Both the position numbers and the translations under genes were made by a program. From the NCBI GenBank assembly GCA_006384855.1, contig VCJN01003541.1, positions 62,001 through 126,000 of the forward strand: DNA of 64,000 bases, written 5' to 3'. Positions 1 through 64,000 of this stretch are shown here, in pieces. The notes beneath the pieces are model-generated. The model worked only from the letters and a program-made list of their open reading frames with translations, made no database searches and was not told where the DNA came from. The stretch is from Tetraselmis striata. Its lineage: Eukaryota; Chlorophyta; Chlorodendrophyceae; Chlorodendrales; Chlorodendraceae. Position 1 is the stretch's first letter. Each line of letters opens with the position of its first letter.

Positions 1-2
1 CT

Positions 3-741
3 GCGCAGGACGGGCAGCACATTGACGACGAGCTCATGCCCGACCTGCTCCACCCGACAAACGATGGCTACAAGGCGATGGCGCCCTGCATCAAGGACAA
101 CCTGTACCGCATCACGCGCGACCTGCTCAGCGAGACGGCGCACACAGAGTGGGGCGAGTGCTCCAAGCGATGCGGCGGTGGGTCGCAGACGGAGATCTGC
201 TCCTTTGGTGCGGATTTCCCCATGGGGCTGCACTCGTCGGAAGTAACCCGAATGGTGCTGGACACATGCGGGGGCTTCGCACTCCGCACCCGGCAGTGCA
301 ACCAGCAGGCGTGCGAGCCCTGGCGATGATGGGGAGCCCAGGGACGACAGCGGTAGCACCCAGGGCGCGCAGGATTGGCGGCAGCTGGACCCCGAGCTGC
401 AGCTGGAGACGTCGTCGGAGGAGTACACGTCGTCGGACATGGACAGGGCGGCGCCGGAGGCCAGGGACTCGGAGGATAGCACCGTTGCGTGGGACAACTA
501 TGCTGCCTTTCTGGACCAAGAGGATTACGAGGAGGACTACACGGTATACCAGTCCATTGTGCTGAGGGATGTGCCGAGGTACGCCATGTACGAGATTCTC
601 GATGTGGAGAACGCCCGCGCGGAAGCGGGAGCGGACGACAATAAAGCGACCTCTGCTGCGAGGCCGGCTGCCCGGGCTGCCTCGACCATGTGGGCGTCCT
701 TCGCGCTGCTGCTGGCTGCCGTGATGCTGGTCTACCGCTGA
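3..741 (+). CDS. SGNH hydrolase / TSP1-domain protein, 3' end (frameshifted)
   Basis: Partial gene, 5' end outside the window. The frame open from base 3 reads DELMPDLLHPTNDGYKAM; the D-x-x-HP-x(3)-GY pattern is the Asp/His block V of SGNH/GDSL hydrolases (esterases or lipases). It is followed by a thrombospondin type-1 repeat (about 150-326): W-x-x-C-x-x-x-CGGG, then CGG and RTRQC-x(4)-C. That frame stops at 327-329, but the +1 frame is open from 247 and carries an acidic linker (SSEEYTSSD, DQEDYEEDY) ending in a hydrophobic tail (WASFALLLAAVMLVYR) and a stop at 739-741. One missing or extra base near 324 would join them into a secreted, cell-surface enzyme with a membrane or GPI-type C-terminus. 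TSP1 repeats usually mediate extracellular adhesion. A small unrecognised intron is the alternative to a frameshift. Confidence 0.7.
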
Positions 742-955
742 GGCCGAGCGAAGATTCGCGAGCCACTGCTGACAGTCCACATGGCATTCGGGTAGAGCCG
801 TGCGGCCCGCGGTTGCAGCTCTTCCGTATGCGCAGCTGGGGTGGCTAGCTAGTTACGGCGGCGAGGCTAGTGTGCCTCCCTTCTCATGTTTGACCCCTGA
901 GACCTGGGACCGCAACGCAATGAGAAGACCCGCGGCCATGCCGGCATAAAACGGC

Positions 956-960
956 TGTAA
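956..960 (+). terminator. TGTAA polyadenylation signal
   Basis: TGTAA lies about 215 bases after the stop of the SGNH/TSP1 gene. This pentamer is the usual polyadenylation signal of chlorophyte algae. Confidence 0.5.
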
Positions 961-1025
961 CATATTCACCGCAGTATACGCTGCGAGGGTTTCACCAGTA
1001 GTTTACTCCTGGTTTCACCACTGCT

Positions 1026-1062
1026 CCCCCCCCCCGCCCCCCCCCCCCCCCCCTCCCCCCCC
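1026..1062 (+). repeat. Poly-C tract, intergenic
   Basis: Nearly pure cytosine interrupted by single G and T. It lies downstream of the SGNH/TSP1 gene. Similar G/C homopolymers recur through the window (for example 2214-2233, 5672-5698, 10377-10397, 19348-19367, 22336-22356, 38019-38044, 41250-41280, 47587-47607). Confidence 0.9.
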
Positions 1063-4000
1063 ACTTCCCGCCGCCCTTTGCACTGCTGCTATCTCGACTG
1101 ATCACCAGCGGCGAGGCTCGGCAACAGCAGGATGCGCAGCGTCAGAGAGTTTGTAACACAAGCCACTGATGGAAGTCTGTGCCTCACAATCCTGGAAATC
1201 TAAATTCTTATTTTTATCGCACAAAAAACTGTTTGTTCTTATTGTCGTCAATATATGTACGTGGGCGTCGATCCACCACACTCAGGGGCAGAAACCTGCT
1301 AATACACGTTACTGCTACACGGGGTTTATATCAATAGATGGCAATAATGATCGTTCCATTTTAACGCGTGCCAAATTCGCGGCAGATATTTGTTATGGAA
1401 CTGATGTGCCTAGTTACGCCAATGAAGCCGCATTGGTTACAGCCGCTCATGGTGACGAGGTGGCGCCAGGCTGGGGCTGAGCCAGCCACCCCCCCCCCTT
1501 GCGGCGACGGGGGCGGGGGCTCACCTAGTTACGTGATAGGGCATGCATACCCACATGCCCAAATGCCAAAGCTTGCTCCTGTCCGAGGGGACGGTATTTA
1601 CTTATTGATACACATGTATACTCTTCTCCAATATGTATTCATTGGTAGAATACAGTTGCATATACATGTCCGTAGGTATAAATATCTGCCCGTTGATTGG
1701 GATCACTGTAGTGGTAACTGTTATGCGCCTATATATCTATATGCCTTCCGGCGGTGGCTCATTGTGGCGGCCCTCCTGGGGGCGGCCACGACCATGGCTG
1801 CTCTCATCCATTGAGCCAGCCGCCAGTCTGTTTGGTCGTGCCTGACTCCCCCATCTTTGCCTCTGCCCCCAGCCCCCGTGCCGCCTGTCATGTGTTCTGT
1901 CTCCGACGCTTGGGCTGTGCCAATTGCCCGTTCTTGCGGCGCCGCTCCCCGTCACTGCAGGGCTTTCTTTCTCTGTGCCAATGCCATCTCCCGGGATCGA
2001 GGCGAGTTCCCGCGACCTTCCTTGCAGTCCTTCACAACATGCCTGCTCGCTTCGCATATGCGTGGGTATGTTAGCAGTAAATCGGATATGGGTGGATGTG
2101 AATCTTCTTGACTTTCAGTGAGCAGATGGTGGGGTGGGTGCACGGGCAGTGGCTGTTCAAACAGTGGCCGCCTCGCCTCTCAACGGGTGGGCCATCCTGC
2201 CTCGTGATTCACTCCCCCCCCCCCCCCCCCCCCGCACCCCGAAGGGGTCGTTGGCTCCTGTGTGTCCTAATCAAGCATTCAAGTTCACCCCAGAACCTAG
2301 TATAGAATAGCACTGATATCGATGGCTTTACCCTGGAGGTGCCGACTCCGAAGTGACACTTTCTTGGGAGGGCCTCGATGGCGCGACATGGCCGGATTTT
2401 CGAGTTCGGCGGGCTGTGGTTGACAAAACGAATAGTTCATTTTCTAACGTATACAATTTGTCTAGTATTTGTCATTTTCGGTTGTAAACCCGCGACACCT
2501 TGAAATTGCTCGGAATTTACAGTAGCCCACAAAATTCTTTGCACGCAGAAATCCGCGCATCCTCGCCTTGGTGCCCAAGCCATGGGGCCACGGGGCCATG
2601 GAGCGTTGTAATGAAGTGTATGCACGCCTCCTACGCGAAGGAGGCAGCCGTTTCTCCCGGTTATCGCACTTTTATAATTCTTCGGCAATGGCATTGTTTG
2701 GCGCATGGCTAAAACCACAGAAAAAAACGGGCAATGAATAGGGGGTAACTTGTTGGCGGCGTAGTTCCCATCCGTCGCATATGCCTGCGCGCTGCCGGTG
2801 GTGGGTGGACGTATTCATGCGCTGTGAGACGACCGAGCTTGAGCCCAATCCATGCACGCTACCGATGCAATGCATGGCATTTCCATGAGAGTGTGCCAGT
2901 AATGCCGCCGTCGTGATGGGCCAATCATTCCACAATTTTCAAAGTTGCAAGATAAGTTGCAACGAGCGCCGTTGGCCGCGCCTTGCTAGGCGAAAGTAGC
3001 ACACATAAAGTGCCTTCGATTCCATAGGTGCATGCTTATACCGTCCGCATCGTAGGCTAAGCGCGGGCTGGCCCGCCCCCCGACAACAATGCCGCAACTG
3101 TTGTACAGTCATGTCTACGCACATGCTGTTTCACATGTCACCCATCATCCAAGAAGAAAAACCAAACTGATGACGAGGTCCACGCAACGTGGAGACCTAT
3201 CCAAGGGCTCCTCGCGCCTGGGAGCTTGCGTGGAAGGGGCACATTACGTGCCCCCATCATGCGCCTCCACCCACATTGAGTGGGCTGGCTGGGATACCAG
3301 AACATGGGCGGGTAACTTTGACAGGCCATAACATTTCGACGTTTTATCAGATTTGGGCTGTAAACCAGTGCGTTGGAAAGCGCAAGTCGCGGGCTTTTCA
3401 TCGCATTAATTTACAGCTTAATCCGAGAAAATGTCGAAATGTTATGAATTAAAATGTGATTGCAGTAATCCTGCTTATTGCAAGGCGAACCGCGAATTTG
3501 CGAATGTCACATGCAGCCCGCTAGCTGACCATATAGACTCCAAACCATGCACCGCGCGGCCTGGAGTAGGTGGCCAATACATGTATCTCGCGACCATGGG
3601 AGAAAAACACGGTTCTTTATGTCCGAAATGTCGGCGTGCTGTGCGCTCAAACCGTTCACAGCCCCGCCGTGCAGCACTTCTCACCTAGTAGTGCCGCATA
3701 ACAAGCGCCACGCGCGCCGTCGCATTGGCCCTAGCACACCATGTGCACGCTCTTTCATGGTTAGTCTCGCAATGGCTGCAACGGCGTAGACTATGCGCGG
3801 GTTTACTGACTAGAAGCGACCAAGCCCAAACCATACCTATAAAAACATGCATAGACTTTTTGTGGGCTGCTGTAGCAAATGATTGCTGTACTATGCTGCC
3901 CCGTATGTATACCATGTAGTACCGGTAATAAGGATTATTGGGGCTCCTATCCTTATTATTGTTAGTCGCTACCTGGTACATGCGTGAATTACAAAATAAG

Positions 4001-4102
4001 GGCAAGTAAGAGATCTACCGCTGAACGCATTACGAGTACAATAGTAGTCGTTGCTGGTTGATATGTTTTCGCTCCGGGATAGCAGGGCAGCAGTGGTCGC
4101 TA
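1063..4102. other. Intergenic, no convincing gene
   Basis: Moderate-GC DNA. The only open stretch worth noting is 1169-1480 (+, ATG start, 103 codons), with a basic N-terminus and a hydrophobic segment (LFVLIVVNICTW) that could be a signal anchor. No splice context, polyadenylation signal or recognised family supports it. Confidence 0.5.
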
Positions 4103-5506
4103 CTACACCCCCCCTCCACATAAGTCACATGCCCCTTTCTCGCCGAACACGAGCTTTCGAATAGTATATAGGGCAGCGGAATATAGGGTTGACTTGACTT
4201 TAAAACCTATCTGGAATGCTGCAGGTACATTTATGCTCAGCCTTTATCACCATAGGGTGTAAGCAACCCCTTTTTGGCCCTAACAAGTGTCCAACACACG
4301 TGTAACTTGCGCCACACTGAACGTTTCCAGCACCCCCACAACTACAAGGGTTAGTGCCCCGCACGTCCCCCCTCGCATGCATAGATCACTGCATGGCGGG
4401 ATGGCCATGGGTGGGCAAGCAAGCATATCATCAAAGAGGCTAGGGTAATGCTTGCTTGGTTGAGGTGGGGCCATAGTGGCGTGCGCCCGTGCACGATGTG
4501 GCGTGATACCCTCGCGCCACTGCAGTGGCTGCTGCCTTGTGGTGATGTTCTCAAACTTGTTGTATTGGTCGGTGCGTTGCAAGGCACCGTCGTCAGAAAA
4601 TTTCATATAAATACCACTAAAAACTACGCGAGCAGGGCTACAATTCCCGCAATCGCAGCACGGTCGTCCGAGGTCATTTAAGCACTTTTTGATTCTTTAG
4701 AAATAATGTACCTAAATATGACGTCTGTGTCTGCGTGTGGTCAACACGTTGGCGTGAAACTTTACGCCAAGAGGATCTCAAAACCTGATAAACGGTGGCG
4801 GGACAGTGCGTTGTGTGTACTCATGCACGGACCAATCATACGTTGCACATGCCCTTCCTTGACCGATGCCCACGGCCGCCATGCCGGATCGTCCCCCTTT
4901 CAGAACATTGTTTCCACCGGCATCGACGCATTTAGGTGCACGCCATTGCCGTCCCGCAGGGCTCACCATGACGCGCTATGAGCATGCGGCCATGCAATAC
5001 TTTAAAAATACTTTGGCCTATATATGGCAAGGAAGCCGCGAGAACCCTCTCCCGCATGCGCATGCAACGATCACAACCACATTTTGTCCATGATTTTGCC
5101 CGTAATAAACCATCGTCATGGACACGTAGGGCTCGGTCCAGGTCGTGAATGACCTAATGTCAACGCCTTACGTGTATGGTGGATAGTGCGAACACCAAGG
5201 GCGATGTGGTATGAGTACGGGGGCAGTGGTGTCCCATGCCTATTTATGCACACGAGTGGCGGCACAATTTGTGGTTTAATGTGAAGCGCTAGGGCCGGAA
5301 GCCCTGCCTAAATGAAAGTGTCGACGGGAACGGCTACCGCGTAACATTATGTGTATCGCTATCGCGGGTGTATCGCGCTATCGCGGCATTCCCCCCAGCC
5401 TCCCGACCATGAGTAACATGCATGCACGCGCGCACGGTCTCAGTGTAGCCGGGAATGGGCATGTGGATCAAACTCGCAAACCCCATACTTATGTGGAGGG
5501 GTGTAG
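4103..5506. mobile_element. TA-flanked 1.4 kb element with terminal inverted repeats
   Basis: The left end (4103-4125) and the inverted right end (5488-5506) share a terminal repeat reading CTACACCCC, then CTCCACATAAGT; the left arm has extra C residues. The dinucleotide TA flanks both ends (4101-4102, 5507-5508), as for Tc1/mariner-type insertions. No transposase frame was found inside, so it would be non-autonomous. A matching right end occurs at about 20049-20067, and 19915-20067 resembles 5386-5505 in diverged form. Confidence 0.5.
4172..4256. repeat. Dispersed repeat J, copy 1
   Basis: Shares an ordered set of blocks with 17449-17524: GGAATATAGG, then TTTxAAAACC, GGAA-x-TG-x-TGCA, ATTTAT and TTCAGCCTTTATCA. 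It lies near the left end of the TA-flanked element. Confidence 0.55.
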
Positions 5507-5850
5507 TACTACTCGTACGAGATCAAGCAGCGCGCCCCGAAAGGCTTATTCGCTCTCCGCACATGGTACAATGGCGGAAGACCGGCACCCTGCGCGGCAA
5601 AAAATGCCCCAGCTTTGCTGTGGTGCGCGCGATGGAGCGTGCCACAGCAAAAAAGGAGAGTGACTGGTCGCCCCCCCTCCCCCCCCCCCCCCCCCCCCTG
5701 CTGCCAGGTGGTGGCCCTGACCGGCCCCACTCATGCGCGTGTCCACGCGCCTTACAGGCGCCGCGCCAGCGCTATCCCGTACATTTACAGAAACCACATA
5801 TATTTTAAGCTACAGGTATTTTATTTTAATATTCAAAGAAGAGATTTTGG

Positions 5851-5900
5851 TGGATTTGTTACTGGCCTTTTTGTAATTCACGTCAGTAAAAATCCTTACT
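5851..5900. repeat. Dispersed repeat F, copy 1
   Basis: Block GGATTTGTTACTGGC, then TTTTGTAATTCA, then CAGTA, shared with 21668-21720 and 21764-21815. In this copy it directly follows, on the minus strand, the end of the coding-like block at 5896-6351, so it may be a terminal sequence of that element. Confidence 0.6.
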
Positions 5901-6351
5901 CGTCGGGGAGGTACAGGTATCCGCCCCGGGTACCGCCAATATCTCGTACCGCAGCAGAGCGCGCTTGACGGATGCGAGCATGTATATTATACGACGCGAG
6001 TAGGGCATCAGGAGACGGTACTACCGCGCCATTATCGAGTGTCAGCCCGCGCCCTCGGAGGCTCGCGTCGACCACACCCACTGCCAGGGCCAGCCAGGAG
6101 CCCAGGACACAGCGTTTGTATCTTTGGAGGCGTCAAAGCCTGTGATCCGTGCTACCAGATTTCCGGCGTCGACTGCTCGACGTAGCGTTTTGCGTGCGCC
6201 GGGGTCGCTGAGGGCGGACGACAGGCCTGCAAGACGGCGCGCCGCAGCAGCCATGCTGGCAAAACTAGATGCCGGTAGGGCCACCACCCCTTTGGCCCGC
6301 GTGCCATCGCCCTCGCCCTCGAGAATGACCACCCCCCAGCAAGACCCATGA
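5896..6351 (-). pseudogene. Broken coding-like block, family unknown
   Basis: On the minus strand two protein-like frames follow each other. From about 6332 the frame begins VILEGEGDGTRAKGVVALP and runs through ARRLAGLSSALSDPG and LVARITGFDASKDT. Near 6110 the sense moves to another frame, with LALAVGVVDASLRG, SPDALLASYNIHARIRQ and GGYLYLPDE, then a stop at 5896. One indel would join them, giving about 150 residues. I do not recognise the family. It ends next to repeat F, which suggests a degenerate transposon protein. The plus strand is also fairly open here (6348-6590), so the coding strand is not certain. Confidence 0.35.
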
Positions 6352-7296
6352 TCTTTCTATTTTATGCATATGGCGCTGCAACGCGCGCTGACTTGGTTAT
6401 GCTGCGGCTGGGTGCAGGTTTGCAGCGCAGTGGAGGTAGCTGGACCGCCGGCGTCGATACGAATAAGCTGCCGCTGCTGCCCCATAGCAAGTTCCCGCGG
6501 CGGGGCAGCCCGATCACCGAGGATCGACGGACGCTGGCAGTTTCGACCAGCTGCCCCAATGCAATGAAGACAAAGTTGGAACCCTGGTGAGTAGTGTTCC
6601 CCCCTTCTTAGCCCAGACCGTAGCCGAGCAGCTCAGCTACGGGCACGCCCAGGCCGCCGCAGGCGAGCGGCGCTGCGGCCTGCCCTTGCGGCCTGGCTGG
6701 GATCGCGCGCGCGGGCCTGCTGGCCTAGCGCTACCTGCATCACGGCGAGTTGCGAGATAGCCTCGTACTGACGCACGTACCGTAGCGATCCCGCCGCGCA
6801 AGTGGCGAAATTGCCGCCTTGTGCTACAAGTGTTGCGGAACGATATGAAGTTCTTGATCTTCCGGAAACATCACGGATTCTGACGACAAAATACGCCCAT
6901 TATTAATTACAGTATGTATATTATTTATTTCCTTCTGGATTTCCTTCTGGATTTCTGTGTTGGAATTTCTTGAATGTTGCGTCTAGCTCATGTAATCATA
7001 TTATTTAATATCACCAAGCTGCTATAAATTCATATATTAATCTGTACTTGTGATTCTGAAAACCTGCGCGGCTGGGATCGTACGTTCCTGCGTGTGTATT
7101 TGCATTATACATACTTGCAACAGATTAACGGTAGGTATGAGTGTGGCTGTATTCAATCGAGAATGGCCCGGATATTTGCCGGGACTTTACAGCTATCCGT
7201 ATCTTGTCGCAATTTACCCTTGTTTCCCGCCATTCGCTTTCCGCTGCTTATTGGGCATCATAATTGGCAAATCATAATATTCCGAAACTGCCGCGG

Positions 7297-7481
7297 TCTT
7301 TTTCCCACCCCCGGGACAGGTCTAGCAACAGTGAAACCCCTGCAGCGTCTCAACGACGGCCGTTTCGGCAGCCATCCAGTTACGGACAGCCCTGGGTACG
7401 CGACGCTCCCTTATACAGTCAATAAGCAAATTTCCGAAGCATTCTGCAACATCATTAGAGGCCAGTGACGGGATATCCAAC
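7297..7481 (-). mobile_element. 5'-truncated LINE copy (3' end only)
   Basis: This stretch is the reverse complement of the 3' untranslated end of the full-length LINE at 55031-59375 (compare about 59180-59361). It shares blocks such as CGTCACTGGCCTC, TGCTTCGG, CCCAGGGCT and CCTGTCCCGGGGG, then a short A-run (plus-strand T at 7299-7303). An exact 10-bp direct repeat, ACTGCCGCGG, flanks it (7287-7296 and 7482-7491). This is the usual signature of a 5'-truncated, target-primed LINE insertion. Confidence 0.8.
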
Positions 7482-7844
7482 ACTGCCGCGGAAAACGGCA
7501 ACAGTACGGCAATTACTCGTACGAGCATTTCGCTACCATCATTATAAAATACGTTTTAGATAGTCATATACGGTAAGTCGATATGAAAATCAGTCGATAT
7601 TATATAATAATATAGCATCAGTAGCGCAGGCGAGTCGTAGTATTGCCCTACAAGAGCATCAGTACACTAGTACACGTCCTGGTACTCGAGTAGTACTGCA
7701 AGGTGGTCAGTCGTTGCAGTAGTCTTCTACGTGGCCGACGAAAGAAAAGCCCTACTGATGCAGCAGCTCGCCGATACCCCCCTCCTGCGGATCCGCCCGC
7801 CTTTTCCCCGTCCAACCTTCGAGCGCGCTGTGTTGGCGATGCAG

Positions 7845-10347
7845 GACCGTCGACGACTTCACGCTCATCCGCGAGATCGGCAAGGGGCGCGCCTCGGTCG
7901 TGCACCATGCCGTCTGCAAGCATGGGCACCTCCCTGTCGCGCTCAAGGTGTACCGCAAGGCCGGCCTCACCGACGTCACGCGTCGCCAGGTATTCGGCCT
8001 AGCCACTGAGCCCGAGGACTGACTACTGAGTATCTCCGCCTCATGATTTATTCTTGTTGCTCTCCACCCTTGTTACCCCGCTTTGCTGTCGACTTGTCTC
8101 GCAGCTCGGCGATGAAACAGTATTCTCTAACAGTATCGCCGTTGCTGCTGCAGGTCGAGAGAGAGGTCGCCATCCATAGCAAGGCTTCTCACCCTCACAT
8201 TGTCGACTGCTACGTTGTCTTCGAGGACGCGGCGGCCATCTACCTCGCCCTCGAGTATGCGCCGGGAGGCGACCTGATGAAGGTGGGCAGCCCCTTGGCC
8301 ACCGCCCAACAGCCTGGCTTAGGCCACTCGTGTATGTAGTGCAGCTGTCGGTCGATATTGCTCCCCGAACGCGAATACGCGATAGTCTGTTGTCAATCAG
8401 CTGTTCATGAGCATCCGCGGCATGCCGTCGTGGAGCCGTCGCACGCCTGACTCGCGTCGTTCACCACGGAATCTCAGGTGCTTGAGAAAGGACGCCGACT
8501 GAACGAGGGGCAGACTCGCGAAGCGCTGGCGCAGGTGCTCTCCGCGCTCGAGTACTTGCACGGCCTTTCGATCATACACCGAGACATCAAACCCGAGAAT
8601 ATCCTCGTCATGCGCAGCGGCGCCCTCAAGCTGGCAGACCTCGGGACCGCTATCGACCTGCGCCAGGAGCGTGCCGTCAGCCGCCTTGGCACGCTCGACT
8701 ACATGGTGTGACCCCCCCCCCCCCCCCCCGCCACACACATCACCCCCCTCTCGTCCCTGACATTCATTTCGGTTCAGCACTGATCTCTGACATCCATGTT
8801 GCCTATTTAACACGTCAAATTTCAAAGTGGACCCTCTCTCTACTTGGCGCGTGATCTGTCACTTACCTCACGCTCACAAGCCCCCCTGATTGCCCCTCAT
8901 ACAGGCCCCCGAGGTTTTACGCTGCCCAGACAAGCGCGCGGCGGCCGACCACAAGGAGCGCGCCGACCTGGGGTACTGCACAGCGGTGGATGCCTGGGCC
9001 GTAGGCATCCTGGCGTTCGAGCTCCTCACCGGTGCGCCGCCGTTTGAGCGCGACACGGTCCGCGACACCGTCGCCGAGATCATGGGCGTGGCGCATCAGT
9101 GCCCCGCCTGGATGCCCCCTGCTGCGTCCGGCTTCATCGAGCTTGCGCTGGCCAAGGACGCGGCCGCCCGGCCAGCTGTAGGCGAGCTGGCCACCCATCA
9201 TTTTGTGCAGCCATCGCCTTCGCCAGCCGGCCTGGCCGGGCAGGACAGCCTCGCGGAGGTCCTCATGCCAGGCAGCATGCTCACGCGGCACCACAGCCTG
9301 GAGGTCAACCTGTCGCCGTCGGAGCCGGCGCACTCCACCACCCAATCGTCCCGCGGCATGCACCGTGCTCCGTCAGCGTCCTTACCTGCCAGCCCGCTCG
9401 GCCGCAGCGTGGGCCCCTCGCCGCTCTCCTCCCCTGCTCCCCGCTCTCCCCAGCCGCAGTCCCCACTGGCGCAGCGCTGCCACTCGGTCCCTCTGTCTGC
9501 CAGCCGGCTGGGCGCGTCGCCGTCGCGCTTTGCGTGCGAGGCGGCCCGGCAGCCGTCGCCCAAGCTGGAGACATCCCGGCCGCTGGCCATGCGCACCCTC
9601 TTTGCCGAGCTCGAGGATGAGGAGGTGCCGCAGACCCCCGCCAAGCCCCCCACTGGCCAGGCGAGGCAGCCTCCTCTGACAGAGAAGGTTATCAATGCTC
9701 AGGAGTACGACACTTACCACGGCGTCAAGGAGCCTCGGTCATCTTCAGGAGCCGAGGATTCGCCCGCAAGGGCGGCCGGTGCCACCCTGGCACAGTCCCC
9801 GCTCTCTACGCCCGGCTTCAGCAGCAAGGAGGCTGGGCCTGTTGCCTTGGCGCCGCCCACTCCGGAGGCCATTGAGGCGCGTAGCAGCGAGCTGATTGCG
9901 GACGCCCTGCTGGTGTCACACGCATTGCCGTCACCCACCTCTCACGCCATCTACCTGCCAGCCGGGAAGAAGCCCTGGCACTGCGATGTGGGCGGATCCC
10001 CCGGCTGGAGCGCCTCCCTCCCCCCCTCCCCCTCTGACTCGTACAGCCTCAGCCTCAGCCCCGCCAGCAGCTGCAGCAGCCTCAGCCTGCCCGACAGCCC
10101 ACGTTTACTGGTGGAATGGCAAAGCCCCGTCAAGTCCGGCAGTGCCGGCATGGCATGCGCCGCCCCCAAGCGATGCCTCTCTGCATCCACCATCAAGGCG
10201 TTGCCCGCAGGGCCGCGCTGCGCGGGGGCTCAGCTGGTCGGAGCCACGCCCCGGGAAAGCGCCTGCTGCCCGCTGAATAACGACGGCGCTCACCTCCATG
10301 ACCGCCACGAAGGCCCGTGGAGAATTGCCCAAGCCTGTCACTCATAA
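7845..10347 (+). CDS. Ser/Thr protein kinase, Aurora/CALK-like, with long Ser/Pro-rich tail
   Basis: Four exons with matching phase-0 junctions: about 7845-7989, 8154-8282, 8478-8705 and 8905-10347 (stop 10345-10347). Motifs in order: glycine loop IGKGRASVV, VAIK-type lysine in VALKVY, helix-C glutamate in VEREVAIH, LEYAPGGDL hinge, HRDIKPENIL catalytic loop, ADLGTA (DLG in place of DFG), GTLDYMAPEVL activation segment and DAWAVGILAFELLTG. The key residues for activity are present. A roughly 380-residue Ser/Pro-rich, probably disordered tail follows. The kinase domain with an insert after APEVL resembles Chlamydomonas Aurora-like kinase CALK (flagellar signalling), but I recognise the family only loosely. 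The N-terminus is unresolved: the kinase frame has no ATG upstream, and an ATG-led frame at 7758 is shifted by one base. Intron 3 starts GTGTGA, then a C-run. Confidence 0.85.
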
Positions 10348-10568
10348 TGTACATACACCGGGGCTAGGTTTACGCCCCCCCCCCCCCCCCCCCCCCCTGC
10401 ACTGCCGATTAGTTGCACACAACACATTTCTTGTGCACACACCACATTCCTTGTTGGGCCATGATGTGGTCTCCACCATGCAGGCCTTCATCTGCGGAGC
10501 AATTCCCCAATAGCAATTGAACAGCTGCCAGCAGCACATCTCTTCCGGTATCACTATTCACATTTCTC

Positions 10569-10573
10569 TGTAA
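10569..10573 (+). terminator. TGTAA polyadenylation signal of the kinase gene
   Basis: TGTAA lies about 220 bases after the kinase stop, with a C-run (10377-10397) between them. Confidence 0.5.
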
Positions 10574-11029
10574 TTCTTTATGTCAAAGGCAGCAGTGACG
10601 GGTTTCGAACAGCGTCGCTATTCGAGTCGGCTTCCGTGACCCCTTCCGGTGCCACCGCGTTGGCGGCGGTCATGCGCATGTCGCATCCTGCGCTCATGCG
10701 CTGCATCCGCGAGCAAAGCTTCCTTGGGCGACGGATTGATGGGAAGGGTGAGAGGGCCCGAGGGGTGTCTTTTACCTGCCGCTGGAACCCTCACGGAAGC
10801 TGGCATGCCCTGGAAGCCCGCGGGCGCTGTAGCAACTTCGTCTTTGGGGCATTGGACATGCTTGCACCGGCGTCGCACACTCCATCCCCTCCCCCCCCCC
10901 CCCCTGGGGGTCCCCGCCTGGACCTACACACGGCGTTCCTGGAATGCAGATATCGCGCTTGCCTAATACTCTCTGCGAAGCGCTTTGACTACTTGGTGCA
11001 GTACGTACACCACTACATCAAATTTGAGT

Positions 11030-11100
11030 ACGAAATGATCCTGGGGTCATGTGACCCCGGAAAAGAACGCTGAACAACAGAGAACAGCTGGCAGCGCTTG
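11030..11100 (-). repeat. Dispersed repeat G, copy 1
   Basis: The reverse complement matches 59480-59545, sharing TTCTCTGTTxTTCAGCGTT and a short palindrome GGGTCAxxTGACCC. Similarity continues weakly to about 11150. The second copy flanks the 3' end of the full-length LINE. Confidence 0.6.
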
Positions 11101-11948
11101 TTTGCCGGTTAGAAATCGACGGCAACCAGGGCGCGGGATTTCGACGGGAATTTCGGGGTTCGGGCCGACCGTATCATCTGTCAATTGACAGGTCCCAATG
11201 TCAATGAAGATTGCACGGAAATATAGAGAACAGCACGTGTCCTCACTCCTGACATCATTGTCAGGCAGATGGTGCTGCCCACGGATTGTAGTTGTACTAC
11301 GAACGACATTACACCGGAATTGCCTTTTTCCTCAACAGAATATGCGAAGTGCAGTTTCACCGCCAGCGCGGGCGCAGTATGCGTACGATGTAATGCGAAC
11401 TTGATAGTGCGGCATCAATTGCTCATACAAAGTGCAATAGAAATTCGCAAATACACAGTCAATGGCACTCGACGTTGCATTCGTTACTCTTCGCTCCAAA
11501 TTACATGCCCGTGCAAATTCTGCATAATTTCCATTTCTCCAGTCTACCCACTCTGGAGAGACATGATCGCACGTTCGAGAAGATGGGTTTGGGAATGGTT
11601 TTTCTAGTCAAAGAAATACCCAAATTTTCCGCACACGGAATTTTAAGACAAGAATTCACACGAATATGAAATGTTCAAAGAATGCCATTTTCGCAGGCTT
11701 TTCGTCCGACACTCAATGGCCATCAACGCAAAACATTATTGATATATTTGGCACAAAGCAGCATTTGCCCATGGTCTTTGCACTATTGCCACAGCAAATT
11801 TTAGTGAACCAAGTATATTTAAAGTGAAAGAAGTCGGAGGGAGCGCACGGCGAGTAGGCGTACGCTACGCTCCCGTTCCTGGTGCTGTGGCTTCGCCGCT
11901 CATGTGGAGGCCGCTGCACATGTCTCTGAAGAGTGGACAGAGTGGTGA

Positions 11949-12116
11949 TATGGACTGGCTTCCGGTCAAGTCAGGATTTTTCCTCGGAGCAAGCCCGTCC
12001 AAGCTTAAAATTTGGTCAGCTTTGGATCAATTTCGGATTTTTTACTTGGCGCAATGCCATAGCAAGCGAGTCTTGGCTTTGGAGTGCATGTAACACACAC
12101 ACATACACACACGCAA

Positions 12117-12157
<41 letters not shown>

Positions 12158-12970
12158 CACCATTGCAAACCGCGGGCAAAAATGCGGACAACCGGGTGCA
12201 CGGCGATCAATTGCTGCGTCCTTTTACCCGGGCGGGGAACAACAAATTTGGTCAGCTTTCGGTTAGATGTGGATTTTTTTGCTTTGCGCAATGCCGGAGC
12301 AAGCCAGTCCAGGCTTCAGTTTTGGTAAACCTACTTTGGATCAGCTGTGCTGGATCAACTTTGGATTTTTTTTCCTTCGCCCTATGCCATAGCCAGTCCA
12401 GCCAGTGCAGGTATTTCTTTCTTCCCTTAAGCGAACATGAACACAATCTTTACATATATGTGCACACGTGCTGCATGGTTGTACATTCAATTTTTTGCAA
12501 ATGGTGATGACCTGTATGAAACAGCATATCACATATGCACAATTGATTGCAAGGTGAACCCATTGAAGTCATATGTTTCTGTACGAGGGTCAAATTAGAT
12601 ATCAATGCGGTGCCTCAGCAAGGAGATACAAGGGATCTCTGAACATTGTTTTGTCATAGTACTCCTCCTGTTGCATCCAAATTCGGTATATTTGGATGAA
12701 AGCTTTACAAACCATGCCTTCCCATGATGTGACTGCTATGTCAATAAACAATAATTATGAACAGAATGGAGGACCATGGCGGTACGCATGATTACAGTTT
12801 CATTGAGTTTAATTACAATCTGCCAGAAAAACATATGCGTGATGTATGTTCCAATCCGTCGAATTTGCCTTTCATTGTATTTGGTCAGCTTTGGTAAACT
12901 TTTCGTGAGGTTTGGATTTTTTGCTTGGCCCTAAGCCAGTCGCAGGCCAGTCCAGGCTCCGGAGTGCAGG
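11949..12970 (+). repeat. Degenerate repeat H units with CA arrays
   Basis: At least four diverged units (about 12014-12090, 12246-12325, 12335-12412, 12880-12970) share the order TTTGGTCAGCTTTGG, GGATTTTTT, then GC-x-ATGCC-AGC and AGTCCAGGCT. Two of them run directly into (CA)n arrays at 12092-12154 and 12973-13016, so the unit seems to end in or seed a CA microsatellite. Confidence 0.65.
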
Positions 12971-12971
12971 C

Positions 12972-13017
<46 letters not shown>

Positions 13018-13465
13018 ACTGCAGACCGCGTGCACAAATGCGGGACTACTGGGTGCACGACGTCCAGGAGTTGCGGCCCTTTTGACCCGGGCATGGAATA
13101 AGGTGTACGGTAGTGTTTGCCGGGCTGAAACGGCGAAACTACTAATACATACTACAGCAGACTGCGTGCCTTTCCAAAGGACAAACACAGCTGAGGACGA
13201 TGTACGATGTTCTAGATTTTCCGGTGACTGTGTGGGACACAGCCCCAAGGCAATCCCGGCCTTTCAGCCCGGGTCAATATGTCCGCTGATAAATTTCAAT
13301 TTCTCCACTGTGTTGGCAGCCATCTACCCCTCCTGCACAGATCACAAAACCACATAATTAGATCGAGTACTCCATGCTACACTTTACTCATGATGTAAAC
13401 CTACCTTGTGTGCGTTTTGAACTTTTCACACTAAAGACGTGCGTGGATGCACATTGTCAAACTTA

Positions 13466-13890
13466 TCATGCACATAAATTTTGACTCAAAATTATCCACT
13501 TTTATACAAGTACATACATGCATTATTTTCCATACTACAGCATGTCACGCAACGCCGAGGACAATGACAATGCTGAACACATGATTAAAGGGCATCGGCT
13601 AAAAGCTGTGGTAAAAGAGAACTAGGTATTTTACAACGTCCGGTGCCCAATATGTCACCATATAGTCGACTCAACATTTTCGTACACATAAATTTTGACA
13701 AAATACTTATCCACTTTCATACAACTTCATAAACTCAATTTGTCATACTGTAACATGTCACGCAACAACGAGGGCAATGATGATGCCGAACATATGATTA
13801 ATGCGCATCACTTTTTCGTAAAAGAGAGTTGCATCATTCAGTGCCCTGCCATGGGGCAACTAAAATTCCCGATAACTAACCATCCACATA
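13466..13890 (+). repeat. Repeat E, tandem duplication of a 214-bp unit
   Basis: CACATAAATTTTGAC at 13471 recurs at 13685, followed by ATCCACTTT-x-ATACAA and a conserved start, ATGTCACGCAAC, at 13543 and 13756. The encoded starts read MSRNAEDNDNAEHM and MSRNNEGNDDAEHM. A third copy lies inverted at about 54812-54960 (MSRNDGEDTDDAEL). This looks like the 5' part of an unidentified transposon gene. Confidence 0.65.
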
Positions 13891-16025
13891 TACATATATT
13901 TGAACTCAGAAGATACTACGCGCGAGGGAGGCACGAAAACAGAGACAGACAGCTCCGTGAGGACCTCCGAAGACAAAACAGAAACAAAAAGAGAGACAGG
14001 CAGACATGGGCGCGCGACACAGAGCTCCTCGAAACGGCGACATGGCACATCACCGACACACAGCGCCCGAAACGAGTGACCGAACACGCGGACCGGATAA
14101 AAGGAAAAAGAAAGCCGGTAACTACATGCATCTCAAAACATAGTGGCGGCGGTAACGAACCTCATACAGGTGGGCGGCGGTGCTTTTGGCGCGACATGAC
14201 TGATGCCGGTCAGAACGACGACATGCCGCAGTGACAGGGATCGCTGCTGCACGCGCGCCCAACCGCGGAAGACCACGCTCCACATAGGTCCCAAATCACC
14301 AACGGTGCCTGTGTTATAACCAAGAAAGAAAAATACAGGTAATCAGAGTGATGTCTATTCTGACATGCCATGGTTGCGTAAGCATGCAGTGCTAGCGCTG
14401 GCGGAGAGGGGTAGCAAGGGAACGAGGAACATATTGTAAACGGGCGAACCACGCCCAGCTGCGGCGAATGCGTCTCACCTCCACGACGAGCGCTTCAGAA
14501 TCGTCTAACACCGCCTCATGTGCCTACTCATGCCTGTAGCGGTTAGCCGCTCCTCCCGCTCAGGGACGCGCGCGAGTGCTGGGTGAGTGCGCGGAAGTAG
14601 AGAGCATAAATTGCGCTGAGTGATTCTGCTAAGAACGGAATAGTTCATGGTCCTTCGGCGAGCGCAACCCGACCAGCAAGTGCGCGTATGGTGCGATTAC
14701 CTTGTTCCGATAAGCCATATGATATACACCAATCAAAATTACAAAAAATCCAACTCAGCACGAACACAACTTGGGTCATTATTTCGTCGAAGCACAGGGT
14801 GCGTACATATCACGATGACAATGCGCAAACCTACCGATATTTGATGTTTCAATTTTAGTACTACACCCATCCGTTTCATCTCACTAGCCAATCATAGAAG
14901 CATAAATGCATCACATCACCGGCATCGTACACCTTGCGTTGCATCCTCCACGCAATCAATCTTAATGCCACATGCATTTTGCGCATACAGCCACGATTTA
15001 ACCTTTTCTGATATGTGAAACTACGCTTTATCATACGAAGCTACGTAAATGTCATAAAATTTGCCTTTTTCCCCCTTTCGGTTTACGAGGGCACACGATA
15101 CCAAACATTTTTGGGAGAAGTGCTCCACTCTGGCAAGCCTCGTATATCCGCACCGACATTCGTAGACACGATACTTTTTTCGATGTACTTCAATAGGAAT
15201 ATTCACGTGCTCTGGCAGCCTGGATATCAGCGTTTCAAATGAAGCACAGGCTGGTGGAAGAGACTACGTATTTATTAGGGTTTGCTAGGTAGACCTTTTT
15301 AAACTCCGTAATGAATATTATTTATATGTCAGAACTCCGACAAAAAAAGCGAGCAATCTCTTACATGTCGGCGGATTTCTTTTTCGCACCGAGTCGGCAC
15401 TCTGTTTTTCGCAATGATGAGTCGGCAGTACTCGGGATGAAGTATGGGGACTTCGTCACCAGGCAAGCAGGCATCAACGCGAAGTCGTTCCGTACTTCAT
15501 CGACGGGCTGGCACTCTTATCAATATCCACCCTCTTGAAAACATCCGCAATTCCGCCGCGATGCGCCTCTAATACGTAGTCAAATTAGCGGGGGCGCATT
15601 TGTCGGGTAAGATAGGCCCGGGAATCTCCGGTTTGTATTTTAAGTGTTAAATCTCACAAATCTTACAAATATCACATTCGTTGTATGTTAGCGCTACAGG
15701 TACCTCCGCGCTACATTACGGGATCAAAATCAGATGACTGTCGAAAACCGGACGACAGATCTGAAAACGGCGTCAGCAGCATCGAAGATGATTTTACCGG
15801 CTTTAGACGATGAGGTCTACCGCGTGCCGCTTTTTTTGGTTTAATTTCGATGATGTAGTTCGGGATACTCACGCTAGTATATCGGGTATAATCGTATACG
15901 AACACAACTTGCATCACGGATATCGGCGCCGGTCGGGAACGCCGGAAGCCTCCATCCGAGGAATGCGAAGACTCCCTGTGACCCTGTCCCCGCTATGAGT
16001 GACACGTCAGAAAACATATCGTCAT

Positions 16026-16126
16026 GTACCGTAACCTACTATCACGTATCGCAACGCACAATAACGTACTGAAGCGTATCATAACGTACCTTCGCGTGCT
16101 ATAACGTACTGAAACGAACAAATCCC
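16026..16126 (+). repeat. Minisatellite, about 20-bp period
   Basis: Degenerate tandem units of the form AACGTACTGAAGCGTATCAT, about five in a row. Confidence 0.65.
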
Positions 16127-17448
16127 AACCTGAATATTCTGGACATCCTTCGACATATGTTCGTAACTTGTTCTGGCGAATCCACGATACCAGTACCAGT
16201 CACCGGTCGTTTCCACTTGCTTACGAATTTACTATCTAGCTAGATTATAAAATACATCTATATCTAAAATACATATATATGCTGTAGTTAACTGTACCGT
16301 AGTTGGATTACAATTAATGTCCTGTTCGGCGAGTGATGTCCGCTACTTTATATCATGATTAAATACAGCAGCGCGAATGTGGTGCGCAACTCTTGACGCC
16401 ACTCGGTACTTGCAGTCACAAAAGGCACCAAGCGCGTCAAGTTGCATAGGAGGTATGACGTTCTCATCGGCAGATGCAAGGTCCCGCCGCTACTTTTTTT
16501 TAAACACTACAAATAGTGCCCCGCTTTTCTATCCCTAGTAAGGCTGGCACAATTTGCCCTCCCCCCCTTTGACGCAATAAATCATGACCCACAATCAATG
16601 TTCATGTACATCCGTCCAGACTGCTGTCCTCCACCCCCCCCCCCCCCCGGCTCGCGCTGGTCCAATCGTTAGTTCCATGTATCATTTAATTGGTTTGCGA
16701 GTCTTAATAGAAATGAACAAATAATGAATTGTTTTGTGACATCGAGTCGGAAAATCCATTTGTTGATGTGTTCGTGGGTTATCATTATGATGATTTACAA
16801 CAATGACATAATTACACTACAATGGCGTGTAAATATAGACTCTCTTCATGGTGGGGTCAAGAACGATATGGTATATGCCGCGAACCCGAAGCGTGCTGGG
16901 TACGGGTATCTTGCGCACACAGATGAGTTCAGGTGCGGTCTCGCCATTGCAGCAAAGTCGTTGTAGCTTACTCCATGCACCTCCACAGCCTCTGCCCGCC
17001 CACGTCGACAGGGGGGTTGGTCTATTCTGCGTGATTGTGGTATTAGCTTTCGCAAGGAAGGGTGAAAAAATAGGAGATGGGCAGCCGGGGGGATCGGGGG
17101 GAGGGGGCCGCACAGTTTCCGCAGAACGGCGGCATATCAACAGTACTTCATGTGGCCGATGATGCCAGTGCTTAAAAACCAGCCCAAGCACAAGGATGCC
17201 AAGTGACCGAGTTGCTTCCAAGACTACAAGAAACGTCTGCCCTCGCTATTAGTAGTCGCTATTCACACTTCATTCCATGATTCGGCCCTCTCGTGGTAGT
17301 TTGTGCATCACTGAATCATAGGGCCAAATAAAACAAGAACGATAGATCATGGTTTCATACAACAATCTCCACACAAGTCCCAGGCCCCTTTTTGCAAGAT
17401 CTGAGTTTTGAGTAGATATAGCAGCCAAATATGAACAGCTGAATACAT

Positions 17449-17524
17449 AGGGAATATAGGATTCTAGGGTTTCAAAACCCGGAAGTGTTGCACATTTATA
17501 TTCAGCCTTTATCATCATCATCAA
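17449..17524. repeat. Dispersed repeat J, copy 2
   Basis: Same block order as 4172-4256; ends in ATC triplets. Confidence 0.55.
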
Positions 17525-17744
17525 ACGGTTTAATTAATAAGCTCTATGAAACTAACTGTGCTACACGAGTGGCCATGGCGCCCCACAACACTGCGGTCGG
17601 CCGGTGCCCTAGACGTGTCGCCGCGCACATGCAAAGAACGTGAATACTGCATGTGCATACGTTCTATGATTGTGTATGTGCGTTGTGCATGTGAATACGT
17701 TCTATGCATGTGCATGATGGGATGGCCATGGAAATTTGAAATTA

Positions 17745-17900
17745 AATTTAAATTTACTTGCAACTGCTAGTTCGCTGCTCTCCGCCGCCCGGACTGTGTC
17801 GTTCTAAGAACCTGCCATCTCTACCCATAGTACGGACACATGTGTGTATTACAGCTCAAGCTACCAGCCATCCTCTTCCTTGTCCATCACCGTCTCCTTC
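17745..17900 (-). mobile_element. SINE-like repeat S, copy 1
   Basis: Sense is on the minus strand, with the A/T tail at the low-coordinate end. It shares with the other S copies the blocks AGCTTGAGCTGTAAT, CTCTCC-x-CCGCCC (inverse of GGGCGGTGGAGAG) and a (TTGAAA)-like tail, here degenerate. Other copies: 19135-19240, 41650-41795, 48430-48585 and 49092-49262. A pol III box A-like stretch (TAGCTTGAGC) and a weak box B (GGTTAGAGAT) suggest a tRNA-derived SINE, but this is not certain. Confidence 0.5.
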
Positions 17901-18334
17901 CGTCGCAGCCTTGGGCTGCCCCTCAAGTCTGCTGTCTCTGACTTCGCGGCATCTCCGTCTCCCGCGCCCAGTTCATTACAGAGCCCCAGGCAGCCTCTGG
18001 GTGTTTGGTCCGCTATGGGCAACTTTGACCCGTTGTTCGGGTAGGCATCTAACTAGGGCGGCGCCGTGTTGCAGCCCATTCCCATTGGCGGGGTATGTCC
18101 CGCAGAGGAAGCGCAGGCGGACTGGGGCAGCCGAGGCGTCCCGCCCTGCTCCGCGCCCCGTACATGGGTCTCCGCCATCAATTGAGGTGCCATCTCAAAC
18201 CTCTGGTAGTGGTGGTTGCAATTGGGGGGGGGGGGGGGGGGGGGGGGGTTCTTTCTGTGGCCCAAGGCTAAGTGGGGGATTGCAATTGGTGCACCGTTGG
18301 GGCGCGTGAGTGTTTCTGCGTGGGCACGGGGGGC

Positions 18335-18673
18335 TCAGAGGACTTCCACGTCTGCGTCCATATAGTCGTCTTCGTCAACCAGGTCGCCGAGCTTGGCGCC
18401 AGAGTTATGCTCGTCGACGGCCATCCTCTCGTCATCGCTGGGGAGAGGGGGTGAGGGGGAGGGAGTAGTGAGGGAGTGGAGCGGGCCGCCCGGGCTGAGG
18501 GAGGCGATTCGTTTTGCAATGCGGGCGCGTCTGCGGGGGGAGCTGCGGTCCATTTGGTCGACAGCTTCCTGAATGAGGAGGGCGCGGCGAGCGGCCTCTG
18601 GGGAGCTGTCGCGAGTGGTGAGATCTTCCGAGAGGCGGGGTCTGGCCAGCGGTGAGGTTCCGGAGATGGCCAT
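18335..18673 (-). CDS. Hypothetical 112-residue acidic-tailed ORF
   Basis: ATG at 18671-18673. The product has an Ala/Arg-rich helical stretch (EAARRALLIQEAVDQMD), a Ser/Pro stretch and an acidic C-terminus (DLVDEDDYMDADVEVL). It looks more protein-like than neighbouring frames but has no recognised domain, neighbour or polyadenylation signal. It could be a fragment of a transposon ORF1. Confidence 0.25.
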   Translation of the reverse strand: MAISGTSPLARPRLSEDLTTRDSSPEAARRALLIQEAVDQMDRSSPRRRARIAKRIASLSPGGPLHSLTTPSPSPPLPSDDERMAVDEHNSGAKLGDLVDEDDYMDADVEVL

Positions 18674-19134
18674 GGATGGTTGAGCAAACATTTCAACGTA
18701 GGGGTTGTAAAGCGTAAAAAGATGTCGCAAGGCGCGGTGGGCTATGTTAGAGCCAGCCACAGCATCAAATTAATGCGTGTTGATATGTGGATGGTGATAC
18801 CATCGCAAGTGCAGTGTCGCCCTCCATGAGCACACCAACAAGGCGAAAACTACCTTCGGGGCGTTGCAGGGATTGCTAAGAAAATATGGAACAATTCGTC
18901 TCGTTAAATTGTATTACACGAGGAGTGGCCCATATGACAGCCCTCCCTCCTTCTGGGGGCATCTGCTTGGGCACGTTTAGGCACCTTAAGTGCGTGGATG
19001 ATGGCAGCAGCATGTGGCCACCCATCCTGGGCGTGAAACAGTACGGCCTGTGCGTCCTCTCAATACCCACCAATGCGCGGGCGATAAGGAGGAAGGCCGG
19101 AAGCTGCATCCATAGTCCCTAGGGTTCCCCCAGC

Positions 19135-19240
19135 GGTTGGATAAAGCAGGTCCTAAACGCAACTCGGCTTGGGCTGTGGAGAGCAGCAAGTCAGCATGCT
19201 GTAAATCAATTTCAATTTCAATTTCAATTTACCCACCAAT
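19135..19240 (+). mobile_element. SINE-like repeat S, copy 2 (3' part)
   Basis: Contains CTGTGGAGAGCAGCA, then TGTAAATC, then four repeats of the AATTTC type (19207-19231). Only the 3' half is recognisable. Confidence 0.5.
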
Positions 19241-20757
19241 ACCCGGTAAAGTGACAGCGTGTTGGGTGTTCTCGTACTCGCACAGACCACTCATGCTTGG
19301 CACATGCGCCCCCGTTGAGAGATGCACACAGCCGTCCATGCTCAATCCCCCCCCCCCCCCCCCCCCCGATTCCACCACCGATTCTCCAATTCCAGACATT
19401 TTTCCACCAGCATTGCCGCAATAAAGTGCCCGCCATGCCCGTGCCACATGCCACGTGGCTTCCGGGGGCGCGCCATGGGCATGCAGCCATGCACTACTGT
19501 TGAAAGTAGCCATACGGCAAGGGGGGCGGGGCATGTTCTCCGCACCGGCGTGCGCATGCACCTACAATACCGCAACAGTTTGCCCATTTTACTGATTTTA
19601 TTATTGATGTTATTGCTGTAGACTTTGCGGAACGACTATCCATTCTTAGGGCTTTGTCTCATACCCTGAATGCCCTAGTTCTAATGCCGTACAATCATGG
19701 AGGATAGCTGTCTGGTCAACTTAGCATATCAAGGGTGATGATGCGGTTAGTATGCGCACGGGGGGCTGTCGCCCATTGTTGAAGATGCCCATTTTATGAA
19801 TGGCGCGCTGTGATTTTGAAGCGCTAGCGCCAGTCACACTGCTTTTGCCCAAACAGATGATGGCAGCGGCTACCACGTCAGTGGCAATACGTCGCAATAT
19901 GGCAATATCGCCATATGCCACCCCCCCCCAGCATTTCTCCCCAAAAGCACGCTGCACTACCGGTACCCTTGGCAACATGCATGCTCTACGCGGGCACGGC
20001 CACTATGCAGCGACGTGGGAGCATGTCGATTGAGTCCGTGAAATACCAACTTATGTGGAGGGGTGTATCTTGCGAGTGGGGAGGAGCGGGAGGGTCCCAC
20101 CCCACTAGCAGAAGCCATTTTGGCAAGGATTGCGCGACGAAGCAGCATGCTGAGGATCGAGCGGGAGAGTGACTTATTCTTTCACTCAGTTCATCACCGG
20201 TTTGGATTTGCTGTCCGAGCTATACGAGGCAAAGACGCAGTTCGCACTCAGGGCCAATACACGACTGGGATCATGATATCATGTTTTGATCAATGTCTCA
20301 GGGGGTTAGCAACACGTTACAAGTTCTTAAAGACTGATAGCATGAGTCAAAGACTGATAGCATGCAGACGAGACGTCGGTGAATGCGGTAAAAAGGCCGA
20401 AGGCAGTGGTCTTGCTTTCTCATCCCTGCTCAGAAAGGCTGGCGCCTGTACTTGCAATGAAGGCCAATGCATGAGTGGCGTCACAGGCCATGGTTTCGCG
20501 AGTGGCGCGGGGGGGGCGAGCCTTGTATTGTCTTGGCGCGCGCTTGGCGGCCAAGAGCATGGCAGCATGAAAAACGAAGTTAATGGCGAGTGTACTACTC
20601 TGCCGCCGTGCACACGGACTGAACACAGCGGCCTCGCTGTGCCGTCCCTACTATAGACAGCAGATGAAGCCGTCGGCACCGAATCCCGATGATTGCGTGA
20701 CATGCATCATGGCTTGGCCACATTTGGCGAGCCATTTCCAGCCAGTGCCAGGCGGCG

Positions 20758-20786
20758 CCAGGACCAGGACCAGGACCAGGACCGGG
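20758..20786 (+). repeat. (CCAGGA)n tandem hexamer
   Basis: Four to five copies of CCAGGA, ending in CCGGGATGG. Confidence 0.8.
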
Positions 20787-20837
20787 ATGGAACGTGGGTG
20801 AGGGGCCTCCAACACTGCAATCCCTGATTAGCATTGC

Positions 20838-20842
20838 TTACA
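20838..20842 (-). terminator. TGTAA polyadenylation signal
   Basis: TGTAA on the minus strand about 155 bases after the stop of the exon at 20995-21121, the usual spacing in this window. Confidence 0.4.
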
Positions 20843-20994
20843 CGAGTAGCGTGGTTGAGGCACGGGGGTAGGTGGGGACCGGGGCGTGCGGGCTGAAGGG
20901 GGGAGGGGGGTGAAGAGCGGGGGAGGGGGGGATTGACGCCGCGGCCTCGCGGCTGCCGGTGCCATCCCGGCTGCTTAATCCCCGGGACGGCGCG

Positions 20995-21121
20995 TCACTC
21001 GTCCAGCGAGTCGTTGAGCTTGGGCGCCACCGCCGGCTTGGGCGCCGCGAGGTCCTGGGAGTAGGCGAGCGAGCCGGACGCGGCGCGGGCAGCGGGTCGC
21101 CGCCTTCGCGCGGGGGGCGCT
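20995..21121 (-). CDS. Orphan last exon of an unidentified gene
   Basis: A strong acceptor (CCCTCCCCGCAG, ending at 21122) opens a 127-base GC-rich exon. It starts in phase 2 (one base completes the codon) and ends ASGSLAYSQDLAAPKP, KLNDSLDE, stop (20997-20995), with TGTAA downstream. Base composition and codon use match the real genes here. No matching upstream exon was found: sequence above 21250 turns AT-rich and repetitive. It may be the stump of a gene cut by rearrangement, or upstream exons may be far away. Product unknown. Confidence 0.35.
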
Positions 21122-21667
21122 CTGCGGGGAGGGGCACACGGGCGCACAGCCGTCAGCGGACTGGGGCGGCGCTTTGGGGGCGGAGGGGCGGTGCGGAACA
21201 CCGGACACTCAGTTGAGTGGCAAAAACAGAGAATCATTTTGCACCACCGAGGCGGGGATTCTGGGCTACAGTCGTGTCGTGGATGATTCTGATGGAATTC
21301 CAGAGAAATGCAGGCTTTGCCTCCCCGCTAAGCGGTAAAAAAACTAAAACTAACTACCAATATGTAGTACCTCTTGCACGTGGGTGGTAAGTGTTTGTAA
21401 GCGGCGGGTCCTGGCCGTGTTTAATTTGCCACCCTTCCAGCGTTTTTCTAGTTCTATTCTTGAAGTATTATTGGTGCTAAAGTTCCAGCGGAGTAGACGA
21501 TTCAAATGCGGTACTGTATCAAAGGACCCGACTATGTGGTGGCGAATATTCATGATGTCTATACTTGACCTGTACGCTCCCTACAATCCTTACCAGTAAC
21601 GATTATCCTCACACCGGTACCAGTACCAGGCGGCTTTCTCTGTTGATCTCTTAGTACTTGCCTTTAG

Positions 21668-21815
21668 GGGTGGATTTGTTACTGGCCTTTTGTAATTCAC
21701 ACCAGTACGAGCAAGGTACGAGTAAGCGGCTGATGTTGCTTGATCGTTTAGTTCTGATTTATTAGGGGGGATTTGTTACTGGCATTTTGTAATTCATACC
21801 AGTACCTGTACGGGT
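21668..21815 (+). repeat. Dispersed repeat F, copies 2 and 3 in tandem
   Basis: Two units about 97 bases apart read GGGTGGATTTGTTACTGGC and GGGGGATTTGTTACTGGC, then TTTTGTAATTCA and CCAGTAC. See 5851-5900. Confidence 0.65.
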
Positions 21816-22859
21816 AAGCATAATGATACGGTAAGATACGGTGATAGATACATGTTAAGGATGTAATAAGAGAAGAAACTGCTAAACAAATAGTTACTAC
21901 GATAATAGGATTACGACTGCGTGCGTGATGATAATAACGCGTAGCAATCGTCAACGTATGGTTGTCGTTGTGCATCGGTCCGCGTTCCTGTGTCGCTATC
22001 TAATTTTAAACAATGCCCGCGAACTCTTCCATAATAAGTGGGCATTACAAAATCAAACAGCATACTTAGTGCTATCCGAAATCAATTCGCAATACGAGCA
22101 AGATGTATCTGCCAGTTTCCTTTCAAGAAAAGCCAAATCATCGAGACATTTATGTCTAGTGTATTTCTATATTTTGCCGCTTGCATCCTAATAGACTGTT
22201 GATTTAGAAAATATTTTTACTATATTACTATAATTAAATAGCAAACCCGAGGAATGTGGTTACAGTAGTCTGCAGACAGCCCACGCAGAGTCATCTCCTT
22301 GTATACTCCCTCCCTGGGCTCTCCTTCAAAGGAGGGGGGGGGGGGGGGGGGGGGGGATCCTCCTTGACTGAGGTTATCTATTGCGCGCTCACTATTATGC
22401 CCTGAGCATATAAGGGAAGGCGGGGAGTCGCATCGGCGTCGATAGTGCTTGGCCCTCGGCGATCGATCGCCAACGTGGTACGTACAGCCCTGCCATCACG
22501 ACCTCCAGCCAACGCGGAGACGATGACGAATTGACGATACACAACCGAACAGGGCAGAACCACTTCCAAAGTATAGGGCGCTAAGATGAGGCCTGCGGAG
22601 AAAAAAAATGGCACTCGATGCACTATATACGTATACTTGTATAAACTGACCACTACCAGTGCTTGCGCACGACGTTGTTAGTCTTCGACGATGACGGTGC
22701 TGAGGGCGCGGCAACAACTACGGACCCATACTATGATAGAGTATTGTTAATCGCCATATGCTGGCGGGGGCGGTAGTAGCGACTGGACTCGTACAACATT
22801 CCACAAACATTTAGTGCTTTCCTCTGGAGTTGCGGGCTGTTTGCTTCTAGCTGGAGCGA

Positions 22860-24440
22860 TCATGGTCTCTTAGACGGGTAAAGGCGGGCCGGGGGGGGGG
22901 GGGGGGGGGGCAAAGGGGAAAAGGGGAGGGGGAGGGAAGGGTCGCACTTTTGCTCCGGCGACGAATCTCCCGTAGCCGCTGCTTCTTCAGCAGAGTCGGC
23001 ATTGGGCGACTGCCCCAATGACTGTCCGTTCTCCGCGGGCGCGTTCGCCTTGCTGGGCGACTCGGGGTCGACGCAGTGGGTAGACAGCTGGATCGCGCGC
23101 TCTGAGAAAGTGAGCCCGGCGTATTCGTCGCCGGCCAAGGTCGAGGGGGGCGCGACGAGGGCGGCGGCCTTGCTGGGGCGGCAGGCGCTGACGGAGCGCA
23201 TCAGCTGTGGCTCGTAGTCGCGGGAGGAGACGCCAGCCAGCAGCGCCGAGCCGTACCAGATGGCCGCGTCCCAGCCCTGCACGCCCATCCAGCCCCAGCG
23301 GATCTCGGCGAAGGGAGCGGTGGCCCAGCGCCTGGAAAGGTCGGTCAGAGCCGCCCGGTCCTTGCTCGCCTGGTCCGGGTCCGCCGGCAAATCCTTGTCA
23401 CCTATTCCGAACGCTGACTTGAATGCCGAGAACAGCTTCTTGCGGCCGCTTTTTGACCGGCGCCGCGCGGGCAGTTCTGTCACACCAGGCTCCGCACCGC
23501 GCGGGCCCTGGGCAAGTAGCGGAGCGGTCGTCGGGGGAGTCAGCGCCGCAGGGTGTCAGCGGGTCATCCATACCTGACTGTTATCCAAGAGGCCACCGAG
23601 AGCGACATATATGTTATCCACATTTGCGAGCTTGAAACCCGCCGGCTCGTGATACGACCCCCGAAGGCACTCGGCGAGCGAGAGTAGAGGGGAAGGGGGT
23701 GGGGGGGGGGGTAACCTGCTCGCCTAGGATGCCCCGCAGCTGCTCGATTTCTTTGTAGTCGAGCGAGCGCGAGCCGTCGGTGTGCTCCAGCACGCGCTCC
23801 ATCACCACCTGCGCCTTGTCGGCCTTCCCCAGCCCGTGCAGCAGCTGCGCGTAGTCGCCCAGCGCGCTGACGGCCCGCTGCCCCATCGGCCCGCCCGCCT
23901 CCCACTGCCGCACCGCCGAAAACATCGCCGCCTCCGCCTCCTCCCACCGCCCGCACAGCGCCAGCGCGGCGGCCTGCCCGTGGTACGCGGTGGCGGCCAC
24001 CGACACGTCCAGGTACTGCAGCTCCAGCTCCGCGCTCTTCGCCACCGCCTGCAGGCGGGGTCGCGCCATGGCCACGGGCAGGGTTAGGGCTTGGCGGCGG
24101 AAACCCCATTTCAGCGAAGAAACACCATACATTCTACCTAACGCCCTGTACGCCAGGACCCGTCCGGAACTGCTGGAATAAATGCCCGCCAGTCCGAAAG
24201 GGCTCCAACGGATCGCTTCGTGGCAAAACACCGCGGCGAAGGATTGTGCTTCCTAACAGTCATGGGAACCCGAAAGCCCTCCAGCCTGAGCTCGTCAGGC
24301 CATCCTCCATCAAGTGGGATCTGCTGGCACCAGACTGCATTCGACGTTCCGTACGGGTAGGGGGGGCTAGGTAGGCAGCAGCGGACCTCAAACCACATTG
24401 CGCATTGTTACATGTCTTCGCGATCACACAAAAGATCCAT

Positions 24441-24472
<32 letters not shown>

Positions 24473-27400
24473 TGTACATACTATGTAGAGAGAACCATAT
24501 AATCTCCCACACACCAGATACCGTACAAAATTCGAAACGGGTGCTGGTGCTGGTAGAAATACAGTAAGTATAACGCTAATACAAACCTGCCCTGCCTGGC
24601 AGAGGTCACATGTATACAAAACCAGTGTGGACGTACCCATAAGAAGTATAGCTTGATTACTGGGCTGGCGCGCAGCCTATTAGAACAGTCGCCATAGTCC
24701 TGCGATAGTTTGTCTGCATTTGATCTCAGGCAGGCCGGGCAGCAGCTCCTAATTCGCAGTGCCCTTGTAACCGCATCTAGCTAATGTTCCTACGGGTACA
24801 AGCAGGCACGCCCACTTTGGGGCTACATAGTAAGGAGTTCCCATCGGTGCGTCGGACCCAGTAGATGTAAGACACATCATAAACTCTAACTTAATTCGGG
24901 GGCCGCAATTGTCTGACGGCAAAATTGTCTGACTCCCCGTGATGCCAGCTATGATGGCAGGGACAGCAAGATCTCGTGTGCAGTGGCACGCTGTGTCAGG
25001 GTCCTGAGGAACAAAAGGGGGGGGGGTGGGGTGGGGGGGGGGGGGGGGGGGGCGGAGGACAAACCTCGTCAAAGTGGCCTAGCGCCTCGCTGTTGTTGCT
25101 GCGACGCAGCTCGAGGCAGCCGGCCAGGATGTGGGCGGCGGTGAGCTGGATGGTGGCGCTCAGCCGGCAGAGCGTCAGGTCCGGCCGGCCCAGCGCGAGG
25201 CTTTGCCGGCGCTCCCGCACGCGCGCCGAGCCGCTGGCGCTGCCTCCCTGGGCGCTGCCGCGGCCCGAGTTGCCGGGCCTCACGTCCGCCTGCGCGTCGA
25301 TGCGCGACAGCACCTTGGTCTGCACCTTGACGGCGACGGCGATGGCGGCCTCCGCGGCCTCCGATTTGTTCATCGCCACCAGGCACACGGCGCGCGCGCA
25401 GTGCAGCTGCGCCTCGAGCAGGCTCATGGCCAGGCTGCTGTGCGCGGCCATGGAGGGCGCGCTCCTGTCGGGGCGCTTGTCCTGCCGCGCGGCGTCCAGC
25501 GCCTCGGCGGCGCGCTCCAGCACCTCGTGCGCCGGCAGCACCTGCCCGTCGTCGTACAGCGAGCGGCCGAGGTGCCACAGCGTGATGCTGCGCCCGATGG
25601 GCGTGCCCACGAAGCCCGCGGTCGCGGCCATCGTGCGGCACAGCGTCACGCGCAGCGACGACGGCATGTGCTCCGCAAACATGGTGGGGTGCTGCACCAT
25701 CGGGTCTGTCACCAAACGCCCGCACAGGAAGGCAGCTGCTCAGTCGGCGTCATCCGGCAATGCGCCCCAGCCGTCGGCATGCAGGCCATCAACTATAGGG
25801 TTACTCTAGCGTACCAAAGGACAAACGCGGCATCCATCCGGCTAGGGTTCAGCTACAGCCCCAACGCAAGCAGCTGTGGCGAGAAGGGGGGAGGGGAGGG
25901 GGTGAATTATCCAGGTTCAGGCGCCGATGCCTGGGGTCTATTGTGGGTCAGACAACGCCTTCCATCGCCCACGCCTGCGGGTCCCCGTAGAGAGGGCCGA
26001 AGCAAAAACCCTGAGACACTAGGCTGCTCTCTCTGATGCGACTCCTTACTAGTTACGGAGCCTCTCCGCCTGCCCGCTCTTTCCTTGTCCAGCACATAGG
26101 GTATGGGGGAGGGAGGGGAGGGGGTCGCACAGAGGTAGGAGGCCAGCCAGGCGGCGCAGGACTGGTCCAGGATGCGCTCCTGCGACCAGTACTGCACCAT
26201 CCAGGACAGCGGCATGTTGCGGTTGAGCATGTACAGCCCCGACACGGGCGCGCCGTGCTGGATTGCCACCGCCGAGTGCGTCAGCGAGCGGCCGCAGATC
26301 TCCAGCATGCTGCTCACCGCCTGCGCACCAGGGATGCGTGGGGGGGGGGGGGGGGGGGGGGTCGAATCTATCCAGGTTTTTAACCAAGTCAACTGGGCAA
26401 GTCAACACCTTCATGTTACATGAGACCCCATAATATACATATATGTATATATACATAGATGCATGGATGGATTTATATGTGTATACATTTACGCACATAT
26501 ATACACATGTATGCATCTGTTTTATATATAATATGTGTGGGTATTTACATTAAATACATTATAACTGACGTACATATATATGTATGCATATGTGCAACAT
26601 ACACATTATACATGGCATAGATGTATATGAATATGTATAGAATATCCGTATTACCCTGCTGCTGGCAAACCTCAATCATTGACGCATGTACACTAGGTAA
26701 AGTGGGTTGAACCTTGGAAACCCTAGCCAAAGACCAGGTCAAGGCTGAAAATGGGAAACCCTAGATAAAACCCTTACATTCTCTTATGGGTGGGGGCCGC
26801 CATCCGTGTGGACGGACTCGCAGTCCCACTGCCGCGAGGCGGGCACTCACCGTGGTGAACAACTCCGTCAGGCGCGCGCTGATCTCGCTGACCACAATGA
26901 GCGCGCGGACCACGCGGTACACGGAGGGCTGCAGGTCTGAACGCGCCGGAACTCCGGTCGTACTTGAGCAGGCCGCACTCCAGCATGCAGAACAGCGCGC
27001 CGGCCGTGGAAGATAGCCGCGCGCCGTTGCTGGAGGCCAGCATGTGCAGCGCCGTGGGCATGTCAAACTCAAACGAGGGCAGGAACGACAGCACCATCAC
27101 CGCGTCCTGCGGGGTGGCGAGGTGGGGGATGGGCGCTCAGTCAGCACGAACGGCATCGCAGCATGGCAGCCCCATCACCGTGGCGGTTTCAAAGCTAAGC
27201 TTAAAATAGAACCCCTGGCAGACTGCTTAGGGTTGAAGGGTGATCTTCTAGGGTTTGAATGGCGATTCAGACATCATAACCGCATGACCTACTTCAGGGA
27301 CTTCTGTAGTCGACGTCACTATTAATCATACATAGCTACCCCTATTATAAGCCTCAAATTGGGCGTGCATGTAGCCCCATAAGAACCGCCTTCGCTATGG

Positions 27401-30400
27401 TTCCGCCCCTGTCCCACCTCTGGCAGGCTCTTATCCGCAGTGTTCTTATAATAACCGCGACGGCGCCCATAAAAAAGACAGTTTCTAAATGGACTCCTGT
27501 AGTAGACGGCATTTACAAAAGACCACATCACGCTGTGCTGTAATGATAGACGGTCTACGGGTGCCGACCCGACTATAACAACCCATTTTTTGCCCTATGA
27601 AATGTCGTGCTAGCAAATCTTCGAAACCCTCATGATGGAATTGTGATGTGCCTCATCTGAAATCGGACCAATAAGAACATGGCGCGTTCTTATATTTTGG
27701 TGCTTATAGTCGGGGCGGCTTCCGTACTTCCATTGGTTTCATTGCTATTTGCTAGCCCCCCGGCCCCCCTACCCACCCCCCAACCGAATGAAGCGGATGC
27801 GTTTGTGCCGGCTGTCGCTCACCTTGATGCGAGTTGGCGTGTAGGCGAGCAGGGAGATGACGGCCTTGGCGACCGCGCTCTTGAGCGTCTGCCGCGCATC
27901 CAGCACCGACTTGCGGCCGCCGCGGACGGAGCGCACGGGGTCGGCGACGGTGGGGCCCGTCTTGGTCGCAACGCCGGTGGGCGCGACCGGCAGCCCGCTG
28001 TCCCCGCTCTTCTGCAGCTTCATCGCCATCGTGGGCGGGATGCGGCGCTTGAGCACGGCCGCCGCCTGGTCGGGGGTTATGGCGCCGCTGTTGAGCGCGG
28101 TGCTCAGCATCTGCAGCGCCAGGGGGTTGGACTCCAGCGCGGACGCGAGCGCCGGCAGCCGGTCGCCCACGGCAGCGCGCACGGCGCCGTGCATGCGGTC
28201 GCGCAGGATGGCGGCGCCCCGCTCGGGGGAGGCGCTCAGCCTGTGCGTGCGCAGGAACCAGGACCCGCTCGAGCTCTCGCCGATGTCCAGCTCCGTCTGG
28301 GCCGTCAGGATGATTTGGACATGGGTGCGGCGCGTTCTTGTCATCAGCTTTGGCAGGTCCGCCGTGCTACTGCGGGTTTAGTGGGCCACAGTGGGGGGGG
28401 GGGGGGGGGGGGGCGGTCAATCGCACCGTTCTGCGCCAAGCTGCCAGCAAAGGTGCAAATGGGAGAGCGGGAGCAAGAAGCACGGGCAGAGCAAGGGTGA
28501 GGTGGGAGGGGGGGGGGGGGGGGGGGGGGGAGGGGCAACCTGGCCTGGTCGAGGATGAAGCAGATGAGCTCCACCAGCGCATCGGCCTCGATCTCGTCCT
28601 GGAGCAGCTGCATGTTGACGTGCGTCAGGACGATGCCCACGCGCTGCACCTCCAGTTCCTGCGGGCGGGTGGCACAGGGCAGCGGGGCGTCAGCAGGGCC
28701 GTTGTACGCCGGCACAGGGCGTGGTCTCCACGCAACCGGGCAGTCGGGGCCGACCGGGTACGCAGGGGGGGGGGGGGGAGGAGGGGGCACCGAGCCAACG
28801 CGCGTCTCAGGCGAGGCGTGGAATCCCGCAGCGGACATTCGCAGCCAGTGCTTCAGGCGCTGCTTCCCCGAGCGGCGCGGCCCCTCCGAGGCCATGCAGT
28901 ATGGGTCCGCGAGCAGGCCGGTGGCGATGAGGTCCGCGGCCTCGGCGGCGGTGTTGGCGGTGTGCAGGTCCACCCGGCACACGCTGTGCCAGTGCCGGGA
29001 GCGCAGGAGCTGCTCGGTGGCCATTGCAGCCACAACGCTCTTCCCTGCAGCGATGGAGGGACAGCCCCGATTGCCACTCAGCACGCTGATGCCATCCTTT
29101 TTGCACACAGGTAACCAGAGTCTACAGTCAGTGGCATGTGTGTGTGTATATGCACTGACGAGGAGACACACGAATAGATACAGATGCGCATGCTGCACAG
29201 ACATGGACATCTATGCATTTGGATAGAGGCACACCCAGCCACACACATGTTGGCAAACCCTAATCCCTAAACACCTCAATTGGGTGGCGTTGATGGTGAC
29301 CTCATTGCCTTTTGCCTTATTTGTGACCACAAGCTAAACCCTAAATTGCCTCTGTAAGCCTTAGGCCACACAACAAAACCAGTTCAAAAACCCTGAAAAC
29401 ACCCAGCCTTAACCCTAAATAACCTATACAAGCCCTTACCCACAGAATAGACCCAGCCCTAATCCCTGAACCAGACTAACCAAAAACCCTAAATATCTAA
29501 AGCCCTAAATCACCAACCCTAAACTACAAAACCCGCATATTTCTACCCGATCGACTGTTAATCACCGTCCCATTCATGCGTGCCACGCGACCTCAAGAGC
29601 CTGGGTCATGCGCACAATGGGCGAGCGTGCAGGCACAGCTGGTGCATGCGGCCACGATAGAGAGAGGGAGAGAGGGAGAGGGATAGAGAGAGAGACCTTG
29701 TATGGAGCTGTAGATTGCGAGAGGGCATCACGGCATCCCAATCAGGTAAGAAGCCAGAGCCCTAACCCATTCTAATATATTTCTCATCGGTATCCTTGTT
29801 GGGGGCGGTCACAGATACGGCTCTGACCCGTGATCACAACTCGCAAGAAACATTGCTGGGGATTCGCAGGCCCAAAGAGTAATAAAAGTGTATTGCAACA
29901 CCGAGTTGGCACATTGTGAAGTTTACGTGGTGTGTTCTGATAGATTCCCAGATAAATGGAGCTTTTCTCGGTTTGCAGGAGGAGAGAAGAGGAGAGGGAA
30001 GGAGGGGGGTGGTGTCAGCAACAGCCATAGATAGCGAGCGCAAAGCACGGTTGCGGCAAGTAAACACGCGCGTGTACACGTACGGTACATACGTCTAGTG
30101 CCGAGGCACGAGATGGCAGTTGCGCGCAGAGCCCCAAAACAGGCGCCACAGCATGCAAGCCCGGAGAGTGTGCGCCTCGCCGCGCGCACCTTCTCCCGGC
30201 CCCGCAACCAGCACGAGCATGCCGCTGCGCTCCGGCTCCGACCGGCAGCTGCCGGCCAGCTCCTCAGCCGCACCGGCGGAGTGGCTGGCGCCCGGGCCGC
30301 TGGCGAGCTCCATTGACGTGCGGCCGGCCGCACCGTCGGCTGTGCTGCGCTGCGACGTGAAGAGCTGCAGGGGGCAGCCAGGCCAGAGCGCTCAGGACCG

Positions 30401-32183
30401 ACCACACCGCACCCGGGTACCAGGCCTGCTGTCTGCACGGAAGCCTCGGGGCAGACCGCCTCGCAATCAAGCTGGCCGCGTCCTGCCCACCTTTATTCGA
30501 CACGCTGGCATGGGCGCTGTTTACCAGCCCACATGCCGCACAACCCCTTCAACCAACGGCTGCCCGCCCACCCTCGGCCCCATGGCAAAACAACCACACC
30601 TCTGGCTCTAAGGCAGGGCGAAGCCACTGAACCGGGGCCCGGCTCTACCAAAACGATACCAGGCAGCCACCACGTGTTGGGGCCCCTCACGTGCTTGCCC
30701 ATCTCAAGCAACCCGACCCCTGCAGTCAGAGCCTCCCAGGGCTTATCAGGACGCCTACGTGTTGGGTTGGGATCGTGCAAGATTGCCCACCGGGCGCTAC
30801 TGATCGACTCTGTGTGCGCGTGTGTAGATGTGCAAGTGATGTGGTTTGATGTAATGGGGGGTGAACTGAGGTGACAGTGTGTGTGTGGTGTTTATAAAGG
30901 GGGGGGGGGGGGGGGGGGGGGGGGATTCCCTCACCGCTTTGATGTCCTGCGAGCTGGTGCCAGCGCAGCGCAGCAGGCGGCTGAACGACGCGGGCAGGGA
31001 ATCCAGGGGCGGGAACGCCATGTCCACCTCCAGCACGTTCACCATGCCGGCCGGCGCGAACTTGTGCAGCTGCGCCTCGACCAGCTGGCGGTGCGTCTCC
31101 GAGGCGCCGAGCTTCTGAACCTGGATGGCCCCGGCGCGGATCAGGCGAAGCCTTAATTTGGAACAATGTACTACAGCACCGGCAAAGAGGTCCGCAAGCA
31201 TGCCGACTATGCTGAGTATGGTGAAGCTTGTGAGAATGGACCCTGGCTGTCTTTGCTGCCTTGGCGTGGCGCAGCTCCCAGTTTCCCTCAACATGACACC
31301 TGACCTCTTCGCAGCCCGGCAAAGGAGGGGGAGGGGAGGGGGAGGGGGGGGGGGGTTCACCTCTGGGTAGTCGCCCAATGTGGCGATGGCCGCCCAGAAC
31401 GCCGCCCAGCTGACCTCCTCGTCCTGCAGCTGCAGGTGCCACATTACGCGCAGCGACTTGTGGCGCAGCTGCATGTGGGGGCCCAGCGCCTGGGGAACAG
31501 GCACGCGTTCAGCGGGTCACAGCCATGGAGTGGTCGCCGCCGCCATCACACAGTCCACAGGCTGCCGCTGCCTCCTCTTCAGCGCAGGCTGCATCGAGGC
31601 TAGCGGGCACCGCCCAGGGGGAGGGGGGACAGAGGGGGGAGGGGGCACCTGGTTTGTGACCCACATGGCGACCTCCTGGTCGACGGCGTTGTCCCAGTGG
31701 CTGGAGGCCATCCCCTCTGGCGGCTCAAACCCAGAGCTGCTGTATGGCTGCGCGGAGGTAGCAAAGCCGCGGGCAAGCTTAGGCGCCGCCCCTCCCCAGG
31801 CAGCAGCAGGAGCTCCTTCATTCCCCGCACCCCGTCCCCCCCCCCCTCCCCCCCCTCCTCCTCTGGCTGCCGTCCTGCGTGCAGCCATGATGGAGGTTGG
31901 CCTGCAAAGCTGCGTGACTCCGACTCACCGGGGTCGGCGAATTCGTCATGGTGGCAAACTCCCGGCAGTCGCACAGGTACTGCACGCCTCCAGTGCCCTG
32001 CAGCTGCGCCCGTATGTGCGCCGCGCCGTCCGTCCAGCTGTCGCCCCGGCGCTCCGCCGCCCCGCCCGGGGCCAGCTTGAGCAGGCTCTGGCGTAGCGAC
32101 TCAAAGGTGGCGTTGTCGTCTGGGGGGTCCTTCAGCAGCCGCCGAAGCCACCCGCTGCAAATGGCAGCGAGTGAGGGGGTGAA

Positions 32184-32220
<37 letters not shown>

Positions 32221-33162
32221 CACCACGAGCCAGCGATCGGCGGCGCAGCCAGGCGTGAGCGCGAGCTCAGTGCTGCGGGTCAGGGCTGAGGTGGGCCCGC
32301 ACCTATATGAGAAGATGGAAAAGAAGTAGCACATCTCCCATGCCAGGTGCAGCAGCTTGGAGGCCTAGATGCGTGTCGTCCCGCAGGTCGCTGAGCGAGG
32401 CGGGCGGCGCTATCAGTTGCCACTCGCCTGTTAAAATGGTGTCAGGAAAGCAAGAGAAGGGGGGGAGAGTTCCCTATCGAGTCTCGCCCTGCTTACTACT
32501 TGATGCGGGAAGGAGGGGCTTCTGTGGGTTGGGGATCACGCAGGGGGGGGGGGGGGGGGGGGCTCACCTGCTGGCCAGGACGGCGGTGTGGATGTCCACC
32601 GCCAGGATCAGCAGCTGCATGCAGTTGGTGCGGTTGTACCACGCCTCCCGCGCCAGGCCGAGCGCCTGGATGAGCTGCGCCGCTAGCCGCTCCTGCGGCT
32701 CCGGCAGCTCCATCGCGCACACCACCACCGCGGGCTGCCCATCCTGCAGACTGAGGATGGCCCCGGAGCCCGCGGCGAGGTCGTTGCGGATGGGGCTGCC
32801 AAACAGCTGCACGGAGTGCCGGCGCACCCGCGACCCGGAGGATTCCGCCATTCCCTGTAGGGGGGAACGGCAGGCAAGTGTTGGAAACACAAAAGAATGA
32901 GAGCGTCTCGAGGCAAGAAACAGGGGGGAGGAGATGGAGCCAAAGACGCCCTTTGGGTGAACGAGGGGGAGGGGGGACTGGGGGAGGGGGGGGGGGGGCA
33001 GGACTGTGGCCACTATGTCCACTATCCGATGGGAGCTGCCCTGCTGAGCACCAGTTAGGTAAGCGTCGGTCCAAGCTAGCATTCGCAGCTTGTCTGGAGT
33101 GATTTTAGCCCCGTATTTGAACAGTCTGGCGTAGCACAGGTCGTGCGGATAGAGTGGTGTGT
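22860..33162 (-). CDS. STAND (NB-ARC/NACHT-type) P-loop NTPase with C-terminal TPRs
   Basis: A 17-exon gene giving about 1475 residues. Exons: 33162-33005, 32854-32568, 32427-32303, 32154-31929, 31747-31649, 31489-31361, 31120-30935, 30364-30190, 29044-28791, 28658-28540, 28369-27823, 27106-26851, 26320-26131, 25705-25065, 24048-23716, 23630-23574 and 23507 to about 22860. Phases agree at nearly all junctions from exon 4 on. The Walker A motif AGPGEGKS (about residue 458) forms across the exon 8/9 junction; Walker B is LICFILDQ (about 583); sensor-like VQIILTAQTE (about 605); GLPL-like NPLAL (about 667); then a winged-helix-like region (LSFLPSFEFDMP). TPR-like helices follow (LWHLGRSLYDDGQVLPA, ALGDYAQLLHGLGKA). 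STAND ATPases are signalling switches, often in immunity or cell death. The N-terminal about 400 residues are unrecognised. Apparent frameshifts: exon 3 (about 32360) and exon 12 (about 26941). The true 5' end and last exon end are uncertain; a further donor GTGCGACCC lies near 22950. Confidence 0.8.
24437..24470 (+). repeat. (CA)n microsatellite in an intron
   Basis: About 14 CA units inside intron 14 of the STAND gene. Confidence 0.9.
29240..29535 (+). repeat. Degenerate telomere-like CCCTAAA cluster in intron 8
   Basis: About ten copies of AACCCTAA/CCCTAAA-like words spaced 7-40 bases apart within intron 8 of the STAND gene, all with the C-rich strand on plus. Single AAACCCTA words also occur in introns 12 and 11 (26721, 26755, 27227, 27250). 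This is the plant and trebouxiophyte telomere unit, or the plant telo-box. Confidence 0.6.
32184..32219 (-). repeat. 36-base C homopolymer in intron 3 of the STAND gene
   Basis: The plus strand reads 36 consecutive G; the sense strand is therefore C. The intron is about 148 nt, so the run is a quarter of it. It ends about 28 nt before the acceptor TTTGCAG. Confidence 0.9.
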
Positions 33163-33169
33163 CTGAGAA

Positions 33170-33327
33170 GGGGGGGGGGGGGGGGGGGGGGGGGTCCCTT
33201 GGGCGGGACGGGACTGTGCGGGTGTGCGTGGCATCTGCTACGCTATCGCGCGAGAGGACGCGACGAGGATTTGCCTATCGAGTTGGAAAGACGAGGACCC
33301 GCGCGGCGGGGTTTGGCGGAGCGACCG

Positions 33328-33354
<27 letters not shown>
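33170..33354. repeat. Paired poly-G and poly-C tracts at the 5' side of the STAND gene
   Basis: Plus strand: about 25 G at 33170-33194 and about 27 C at 33328-33354, separated by about 133 bases. They are complementary and could fold back. The first run immediately precedes the acceptor of the most 5' STAND exon that I can place. Confidence 0.85.
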
Positions 33355-33358
<4 letters not shown>

Positions 33359-35239
33359 AAAAAATGAGCCGACGACGCAGTAAAATTCGACGTTAAAAAG
33401 TAAAAAGCCTCACCCTGCGCGGGGTTTCTCGACTGCCCTGCTGAATTCCGCACGCGCCACTGCCCCTCCCCTGCGGATATGGGGCGTGTAGCCACGCTGG
33501 TGTGTGTGTGTGGTGGCTTGGGTCGAAGAGGGCTATGCTGACAGGAAAATCGGGTGGCCTGGCGAGAAGTGTCAGTGGCGGCAGGCCGGGGAGGGCGAGA
33601 CGGGGGAGGGCGCGTACGTCGGGGAGTGAGCCGCCGCCGGTGGGGTGGGCCTGTGACGCAAGAACGCCGAAAGCCCCGCCTCCGCGTTCACACAAGGGGC
33701 CGCCAGCCCTGCCCCGCGGCGCGCCTGAAGAAACCCACGGTGTGCCAGCGCCCCCTGCCTTCACGCTCCGCACGGCAGCTACGAGTATGTACCAGTAGGT
33801 CGGCGGCAGCTGCCGGGCGGCAGCGTTGGACTGTGGGTGAGCGATCCTCCTTGTGTTGAATCCCTGATGATTCTGTAGTTGTCACGACTCGTTTGCCGCC
33901 GTTGCTTCCCGTGTGTGAGGTTTGGCTACACGGGCGGCGTCTGGGAAGCGTTATGAGCTCCATGAGCGGGGTACCAGTAGCTCAGCTCTTCCTTAATCTT
34001 TTTTCGAATTAAGTCATCTTTATCTAAGGCGGATTATTATTTCATCAGGCGTATAATAATAATAACAATAATAAGGTTCCAGTCGTGCTAGCAGTCCTGT
34101 CTTCACGGGGGCGGAGTTAAAAGTATCACTGTACCGTACCAGTACAGCCGTCCGATATAAGTATACTCGCATTTCAATATGGCGAGCCGTCCGATGAAAA
34201 TCAATGCCAGCGGTCGATGTACCGTCCCTATCCTATACCCATGATTCTGCTGCTAGCTCATGTAATTATCCTATACCCATGTCCTGTGCACACATACATA
34301 AAGATTATTGAGTGCTGATGGCAGAATCCGGAACCAGTGGACGGAAAATTATGCCGTGTGAAGTTCATCGTAGCGACCACGGTGATGGTAGTAGTACGCG
34401 AGCACATATCATGTAATATCAATACGTGCTGTACGTTGTTTGCCGTTGCTTTCCATTGTAGTAATTAATATCCGGCAGATGACTAATCATTTTCTCGTTG
34501 TTTTACCCACTGCCCGTATTATTGCCGTACCATCATATCTATATACGCGCTCATTACACAACTCCCGTACTCGTCGTACAGTAGGGTACATGGTATGGAT
34601 ATGCGGGGTTACGGGCCGCCACCGGGATGAGGCGGGTACGATGACGTTCGCTCGTCTGCTTGGCCGCAGCGGTACCAGGGTAAGGATTCATAACCCCTGG
34701 TGGTACGATTGGGGGCGTCGTCTACCGCGACGGTCGTGGGCGCGACCATCCTCGTGTTTTAGGGTTTAAAAATCCTAAACCTTGTACCGTACCTGGCACG
34801 GGCCTCTGCTACGATAAGGATTAATTCTCATCGCATGTATTATCTCTCGCGAGCCGTCCGATGAAAGTTTTCAGCCCACAACTGTCGGCGGACGCCGGAC
34901 GGCGGCGCTGTGCAGATTTAGGTGTGTTGATGTTAGGGGAATTCCAGGCCCACTGACTTGCAATAATGATTATGTGGAACGGCTTGATTACAGAAGTGGG
35001 GTGGGTGCCCCGATTTGGGATTATGTAATCCTTAGTCTCAGCTATTCTCGCGTCAGGTCATCCTGTTGTGTGTCTTGTTACTGCTGAGTCTCAGGTCTAG
35101 CGACTAGTCGCTATTTCTCCTTGAGAGTATATCGCTGGGAGCTTTTAGTAAAGCACGCATAAAAGATGTAGTTGCTGGTATCCCTAGAATTAGAAAATCA
35201 ACACAGCAAGCCGCCTAAAAGCGGCCCGCATCCCGCATA
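33355..35239. other. Intergenic; upstream of the STAND gene
   Basis: 33400-33960 is GC-rich and could hold 5' exons or the promoter of the STAND gene; minus-strand frames there (33773-33393, 33963-33688) have no recognised domain. From 33980 the DNA becomes AT-rich with TACCAGTAC-type motifs, and nothing else is supportable. Confidence 0.45.
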
Positions 35240-35890
35240 AGGCGGGATGGATGAGTGATGCGCACACGGTTCAGAGTCCGGGCCACGCGAGCACGTGTGT
35301 GTGTGGGTGATCCTCGGACGTGATGTGCAGCTTCAACAACGGGATGACAGACGAATCTGCGCCGTCTGATGAGGCAGCGAGCGCGCTCTCGAGCGGCCAC
35401 CAAGCTCAAGACCCCGAGGAAATCTCTTGCGAGCAAGGCCTCCTGGTGAGCCCATGTGATGCACCGAGTGCCCCGCGATGAGAGGGCACCCCGATCCGCA
35501 GCCAAGCATGCGATACCACGCACTGTGCGGTGCACCCCCTTGCTCACCTCACCCACTGTGCCGAAGACCATGCCCGTGTACTCCGACATATCCAGGATGT
35601 CTCGAAGAGGACCCTTCTGTCCGGGCTATGTGTTGTGCCACGCCGCATCCCGCGCAGCCAACCCCCGTTGTATGTCGCCCAACAGGGAGCGCTCAAACCG
35701 ATCCACAGCCGTGGCCCGGGGCACTGAAGTGTACTTGACCCCGTACCGCATAGTCTTGAACTCCAGCAGCGTGCGTGGACTTCAAGCTCCGGGGATCATA
35801 GCTCCCGGTCACGACGTTGAACGCCGGAAGGGAGAGCTCTGCGTCCGGCACTAGGTCCTTGAGTTCATCCATGGGTACGGTGTTGCCGAG
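35240..35890 (-). pseudogene. Broken protein-coding region, PD-(D/E)XK-like look
   Basis: The minus strand reads PMDELKDLVPDAELSLPAF, GSYDPRSLKSTHA, then after a shift near 35770 LLEFKTMRYGVKYTSVPRA and RSLLGDIQRGLAARDAAW, a stop at about 35627, then in the same frame GPLRDILDMSEYTGMVFG and HQEALLARDFLGVLSL. One frameshift and one stop therefore break about 210 residues. D...EFK spacing recalls PD-(D/E)XK nucleases, but I do not recognise the family. Probably a decayed transposon or viral-type gene; host origin is not excluded. Confidence 0.45.
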
Positions 35891-37375
35891 AGGCACTGCC
35901 TGCTGGTATCCCTAGGGATACTGTAACAACCCGTAACATCTGCTTGTAATTTGACGTTTCAACGGGAGGTAGGTAAAGGAGTTATGCCGAAAAATGCGCA
36001 GACTTTCGCGTTACGCTGAAAGGGCGGGTACCAGCGGCAAATAAGAGCCACAAAAAGGGAGGGCGGGCGGGTTGTGCGGGCAGGAGGCCATCACAATACT
36101 AAGAGTGTGGTCCCGTCTAGCGGACAATGATGGTTTTATAAGATTTGATGGGTACTGGGGTGACCATGTTTTCGCTGCGGGCGGCACGCAAATTGCCGCA
36201 TATTGGCGTCTCAGTGGAAGCACCAATATTGCCCGCGGTTGATTACGAGAGACGTAGTGCAGAGGCCGCGGGCAGCCGGCGTCGATACCCGCATACCCTA
36301 GGGTGAAGGAAGTGACAAGAAAACCCCAGAACACATCTCTAAACATTTCAAAGGGAGGTACGTAAGAGAGTTTAGCCACCTCGGTCTTTAGGACTGTGGA
36401 GGGGCAGGGCGGCACCCGACAGATAGAGCGGGGGCACTATTGAGGAGGTTGCGAAGGACCACAGTGGGGAAGCACGGCGTACCGGTACCGGGATATCGCG
36501 CGCGAACCATTTTTGTACGAGAGTCCTTCGTACGGGCCGCGCGCGGCGCGTTTAACACAGAGCAATCTCCCTCGCCCGCCACCCCGAGCTGCACATTTAG
36601 CGCGTTCGCCGCCGGTGTGCGGCCATCGCCATCACCCCCCCCCCGGAGTGCGAACCCTATCCCATGGGTAAACATAATTGGCGGTGGTCGGGCAGGTGGT
36701 GCCACCGTGGTCAGCACTGGCTGCGCACTCGGCCGCATCAGGTACGGATGCCGCCCATTTTCTCCCACTCAGTCACTTACCGGGAGCGGGGGGGGGCGGC
36801 CTCATGCTGTTGGTGCAGCCCAACGCCGGAGACGACCAGCGCAGCGCATGTCCGTACTCCGATGGTCACCCTACCACCTAATCAGACGTCTTAGGAGTTT
36901 TCCAGTTTACGTTCACCGACGCATGCTAAGAGTCCTATATATGGCGAGTGATATAACGCTCATGTACTGCGGGCATCTTGGCGGTGCGGGAGTCGATGCC
37001 TGGCGGCGGCATCACCTGGCGTCCGAGCCGCCTCCAGACGGCAGGCTAGTGGCTGGCTCCCCCGAGCGACACGCGTTTCCTGCGACGCCACATAGTAGCA
37101 GGCCCACGATGTGAGGCATGCGCTCAGCAGTGGCGGCGTCGGCGGCGCGGGAAGTGGGAAGTCTACTAGGGGGTATTCGCGTGAAATTGGAGAGGATATT
37201 CGAATGGCTGGAAATACCGCCACGTCGCCACCGGCCTACGTGAGTATGTAATCGTTACAGGTGAGTCATCATCGCCCATGCACGGTACCGCCCGCATGCC
37301 GCAAGCTGCGGCCCAACACCGCGTCCCACTACCGGTTGCACTTCCAGCCACCCGGCCGCCGTCGCTGCTTCACAC

Positions 37376-37905
37376 TTGCGCCTGCCGACACGAGCAGGCG
37401 GCATCGTGCATCACCATGTGCGCCGGGTCGGCACGGGCCGACAGCATATTGATGCTAAGCGTGGGGTGCAGGCGGCCGTCGCCTTGTTTGAGTTCAGCAC
37501 TCGGAAACCTCCGCTCGCCGCCATCTGCCTGCCGCACGTTATCCGCAGCATCCGACACTTTCAGCTCATGCGGCGGGTGGCGAGTAGAGCATGTTGGCCA
37601 CAGGAGTTGAACAACCTAAACCTCGACCTAGAGGAGCAGCGACAAAGCGAGCGCGTATTCCGGGACACCTACTGCATGAAACCGGAGCATTTCCAAGAGA
37701 TTCTGGAGGCGTTGGAGGTACCGAGTGTGCTTCGGTACCCCAATCGTGGCGGGAGGTTTACATGCACGACGGGGTTGCTCGTTCTGCCGGCTCGCCTCGG
37801 GATTGCTGGCACCTTGGCTGGACTAGGGAGAAAGCTGCTTATGAACCCGGACAGAATTAGTAAGATATCCATCACGATGGTGAGGGGGCTTCACATCCAC
37901 TCCAC
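37376..37905 (+). pseudogene. PIF/Harbinger-type transposase fragment (N-terminal part)
   Basis: The frame 37376-38056 contains LDLEEQRQSERVFRDTYCMK, PEHFQEILEALE, FTCTTGLLVLPARLGIAGTL and NPDRISKISITM. This order (F-R-x-x-xxMxxxxFxxIL, then a strict TGLLxLLxRLA-like block, then a SRISxI-like block) is the helical region N-terminal to the DDE domain in HARBI1-like transposases. No DDE catalytic core follows: after about 37905 the frame runs into low-complexity sequence and a G-run at 38019. Either a truncated copy, or a donor (ATG/GTGAGG at about 37877) leads to exons I cannot see. PIF/Harbinger elements make 3-bp TTA/TAA target duplications, as seen at 42628-44248. Confidence 0.5.
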
Positions 37906-38012
37906 GTCCCGCTCCCGGCGGCGCTTCCGTTCTAGCGAGCGACGAGGATACTGCGGTAGCCTTCGCCCCCTCAGTCGCGGGGACTTCGTATATGCCCGCC
38001 ATAGTCAGGCGG

Positions 38013-38044
<32 letters not shown>

Positions 38045-38166
38045 CGAATAGGGTAGTCGCTGCAAGCAAGGATGAGGTGGTGAGTCGGTTTTTGAAACGC
38101 GCGAAGGAGGATGCGCGGGCCGTGACAGCGGGACGGGAATCCGCCAGCCCAATGTGAAATTACCGG

Positions 38167-38225
38167 TTGATAACGCCTCTCCAATTTGGTCGCGCCTCTC
38201 CGATATCGCGCCAAATTGGAGAGGC
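38167..38225. repeat. Short inverted repeat cluster
   Basis: GCCTCTCCAATTTGG and its exact inverse CCAAATTGGAGAGGC are separated by about 21 bases. Further CTCTCCAATTT copies lie at about 38230 and 38307. This may be a hairpin or a MITE terminus. Confidence 0.65.
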
Positions 38226-38349
38226 CAGCCTCTCCAATTTTGGCGTTCGCGAGGGTGTACGCGCTTACGTGGCGCGGGGATGTTGACGTGCCACTCCAAA
38301 ATCCTCTCCAATTTGCCGCGAATACCCCGTACTGCGATAGTCTCACTCG

Positions 38350-38620
38350 TTTCGAGACTTAAATAACAAAGGTGGAGTGCCGTGGTGGTGCAAAGACGAA
38401 AGGCTTCAACGTTTTGAGAATACAAATATCATTCTTTACAAGGTTGCAACCACCCGCTGCTACATATATATGTGTGTGTGTGTGTGTGTATACTATTGTG
38501 GGCGTCAACATTGGTCGTCAGAGTGCTCGGTATTTGTCAGTAACAAACAATATACTAAGTAATGCCATACCATAACGAGACAGACGTTTTGTCGTAAGTT
38601 TGACTCTCCACAGCACTTCC
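38350..38620 (+). repeat. Dispersed repeat C, copy 1
   Basis: Contains AACAAAGGTGG, GGTGGTGCAAAGACGA, TTTTGAGAATACAAAT, AAGGTTGC-AACCACCCGCTGCTA and a (GT)n array (38471-38489). Inverted copies are at about 39165-39375 and 52830-52990. A linked block (TGCTCGGTATTTGTC to CAGACG) is shared with 52707-52790. Confidence 0.65.
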
Positions 38621-39164
38621 CGCGGCAACCCGCACGACATTTCACGATCCGAATACGTATACCCGAGTACGAATAATATGCCCGTGCGCGCCCCCATCAT
38701 GGATTCACGTTTTGCTGACACCATAGGCCTTCAAGGCCAAAACCAGTCGGATAGAAAGGCTGTTTAGTCAAAATATATGGCATAAATAGTGTACGTTTTC
38801 CTTTACTTGGTCCGACGGAGCCTGTGCCATCGGTGCGAAGTTTATTGTTCGGGCGGCGCTCAGATCGGTTGTTGCGGAGTCGCTACGGAGATCCCGCCGC
38901 GCGCCGCCTGCGTTGCCGTAGCGGTCGCGACCCGCCTACCATCGCCGCATAAGAGGTACTTCTGGCGCTATGGGCGGTCGCGGTGTCGGTGGTTGACAGT
39001 TGTGGGCTTGCAAGAGGCTAGAGCATGGGAATGGGCCGCACGATGTGCGCGCGTCGCGTTGCCGCAAGTGCACCTACCCTGTACTAACGGCGCGAACCGC
39101 ATATCGGATCTTGTATTCGGGCAGATTTCGCAATATCGTACGGGTTACCGCGGGAAGTGTTGTG

Positions 39165-39375
39165 TCCACGGTGACGCTCTTTGCAGTGAGAGTGCTGCTA
39201 TAGGTCGGCATGGTCTGACTACGACCAGTGCCGACGCCAGCCATAGTACATATAGCAGCGGGTGGTGGCAACCTTGTAACCAATATAGAATTTGTGTTTC
39301 AAAAAATTGTAGCCTCTCAACTTTGCACCGCCACTGCACACCACCTTTGTTAAGTTCCCCACAGTCTCTAAGCAT
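39165..39375 (-). repeat. Dispersed repeat C, copy 2
   Basis: Reverse complement of the repeat C core, more similar to the 52830-52990 copy than to 38350; directly precedes repeat D copy 1. Confidence 0.65.
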
Positions 39376-39379
39376 GTGA

Positions 39380-41248
39380 GGCGCCCGCCGCCTGGCAGCG
39401 GCCCACCAAGAGCGGAGGATCTTGGGTGCGGAAGGCCCGGCGGCACCACCCCCACCTCCAAGTGGTGGGCGCTGGTAACCCCTAAGCCCCGTGCTCGGTT
39501 GTTTGCGGCAGGGGCCTGAGCGGGGTGGCCGGTTGTGGCGGGTCCTTGGATCATGCGACGACCGGGAAGCCCTACGGGGGGCTTTTCATATGTAATACGA
39601 GTACTCGTAGTCCCGGTAGCGCGCGCTAGCGCCGCCGGGCACCAACCCCGTGGTTTAGGGTTTTAAAAAACTACTACGGGGGGCTGCTAAAAACAATTCA
39701 AGTACGATCTCGGCCTTGCGTCGGCCTCTCCGAGATCCGCCTACCGGTGGGGAGGGGGGTATGTACCAGGGTTGTGCTGAGCTCATTCCGGCCGAGTTCA
39801 TTTAGGACTGAGCTTAATTCAGGGAGTTCGGCTGAATTCCGTTCAGTCTGAACTGAACCGCAGTTCAGACTGGACTAGATAACTGAATGAACTGTCCGAG
39901 CTGCCCGAACTGAACCGAATCCAGTCCGAACTGCCACTGAACAGCTATTGAACTGCGGTCTGAATGTGCCTCTAGAACTAGCTGATCCAATGATTAAAAT
40001 GCAGCGGCAAAATGTAGGCCAAGAAGAATTGTTATGGAAAGGAAAATATTACATGTGTTGTCGCTAGTGGGCGCGTCGGCCGCCGATCTATTATGTTGTT
40101 GGTTGCTCGAATCATCGGGTTGTTGGGGTTCTGGTTCGGGTAGCTGCCCTCGGGCACGCGAAGAGGCGGTGCTAGGCACGCGAGGGGGGCGCCGCCGCAT
40201 TGCATTGGGAGTAACGCCGGTGGTTAGCTGCGCGCCGTCATCGTCGTTGGCGGCATGCAACCAGCTCCTTCTCCGCGATGACGACGTCCTTCTCGACCTC
40301 CGACTCGACGACATTGTCCATAACCTCATCGCCGCGTTCATGTGTACTTATGGGCGGCGACTGCATATCAGGTTGACAGTGGACCTGGTTCAGGTTTGGG
40401 TGTTGGAGTGGAAGTGTTGGAGTGGAAGTGTTGTGTGCTTAATAACATCATGGCGGCTGGTGCACCTTAGATGTTGGAGGGGGTCTGGGGCGTGCGCGGC
40501 AAGTTTCTCACCGTAGAACACCTTATCTTCATGTGGAGACGCTGCGGTAGCTTGTTGGGGTCATACTTGTTGTGTTACGGTGTAGCTCGGAGACCCATGA
40601 GTTAGGGGATTTTCGAGGCAGGTCAGTCCGAACTGAATTCAGGTGGTTCAGTTCGGTTTCGGCCTGAACTCCCGAACTACCCCGAACTGAACTGAGTTCA
40701 GCACAACACTGGTACTTACGACTCGGACGGGGGCAGCCTACTCGCGAGATTTTAGTCGAAATAAAATCATGTTCTCGCACATCGGTACGACCCGCGACCG
40801 ACATGCAGAAGATGTGGCGCTAGCGCAATACCCCCCCCCCCCTCCCCACACCCACCCGTATGTGTTCCACATGTGAATCACTCGAATCCCGGCCTAGTAC
40901 AACGGAGTGTTCGGCGGCGCGCTGCGGCCGACGGACCCGTTCGGAACACCCAAGAAACCCTCAGCCACCCCGTGAGAACGGGCGAAGGCGGCGAGCGCGA
41001 GGAGACGGGAGCCCGGCACTTAGAGGCGGGGCAGGCGTTCGGGGGCGGAGAAGCCAGGCATGGCAGCGACTCAAGGGCCAGGGGACAGGAGCCTGAATGC
41101 CCTGAGGGAGTCGCAGCCATGCAGCGGGAGGAATCAGCTGGCGGCTACCTCGGACGGGCGGCTACCGCGACGAGGCGCGCTGCGGAGACAAGCGGCACGC
41201 GGGCGAGCATGACCGGCATGTTGACCACGGAGCGATGACACCCGGAAT

Positions 41249-41283
<35 letters not shown>

Positions 41284-41795
41284 CCCGCCTTTCCCCCTCC
41301 AGTCCCCCTTGGCGATCCTACCGCAAGAGCTCAGGCGGACATCGATAGAGGCAACATCGACGGACCGCGGCCGAGGCCGGCGGACCGCCGCCACATCGAG
41401 CGTGGTGGGGCGACCAGCGCCGCCACTTGCGGGATATTTTCAGCGATGGCGGCAGGTGGAGCCAAGACGCAGCACGACGACCGAAGATTACGCACGGTGC
41501 CGGTGCATTACCGATGCACAGGAAAACCTTTTCGGGGGCGGGGGCGAGTAATGCATCGTAATCCTCGTACTGCCAATTAGCGGTAGTCGCTCGTACTGGC
41601 GACCGCCCGCAGTTATAACCGGAGAATAACACAGCTAATAATAATGTGATGGAAGGAGGCGGGAGCTTGAGCTGTAATTACACTATATGTGCTCCGTACT
41701 ATATATAGGCCCGAAGTAGAGCAACTCAGTCGGGCGCGGTGGAGAGTACGTAGCAGACTAGCACGTTGTAATGAGTTTCAATTTCAATTTTAAAC
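39380..41795 (+). mobile_element. Repeat D, copy 1 (interrupted by a hAT-like insertion)
   Basis: Apart from the insertion at 39767-40711, this is about 90 percent similar by eye to 47113-48585 over its whole length. Both copies contain a C-run (about 40831 / 47587), a G-run (about 41250 / 48027), a frame ending TGMLTTER and stop, and an end in SINE-like repeat S with an AATTTC tail (41770-41790). The two copies lie in the same orientation. Family unknown; a non-autonomous retroelement sharing an S-type 3' end is one option. Confidence 0.6.
39767..40711. mobile_element. hAT-like non-autonomous element, 945 bp
   Basis: The left end reads CAGGGTTGTGCTGAGCTC and the inverted right end CAGTGTTGTGCTGAACTC, a near-perfect terminal inverted repeat. 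Flanking 8-mers are GTATGTAC (39759-39766) and GTACTTAC (40712-40719), 6 of 8 identical. The homologous site in repeat D copy 2 (about 47475) is empty and reads through GTATGTAC once. CA-GG ends plus 8-bp duplications are hAT hallmarks. GAACTGAAC/GTTCAG words are clustered near both ends, as for hAT subterminal transposase sites. No full transposase frame is present. Confidence 0.75.
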
Positions 41796-41902
41796 GGGTG
41801 AGACTGTCGCACTAGTTTCGGAGTGAGTGTTGCTTCAGATTCTTCAAGTATTTTACTAGATTCTTCAAGTACCCCTTGTTTTGTTGTCAACAGAGTGACG
41901 CG

Positions 41903-42334
41903 ATGAGGCGCAAGTTATCGCGCACGCAACTGGCGGCTCGTGAGCGGGACGCATATTCGAAACTTCCCTTCGACAGCGGTGTCGCAACATCTGAGGTTGT
42001 GACCTCATGCACTGGAATTGTTGCTGACCGTGACACTATGATGACCATTCAACCGAATCATAATAATAATAATACTGCTTCTTTGCACTTTGGAACCTCG
42101 ACACTTATCGTCGATCTGTGAGGTTGCGACCTTGTGGTTCGTCTGCTGCAAACTGAAACCAGGATAACGATGAATCCGGCTAACTTGAAGCTCGACTGTG
42201 TGACTATCGATGAAACGGACCGCTTTCTGCAAGAGGCGCAAGTGACGAGTTATTACGAGCTGCATAATTATGCCCGTTGGCCGTTTCAGTCGCTGGCCGT
42301 TGGCCGGCAGTGCGGTAACGGTGACAAAAAATGA
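41903..42334 (+). pseudogene. Small ORF pair separated by one in-frame TGA
   Basis: After a possible acceptor (TTGTCAACAG) the ATG at 41903 opens MRRKLSRTQLAARERDAYSK and runs to TGA at 42119-42121. The same frame continues with VRLLQTETRITMNPANLKL and DETDRFLQEAQVTSYYELHN to TGA at 42332-42334. Together they give about 143 codons. I do not recognise the product. A decayed gene is the simplest reading. Confidence 0.3.
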
Positions 42335-42790
42335 TTCCTTTTGTTGGCTTACGTCCCGAGGATGATGTAATGGACTAAATACTGGACCTCAACAGACATC
42401 TACGATCGAAATTGCTTTGCATCTGAGAAGTAAATGGTTTGATGAGGTACAATGAGTAGCATCTACAGCCGTGTATTCTGCAGTCTCAGATAAATGGTCG
42501 AATATATATCGACTTGTCATGACTTCAAGACGAACAAGAACTCTGTTGGTGTTCCTTTGACTATACCGTTTCGGTACGTCGACGGCATTGAAGTACCTTT
42601 TGGGAATAAGCTGCCGGCGATTATTTGTTAGGGTCGAAGGATAGAAGGCGCTAGCGTAACGCGTATCGCAGCGAATACTGCGATATGATTGGCTGAGAAT
42701 TTTACGCTCGCCGCTGAATCAATCACCAAACATACCTGAAAGAATAGAAGACGCTAGTGCGATTCGTCTGTCACACGTCACGCGGGCCGG

Positions 42791-42846
42791 TGATGATCGG
42801 GGGGAGGCAGCGCAGAACGTTCTGCGCTGCCTCCCCCCGATCATCA
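42791..42846. repeat. 56-bp perfect palindrome
   Basis: Arms of 28 bp with no spacer, centred on AACGTT; each arm contains a GGGGGGAGGCAGCGCAG block. The inner MITE copy lacks it, so it was gained by the outer copy. Confidence 0.9.
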
Positions 42847-43081
42847 GCGGCATTTCGAGCCGCACCCGTCCCCAATTGGCCACTGCCCACTGCCACTTGA
42901 CCCACCCCTGCCGCCACTACCCGCTACCCGCTGATGCATGATATTTGTTATGTCCTCTCGTGGCACGTAGGATGGTAGTTCCGCTCGCGCTTTGCGGCAC
43001 CAACGGGGGTCGGCCGATAAGGGTGCCCGCGCCTCCGGTTTCCTAGACGCTTATCTCTAGACGCTTTTCCCTAGACGCTTA

Positions 43082-43853
43082 GGGTCGAAGGATAGAAGAC
43101 GCTTGCGTAACGCGTGACGCAGCAAATACTGCGATATGATTGGCTCCGAAGTTTACGCTCTCAGCTAAATCGATCACCCAATTTACCTGAGAGGATAGAA
43201 GACGCTCGTGCGACTCCCTGTCACGCGTCACGCGGGCCGGGGGTTCCGTGCTACCGCGACCCGGTCAACAGCGGCATTGCGAGCCGAATCCACCCCCGAT
43301 TGGCCACTGCCCACTGCCACCTGACTCACCCCCGCCGCCGCTACCCGTTACTCGCTGATACAGGGTAGTCACTATGTCCTCTTGTGGCACAGGGGATGGT
43401 AGTTCCGCACGCGCGTAGCGGCACCAACGGCTGTCGGCCGAGAAGGGTGCCCGCGCCTCCGGTTCCCTAGACGCTGATCCTCGCCCCCTGTCCTCTCAGT
43501 TCACCGCCGCCTAGACGCAGCATACGACCCGGCAAACCCGGGGGCGCGCGGCGAGGGTACTACGGGTGGGGTCATACTGCCCGATCATGGCGGCGGTGGC
43601 TGTGGATCTTGCGCATTGTGCGACGCAAAGCCGCGCCGCGGGGTCATACAGGCGTTACGCGTAACGTTTTTTTTGGGACTTTTTCCATTTCGAATTTTGC
43701 CCAAAAAAGTATCCGTTACGGTTTGTGACGAGTATTCCGGAATACTCGTCACGCCGGGAAGTGACGCTCCGGTGACGCCTTGATCGACGTGGCACGTTCT
43801 GGTGCGAGTATTTAGCGTTACGCGTTACGCAAGCGTCTTCTATCCTTCGACCC
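43082..43853. mobile_element. TTA-flanked MITE (inner copy) nested in its own kind
   Basis: 772 bp, with about 34-bp terminal inverted repeats from GGGTCGAAGGATAGAAGACG to TAACGCGT and a perfect inverse at 43820-43853. TTA lies on both sides (43079-43081 and 43854-43856). It sits inside the outer copy: sequence before 43082 resumes after 43856 as the same element family. No coding frame. Confidence 0.8.
43725..43752. repeat. 28-bp perfect palindrome in the MITE
   Basis: GTGACGAGTATTCC and its inverse, no spacer. The outer copy has the same hairpin with one mismatch at about 44114-44141. Confidence 0.9.
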
Positions 43854-44248
43854 TTACCCTCGCCGCCTGTCCTCTCAGCTCACCGCCGCCTCGGCGCAGC
43901 ATACGACCCGGCAAAACCGGGGCGTGCGGCGGGGATACTACTTGTGGGGTCATGCTGCCCGATCCTTTGGCGGCGATGGCGGCGGTGGGTGTGGATCTTG
44001 CGCATTGTGCTGCGACGAAAAGCCGCGCCGGGGGTCATACATGCGTTACGCGTAACGTGTTTGGGGGGTTTTTTCATTTGTTTTCTCCCCAAAAAAGTAT
44101 CCGTTACGGTTTGTGACGAGTATTCCGGTATACTCGTCACGCCGGGAAGTGACACTGCGGTGACGCCTCAATCTGCGTACGTAGCACGTTCTGGTACAAG
44201 TATTTAGCGTTACGCGTTACGCAAGCGTCTTCTATCCTTCGCCCCTTA

Positions 44249-47112
44249 GCGATGTCGCTACTCGACATGACTGACGAGATGGGCCGAGTGAAAATATTGC
44301 GATCTATACAGTGGTACAAAAAACCCGAGGCGAAGTTCTCCAGTCGTTGCGCAAGTCTGCACAGCAGCAGCCTAAATCGACAACCATGACATCAACGCTC
44401 TCGAGATCTTGCTTCATGGGATACCCGAGATGCTGGGGCAAATCGGTTTAAAGTTCGACACGCATGTATGACTAATGTATGTCGTGCAGCAGCTTAAGTG
44501 TCGACTTCGTCACCGGTGGCCGTCGCATAAAAATGTAATGCTGATCAACGACCTGCTACTACGATCGAGTTCGTCATTGCAGGAGCAAGGGGTGCGTTGC
44601 CAAATATTTTTTTGTTCATCGGACGGCTGCCGATAACACGATGAGACTTCCAGCGTGGCATTCCGCGCTCGGAATAGCTCCAAGCCCTAGTCCCAGCCCC
44701 GAGCTAAGCCTGGGTGTCCAAGCAGGCCCATGAGCTGCCGACGGGCAGCTCCCGCGGTCGTGGTGACAGCCGGGGGCGCACGGGCGTTGTCATGTCCAGA
44801 GCCACGGCGTTGCTTCTAAGCGGGAGGCCTTGGCAAGGCGAAAGGTTTGCAAAGCCAAGCACCAAAGCTAGCAACTCACTGAAGCAACTCACTTGAGCAT
44901 GCTTGTACTGTTGCGCCACGAGGTGGCTCTTTGAGACATGGCGGCCATCGAGAAATAAGATCGTCGCAGCTTACGCTGGAGACGCCGACAACGAGCCGAA
45001 GTGACACCCGGCAGTCGTGCACTTTGTACGTGACATGGTTGGTATCCCTATGTTCTGATATGGTGCAGTTGCCATATCGTCGGTGCGCCGACTCGTGGCA
45101 TTTCCGCAGCCATCTCACGAGGCCGCCGCTTGTCGTTGGCAACCGCTCCGGTGCATTCTCCGCGCTCGGTGATGTGTGTTCGCAACGAGGCAACCGACAC
45201 GTTTAGGTGGCGTTATGTGCTAGAGCAGTGCATTTCGTTGTCGTTGCCCCCGAGCGCTGCGCCACACTTTTCTGTTTTTAGCGCGCTGCTAGCCGCAGCC
45301 GAGCCCCTGAGGCGCTTCTTCCCGTTGGGCATGCCTGAGCAGAGAAACTAGCGGGCCAGCCACCCCTGCTCGTCAACTACGGCCGCGCGCTGTAGAGTCG
45401 CAGTAGCCCTCTATACATCGAGTGTTGCATAGTGAAATACCGCCGACATAGCCCCGTTTATTGAGCGCCTTTCACTTGAAACGAAATAACATTGCGTTGC
45501 AATGGCTCACGGGGCCGGGGATGGTGCACTATGCTCGCAAGTCGAAGGGCTACATACCCTGCGTCGTCGTTTTCCCGTGAACTGTTGCGCGCGCCCCACA
45601 GACTTAACCGGCGAAGGGAGACATCCACCTCAAGAACGGTGTGTCGCCATGAAGTGCCGAGGGAATGCGTGCGCAGCCTAGGTTGTAGCGGTACCGCTCG
45701 CTAGAGCCCGCCCAGGGACCGATACCTCGCTCGGGTGTGGCAAACCGGAACTGGGTATATGGCATGCGGTGCTTTGTGATGCCTTTGTGAGCCCCTTGCT
45801 CAACGCATCAGGCATGATATATATCGCTGGCTGCGCGCATGCCTGGCTCCCGCTATGTACCCGTACCCGTCCTGGTTATTGTGTACGAGATCCATTGTGC
45901 GAGATCCTCTGTTACGATGTTCCGCCCGTCCGATGAACAGCAGAATATCGGGCAACGCACCCCTTACCCCTGGTCCTAGCCGTTCGTAAATCGGCTCAAG
46001 TGCATGATCTTCAACGAGAAGCCTGAATTATGTTTACTACTTACTGTGCAACAGATGATCGCGGGACGTGACGGAGCGCCGCGACGTTCGCCAAGTATAT
46101 GCCCCAAGAATATGATGTCATACCGGCAAGATTTCGACAGGATGAGCTAAGCAACGAGCCGACGAACGTCGAGTGAACGGCGAGCCTGAGTCATCCATCC
46201 GGAGCTGCAGAGTTCGGCGCATCGCTCGTTTTGCTAACTAAGGAGAAGCATAAAGGAGTCGAAGAAGTGTCGACACGCTGATCGACGACCTGTGTTATGG
46301 TATTTTCAGTGGCGACCGTTCTCTGGGCGAGTCGCCTCGGCACAACCAAGGTCAGGACGCACTTTGATCATGATGATGTACCGTCAGATTGTGCTCATGT
46401 CCCTTTAATGATGCACCTACATATATCACGTTTACGAATAGTAAGGCAATATATATAGATCCAAAAAGCATACTCGCAACTGCTGCTCGAAAGTGGTCGA
46501 GACGTCGTCGAGTAAAATATATCCGTCAAACACTCGCGTCGCAAGGGGCGATCGTGGGGCCCGGTTATCATTGCGGGTCCATTACAAAGAGCCCGGTTAC
46601 TGCAAATATTATAGCAATGTGTTGCACTGCATGCTCCGGCCCGCGCCATCATCATTACGACTACTGACTAATCCTTATACGAATGTGATGTAACCGTTGC
46701 ACACTGACTGCCTTGACAGTTGACACATATGAAACACATACAATACAAGTAAACATTGCTACCCCGCATGACGATGATGCGAAATTGCTTCAATTTTGAC
46801 CGATGATGAGTTTGCGGGTCAACGCGAAATATCAAAGCACTTCGTGCGACGATGTAACTGTAATAGTACTGCGGCATACTGACATGATAGTCTATAGCAT
46901 GTCCAACGTGGAGTCATCGTCCAATGAAAATGCCGCTATGGCTTCAACCGTATACACGATAAAACTTGATGCCTCCATCAACATCGTCCGATCACCGATA
47001 CATAATTGACGGCCACATGTGCAGAGCGAAGGCAATTGATTGTTGCGCGGCTGCGTGGAAATACTGGATGTTTTGGACTTAAGTGATGTGGATTACAATC
47101 GCTAAAACAACC
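44249..47112. other. Intergenic, no gene seen
   Basis: About 2.9 kb of moderate-GC DNA with no frame over 105 codons, no recognised motif and no clear repeat relation to the rest of the window. Confidence 0.5.
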
Positions 47113-48585
47113 GTGCAGCCGGCGCCCGCCGCTAGGCAGCGGCCCATCAGGAGCGGAGAATCTTGGGTGCGGCAGGCCCGGCGGCACCACCCCCACCTCC
47201 AAGTGGTCGGCGCTGGTAACCCCAAAGCCCCGTGCCCGGCTGTTTGCGGCATGGGGGCTGAGCGGGGTGGCCGGTTGTGGCGGGTACTTGGATCATGCGA
47301 CGACCGGGGAGCCCTACGAGGGGCTTTTCATGTAATACTCGTGGTCCCGGTAGCGCTTGCTGGCGCCGCCGGGCAGCAACCATGTACGGGAGGGGGCTGC
47401 TATAAAAAATAATTCATGTACGACCTCGGCCTTGCGGCGGCCTCTCCGAGATCCGCCTACGGGTGGGGAGGGGGGTATGTACGACTCGCACGGGGGCAGC
47501 CTACTCGCGAGGTTTGTTTGAAATAGAATCGTGTTCTCGCACATCGGTACGACCTGCGACCGACCTGCGGAGGATCTAGCGCGCTACCCCCCCCCCCCCC
47601 CCCCCCCACCCCTCGTATGTGCTCCACATGTGAATCATTCGAATCCCGGCCTAGTACAACGGAGTGTTCGGCGGCGCCCTGCGGCCGACGGACCCGTTCG
47701 GAACAGCCGGGAAACCCTCAGCCGTCCGCCCGTAGGTGAGAACGGGCGAGGGCGGCGAGCTCGAGGAGACTGAAGCCCGGCGTTTAAAGGCGGGGCGGGC
47801 GTTCAGGGGCGAAGAGGCCGGGCATCCATGGCAGCGACTCAAGGACCAGGGAACATGAGCCGGAATGCCCAAAGGAGTCGCAGCCGTGCAGCAGGGGAGC
47901 TCAACTGGCGGTCAGCTCGGTCTGACCCTGGACGGGCAGCTACAGCGACGAGGCGCGATGCGGATACAAGCGGCATGCGGGCGAGCGGGACCGGCATGTT
48001 GACCACGGAGCGATGAGACGCGGATGGGGGGGGGGGGGGGGGGGGGTCCAGTCCCCCTTGGCGATCCTACCGCAAGAGCTCAGGCGGGCGAGATAGAGGC
48101 AACATCGACGGACCGCCGCCGAGGTCGGCGGACCGCCACAGCCGGCGTGGTGGGGCGACCAGTGCCGCCACCTGCGGGATATTTTCAGCGATGGTGGCAG
48201 GTGGAGCCAAGACGCAGCACGACGACCGAAGATTGCGCGCGGTGCGTCGTGCGGTGCTCGGTGCCGGTGCATTACCATTGTACATGAAAACCTTTTCGGG
48301 GGCGGGGGCGATTAAGGCATTCGTAATCCCCGTACTGCCAATTAGCGGTAGTCGCTCGTACTGGCGACCGCCCGCAGTTATCCGAAAATAACATCGCTAC
48401 TGATAACGTGATGGAAGGAGGCGGGGTTTGGAAACTATAGAGGATGGCCGGTAGCTTGAGCCGTAATTACACTATGTGTGTTCCCTACTATGGTTAGAGA
48501 TGGCAGGCCCTGAAAGCAACTCAGTCTGGGCGGTGGAGAGCAGCAGACTAGCACGGTGTAATCGATTTCAATTTCAATTGCACGT
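47113..48585 (+). mobile_element. Repeat D, copy 2 (uninterrupted)
   Basis: Same order of blocks as 39380-41795 without the 945-bp insertion; starts GGCGCCCGCC and ends in the SINE-like S segment with AATTTC tail. Coding-like frames (for example NPGLVQRSVRRRPAADGPV) are shared, but stops and shifts differ between copies. Confidence 0.65.
48430..48585 (+). mobile_element. SINE-like repeat S, copy 4
   Basis: The clearest copy: GGCCGGTAGCTTGAGC, then GTAATTACACTATGTGTG, GGTTAGAGATGGCAGGCC, GGGCGGTGGAGAGCAGCAG and the AATTTC tail. It also forms the 3' end of repeat D copy 2. Confidence 0.55.
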
Positions 48586-49091
48586 GCATCCGACTTGGCC
48601 CGAGGTGGCCTGAGTACCGGTAGCGACTGAGTGCCGGCGCTAAGCTCGGCACTGCATCCCACTCGCATCGCCAAGTGCCCGGGTCTGCTAAGTGCCCACG
48701 ACTCGCCAACTCGCTTAGAGCAAGCAAGTGGCGACGGCTGCTGCCCAAGTTGTTGCCAAAAGTAAGAGCGGCTGAGGGGCTAGTCCTTAGGGTGCTAGAG
48801 GTAATGTCGCTCACATCGGCGAGCGGTAGTGTAGCCAATCGCGCGTTCTCTTATCACGATGCCCCGACTCATGTGTCGTGCCGTCGCAAAGAGCATGAAG
48901 GAGCCTACGGATCACTCGCACTTGTGTTGTTGCTTTTCCACGGATTTGGTTGCTACTGCGTCCATGAAGGCTCCATGCGTGGAGCACATGCACCACAATG
49001 CAAGCACACGATCGACAGTCTCGATCGTTATCGTTGTCACACGAGAGAACTCGGGGCGGAGCTTGTTGACTACCACCCAAACCACATGCGG

Positions 49092-49262
49092 CCGTAAATT
49101 GAAATTGAAATTGAAAATGATTACAACCGCTAGTCTGCTGCATCCACTGGCTCAGACTGAGTTGTTCTTAGGGCATGCTATCTCTAACCATGGTAGGGAA
49201 CACTATAGGTGTAATTACAGCTCAAGCTACCGGCCGTCCTCTTGTGTGTCCAAGCCCCTACC
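49092..49262 (-). mobile_element. SINE-like repeat S, copy 5 (inverted)
   Basis: Inverse of the 48430-48585 copy; the two lie tail to tail about 510 bases apart and form a long inverted repeat with arms of about 150 bases. Confidence 0.55.
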
Positions 49263-49559
49263 TCCTCCACCCTCTAGCGGGCGCTGTAGCTAGGACAGCA
49301 ACGCCCTCTGCTGCCCTTACCGAAGTCATGCATGTCCGATTCAGAGCTCAGCAGGTAGGCTTAGGCAGCCAAAGGCGTACCGTCTACATCTACTAAGGTG
49401 AGATGGCGGAAGGGAGCTGACCGGAATAGCTAAGTGTTGCTCCGTATTTATCCACCGCTGAGCCGGCTAGTAGGATTAGTGGGGGCTGCGCTGCCCTAAC
49501 TCCTTCACTGGAGTAAATAGTATTTGTTATATGTGGCGGGGAAGAACCTGCGGTGGTAA

Positions 49560-52445
49560 TCAGCGATTGGGATGTCCCGTGTTTCGGGCGGTGCTGTCAT
49601 GATTGTGTGATAGCATAGTAGTTGCACAGGTCACAAGGGTTAGTAGTGGCCGGTGTTCTTGAGTCAGCTGGCATGCTTGTCGTGGCAGTGGATCGCGCGG
49701 CCGTTTTTTCTGCGAGCTGCCAGATGGTTGGGCTGCTTCGTCGCCCGTTTCCATTCTCTGTCGGAGTCGCGAGTGCCAAAGACGCGGCTTGCTCATGCTG
49801 CGGTTGCGGGTGGCGCCGCCTGAGCGGCTGCGACCCATGGGCTTTTTCTTCTTGTGCTTGGCAGATGCGGCTGCCTTGTCCTTGCCTGCTGGAGAGAGGG
49901 GCTGGCGGGGGTGGTGTTCGAGCCGGATCGAGTGGCGCTGGGGGTTACGCAGTCGATGTGACTCCGCGGTGAGATTGGCGAGTTCGGCCACGAGTGCATG
50001 CTGACTGGCTGGGGAGGACAAGGCGAGCAGTTCTGTGGTCTCGGTGGTGAGGTGCTGAAGCTCAACCAGCCGTAGTTATGTGGTGCCTTCATGTGTGCCT
50101 TCGCGGAATGTGAGTTGCGCTGTTGAGCGTTGGGGGGAGTCGAGGGTAACGTCAGCCACCGTGGTGCCTCCGCTGCTCCGCGCTGGGCGGCGTGCACATC
50201 CATGGTGCTGCCGTTCTCCTCGTAGTTCAGTTCAAGCTCGCCCTCGCCTTCCGCCTGCACTCCGGTCATGGCGGTTGCGGCTGGGGCTGTGGCTGTAGGT
50301 GCATGGGCTGGGTGGGCTGCTCCGGGGGCGTGCTCCGTTGCTGTTCGGTTCTTGTCGATGGCTTCGACGGCATTAGGGATCGCCCCTCGCCTCTGTATCA
50401 TGTGCTCGAACCCAGGGGCGGAATGTCGTTGACCTGAGGTTTGGCCTGGGCTGTTGGGGTCGTTGTTAGTGTCAGTTGGGTTGGGCCGGCTGGTGGTGGT
50501 GCTTGCGCTTTGCCCGCAGGTCGCCCCTCGGCCGGTACTTGAGCTGGCGCGGCCTTGATCTTCCCGCTCGATGTCGAGACTGACTTACGCCACTACTACG
50601 TTCTGTCAGTTGCGCGGTGCCGCCGATGATGATGTGGTGGTGGGCGGTCAACTGTAGGGTGAGAGTGTAGACTGGGCGTCGTTCGGCCGGAGGGTGAGTG
50701 ATGCTGGAGGGGTCGTTCGAGCCTTCTTACGCATGCCCATCGCTGTGTGTCGGAGCTAGTTGTGGCCAATGTTATATTGCCGCCGAGTTCTCCCGCCTCC
50801 CGGACCGTCTGGCTGAAGGGGTGTATGAGTAGTTCCGAGGGATCGAACTCGGACTCCGTGAGGTAGATGACGATGGTGCGGAGGCGTACCGCCCGCAGTA
50901 GTGCGACGGGAGAGGTGAGGGCCACTGCCAGGCGTAGGGTGTCCCCGAACTCCTCGTCCTCTTTGCCGAGGGAGATGGCGCAGAGATTGTCGTCTCCCAC
51001 GCGCATCAGTTTCGGCCCGGTGTGGTATTGCTGTATCTCGATGCCAGCAACCATCATGGTGTCCGTCAGCCACTGGGCGTGCTTCAGCTCCGGGGACGTG
51101 TTGATACGCTGGTTGATGGTGGCTGCGATGGCCTCTGCTAGCTGCTCGACCGTCGGCAGCTCCAGGTTGGCTAGGGGCCCGTGAAGATTGCTCTGGCCGT
51201 CAGCACGCATCGGAAGAACTGCTTGGACAGTGATGGGGGCAGCACTCCTTGGTGTGGGGGTGGGGGGCGAGTCCTCGCGTTCTTCACCGTGTACTACGGC
51301 GACCTGGATCACCGCTCGGCCCTGCGTATGGTCGGCAAACGACAGCGCCAGTACGGCGTCGCGGCACACATCCTGTAGTAGGCGCGCCGCTTCGGGATCA
51401 AGGAGTTCTAGTCGCACCGAGTCGGCCGAGCGGCGGGCCTTCGACACCTCGCGGACCTCCGGGAGGGCCAATAAGGTGCGGGTCGGGGGGCAGATAATAA
51501 CGGCGTCGTATGCGTCTGGGTCGGCCTCGTACTCGGCCCATGCTCTCACGCCGGCGCGTGCCAAGTCGTCCGCTGGCGTTGCCGCCGATTGGTCAACCAC
51601 CGCTTCGCCAAGTTAGGGTTGGTCGTACGCCGGGAGGAGGCCCTCCGCCAGGTGCTGCCACATGGCCCCTGAACGAGGGGGAACGGAGCCACACCTTAAG
51701 GACCGGTCGCTCGATGTCGTCGAGGTGCGGCGCTCCGAGCAGGCAGGTGGGGCAGCGACGGTCCTGGCGGTCGAGGATCGCTGTGCCCTCTCCTGTCCAT
51801 AGGGTCTGCAACACGCTAGCCGCCGTTTCTCGGCGGGCCAGTCGCATGATGACGGACCCAGTGGTAGTGGGGAGCATGTTGCCCGTGGATCCGGTTGGGT
51901 CAGCGGCGGTGGGATTATTGGGGGGGCGGCGAGTCACCACCCGGACGTTTGTTGGTAGAATTTGGACTCCGATTTTGGGGCTGACGGTGCGGATCAGATT
52001 CGTCACAGTGCGGCCGCGCGACTCTTCGTCCATTGCTTGATGTTGGGCAACCAGGTCACCGAACAGTAGGTAGGGCCACGTGGGAGGCATCGTCCGTGCC
52101 GGCGCGCATGCCGGTTAGGAGCAGGTCGGATGGGCGTTGCAGTACGCGTATGTGGCGGCGGGTTGTTGTTGGGAGTTGGTTGCCCGCGAATTCTTTTGCA
52201 GTTGCGACCGTGCGGATCGTTGGCTGTTGTACTCCGCCGCCCCTCAGCGCGGCCAAGAAAGTGCCGGCCCCGGCGTCCCGTTGCTCCTCAGATCTGTCGG
52301 TGTCCATGGCGGCTGTGGTGGTGTCCTCGTGGAGGTCCTGCTCTTCACGCCACTGTGGGCGCAAGCCGGCAGTTGGCCAGGTGGTGGGTCGTCCGGTCGT
52401 CGGACCGTCCACCGTTTCGCCGGAGGAACACGCTACCATTACCAA
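49560..52445 (-). pseudogene. Degenerate 2.9 kb coding region, family unknown
   Basis: Successive minus-strand frames look like one protein broken by shifts. 52445-52056: FLAALRGGGVQQPTIRTVAT. 52090-51593: TVTNLIRTVSPKIGVQILPT and one CPTC. 51600-50596 (334 codons, the longest): DDLARAGVRAWAEYEADP, LPTVEQLAEAIAATINQRIN, DNLCAISLGKEDEEFGDTLR. Then to 49560: LVELQHLTTETTELLALS, AELANLTAESHRLRNP and a basic KHKKKKPMGRSRSG. The order globular, Pro/Thr-rich, coiled coil, basic tail would suit a retroelement ORF1/gag protein, but no signature (zinc knuckle, protease, RT) was found. It could also be a host gene with unplaced introns. Confidence 0.4.
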
Positions 52446-52699
52446 TAGGCGCGCCGGCTCACCCGGATTAAGTACATACGCAGTACTTTGCCCGGTGTTA
52501 AGGGCCGGCTGGAAATTGAGAAAGGAGACCGTACCTCTCGCGTCAGTTAGCTTGTTAGATTATTGTAGCAAATGGTGTTCTGCAAAGCGCCACCGTCCGC
52601 CGAACATTTGATGAAGTGCGCATCCGTGCGGCGCGAGGGGCTTAAGGTGGAGAAGGGAATGGGTGCCTTCACGGTTGTTGCTAAGGTCGCGAGATGGGT

Positions 52700-52990
52700 C
52701 CGTATATGTATGCTCGGTATTTGTCGGTACCAATCAAACAATATATACTAAGTAATGCCATATCATAACGAGGCAGACGATTAGTCTTCTGTTCGACTCT
52801 ACACAATGACGTTCTTTGCATGTAATCGGCATGGTCTGACTACTAGTGCCGACGCCAACCATAGTATATATAGCAGCGGGTGGTGGCAACCTTGTAACCA
52901 ATTTGTAATTTGTATTCTCAAAACACTGTAGCTTCTCGTCTTTGCACCACCACTGCACACCACCTTTGTTTAGATCCCCACAATCTCTAA
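52700..52990 (-). repeat. Dispersed repeat C, copy 3
   Basis: The reverse complement carries the same core as 38350-38620 (GGTGGTGCAAAGACGA, TTTTGAGAATACAAAT, AAGGTTGCCACCACCCGC). Confidence 0.65.
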
Positions 52991-52999
52991 GCGGGTGAG

Positions 53000-53707
53000 C
53001 TGTCGCAAGTCCTACACCATGTGGGATAGGGAGGGCGCATTTCGTGACTCTCATCCCATCGTCTGGCAGCGCGGAAAACACTTCACGGCTTCTACCGACT
53101 TCCCACCCACTCCCTCCCTACCCAAGGCTCCCCGCCTAGGTACGCCTCCTCTCACTCCCCGACAGCTCTCTCACTGATATCTCGCCTCACGCACGCACTG
53201 AACCTCTGTGTGTGCACAGAAAATAAGTCCAAGAGGGTCATCACCGAGGAGGAATCCGACGAGGATATCGAGGACGCGCCGACGCAGACGACACCACACC
53301 CATCGCGAAGGCGGCATGCAAGAGGACTCTTCGCATGCCCAAGTAGCTCTTCTTATGAACTATCTATGTGTCAGATAGAGAACCTCACGACCCTCACGAC
53401 CTACGTCGGCTAGACCCGGCAACCCCTCAAGCGCCGAGTACAACAGCACCTCTCCATGCCTCCTCCGAAGATGCGCGACGACATCCTTTACTTCACTACC
53501 TCCCGCGATAACTTCACTATATTGCTGTGTCCGCCACCGCACTCTCCCCAAAACGCCGACTCTCTCGCAGAGGCTCGCGCCACTTGGTTGAGAATGCAGG
53601 GAGAAGCTCTTTATAACGTGTTCGATGGAGCTCCGGGTAGGAACCATTCGCACAGCCCGCTACTTCGCAGAATGGCCCAAAAAGCAATTGCAGGGCATCC
53701 ATTGTAA
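53000..53707 (+). pseudogene. Unrecognised exon-like segments
   Basis: A frame with MWDREGAFRDSHPIVWQRGK ends at a possible donor (CCTAG/GTACGCC, about 53138). A pyrimidine-poor acceptor (GTGTGTGCACAG, about 53219) opens SKRVITEEESDEDIEDAP, and 53456-53707 reads RDDILYFTTSRDNFTILL and ARATWLRMQGEALYNVFDG. The pieces are protein-like but do not join in one frame, and no family is recognised. Confidence 0.25.
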
Positions 53708-54251
53708 CTACTTTTTCCCCACTTTACTCGCCTTTTCATGATTATTTGTTTCCCTATGCATCCGATGATTCGCACTCGCATTGAAATACTATGCACACTC
53801 ACGGAAACATATATATGCAATACAATACAATACACAATATATGCATACACATAACATTTCATATTAAATACGTGCTTCCTTTAGACGATAAATACATTCT
53901 CAAATGTCTCATTGCAGAAATTTCGAGGCTCTGCCTCATTCACATATCATCACTCACAGACTTTAATCGTCCACTTTCCTCTACACATTCCATGCTGCCC
54001 TCACTACATGTCCCAATGTAGGCACAAATATTTCAAGTACCTCTCAAACATATGCTCATTCGTCACCCAACAAGTTTTCTTTGCAACGTGCGGTGCCAGT
54101 ACAAAAATCGAGTTATGCTGCCTCATATTTCAGTGTCTGGCTCCACCACCCGCTGGCACATTTTCCCCTAGCACGGCACCGAACGCCGAAACTCATTATC
54201 TTTTACCAAAAAATGTGAATCGATGCATAATAATCGTGTGTTCGATCTGCT
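53708..54251. other. Intergenic AT-rich, no gene
   Basis: AT-rich with AATACAATACA-type simple sequence around 53817-53835; nothing supportable. Confidence 0.5.
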
Positions 54252-54815
54252 GATATCAGTGTTGGTACACTATACTGCATACATGTACAATGTAGCTAGG
54301 GTATGGCTTAGTACTTTAGAATATGTCATCATTGATGGTCCGTGCTACTAGCACAGATCGCGCGCACTAGGCACCGCATCGCATGCCTACATGCGTGCGG
54401 TGCCCCAACGGGCTTGGTCACTTCTCTATAGCCAACCAATATGCTGCGCTTCATAATCCCTCCATCCCACAATCTCCGGCCCACGCTGGGACCCGCACAT
54501 GGCGGGTTGGTAGGGACCAGGGTTGGATTGCAGTATCTATTATTGCACTGCAGACTGCAGAAACTGCAGCCTGCAGTTTAGCTACTGCACTGCAGATTGC
54601 ATTACTTCCCGAAAAGGGGTAGCAGTGCAGTTACCCAAAGTGCCCCAAATATATACCCTTCACTGTCCCGCCCTTCCTTGTAATCAACAGTTTTAGTGCT
54701 ACTACAGCCTGGCTGCACTGCAGCCTGCAGTACTGCAGCATGCACTGCAGCCTGCCTGCAGCCTGCAGTACTGGAAAGTGGAATGTAGCCGAACCCTGGT
54801 AGGGACGTTGCTTAC
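54252..54815 (+). repeat. Dispersed repeat A, copy 1 (carries a nested hAT MITE)
   Basis: 54252-54517 plus 54807-54815 align with the reverse complement of 60480-60756 in CSN5 intron 2. Shared blocks: TCAGTGTTGGTACACTATAC, GTACAATGTAGCTA, GCTACTAGCACAG, CACATGGCGGGTTGGTAGGG. Similarity is about 80-85 percent by eye. The 281-bp insertion at 54518-54798 is absent from the 60 kb copy. Confidence 0.8.
54518..54798. mobile_element. hAT-type MITE, 281 bp
   Basis: Ends CAGGGTTGGATTGCA and (inverted) CAGGGTTCGGCTACA, 11 of 15 identical, flanked by an exact 8-bp duplication GTAGGGAC (54510-54517 and 54799-54806). The interior is packed with CTGCAG/TGCAGT words. The paralogous site at about 60497-60505 reads GTAGGGAC once on the minus strand. 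TIR start and 8-bp duplication are diagnostic of hAT. Confidence 0.88.
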
Positions 54816-54960
54816 AACAGTTCGGCATCGTCAGTGTCCTCGCCGTCGTTGCGTGACATGTTATTGTGGTATGAAAAATGATGTTTAATATGAAGTTGTA
54901 TGAAAGTGGATACTAATATTGACCCCAAATTTATGTGTACTAAAATTTTGAGTCGACCAT
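54812..54960 (-). repeat. Repeat E, copy 3
   Basis: The reverse complement has GTCGACTCAAAATTTT, CACATAAATTT, ATCCACTTTCATACAACTTC and the conserved start ATGTCACGCAACG, matching 13664-13790. Confidence 0.65.
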
Positions 54961-55030
54961 CAAACCGCCTCCATAAGTTCACATCACACTACGTGCAAAC
55001 CCTTCCCCCACCCCGCATAACGCATATCAT

Positions 55031-58000
55031 ACCGCATTACCGAGTTTTCCCGCCTGGTATAACATAACCGTAGCTCCGGTAGGGTTGGCCCCGATATGGG
55101 CAACCGCGCGCCACCGGGTGCAGCCGTCATAGTGACGGGGGTTCGCCCTTGGACGGTTGGGTACTTGGCTGAGGGCGCTGGGGCGTCCCTGCGTCGTGTG
55201 TGTTGTTGGGGGGACCCGTCGCCACTACCTGCCTTTTGGAGCCGCGTCGATCGGGCGTTTAATGGCCGGCCCTCGGCCATTCCGAAGATCGATCGTGTGT
55301 TGCAGCGGGATGGGCTAGTGCGCTTTGATGTGTATTATACCCAAGGGCAGGGTGCGCATGTCCGCGAGCGTTTACAACGTTTTGCATGCCGGTGGGGGTG
55401 GTACTTGCGGGAACACCGCTCGTACTGGGATCGCCACGCCGCCCGCCCTCCCCCTCCCTCCCACCCCCTGCCCTTTCCCCTCCCTCCCATGCCCGCCCAC
55501 CTGTGCGTTGCGACGCTTAATGTGAATGGGTTGTCTTCTAAGGTGGAGGATGTTGGCGCGTTGCTGATCGAGCGATCTGTAGATGTTCTGCTCATTCAGG
55601 AGACCACGGTTAGGGCGACCGATATGCGAGTGCGTTTTAATGGGTACTCTGACTACTATTCGTTCGGGGACCGCGTTGCATCGGAACGTGGGTGTTGTGT
55701 GTTAGTCCGGTCGCCGTACCGGGCGCGGGCAGTCGGCGCGCCCCACCCATGTTGGACCTGTGTCCGGGTGGGGGGAGGTTGCAGTGACTCCGCGGCCACT
55801 ATATTTATCTCGGCCTATTTGCCCACCGGCTCACAGGGGGAACCGTATCGGGACCGCCTGCGCGAAGAGTTGGCGCGGCTTCGGACGAGTTATCCGAGGG
55901 ATATGATCGTGGTGGGGGGGGATTGGAACATGGATGAAAGGGAGTTGACGGCTCTACTCAGGCGTTGGCGGTGCCTTCCCGGCGGTAAGCCCATGTGGCC
56001 GCGGGATGCATCGGCGCGCGAACGGGGTACTTGCCGAAGGGGCAGCTGCCGCGTTCTCGACCACTTCATCGCATGGCCTCCCACCATAGGCCCTCCCCCC
56101 CCTCTCTCGCCCTCGGCATGGGTGGACTACTCTTGGGACACCTCCGATCACTTCCCTGTCCTGTCTTCTTTCCCCATGGGCGCCATCCGTGAGGATGCCT
56201 GTCCACCTCCCCTGCATGAACGCCTGTCTGCAAGGTCCATTCCCAAACCGGCCCACGGTGACTCTCCCGCTGAATGGCCCAAGCCGTTCCACGATTTTGT
56301 CACCGCTAATCCGTTCGCGGTGCTCACCCCTCTAGATGACCCACCTGTAGACGGCGGGCCCTCGGGAGGGGGGGGATCCCTAGACACCGGCGCCGACCAC
56401 TTTATCCAGGCAATATGGTCGGCGGCGCGTGGGGTAGGGGCTGTTACCAAGCCCAGGCGCCGTGGCCTAGGGCCGCCGCTCCAACGGTCTATCCTAGGTG
56501 CGATTAATCGTCGGCGCATGGCCTTTATGGCGTGCCGGGGGACTAGGGGCCCTCGGGATGCCGCTCTAGCGTCGGCACATTATGCTACTGCACGGCATAG
56601 GGTCCGGACACTAGTACGTAATAACCGCCGCCGCCAGAGGGAGCGGGCCGTGCTAAAAGCGGTTCAGGATTTTAAGAAGGGTGGTGGGAGACGGGAGTTC
56701 TGGAAGTGGGCGCGCTCTCTCCGCAAGGGGCAGGGTTCATTCGAGGGCGCGAACGACCAGCCAGTACGCGATCCGGTATCGGGGGTACTTCATACCGAGC
56801 CGGGCGAAATAAATGCGTGCTGGGCGCGGCACTATCGGGAGCTGCTGCGTGACCCCCACCCCCTAGCACAACGGGTTGCGATATACCGTGCGGCGTGGGA
56901 ACACCGACACGGTACATCCCCACCCATTGCCCCCGCACTAAACGGGATTAATGGGCATATAACATGGGAGGAACTAGTCAAGGCTCTTAGGCGTTTAAAA
57001 AATAATAAGGCCCAGGGGCAGGATGGGATCACTGCAGAGGCTTTAAAATTGGCGATATACGCCCCGAATAGCCATTTTGGCAAGGCATTGCTGGCCTTAA
57101 TTAACGGGATATGGACTAAGAACTATATCCCCCAGCAGTGGCGTAGCTCGGCCATAGTATCGGTGCCCAAGAAAGGCGACGCGACCGTTATGGACAATTA
57201 TAGGGGTATTTCGATTATGGGTGCCGCTATGAAACTCCTTATGACCATCATTTCCCAACGCTTGCAAGACGTCTGCCAAGCTAAAGGGATAATCCGCCGT
57301 TGGCAAGCGGGTTTTATGCGGAATGAGGAGGGCCCCATGCAAGTCGCCAGCTTGTTCGATATCGCGGCTCGTCGCCAAGCGGCAGGTCTACCCACGTACG
57401 CGGGTTTTATTGACTTTAGGAAGGCATATGACACCGTACCTCATGAGCTTTTATTCCTAAAACTACAAGCCATAGGAGTTTCGGGTCATATGCTTACCTT
57501 CATTAAAACTTTATACAGGGATAGTATGGTACGGGTCAAGACAGGGGTGGCCCCGGGAACACTATCAGACCCCATACCCATAGAGCGTGGCCTCCGACAG
57601 GGATGCCCCGCTTCCCCCATCCTATTTAACATATTTATTAACGATATATTCGATGGGGTAGAACATCTAGGATGTGATGTACCAGGGTGCACTGACACAT
57701 TAGCGGCAAGGCAACCACTAAGGGTGCCAGGTCAGTTATACGCGGACGACGCTGTTGGTATCACAGGCTCGTTCGATAACCTGCATGCCATGTTCGCCCA
57801 CTTCTCGCAGTGGGCGGAGGATCATTTTATGGGGTTTGGGGTACTTAAGTGTGGGGTGATGGCATTAGGCCGATATTCCGACGAGACCGCGTTACGCGAA
57901 CAAGCTGCCCGATGGCAGCTTGGGGGGGAACGGGTACCGGTTGTAAATGAATATAGGTACTTGGGTACGGTCATTAAGTCAGATTTAGGTATGCAACACA

Positions 58001-59375
58001 TAGTAGACGACCGGGTTAAGAAGGGTAAACGCGCTATTGAGGCGCTCGATTCGGTATTAGTCGGTGGACGGGACATAATCCCTATTAATGTGCGTGTGTC
58101 GGTTTTTAAAACCTGTGTACTGCCGGTTTTAACTTATGGGTGTGAAGTATGGGGCATGGATAGAACTAGCGGCGCAAATAAATTACAAACTGTACTCAAT
58201 CAGTGCTTGCGTTGCCTCATTGGGGTAGGTAAAAACTCCCCTGGGGTAGCCACTGCACCGATGATGCGGGAATTGGATATTGCGCCCATAGAGGCTACGG
58301 CCGCTGCGGCACGGACTCGGGCGTTCCTTAAAGCATCCGACTTGAATACATGTATAACCCATTTAGTAGATCAGCCAAGTCGGGCGCGCCCTAACACGTG
58401 GACGTCGGGGACTGTGCGGTGGTTAGATCGACTAGCTAGGGCGAACGTAGGGCTAGCTGAGGGGGCGCACCTTCCACTTGAGTGGAGGTCACTAGCCGCG
58501 CGCGATGCCGCTAAACTAGTAAAGGCATCGGTGTGGGCGCGTTACGAATCGTCGGTATCGTTAGCACGCAATAACACCTGGGGTATATATGTCCAGGCGT
58601 CCTATGCGTCAAACCCGTTGCCACAGTACGGTGTGGGTGTCCCCGCGGGGGTTGTGGCCGGGTTGCACATTATGATACAATTACGCACCCGAGTATTTCC
58701 CACTGCCCGCCGATTGGCCCGGATTCATGCCATGCCTGAGCGGTTCCTTGAACACTGCCCTGCATGTGGCGGAGGTGAATCTGAGACTATCGAACATATG
58801 TTGGTGGAGTGCCCGCGGTGGGGGTATCACCGTCATATTTTTGGGTTGTTAGTTCCGGAGTTCAGGGATTTTATTAGTAGTCAGGTTAGTGCGTCAACGC
58901 CTGAGGACTTAACTGCCTTTATTTTGGGCGGGGTCCCCCCCTCCCTTCACGGCGCCCTGGATTTTACTGGGAATGGGAAATTTTTCCAGCTATGGCGTCG
59001 GGCCCTCCCTCACATTGCCTTTTTTGTTGCACATGTATCGCACTCCCGAAATGCTTTGCTCCGCGGGTTGGGGCTTGCCCCAACTCGCATTACTCGAATG
59101 GGCCGACGCCCAAACGGGTAGGGCGGACCTTTCGTGGTCAGTGCCGGGTATTTTGATGGCAGTGTTTTAGACGGTGATCCAACAGTGTTGGAAATTCCGT
59201 CACTGGCCTCCAATTAGTCTTGCGAAATGCTTCGGCAATTTGCTTGAAGACTATAACGGAGCGTCGCCTACCCAGGGCTTTCCGTAACTGGATTGCTGCC
59301 TAAACGGCCGTCGTAGAGACGCTGCAAGGGTTTCACTGGTGCCAGTCCTGTCCCGGGGGCGAAAAAAAAAAAAAA
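55031..59375 (+). mobile_element. Full-length APE-type non-LTR retrotransposon (LINE)
   Basis: A 4345-bp insertion bounded by an exact 10-bp target-site duplication CGCATATCAT (55021-55030 and 59376-59385), with a 65-base 5' leader, one intact ORF (55096-59121), a 3' region of about 240 bases and a 14-A tail (59362-59375). The intact ORF and exact duplication point to recent insertion. A truncated relative lies at 7297-7481. The 3' flank is repeat G (59480-59545). Confidence 0.92.
55096..59121 (+). CDS. LINE ORF: AP endonuclease, reverse transcriptase, zinc knuckle
   Basis: An uninterrupted 1341-codon frame, ATG at 55096. Residues 1-130 form an unrecognised N-terminal part followed by a proline-rich linker (PPPPSHPLPFPLPP). 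The AP-type endonuclease runs from about 137 (ATLNVNG) through LLIQETT (about 165), GGDWN (about 274) to SDHFPV (about 350). The reverse transcriptase spans roughly 620-960: NYRGISIM (about 701), FIDFRKAYDTVPHELL (about 771), RGLRQGCPASPILFN (about 832), catalytic YADD (about 882) and YRYLGTVI (about 953). A C-terminal CX2CX9HX4C knuckle starts at about 1222. The enzyme nicks target DNA and copies its own RNA onto it. All catalytic motifs look intact. Clade not assigned; no separate upstream ORF1 lies within the duplication-bounded element. Confidence 0.93.
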   Translation: MGNRAPPGAAVIVTGVRPWTVGYLAEGAGASLRRVCCWGDPSPLPAFWSRVDRAFNGRPSAIPKIDRVLQRDGLVRFDVYYTQGQGAHVRERLQRFACRWGWYLREHRSYWDRHAARPPPPSHPLPFPLPPMPAHLCVATLNVNGLSSKVEDVGALLIERSVDVLLIQETTVRATDMRVRFNGYSDYYSFGDRVASERGCCVLVRSPYRARAVGAPHPCWTCVRVGGGCSDSAATIFISAYLPTGSQGEPYRDRLREELARLRTSYPRDMIVVGGDWNMDERELTALLRRWRCLPGGKPMWPRDASARERGTCRRGSCRVLDHFIAWPPTIGPPPPLSPSAWVDYSWDTSDHFPVLSSFPMGAIREDACPPPLHERLSARSIPKPAHGDSPAEWPKPFHDFVTANPFAVLTPLDDPPVDGGPSGGGGSLDTGADHFIQAIWSAARGVGAVTKPRRRGLGPPLQRSILGAINRRRMAFMACRGTRGPRDAALASAHYATARHRVRTLVRNNRRRQRERAVLKAVQDFKKGGGRREFWKWARSLRKGQGSFEGANDQPVRDPVSGVLHTEPGEINACWARHYRELLRDPHPLAQRVAIYRAAWEHRHGTSPPIAPALNGINGHITWEELVKALRRLKNNKAQGQDGITAEALKLAIYAPNSHFGKALLALINGIWTKNYIPQQWRSSAIVSVPKKGDATVMDNYRGISIMGAAMKLLMTIISQRLQDVCQAKGIIRRWQAGFMRNEEGPMQVASLFDIAARRQAAGLPTYAGFIDFRKAYDTVPHELLFLKLQAIGVSGHMLTFIKTLYRDSMVRVKTGVAPGTLSDPIPIERGLRQGCPASPILFNIFINDIFDGVEHLGCDVPGCTDTLAARQPLRVPGQLYADDAVGITGSFDNLHAMFAHFSQWAEDHFMGFGVLKCGVMALGRYSDETALREQAARWQLGGERVPVVNEYRYLGTVIKSDLGMQHIVDDRVKKGKRAIEALDSVLVGGRDIIPINVRVSVFKTCVLPVLTYGCEVWGMDRTSGANKLQTVLNQCLRCLIGVGKNSPGVATAPMMRELDIAPIEATAAAARTRAFLKASDLNTCITHLVDQPSRARPNTWTSGTVRWLDRLARANVGLAEGAHLPLEWRSLAARDAAKLVKASVWARYESSVSLARNNTWGIYVQASYASNPLPQYGVGVPAGVVAGLHIMIQLRTRVFPTARRLARIHAMPERFLEHCPACGGGESETIEHMLVECPRWGYHRHIFGLLVPEFRDFISSQVSASTPEDLTAFILGGVPPSLHGALDFTGNGKFFQLWRRALPHIAFFVAHVSHSRNALLRGLGLAPTRITRMGRRPNG

Positions 59376-59479
59376 CGCATATCATCCACATCATATCATC
59401 CCTAAAAATCCACCGCATCTCCAAATTTATTCCATTTCGTCAATTCTCACCGAGGGTCAAGCACTACAGGTAGTTCTCT

Positions 59480-59545
59480 GTTATTCAGCGTTTTCTGTTC
59501 GGGTCACAGGACCCCAGGTTCATTTTAAAGTACACGAGTAAGGAT
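59480..59545 (+). repeat. Dispersed repeat G, copy 2
   Basis: See 11030-11100. It lies just beyond the 3' target-site duplication of the LINE. Confidence 0.6.
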
Positions 59546-59848
59546 TACATGCGCTGGTGTGGCCGCGTGCTCGCTGTAGCAGCCCTGCTCTAACTCCATC
59601 CATAAAAGATCGTGCCAGTACGGGTACTAAGAATTAAAAGGTCGCGCGTCGTCCTGGACAGCGCAGCATCACAAGTCGTCCGCCCATCACGAGGGGGCGG
59701 GGCCAACCTTCACCTTGCGTCTCTTCTCCCGTTTTCCTCTGGACCTCTCGGTCCTGTTACAAATAACAGATCTCCTTGCAGGTAGACAGCTCGAAATCGC
59801 GGACTCCTGGCGCCAGCAGGCGTGAAACAGCGCACGGACGGACCCGCG

Positions 59849-62624
59849 ATGGCGTCCGCGTCGGAGCAGGCCAAGGCGGCCCAGCGGCGCTGGGAGCTGG
59901 AGAACAACGTGCAGGAGATCAGCGAGAGCGACGCGCTGTTCAAGTTCGACGACCAGGCCAACGCGCAGATGCAGCAGCAGCGGCCCTGGAGCACGGACCC
60001 CCACCACTTTAAGCAGTGCGGACAGCCCTCGTGCCCCCTCCCCCCCCCCCCCCCCTCCCGCCCAAACCTGCTGCTGGGGGAATTGCCCCCGCGACCTGAG
60101 CCCCGCCACCCCCCCCCCCCCGCCCGGCCCAACTCTCCCATCTTTCCGGTGGACAGTGTCAAAGTGTCAGCCCTGGCGCTGCTGAAGATGGCCATGCACG
60201 CGCGGTCTGGAGGCAACATCGAGGTCCGTCTTCCTGGCGGCCAGAGCGCACCCTCCCCCCCCCCCCTGGCCCCTCGGGGACAGCAGAGCTGAGGCCGAGA
60301 GCCAGAGGGCACAAGATGAGGAAGCTGTGGCGTAGCAGCACTGCATGAAGCCATAATAGCGCATAGGCCAGGAAAGCAACGAGCTGGGTATGCAGAGAGA
60401 GAGAGAGAGAGGGAGAGGGAGAGAGTCCTCCCGCGTGGAGGTGCCCACCCCCGCCCTTCCCCCAGCCTCCCCCCCAAAGGTGGTATTGTGCGCAGCGTCC
60501 CTACCAACCCGCCATGTGTGGGTTCTGGCGCGAGCCGGGGACTGTGGGAGGGAGCGTGAAGCATGGAGAGTGGCTGGTTGCAGAGAAGTGACCACGCCCG
60601 CCTGGGCGCCGCACGCATCCAGGCAGGCGATGCGGGGCCTAGTGCGCGTGCGCTGTGCTAGTAGCGCGGGCCATCAATGTTGACATGTGCTAAAGTACTA
60701 AGGCCATACCTTAGCTACATTGTACATATGCAGTATAGTGTACCAACACTGATGCCAACAGGCAGCAATACATACTCCCGTGGGAGCGCCGCTGCTCATT
60801 CAAGCCGCACTGGCCTGGCAGGTGATGGGGATGCTCAACGGGAAGGTGATGGGCGACACCTTTGTGGTGATGGACACCTTTGCGCTGCCGGTGGAGGGCA
60901 CGGAGACCCGCGTCAACGCCGCGGCGGAGGCGTACGAGTACATGGTGCAGTTTGTGGACACCCAGAAGGCCGTCAACCGGAAGGAGAACATCTGCGGCTG
61001 GTGCGTCGGGCGTGCATGTATGCGTGTGTCTGGTGGGAGGGGGGAGTCTGGATGCCCCGCAGCGGTGCCCGGACGTTGCCCGCACCCTCCACCTCCACCT
61101 CCACCTCACTTCCCTCCGCCTTCCGCAACCCGGTGCCCCCCTTCACAGGTACCACAGCCACCCTGGCTACGGCTGCTGGCTGTCCGGCATTGACGTCGGC
61201 ACACAGATGACGAACCAGCAGTACCAGGAGCCCTTCCTGGCGATTGTCATCGACCCTCACCGCACCATGGCGGCCGGCAAGGTGGAAATCGGCGCCTTCC
61301 GCACCTACCCAGAGGTGTGCCCCTCCCCCCCCCCCCCCCCCCCCCCAAACTCCCTCTGGCCACCCCAACTTTAGGGCTCCCTATCAGGAGTCTGACGCAC
61401 GCGCGGGGGCCTGCTGCAGGGCTACAAGCCGCCGGATGAGCCGACGTCAGAGTACCAGACCATCCCGCTCAACAAGATCGAGGACTTTGGCGTGCACGCC
61501 AAGAGCTACTACCCGCTGGACATCAGCTACTTCAAGTCCTCCCTGGACGCGCACATGCTGGACCTCCTCTGGAACAAGTATTGGGTCAACACGCTCAGCG
61601 CCTCGCCGCTCCTCGGCAACCGCGACTTCCTGGTCGGCCAGATCCAGGATCTCGGTGAGCATCCCCCCCCCCCCCCCCCCCTCCTCCTGAATTGAATGAA
61701 GCTGCAATGGTTATATTGATAGATGGTAGTAGCTCTAAGGGTGCCGACGCACGAAGAAGAACGAGAATGTTTGCTGTAGAAATCGGGGTGCCGGCGAACT
61801 GTTCTTAACTCCGTGATAAATCCATGTCTGATCCGTGATAAATCCATAGTCTGATGTTGACCCAAAAAGGGCATGGCACGTTCTCATGAATGCGCGCTTC
61901 TACGTGCGTCGGCACTCGTGTGACTCTCCGGGGTTTATTATTTTGTAATCGGAGGTGGGGGGGTTACACATCACACCACTCCACGTAGGGCTCTTCGCCC
62001 GGGCATACAGCTTGCCTGTATTCTTACGCCGGCCTGATGCCAACGATTAAGCCGACCCGCTCCGTGTGTGCCAGACCCCGGTTGTGATACTCTGTCAGTC
62101 GTATTGAGCGATGGGCAATAAACTGCCAGTCTCCGATGTAATGGAACAATGCTGGGCATTGCCGCCCGTTTGAGATCTCTTCATCACTTGAGATTCGCAA
62201 GGAGCCCAGCACGGCTTTCTGCCGGCGGTGAAGGCGCGATGTCATTGACGCGCTGCACGCCGACCTCCCAGGTGAGAAGCTGGAGCAAGCGGACGCGGCC
62301 GTGTCGCACAGCGGGCGGATGGGGGGCTTCCTGACACCGCTGGACAAGAAGGCTGACGAGAACCAGCTGGGGCGCATCACTTGCGATTCGTCCAAGATGG
62401 CGGTGGAGCAGGTTAAGGGGCTGGCGAGCCAGGTGCGGACGGCGGGGGCGCGGTGGGGCGGCATACGGGGCGAGGTGAGGGGGCGGGGCTATGCGTATGC
62501 TGACAGTGCGCGGTGGCTGCTGCGCTTCGTGCGGCTGCAGGTGGTGAAGGACATGCTGTTCAACTACCGCCCGAAGCTGATGGGCAGTGCGTGCGCTGGT
62601 GAGGCGGCGCCAATGGAGATGTAG
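59849..62624 (+). CDS. CSN5: COP9 signalosome subunit 5 (JAB1-type deneddylase)
   Basis: Complete gene. Exons 59849-60015, 60157-60223, 60822-61000, 61149-61314, 61420-61654, 62272-62432 and 62541-62624 sum to 1059 bases (352 residues), with all phases consistent and a size normal for the family. CSN5 is the catalytic subunit that removes NEDD8 from cullins. JAMM zinc-protease residues are present: the catalytic Glu ends exon 2 (GGNIE, followed by VMGMLNG), and [17 protein letters not shown] supplies the two His and the Asp. Other landmarks are [52 protein letters not shown] and [18 protein letters not shown]. Introns 4 and 5 begin GTGTGCCCC and GTGAGCATCCCC, then long C-runs. Intron 2 hosts repeat A and intron 5 a MITE-like element. 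Intron 6 (108 nt) is in frame and without stops. Confidence 0.97.
60391..60425 (+). repeat. (GA)n microsatellite in CSN5 intron 2
   Basis: GAGA array grading into GGGAGA units. Confidence 0.9.
60480..60756 (-). repeat. Dispersed repeat A, copy 2, in CSN5 intron 2
   Basis: Reverse complement of 54252-54517; retains the unoccupied hAT target GTAGGGAC. Confidence 0.8.
61739..61917. mobile_element. MITE-like inverted-repeat element in CSN5 intron 5
   Basis: The left end GGGTGCCGACGCACGAAGAA matches the inverted right end GAGTGCCGACGCACGTAGAA. 179 bp, no coding frame. No clear target-site duplication was found, so the superfamily is open. Confidence 0.5.
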
Positions 62625-62819
62625 GGCGAGGACTGCGTGGGGAGCTGTAGCGGGGGTGTGTCTGGGGGCGCTGCAGCGGCCTTCCTGGCTTTGCCGGTCG
62701 GATGGGGGCACAGGCGGTCTGGCCGCGCGGGGGTAGGGATGCGTCACAAGCACCTGGGACTGCCGTGCGATGCTCCAACTGTATGGTCGCATGCGTCTGC
62801 GGCCCGGCAGTGTGCTCTG

Positions 62820-62824
62820 TTACA
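62820..62824 (-). terminator. Possible TGTAA signal of the Mini-III gene
   Basis: TGTAA on the minus strand only about 10 bases after the stop; unusually close, so uncertain. Confidence 0.25.
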
Positions 62825-62831
62825 TGCGCCG

Positions 62832-63656
62832 TCAGGCCAAGTAGCCCAAGTGCTGCATCAGCTCCTGCAGCCTCACCGGCTGCGTCACGTACAGGTAGCC
62901 CACCTGCGGCCGTGCGCGCACCAGGAATCAGCCAGGCGGACGGAGGGACATGCATGGGGGGATGGGACAGGGGGGCGGCGGTGCATTGGGGGGGTGGGGG
63001 CGGGCACCAGTGTCTCCAGGCACGTGGCGTTGCGGTACAGCATGCGGCCGTCGTCTCCCTGCGCGCCGCCGGCCCCCCGGAAGCGCTTGGGGAAATTCTG
63101 CAGTTTTGCATTGCGCGCCCAGCGGACGACGTCCAGCTCATCCGGCCGCAGGAAGCCGCTGTCCATCAGATCCGTGAGGATCTCGCTCTGAGTGGCGGCA
63201 AAGGGGGGAGGGGATGAGGGCACGAAGGTTGCGTGGGATGGAGCTGAGGGTGGGGGAGGGTGGGGAGGGGGGGGGTGGGGGAGTTCAACCTGTGCCTCAG
63301 CCCTGCAGGCCCCCTCCACATTGCTGCTGTACACTGTGTTCCGCGTAGGCGGGTGGAAGAAGAAGCGGCGCATGTACAGCTGCGGGGTGTGGCATACACA
63401 TCTCACCTCAGCCATCACCACGGCCCACCTCCCGCAGGCACTGTTTCATGTGAATGTTGCGTGTTGCAGGGTCCGGGGGGGACCAATACCTCCCATACCG
63501 CGTCCCCCATGAACGCAAAATGTGTGGCGTTCCACCTCGCCCGACTCGACTTGCCCTGCAGGTCTGGGGGCGGCGGAAGGCTGGCCTCCGCCATGTCGGG
63601 CAGGCTGTCCACGCTGATGGAGCTCAGGGCGCCATCGAACGAGCCTGGTGGCGGAG
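62832..63656 (-). CDS. Mini-ribonuclease III (RNase III domain without dsRBD), 5' end unresolved
   Basis: Exons (minus): about 63656-63490, 63379-63290, 63187-63008 and 62903-62832 (stop 62834-62832), all phase 0 at the junctions. RNase III landmarks in order: FAFMGDAVWE/LYMRRFFF (the family signature GDAVYE-LYVR, with catalytic Asp), VEGACRAEAQ/SEILTDL, a LRPDELDVVRWARNAK block (usual form E-x-x-x-x-RGRNAK), and YRNATCLETL/VGYLYV ending in VRLQELMQHLGYL. No double-stranded-RNA-binding domain follows, the mark of Mini-III; in plants such enzymes work in chloroplast rRNA and intron RNA processing. A transit peptide would be expected upstream: an ATG at 63908 opens a basic, Ala-rich stretch, but its phase does not fit the 63656 acceptor. 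Convergent with CSN5, 207 bases apart. All three donors carry C-rich starts (GTATTGGTCCCC, GTTGAACTCCCC, GTGCCCGCCCCC). Confidence 0.88.
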
Positions 63657-64000
63657 CTGCAGGACGGTGTATGCTCAGCCTCAGCGTCCACTCGCCCCTA
63701 TTACTACACCCCTACCCTCCGGGGCATGTATGAAATTCCCTATAGACCGCAGTGATGCGCAGAGGTCAGCAGGCGCTCGTACCTGGGGGCGCAGGCCCGC
63801 CGTCCGGGCGGCGCAGCTCACACCCGCCCTCACTCGCGCCCTCCACGCCCCCGGGAGACACTCCTCCCCCCGACCGCAGCACCCAATGCTGGCGCCCCCC
63901 GCCACCATTCAGCCCTGGTATTAGGCGACCTAGGGCGTGGGCAGCTCGAGCAGGGCGGGCGCACGGCCCGACGACGGCCGCCGCAGCGCAGAGCGTCGGC

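Follow-up and report, generated by a model that had tools for sequence, protein, structure and literature searches.

Are cytosine homopolymers part of the 5' splice site in the green alga Tetraselmis striata, and if so, in what capacity? The question arises from a window of 64,000 nucleotides (the whole stretch analysed, positions 62,001 to 126,000 of contig VCJN01003541.1 in assembly GCA_006384855.1), in which the initial annotation noticed cytosine runs just inside the donors of most introns, always on the sense strand. Homopolymers of at least 7 nt in this window number 30 for C, 32 for G, 5 for A and 6 for T.

Cytosine tracts at the donors of the window

For a recount I used a curated set of 25 introns from four genes, placed by protein continuity: six in CSN5, three in a protein kinase gene, 13 in a large minus-strand gene and three in an RNase III-like gene. 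About 17 of 28 introns had first been claimed to carry a C-run; here a run of at least 6 begins within 40 nt of the donor in 16 of the 25, and a run of at least 8 in 13 of the 25. No G-run of at least 8 is observed in the first 40 nt of any of these 25 introns, a single G6 in the intron at 61001 being present. The local C-run pattern is real, and the longest tract at a curated donor measures 26.

The nine introns of the two plus-strand genes are all confirmed by transcriptome proteins, and five of them contain C tracts. In CSN5 these are 60016..60156 (donor GTGCGG, C16 at 60040-60055, starting at +25; the junction peptide is present in transcriptome protein P0001), 60224..60821 (GTCCGT, C12 at 60255-60266, +32), 61315..61419 (GTGTGC, C22 at 61325-61346, +11) and 61655..62271 (GTGAGC, C19 at 61663-61681, +9). 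The other two CSN5 introns, 61001..61148 (G content 0.55, longest G-run 6) and 62433..62540 (G content 0.60), are without a C-run and G-rich at their 5' end. In the kinase gene, whose first junction is found in transcriptome protein P0121, the introns 7990..8153 and 8283..8477 have no long C-run (C3 and C4), and 8706..8904 has donor GTGTGA with C18 at 8712-8729 (+7). The intron at 61001 has to be added to the exceptions listed in the initial annotation, which had also overlooked the C12 of the intron at 60224.

In the large minus-strand gene, tracts follow the donors 32567 (intron 32365..32567, GTGAGC, C20 at 32543-32562, +6; the one intron of the 13 with an uncertain acceptor), 31360 (31121..31360, GTGAAC, C12 at 31344-31355, +6), 30934 (30365..30934, GTGAGG, C26 at 30899-30924, +11), 28790 (28659..28790, GTGCCC, C14 at 28765-28778, +13), 28539 (28370..28539, GTTGCC, C23 at 28508-28530, +10), 25064 (24049..25064, GTTTGT, C20 at 25033-25052, +13) and 23715 (23508..23715, GTTACC, C11 at 23701-23711, +5). 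Donor 31648 (31490..31648, GTGCCC) is followed by C5 and then C6 (+10). No C-run is found at donors 30189 (29045..30189), 27822 (27107..27822) and 31928 (31748..31928), the last of which does contain the sense-strand G-rich stretch described before, and there is no long run by donor 26850 (26321..26850, C3). Donor 26130 (25706..26130, GTGCGA) was wrongly cited as an example, as its intron is C-rich at the 5' end with a longest run of 5. The RNase III-like gene, also on the minus strand, has C7 at +9 from donor 63489 (63380..63489), C9 at 63267-63275 (+15) from donor 63289 (63188..63289) and C7 at +14 from donor 63007 (62904..63007); its Pfam match lies under the curated cut-off. The runs at 31648, 63007 and 63489 measure only 6, 7 and 7, short of the 8 to 30 described as typical.

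Because a homology search with the large minus-strand gene gave no match at E <= 1e-20, its introns are placed by reading-frame continuity only. Two spots in it are irregular: the junction past 32567, and exon 27106-26851, where the frame slips. Of the 17 donors originally named, 16 could be placed by protein continuity; the remaining one, 33004, is a poor donor (GTCCTG) and would sit upstream of the ATG at 32851. A further candidate intron with donor 32302, which has no 5' C-run, was excluded as the short exon before it is uncertain, and including it would bring the tally of runs of at least 8 to 13 of 26. The starts GTGAG or GTTAC, described as typical, account for 6 and 1 of the 25 curated donors, respectively, next to 5 with GTGCG and 3 with GTGCC.

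Position and strand bias beyond the window

The genome assembly comprises 224 Mb, and I analysed predicted introns in a sample of 354 kb. A first gene finder was dropped, as repeated rounds of training led it astray to shadow ORFs on the antisense strand (it called the plus strand over a known minus-strand gene); it had given 10 C-runs and 1 G-run in the first 30 nt of 128 introns (score >10), and a smaller seed-only run gave 7 and 0 in 80 introns outside the window. The final, seed-only finder had C- and G-runs of at least 6 masked, which makes the two kinds of run indistinguishable to it; its seeds and splice-site weights derive from the window, the C-run introns (likewise masked) included. 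The resulting set of 121 is limited to introns shorter than 1500 nt whose two exons both score above 8, exons that lost a strand conflict being dropped, and for zone counts and donor and length comparisons introns under 100 nt were omitted (115 of 121 kept).

With this finder, runs of at least 8 in the first 40 nt are C in 19 cases and G in 1, as opposed to 15 C and 24 G in intron interiors (Fisher p = 2e-5) and 4 C and 1 G in the last 40 nt. Outside the window, 10 of 25 C-runs of at least 8 begin before +40, where a uniform distribution would give 3.2 (p = 0.0004). The claim that most introns carry a run holds for the window only: outside it the proportion is 10 of 101 predicted introns (1 for G), compared to 9 of 20 inside (p = 0.0005), an excess that is expected because the window was chosen for the pattern. 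The finder probably undercounts C-run introns because it reads through some of them, such as that of donor 28790 in the window and polyproline stretches elsewhere. A tract is not required, as some 90% of the predicted introns outside the window lack one.

Pattern counts over the whole genome point in the same direction. MAG/GTGCG (the slash marking the splice junction), six arbitrary nucleotides and then C12 occurs 282 times (reversed control 6), and with G12 59 times (reversed control 28). The corresponding pattern with GTRAG occurs 202 times with C12, of which at most 47 belong to one repeat family, as against 63 times with G12 (reversed control 23) and 20 times for a TG decoy. CAGGTGAG is followed by C10 48 times and by G10 7 times genome-wide. 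A test that is free of gene models is modest in outcome, with GTGAG found within 30 nt upstream of 11 tracts where 4.5 are expected. The specificity for position and sense strand is thus borne out by curated introns, masked finder and pattern counts alike, but "always" was too strong: the bias is towards C, and G12 next to donor-like words also exceeds its reversed control. Patterns at the acceptor side (C12 108, control 66; G12 188, control 28) were kept out of the evidence: CTGCAG is a palindrome, and a large share of the G12 matches listed can be read as an antisense donor with a C tract behind it, which confounds these counts.

Homopolymer errors in sequencing or assembly would be a trivial cause. 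Exact homopolymer lengths in the assembly are indeed uncertain, and exon 27106-26851 looks frame-shifted; however, errors are blind to donor and sense strand, the matches occur on both strands of many contigs and flanking exons agree with transcripts, so that I give this explanation next to no credence.

A bias linked to transcription, in which template-strand G-runs (through G-quadruplexes or pausing) or strand-specific damage and repair make or keep sense-strand C tracts, would fit the sense C bias at the 5' end of introns. It would also fit Caenorhabditis elegans, where C is likewise commoner on the sense strand of genes: among intragenic G/C tracts, those with G on the non-coding strand outnumber the opposite orientation by 84 to 47 (PMC2211496). 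However, the interiors of the very same algal introns lean the opposite way, without any sense-C excess, and the C. elegans tracts show no positional bias within introns (PMC2211496), which makes this proposal of the initial annotation improbable. An R-loop, for its part, would call for a G-rich and not a C-rich sense strand.

Introner elements are a sequence feature linked to introns in algae, and an insertion origin had been suggested as well, introns arriving as mobile units with a C-run at the donor end. One repeat family, TCGAAAGGTAAG followed by C10 (47 copies), does carry GTRAG with a C-run, and so does a second, GGTGAGTAGCGGGACACTGTG followed by C, at 7 of the 100 places listed. However, the algal introns share no sequence save duplicates and short pieces: the 121 predicted introns yield only 9 similar pairs, each explained by tandem duplication or confined to a short piece inside the introns, which leaves the suggestion unsupported in this set, and among the matches listed the sequence separating donor and tract varies widely. 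I consider such an origin very unlikely.

A C-rich zone and a class of long tracts

The bias extends to sequence outside the long runs. With runs of at least 6 masked, C content declines from 0.40 at +7..16, where T content is 0.17, to 0.29 at +57..76. In the 74 introns without a long run, CCC, CCCC and TCCC are 3.2 to 4.3 fold enriched over the interior. Relative to the interior, the density of C-runs in the first 40 nt is raised 1.7-fold for length 3, 2.6-fold for length 4 and 3.9-fold for length 5. I consider it about an even chance that the C tracts are the extreme of a C-rich zone of intronic splicing enhancers within the ~45 nt at the 5' end of introns. A splicing activator would bind C-rich RNA just 3' of the 5' splice site and help the U1 snRNP settle at the donor; candidates are a poly(C)-binding KH protein of the PCBP/hnRNP K type or a U1-associated protein of the TIA/Nam8/RBP45 type. 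Slippage would extend the C/G homopolymers towards a length of about 20 that is preferred in this genome, and expansion in sense orientation just past donors would be tolerated or favoured. Among the options put forward originally, the splice-enhancer role appears the best supported, by position, strand, the C-rich zone and published precedent.

The tract lengths leave room for a less probable but serious alternative, in which the C-rich zone (selected, or a mere pyrimidine bias) seeds long tracts without function by slippage, and acceptor-side tracts are removed as they disturb recognition of the 3' splice site. The distribution of C and G run lengths has two peaks, one of them at 20-23, and the longest tract in the sample measures 36, whereas A and T runs stop at 14; together with the density of short C-runs near donors, this suits slippage. 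So does the location of the tracts, as 114 of the 165 runs of at least 12 in the 354 kb lie outside predicted introns; most have no visible tie to splicing, although unpredicted introns are among their sites. Between C-run and other introns there is, furthermore, no difference in the match to the U1 consensus (5.4 vs. 5.1, p = 0.53), in the pyrimidines of the 3' splice site, in T content or in length (115 introns). However, runs of 3 to 5 C are about as dense in the last 40 nt as in the first, while tracts of at least 12 number 18 in the first and 4 in the last 40 nt (p = 0.0035), and therefore short-run seeds alone fail to explain the position, unless acceptor-side tracts are selected against.

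As C-run introns are not different at the 3' splice site, compensation for weak 3' splice sites was rejected. Base pairing between the C tract and G-rich sequence on the acceptor side or in the flanking exons was rejected too, since G content and G-runs do not differ. At the donor, G at +5 is less frequent in C-run introns (10 of 19 vs. 74 of 96, p = 0.045), a marginal contrast (p = 0.07 on an earlier set) and in part a confounded one, since some of the tracts extend over +5/+6.

Relation to known splicing signals and homopolymers

Splicing enhancers beside the 5' splice site are familiar mostly in U-rich or G-rich form, and donor recognition past the GT consensus has been little studied in algae. 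Of 22 eukaryotes, almost all show an enrichment of pyrimidine tracts shortly past the donor. In a human minigene, poly-C inserted into intron 7 of SMN2 at position +10 favours inclusion of the exon as poly-U does; in the same study poly-C at +15 after GCA suppressed splicing, and therefore donor-side poly-C is not always an enhancer.

The tracts bound by TIA-1/TIAR, yeast Nam8 and plant RBP45d are likewise sense-strand pyrimidine runs soon past the donor in a minority of introns (PMC2766253, PMC9813592), and the donor-side enrichment within ~20-40 nt is found in the alga as well. Their link to weaker donors is marginal here, given the +5G contrast and the undifferentiated U1 match. The known tracts average 10-14 nt and their proteins act on U-rich RNA (PMC2766253, PMC9813592), whereas those of T. 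striata are pure C and commonly ~20 nt. C-rich intronic splicing enhancers bound by hnRNP K and PCBP1/2 (PMC2481429, PMC8789036) share the C-rich motif by a splice site; the human motifs described, however, contain three to four contiguous Cs, while the alga has long homopolymers at many donors. Pyrimidine signals past donors are thus familiar, but pure C of this length at this place is unusual, and none of the literature matches listed (open-licence papers) describes long poly-C at the donors of an alga.

I would venture, as an unlikely extension of the enhancer reading, that long poly-C could be a second, length-tunable donor signal. A partner of U1 that binds poly(C) and is dedicated to this task would read it, and tract length would be a heritable splicing dial, comparable in a eukaryote to the contingency repeats of bacteria. 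The alga offers a natural, strand-controlled system for asking whether homopolymer slippage can create and tune splicing signals, and the tracts could be of practical use as a feature in gene prediction and in the design of transgene introns for Tetraselmis.

As homopolymers, the tracts resemble the G/C tracts guarded by DOG-1 in C. elegans and C. briggsae, which are also long and measure 18-25 in the latter (PMC2211496). C. elegans has 396 of them per genome, spread evenly within introns (PMC2211496), whereas the alga has its 165 in 354 kb, at a lower length cut-off, clustered by donors; its C/G homopolymers are, as in the nematode, far above expectation.

Donor positions and transcript support

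Nine introns have donors backed by RNA, as the junction peptides are present in the transcriptome proteins P0001 and P0121, both listed with MMETSP as source. The CSN5 protein, hand-spliced from 7 exons, is covered by P0001 over 352 of 352 residues (100% as listed, with one L/V difference on direct sequence reading), and all 6 of its junction peptides recur there. The kinase query matches P0121 across 93% of its length (100% as listed; when read directly, two residues are substituted and the C-terminal tails differ), including 3 of 3 junction peptides, so that six CSN5 and three kinase introns are backed by independent transcripts. Five of these nine introns (named by donor position: 8706, 60016, 60224, 61315 and 61655) have a C tract that is 12 to 22 long and begins between +7 and +32 from the donor; four (7990, 8283, 61001 and 62433) have none. 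The remaining 16 of the 25 curated introns were placed by reading-frame continuity. Among these 16, the acceptor of intron 32567 is unsure, and intron 26850 requires the frame shift that the preceding exon seems to contain (27106-26851, minus strand; shift around 26950-26937), possibly an assembly indel.

The best matches to the window CSN5 also include the Tetraselmis chui (taxid 63592) transcript protein P0011 and the protein P0002, which is close to it in sequence and 86% to the query; by these matches a Tetraselmis is the most likely source. Relative to P0002, the stretch of P0011 that matches the end of exon 4 is swapped for other residues, which perhaps reflects alternative splicing of the exon whose window counterpart ends at a C22 donor.

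Frequency and strand of tracts near donors

A coding-potential gene finder was run with all C and G runs of at least 6 masked, over 354 kb (the window plus 290 kb). For the curated genes of the window it hits the majority of exon ends, with introns 28790 and 62433 read through and one kinase exon missed; its introns are predictions, and the sampled stretches are non-random (the beginnings of contigs picked at regular number intervals, a 50-kb piece of a single contig, and continuations of four stretches that bear genes). Outside the window, 101 introns were predicted in 19 gene models, and runs of at least 8 within the first 40 nt are of C in 10 introns and of G in 1; interiors hold 14 C and 22 G runs, and the last 40 nt one of each. 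The window, which was picked for showing the pattern, gives 9 C and 0 G in the first 40 nt of 20 introns by the same procedure, 1 and 2 in the interiors, and 3 and 0 in the last 40 nt. C exceeds G near donors in 7 of 21 gene models, and G exceeds C in 1. As masked C and masked G are indistinguishable to the gene finder, it did not create this asymmetry, and the sense-strand C bias reported earlier holds in the sample. That most introns carry such a run, however, is true only within the window, where a C-run of at least 8 starts within 40 nt of the donor in 13 of 25 curated introns (at least 6: 16; G-runs of at least 8: none of 25); elsewhere the frequency is about 10% (10 of 101 predicted introns), likely an undercount.

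Donor-like words were searched on both strands of the 224,097,584-base, 2903-contig genome, each pattern also being run in reverse order as its control (counts in brackets), a match being a donor-like place and not proof of a donor. CAGGTGAG is followed by C10 48 times (0) and by G10 7 times (6). With a spacer of N6, MAG|GTRAG precedes C12 202 times (11), up to 47 of which are supplied by one repeat family, and G12 63 times (23); its GT-to-TG decoy with C12 yields 20 (2). For MAG|GTGCG with N6 the counts are 282 (6) before C12 and 59 (28) before G12, while MAG|GTRAG N15 C12 occurs 165 times (11), a second repeat making up 7 of the 100 matches listed. The C:G ratio after donor-like words is therefore roughly 2.5 to 7; genome-wide, the rule of "always" sense-strand C stands as a preference for C over G, but it is not absolute.

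Tract class and the C-rich zone of introns

C/G run lengths in the 354-kb sample fall steeply to about 13, with a second mode at 20-23 and a maximum of 36, whereas A/T runs stop at 14 and have no counterpart to this distinct length class. Among the 165 C tracts of at least 12 on both strands, 18 sense and 1 antisense lie in the first 40 nt of predicted introns, 14 sense and 18 antisense elsewhere in these introns, and 114 outside them. The tracts have a sharp 5' edge and a ragged, C-rich 3' edge, the 3' flank being the more C-rich in 84 of 144 merged tracts of at least 10 and the less C-rich in 44. The same polarity in the 74 of these tracts without an upstream donor-like word (3' side more C-rich in 40, less in 26, p = 0.004) argues that it is partly independent of splicing. 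The main rival to a splicing enhancer reads tract length as a tolerated by-product of slippage.

With runs of at least 6 masked, C content declines from 0.40 at +7..16 to 0.29 by +57..76 (101 introns, 21 curated and 80 predicted). In 115 introns of at least 100 nt, run density in the first 40 nt exceeds that of the interior 1.7-fold for 3 C, 2.6-fold for 4 C and 3.9-fold for 5 C, and the last 40 nt are about as dense as the first. Runs of at least 12 number 18 in the first 40 nt vs 4 in the last (Fisher p = 0.0035; non-window only, 10 vs 1, p = 0.01), so the long tracts favour the donor end beyond what short runs predict. C and G contents are strongly anti-correlated in the first 40 nt of these introns (rho -0.75, partly an automatic consequence of composition) and less so in interiors (rho -0.28). 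The CSN5 introns 61001 and 62433, which lack a C tract, are G-rich at their 5' end; both observations would suit putative alternative enhancers of C or G type.

Proposed mechanism and other features

The mechanism I favour from this analysis is a putative C-rich intronic splicing enhancer near the donor, which would aid U1 there and whose C-run would be lengthened through slippage. Gal-Mark et al. 2009 (PMC2766253) describe pyrimidine tracts, bound by TIA proteins, that occur in some 20-40% of introns, are mostly centred at +15 to +25 and have a mean length of 10-14; nearly all of the 22 eukaryotes compared show the enrichment. Passages of PMC9813592 have Arabidopsis RBP45d binding both U-rich RNA and U1C. 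According to parts of PMC8789036, poly-C put in at +10 of SMN2 intron 7 promoted exon inclusion, like poly-U, and was suppressive at +15 when a GCACC motif arose; the paper also points to PCBP1/2. C-rich motifs were assayed as enhancers in human introns in PMC2481429, which also refers to hnRNP K at a donor in chicken, and PMC2211496 reports C. elegans G/C tracts as biased in orientation and unbiased in location within introns.

In a dispersed repeat family of 47 copies genome-wide (e.g. L008:2722, in one genome stretch), TCGAAAGGTAAG stands directly before a run of 10 C or more, and a second family carries GGTGAGTAGCGGGACACTGTG before a C tract among the MAG|GTRAG N15 C12 matches listed, with similar sequence in stretch L007. 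In stretch L012, a C30 tract lies directly 3' of CAG|GCGAG within a predicted gene (L012:8101, plus strand), and this place may be a tract-bearing donor of the GC type. Stretch L016 holds tandem exon-intron units in a coiled-coil-like gene (1859-3036), where two of the 216-nt introns are 100% identical. In the window, a single open frame of 1352 codons (55063-59118, plus strand) has both an endonuclease/exonuclease/phosphatase and a reverse-transcriptase domain and thereby resembles a non-LTR retrotransposon. Repeats similar to TTTAGGG, the plant telomere type, are scattered over 29240-29520 (minus strand) within a long intron, and a tRNA-Phe (GAA) of 91 bases is located at 42800-42890 on the minus strand.
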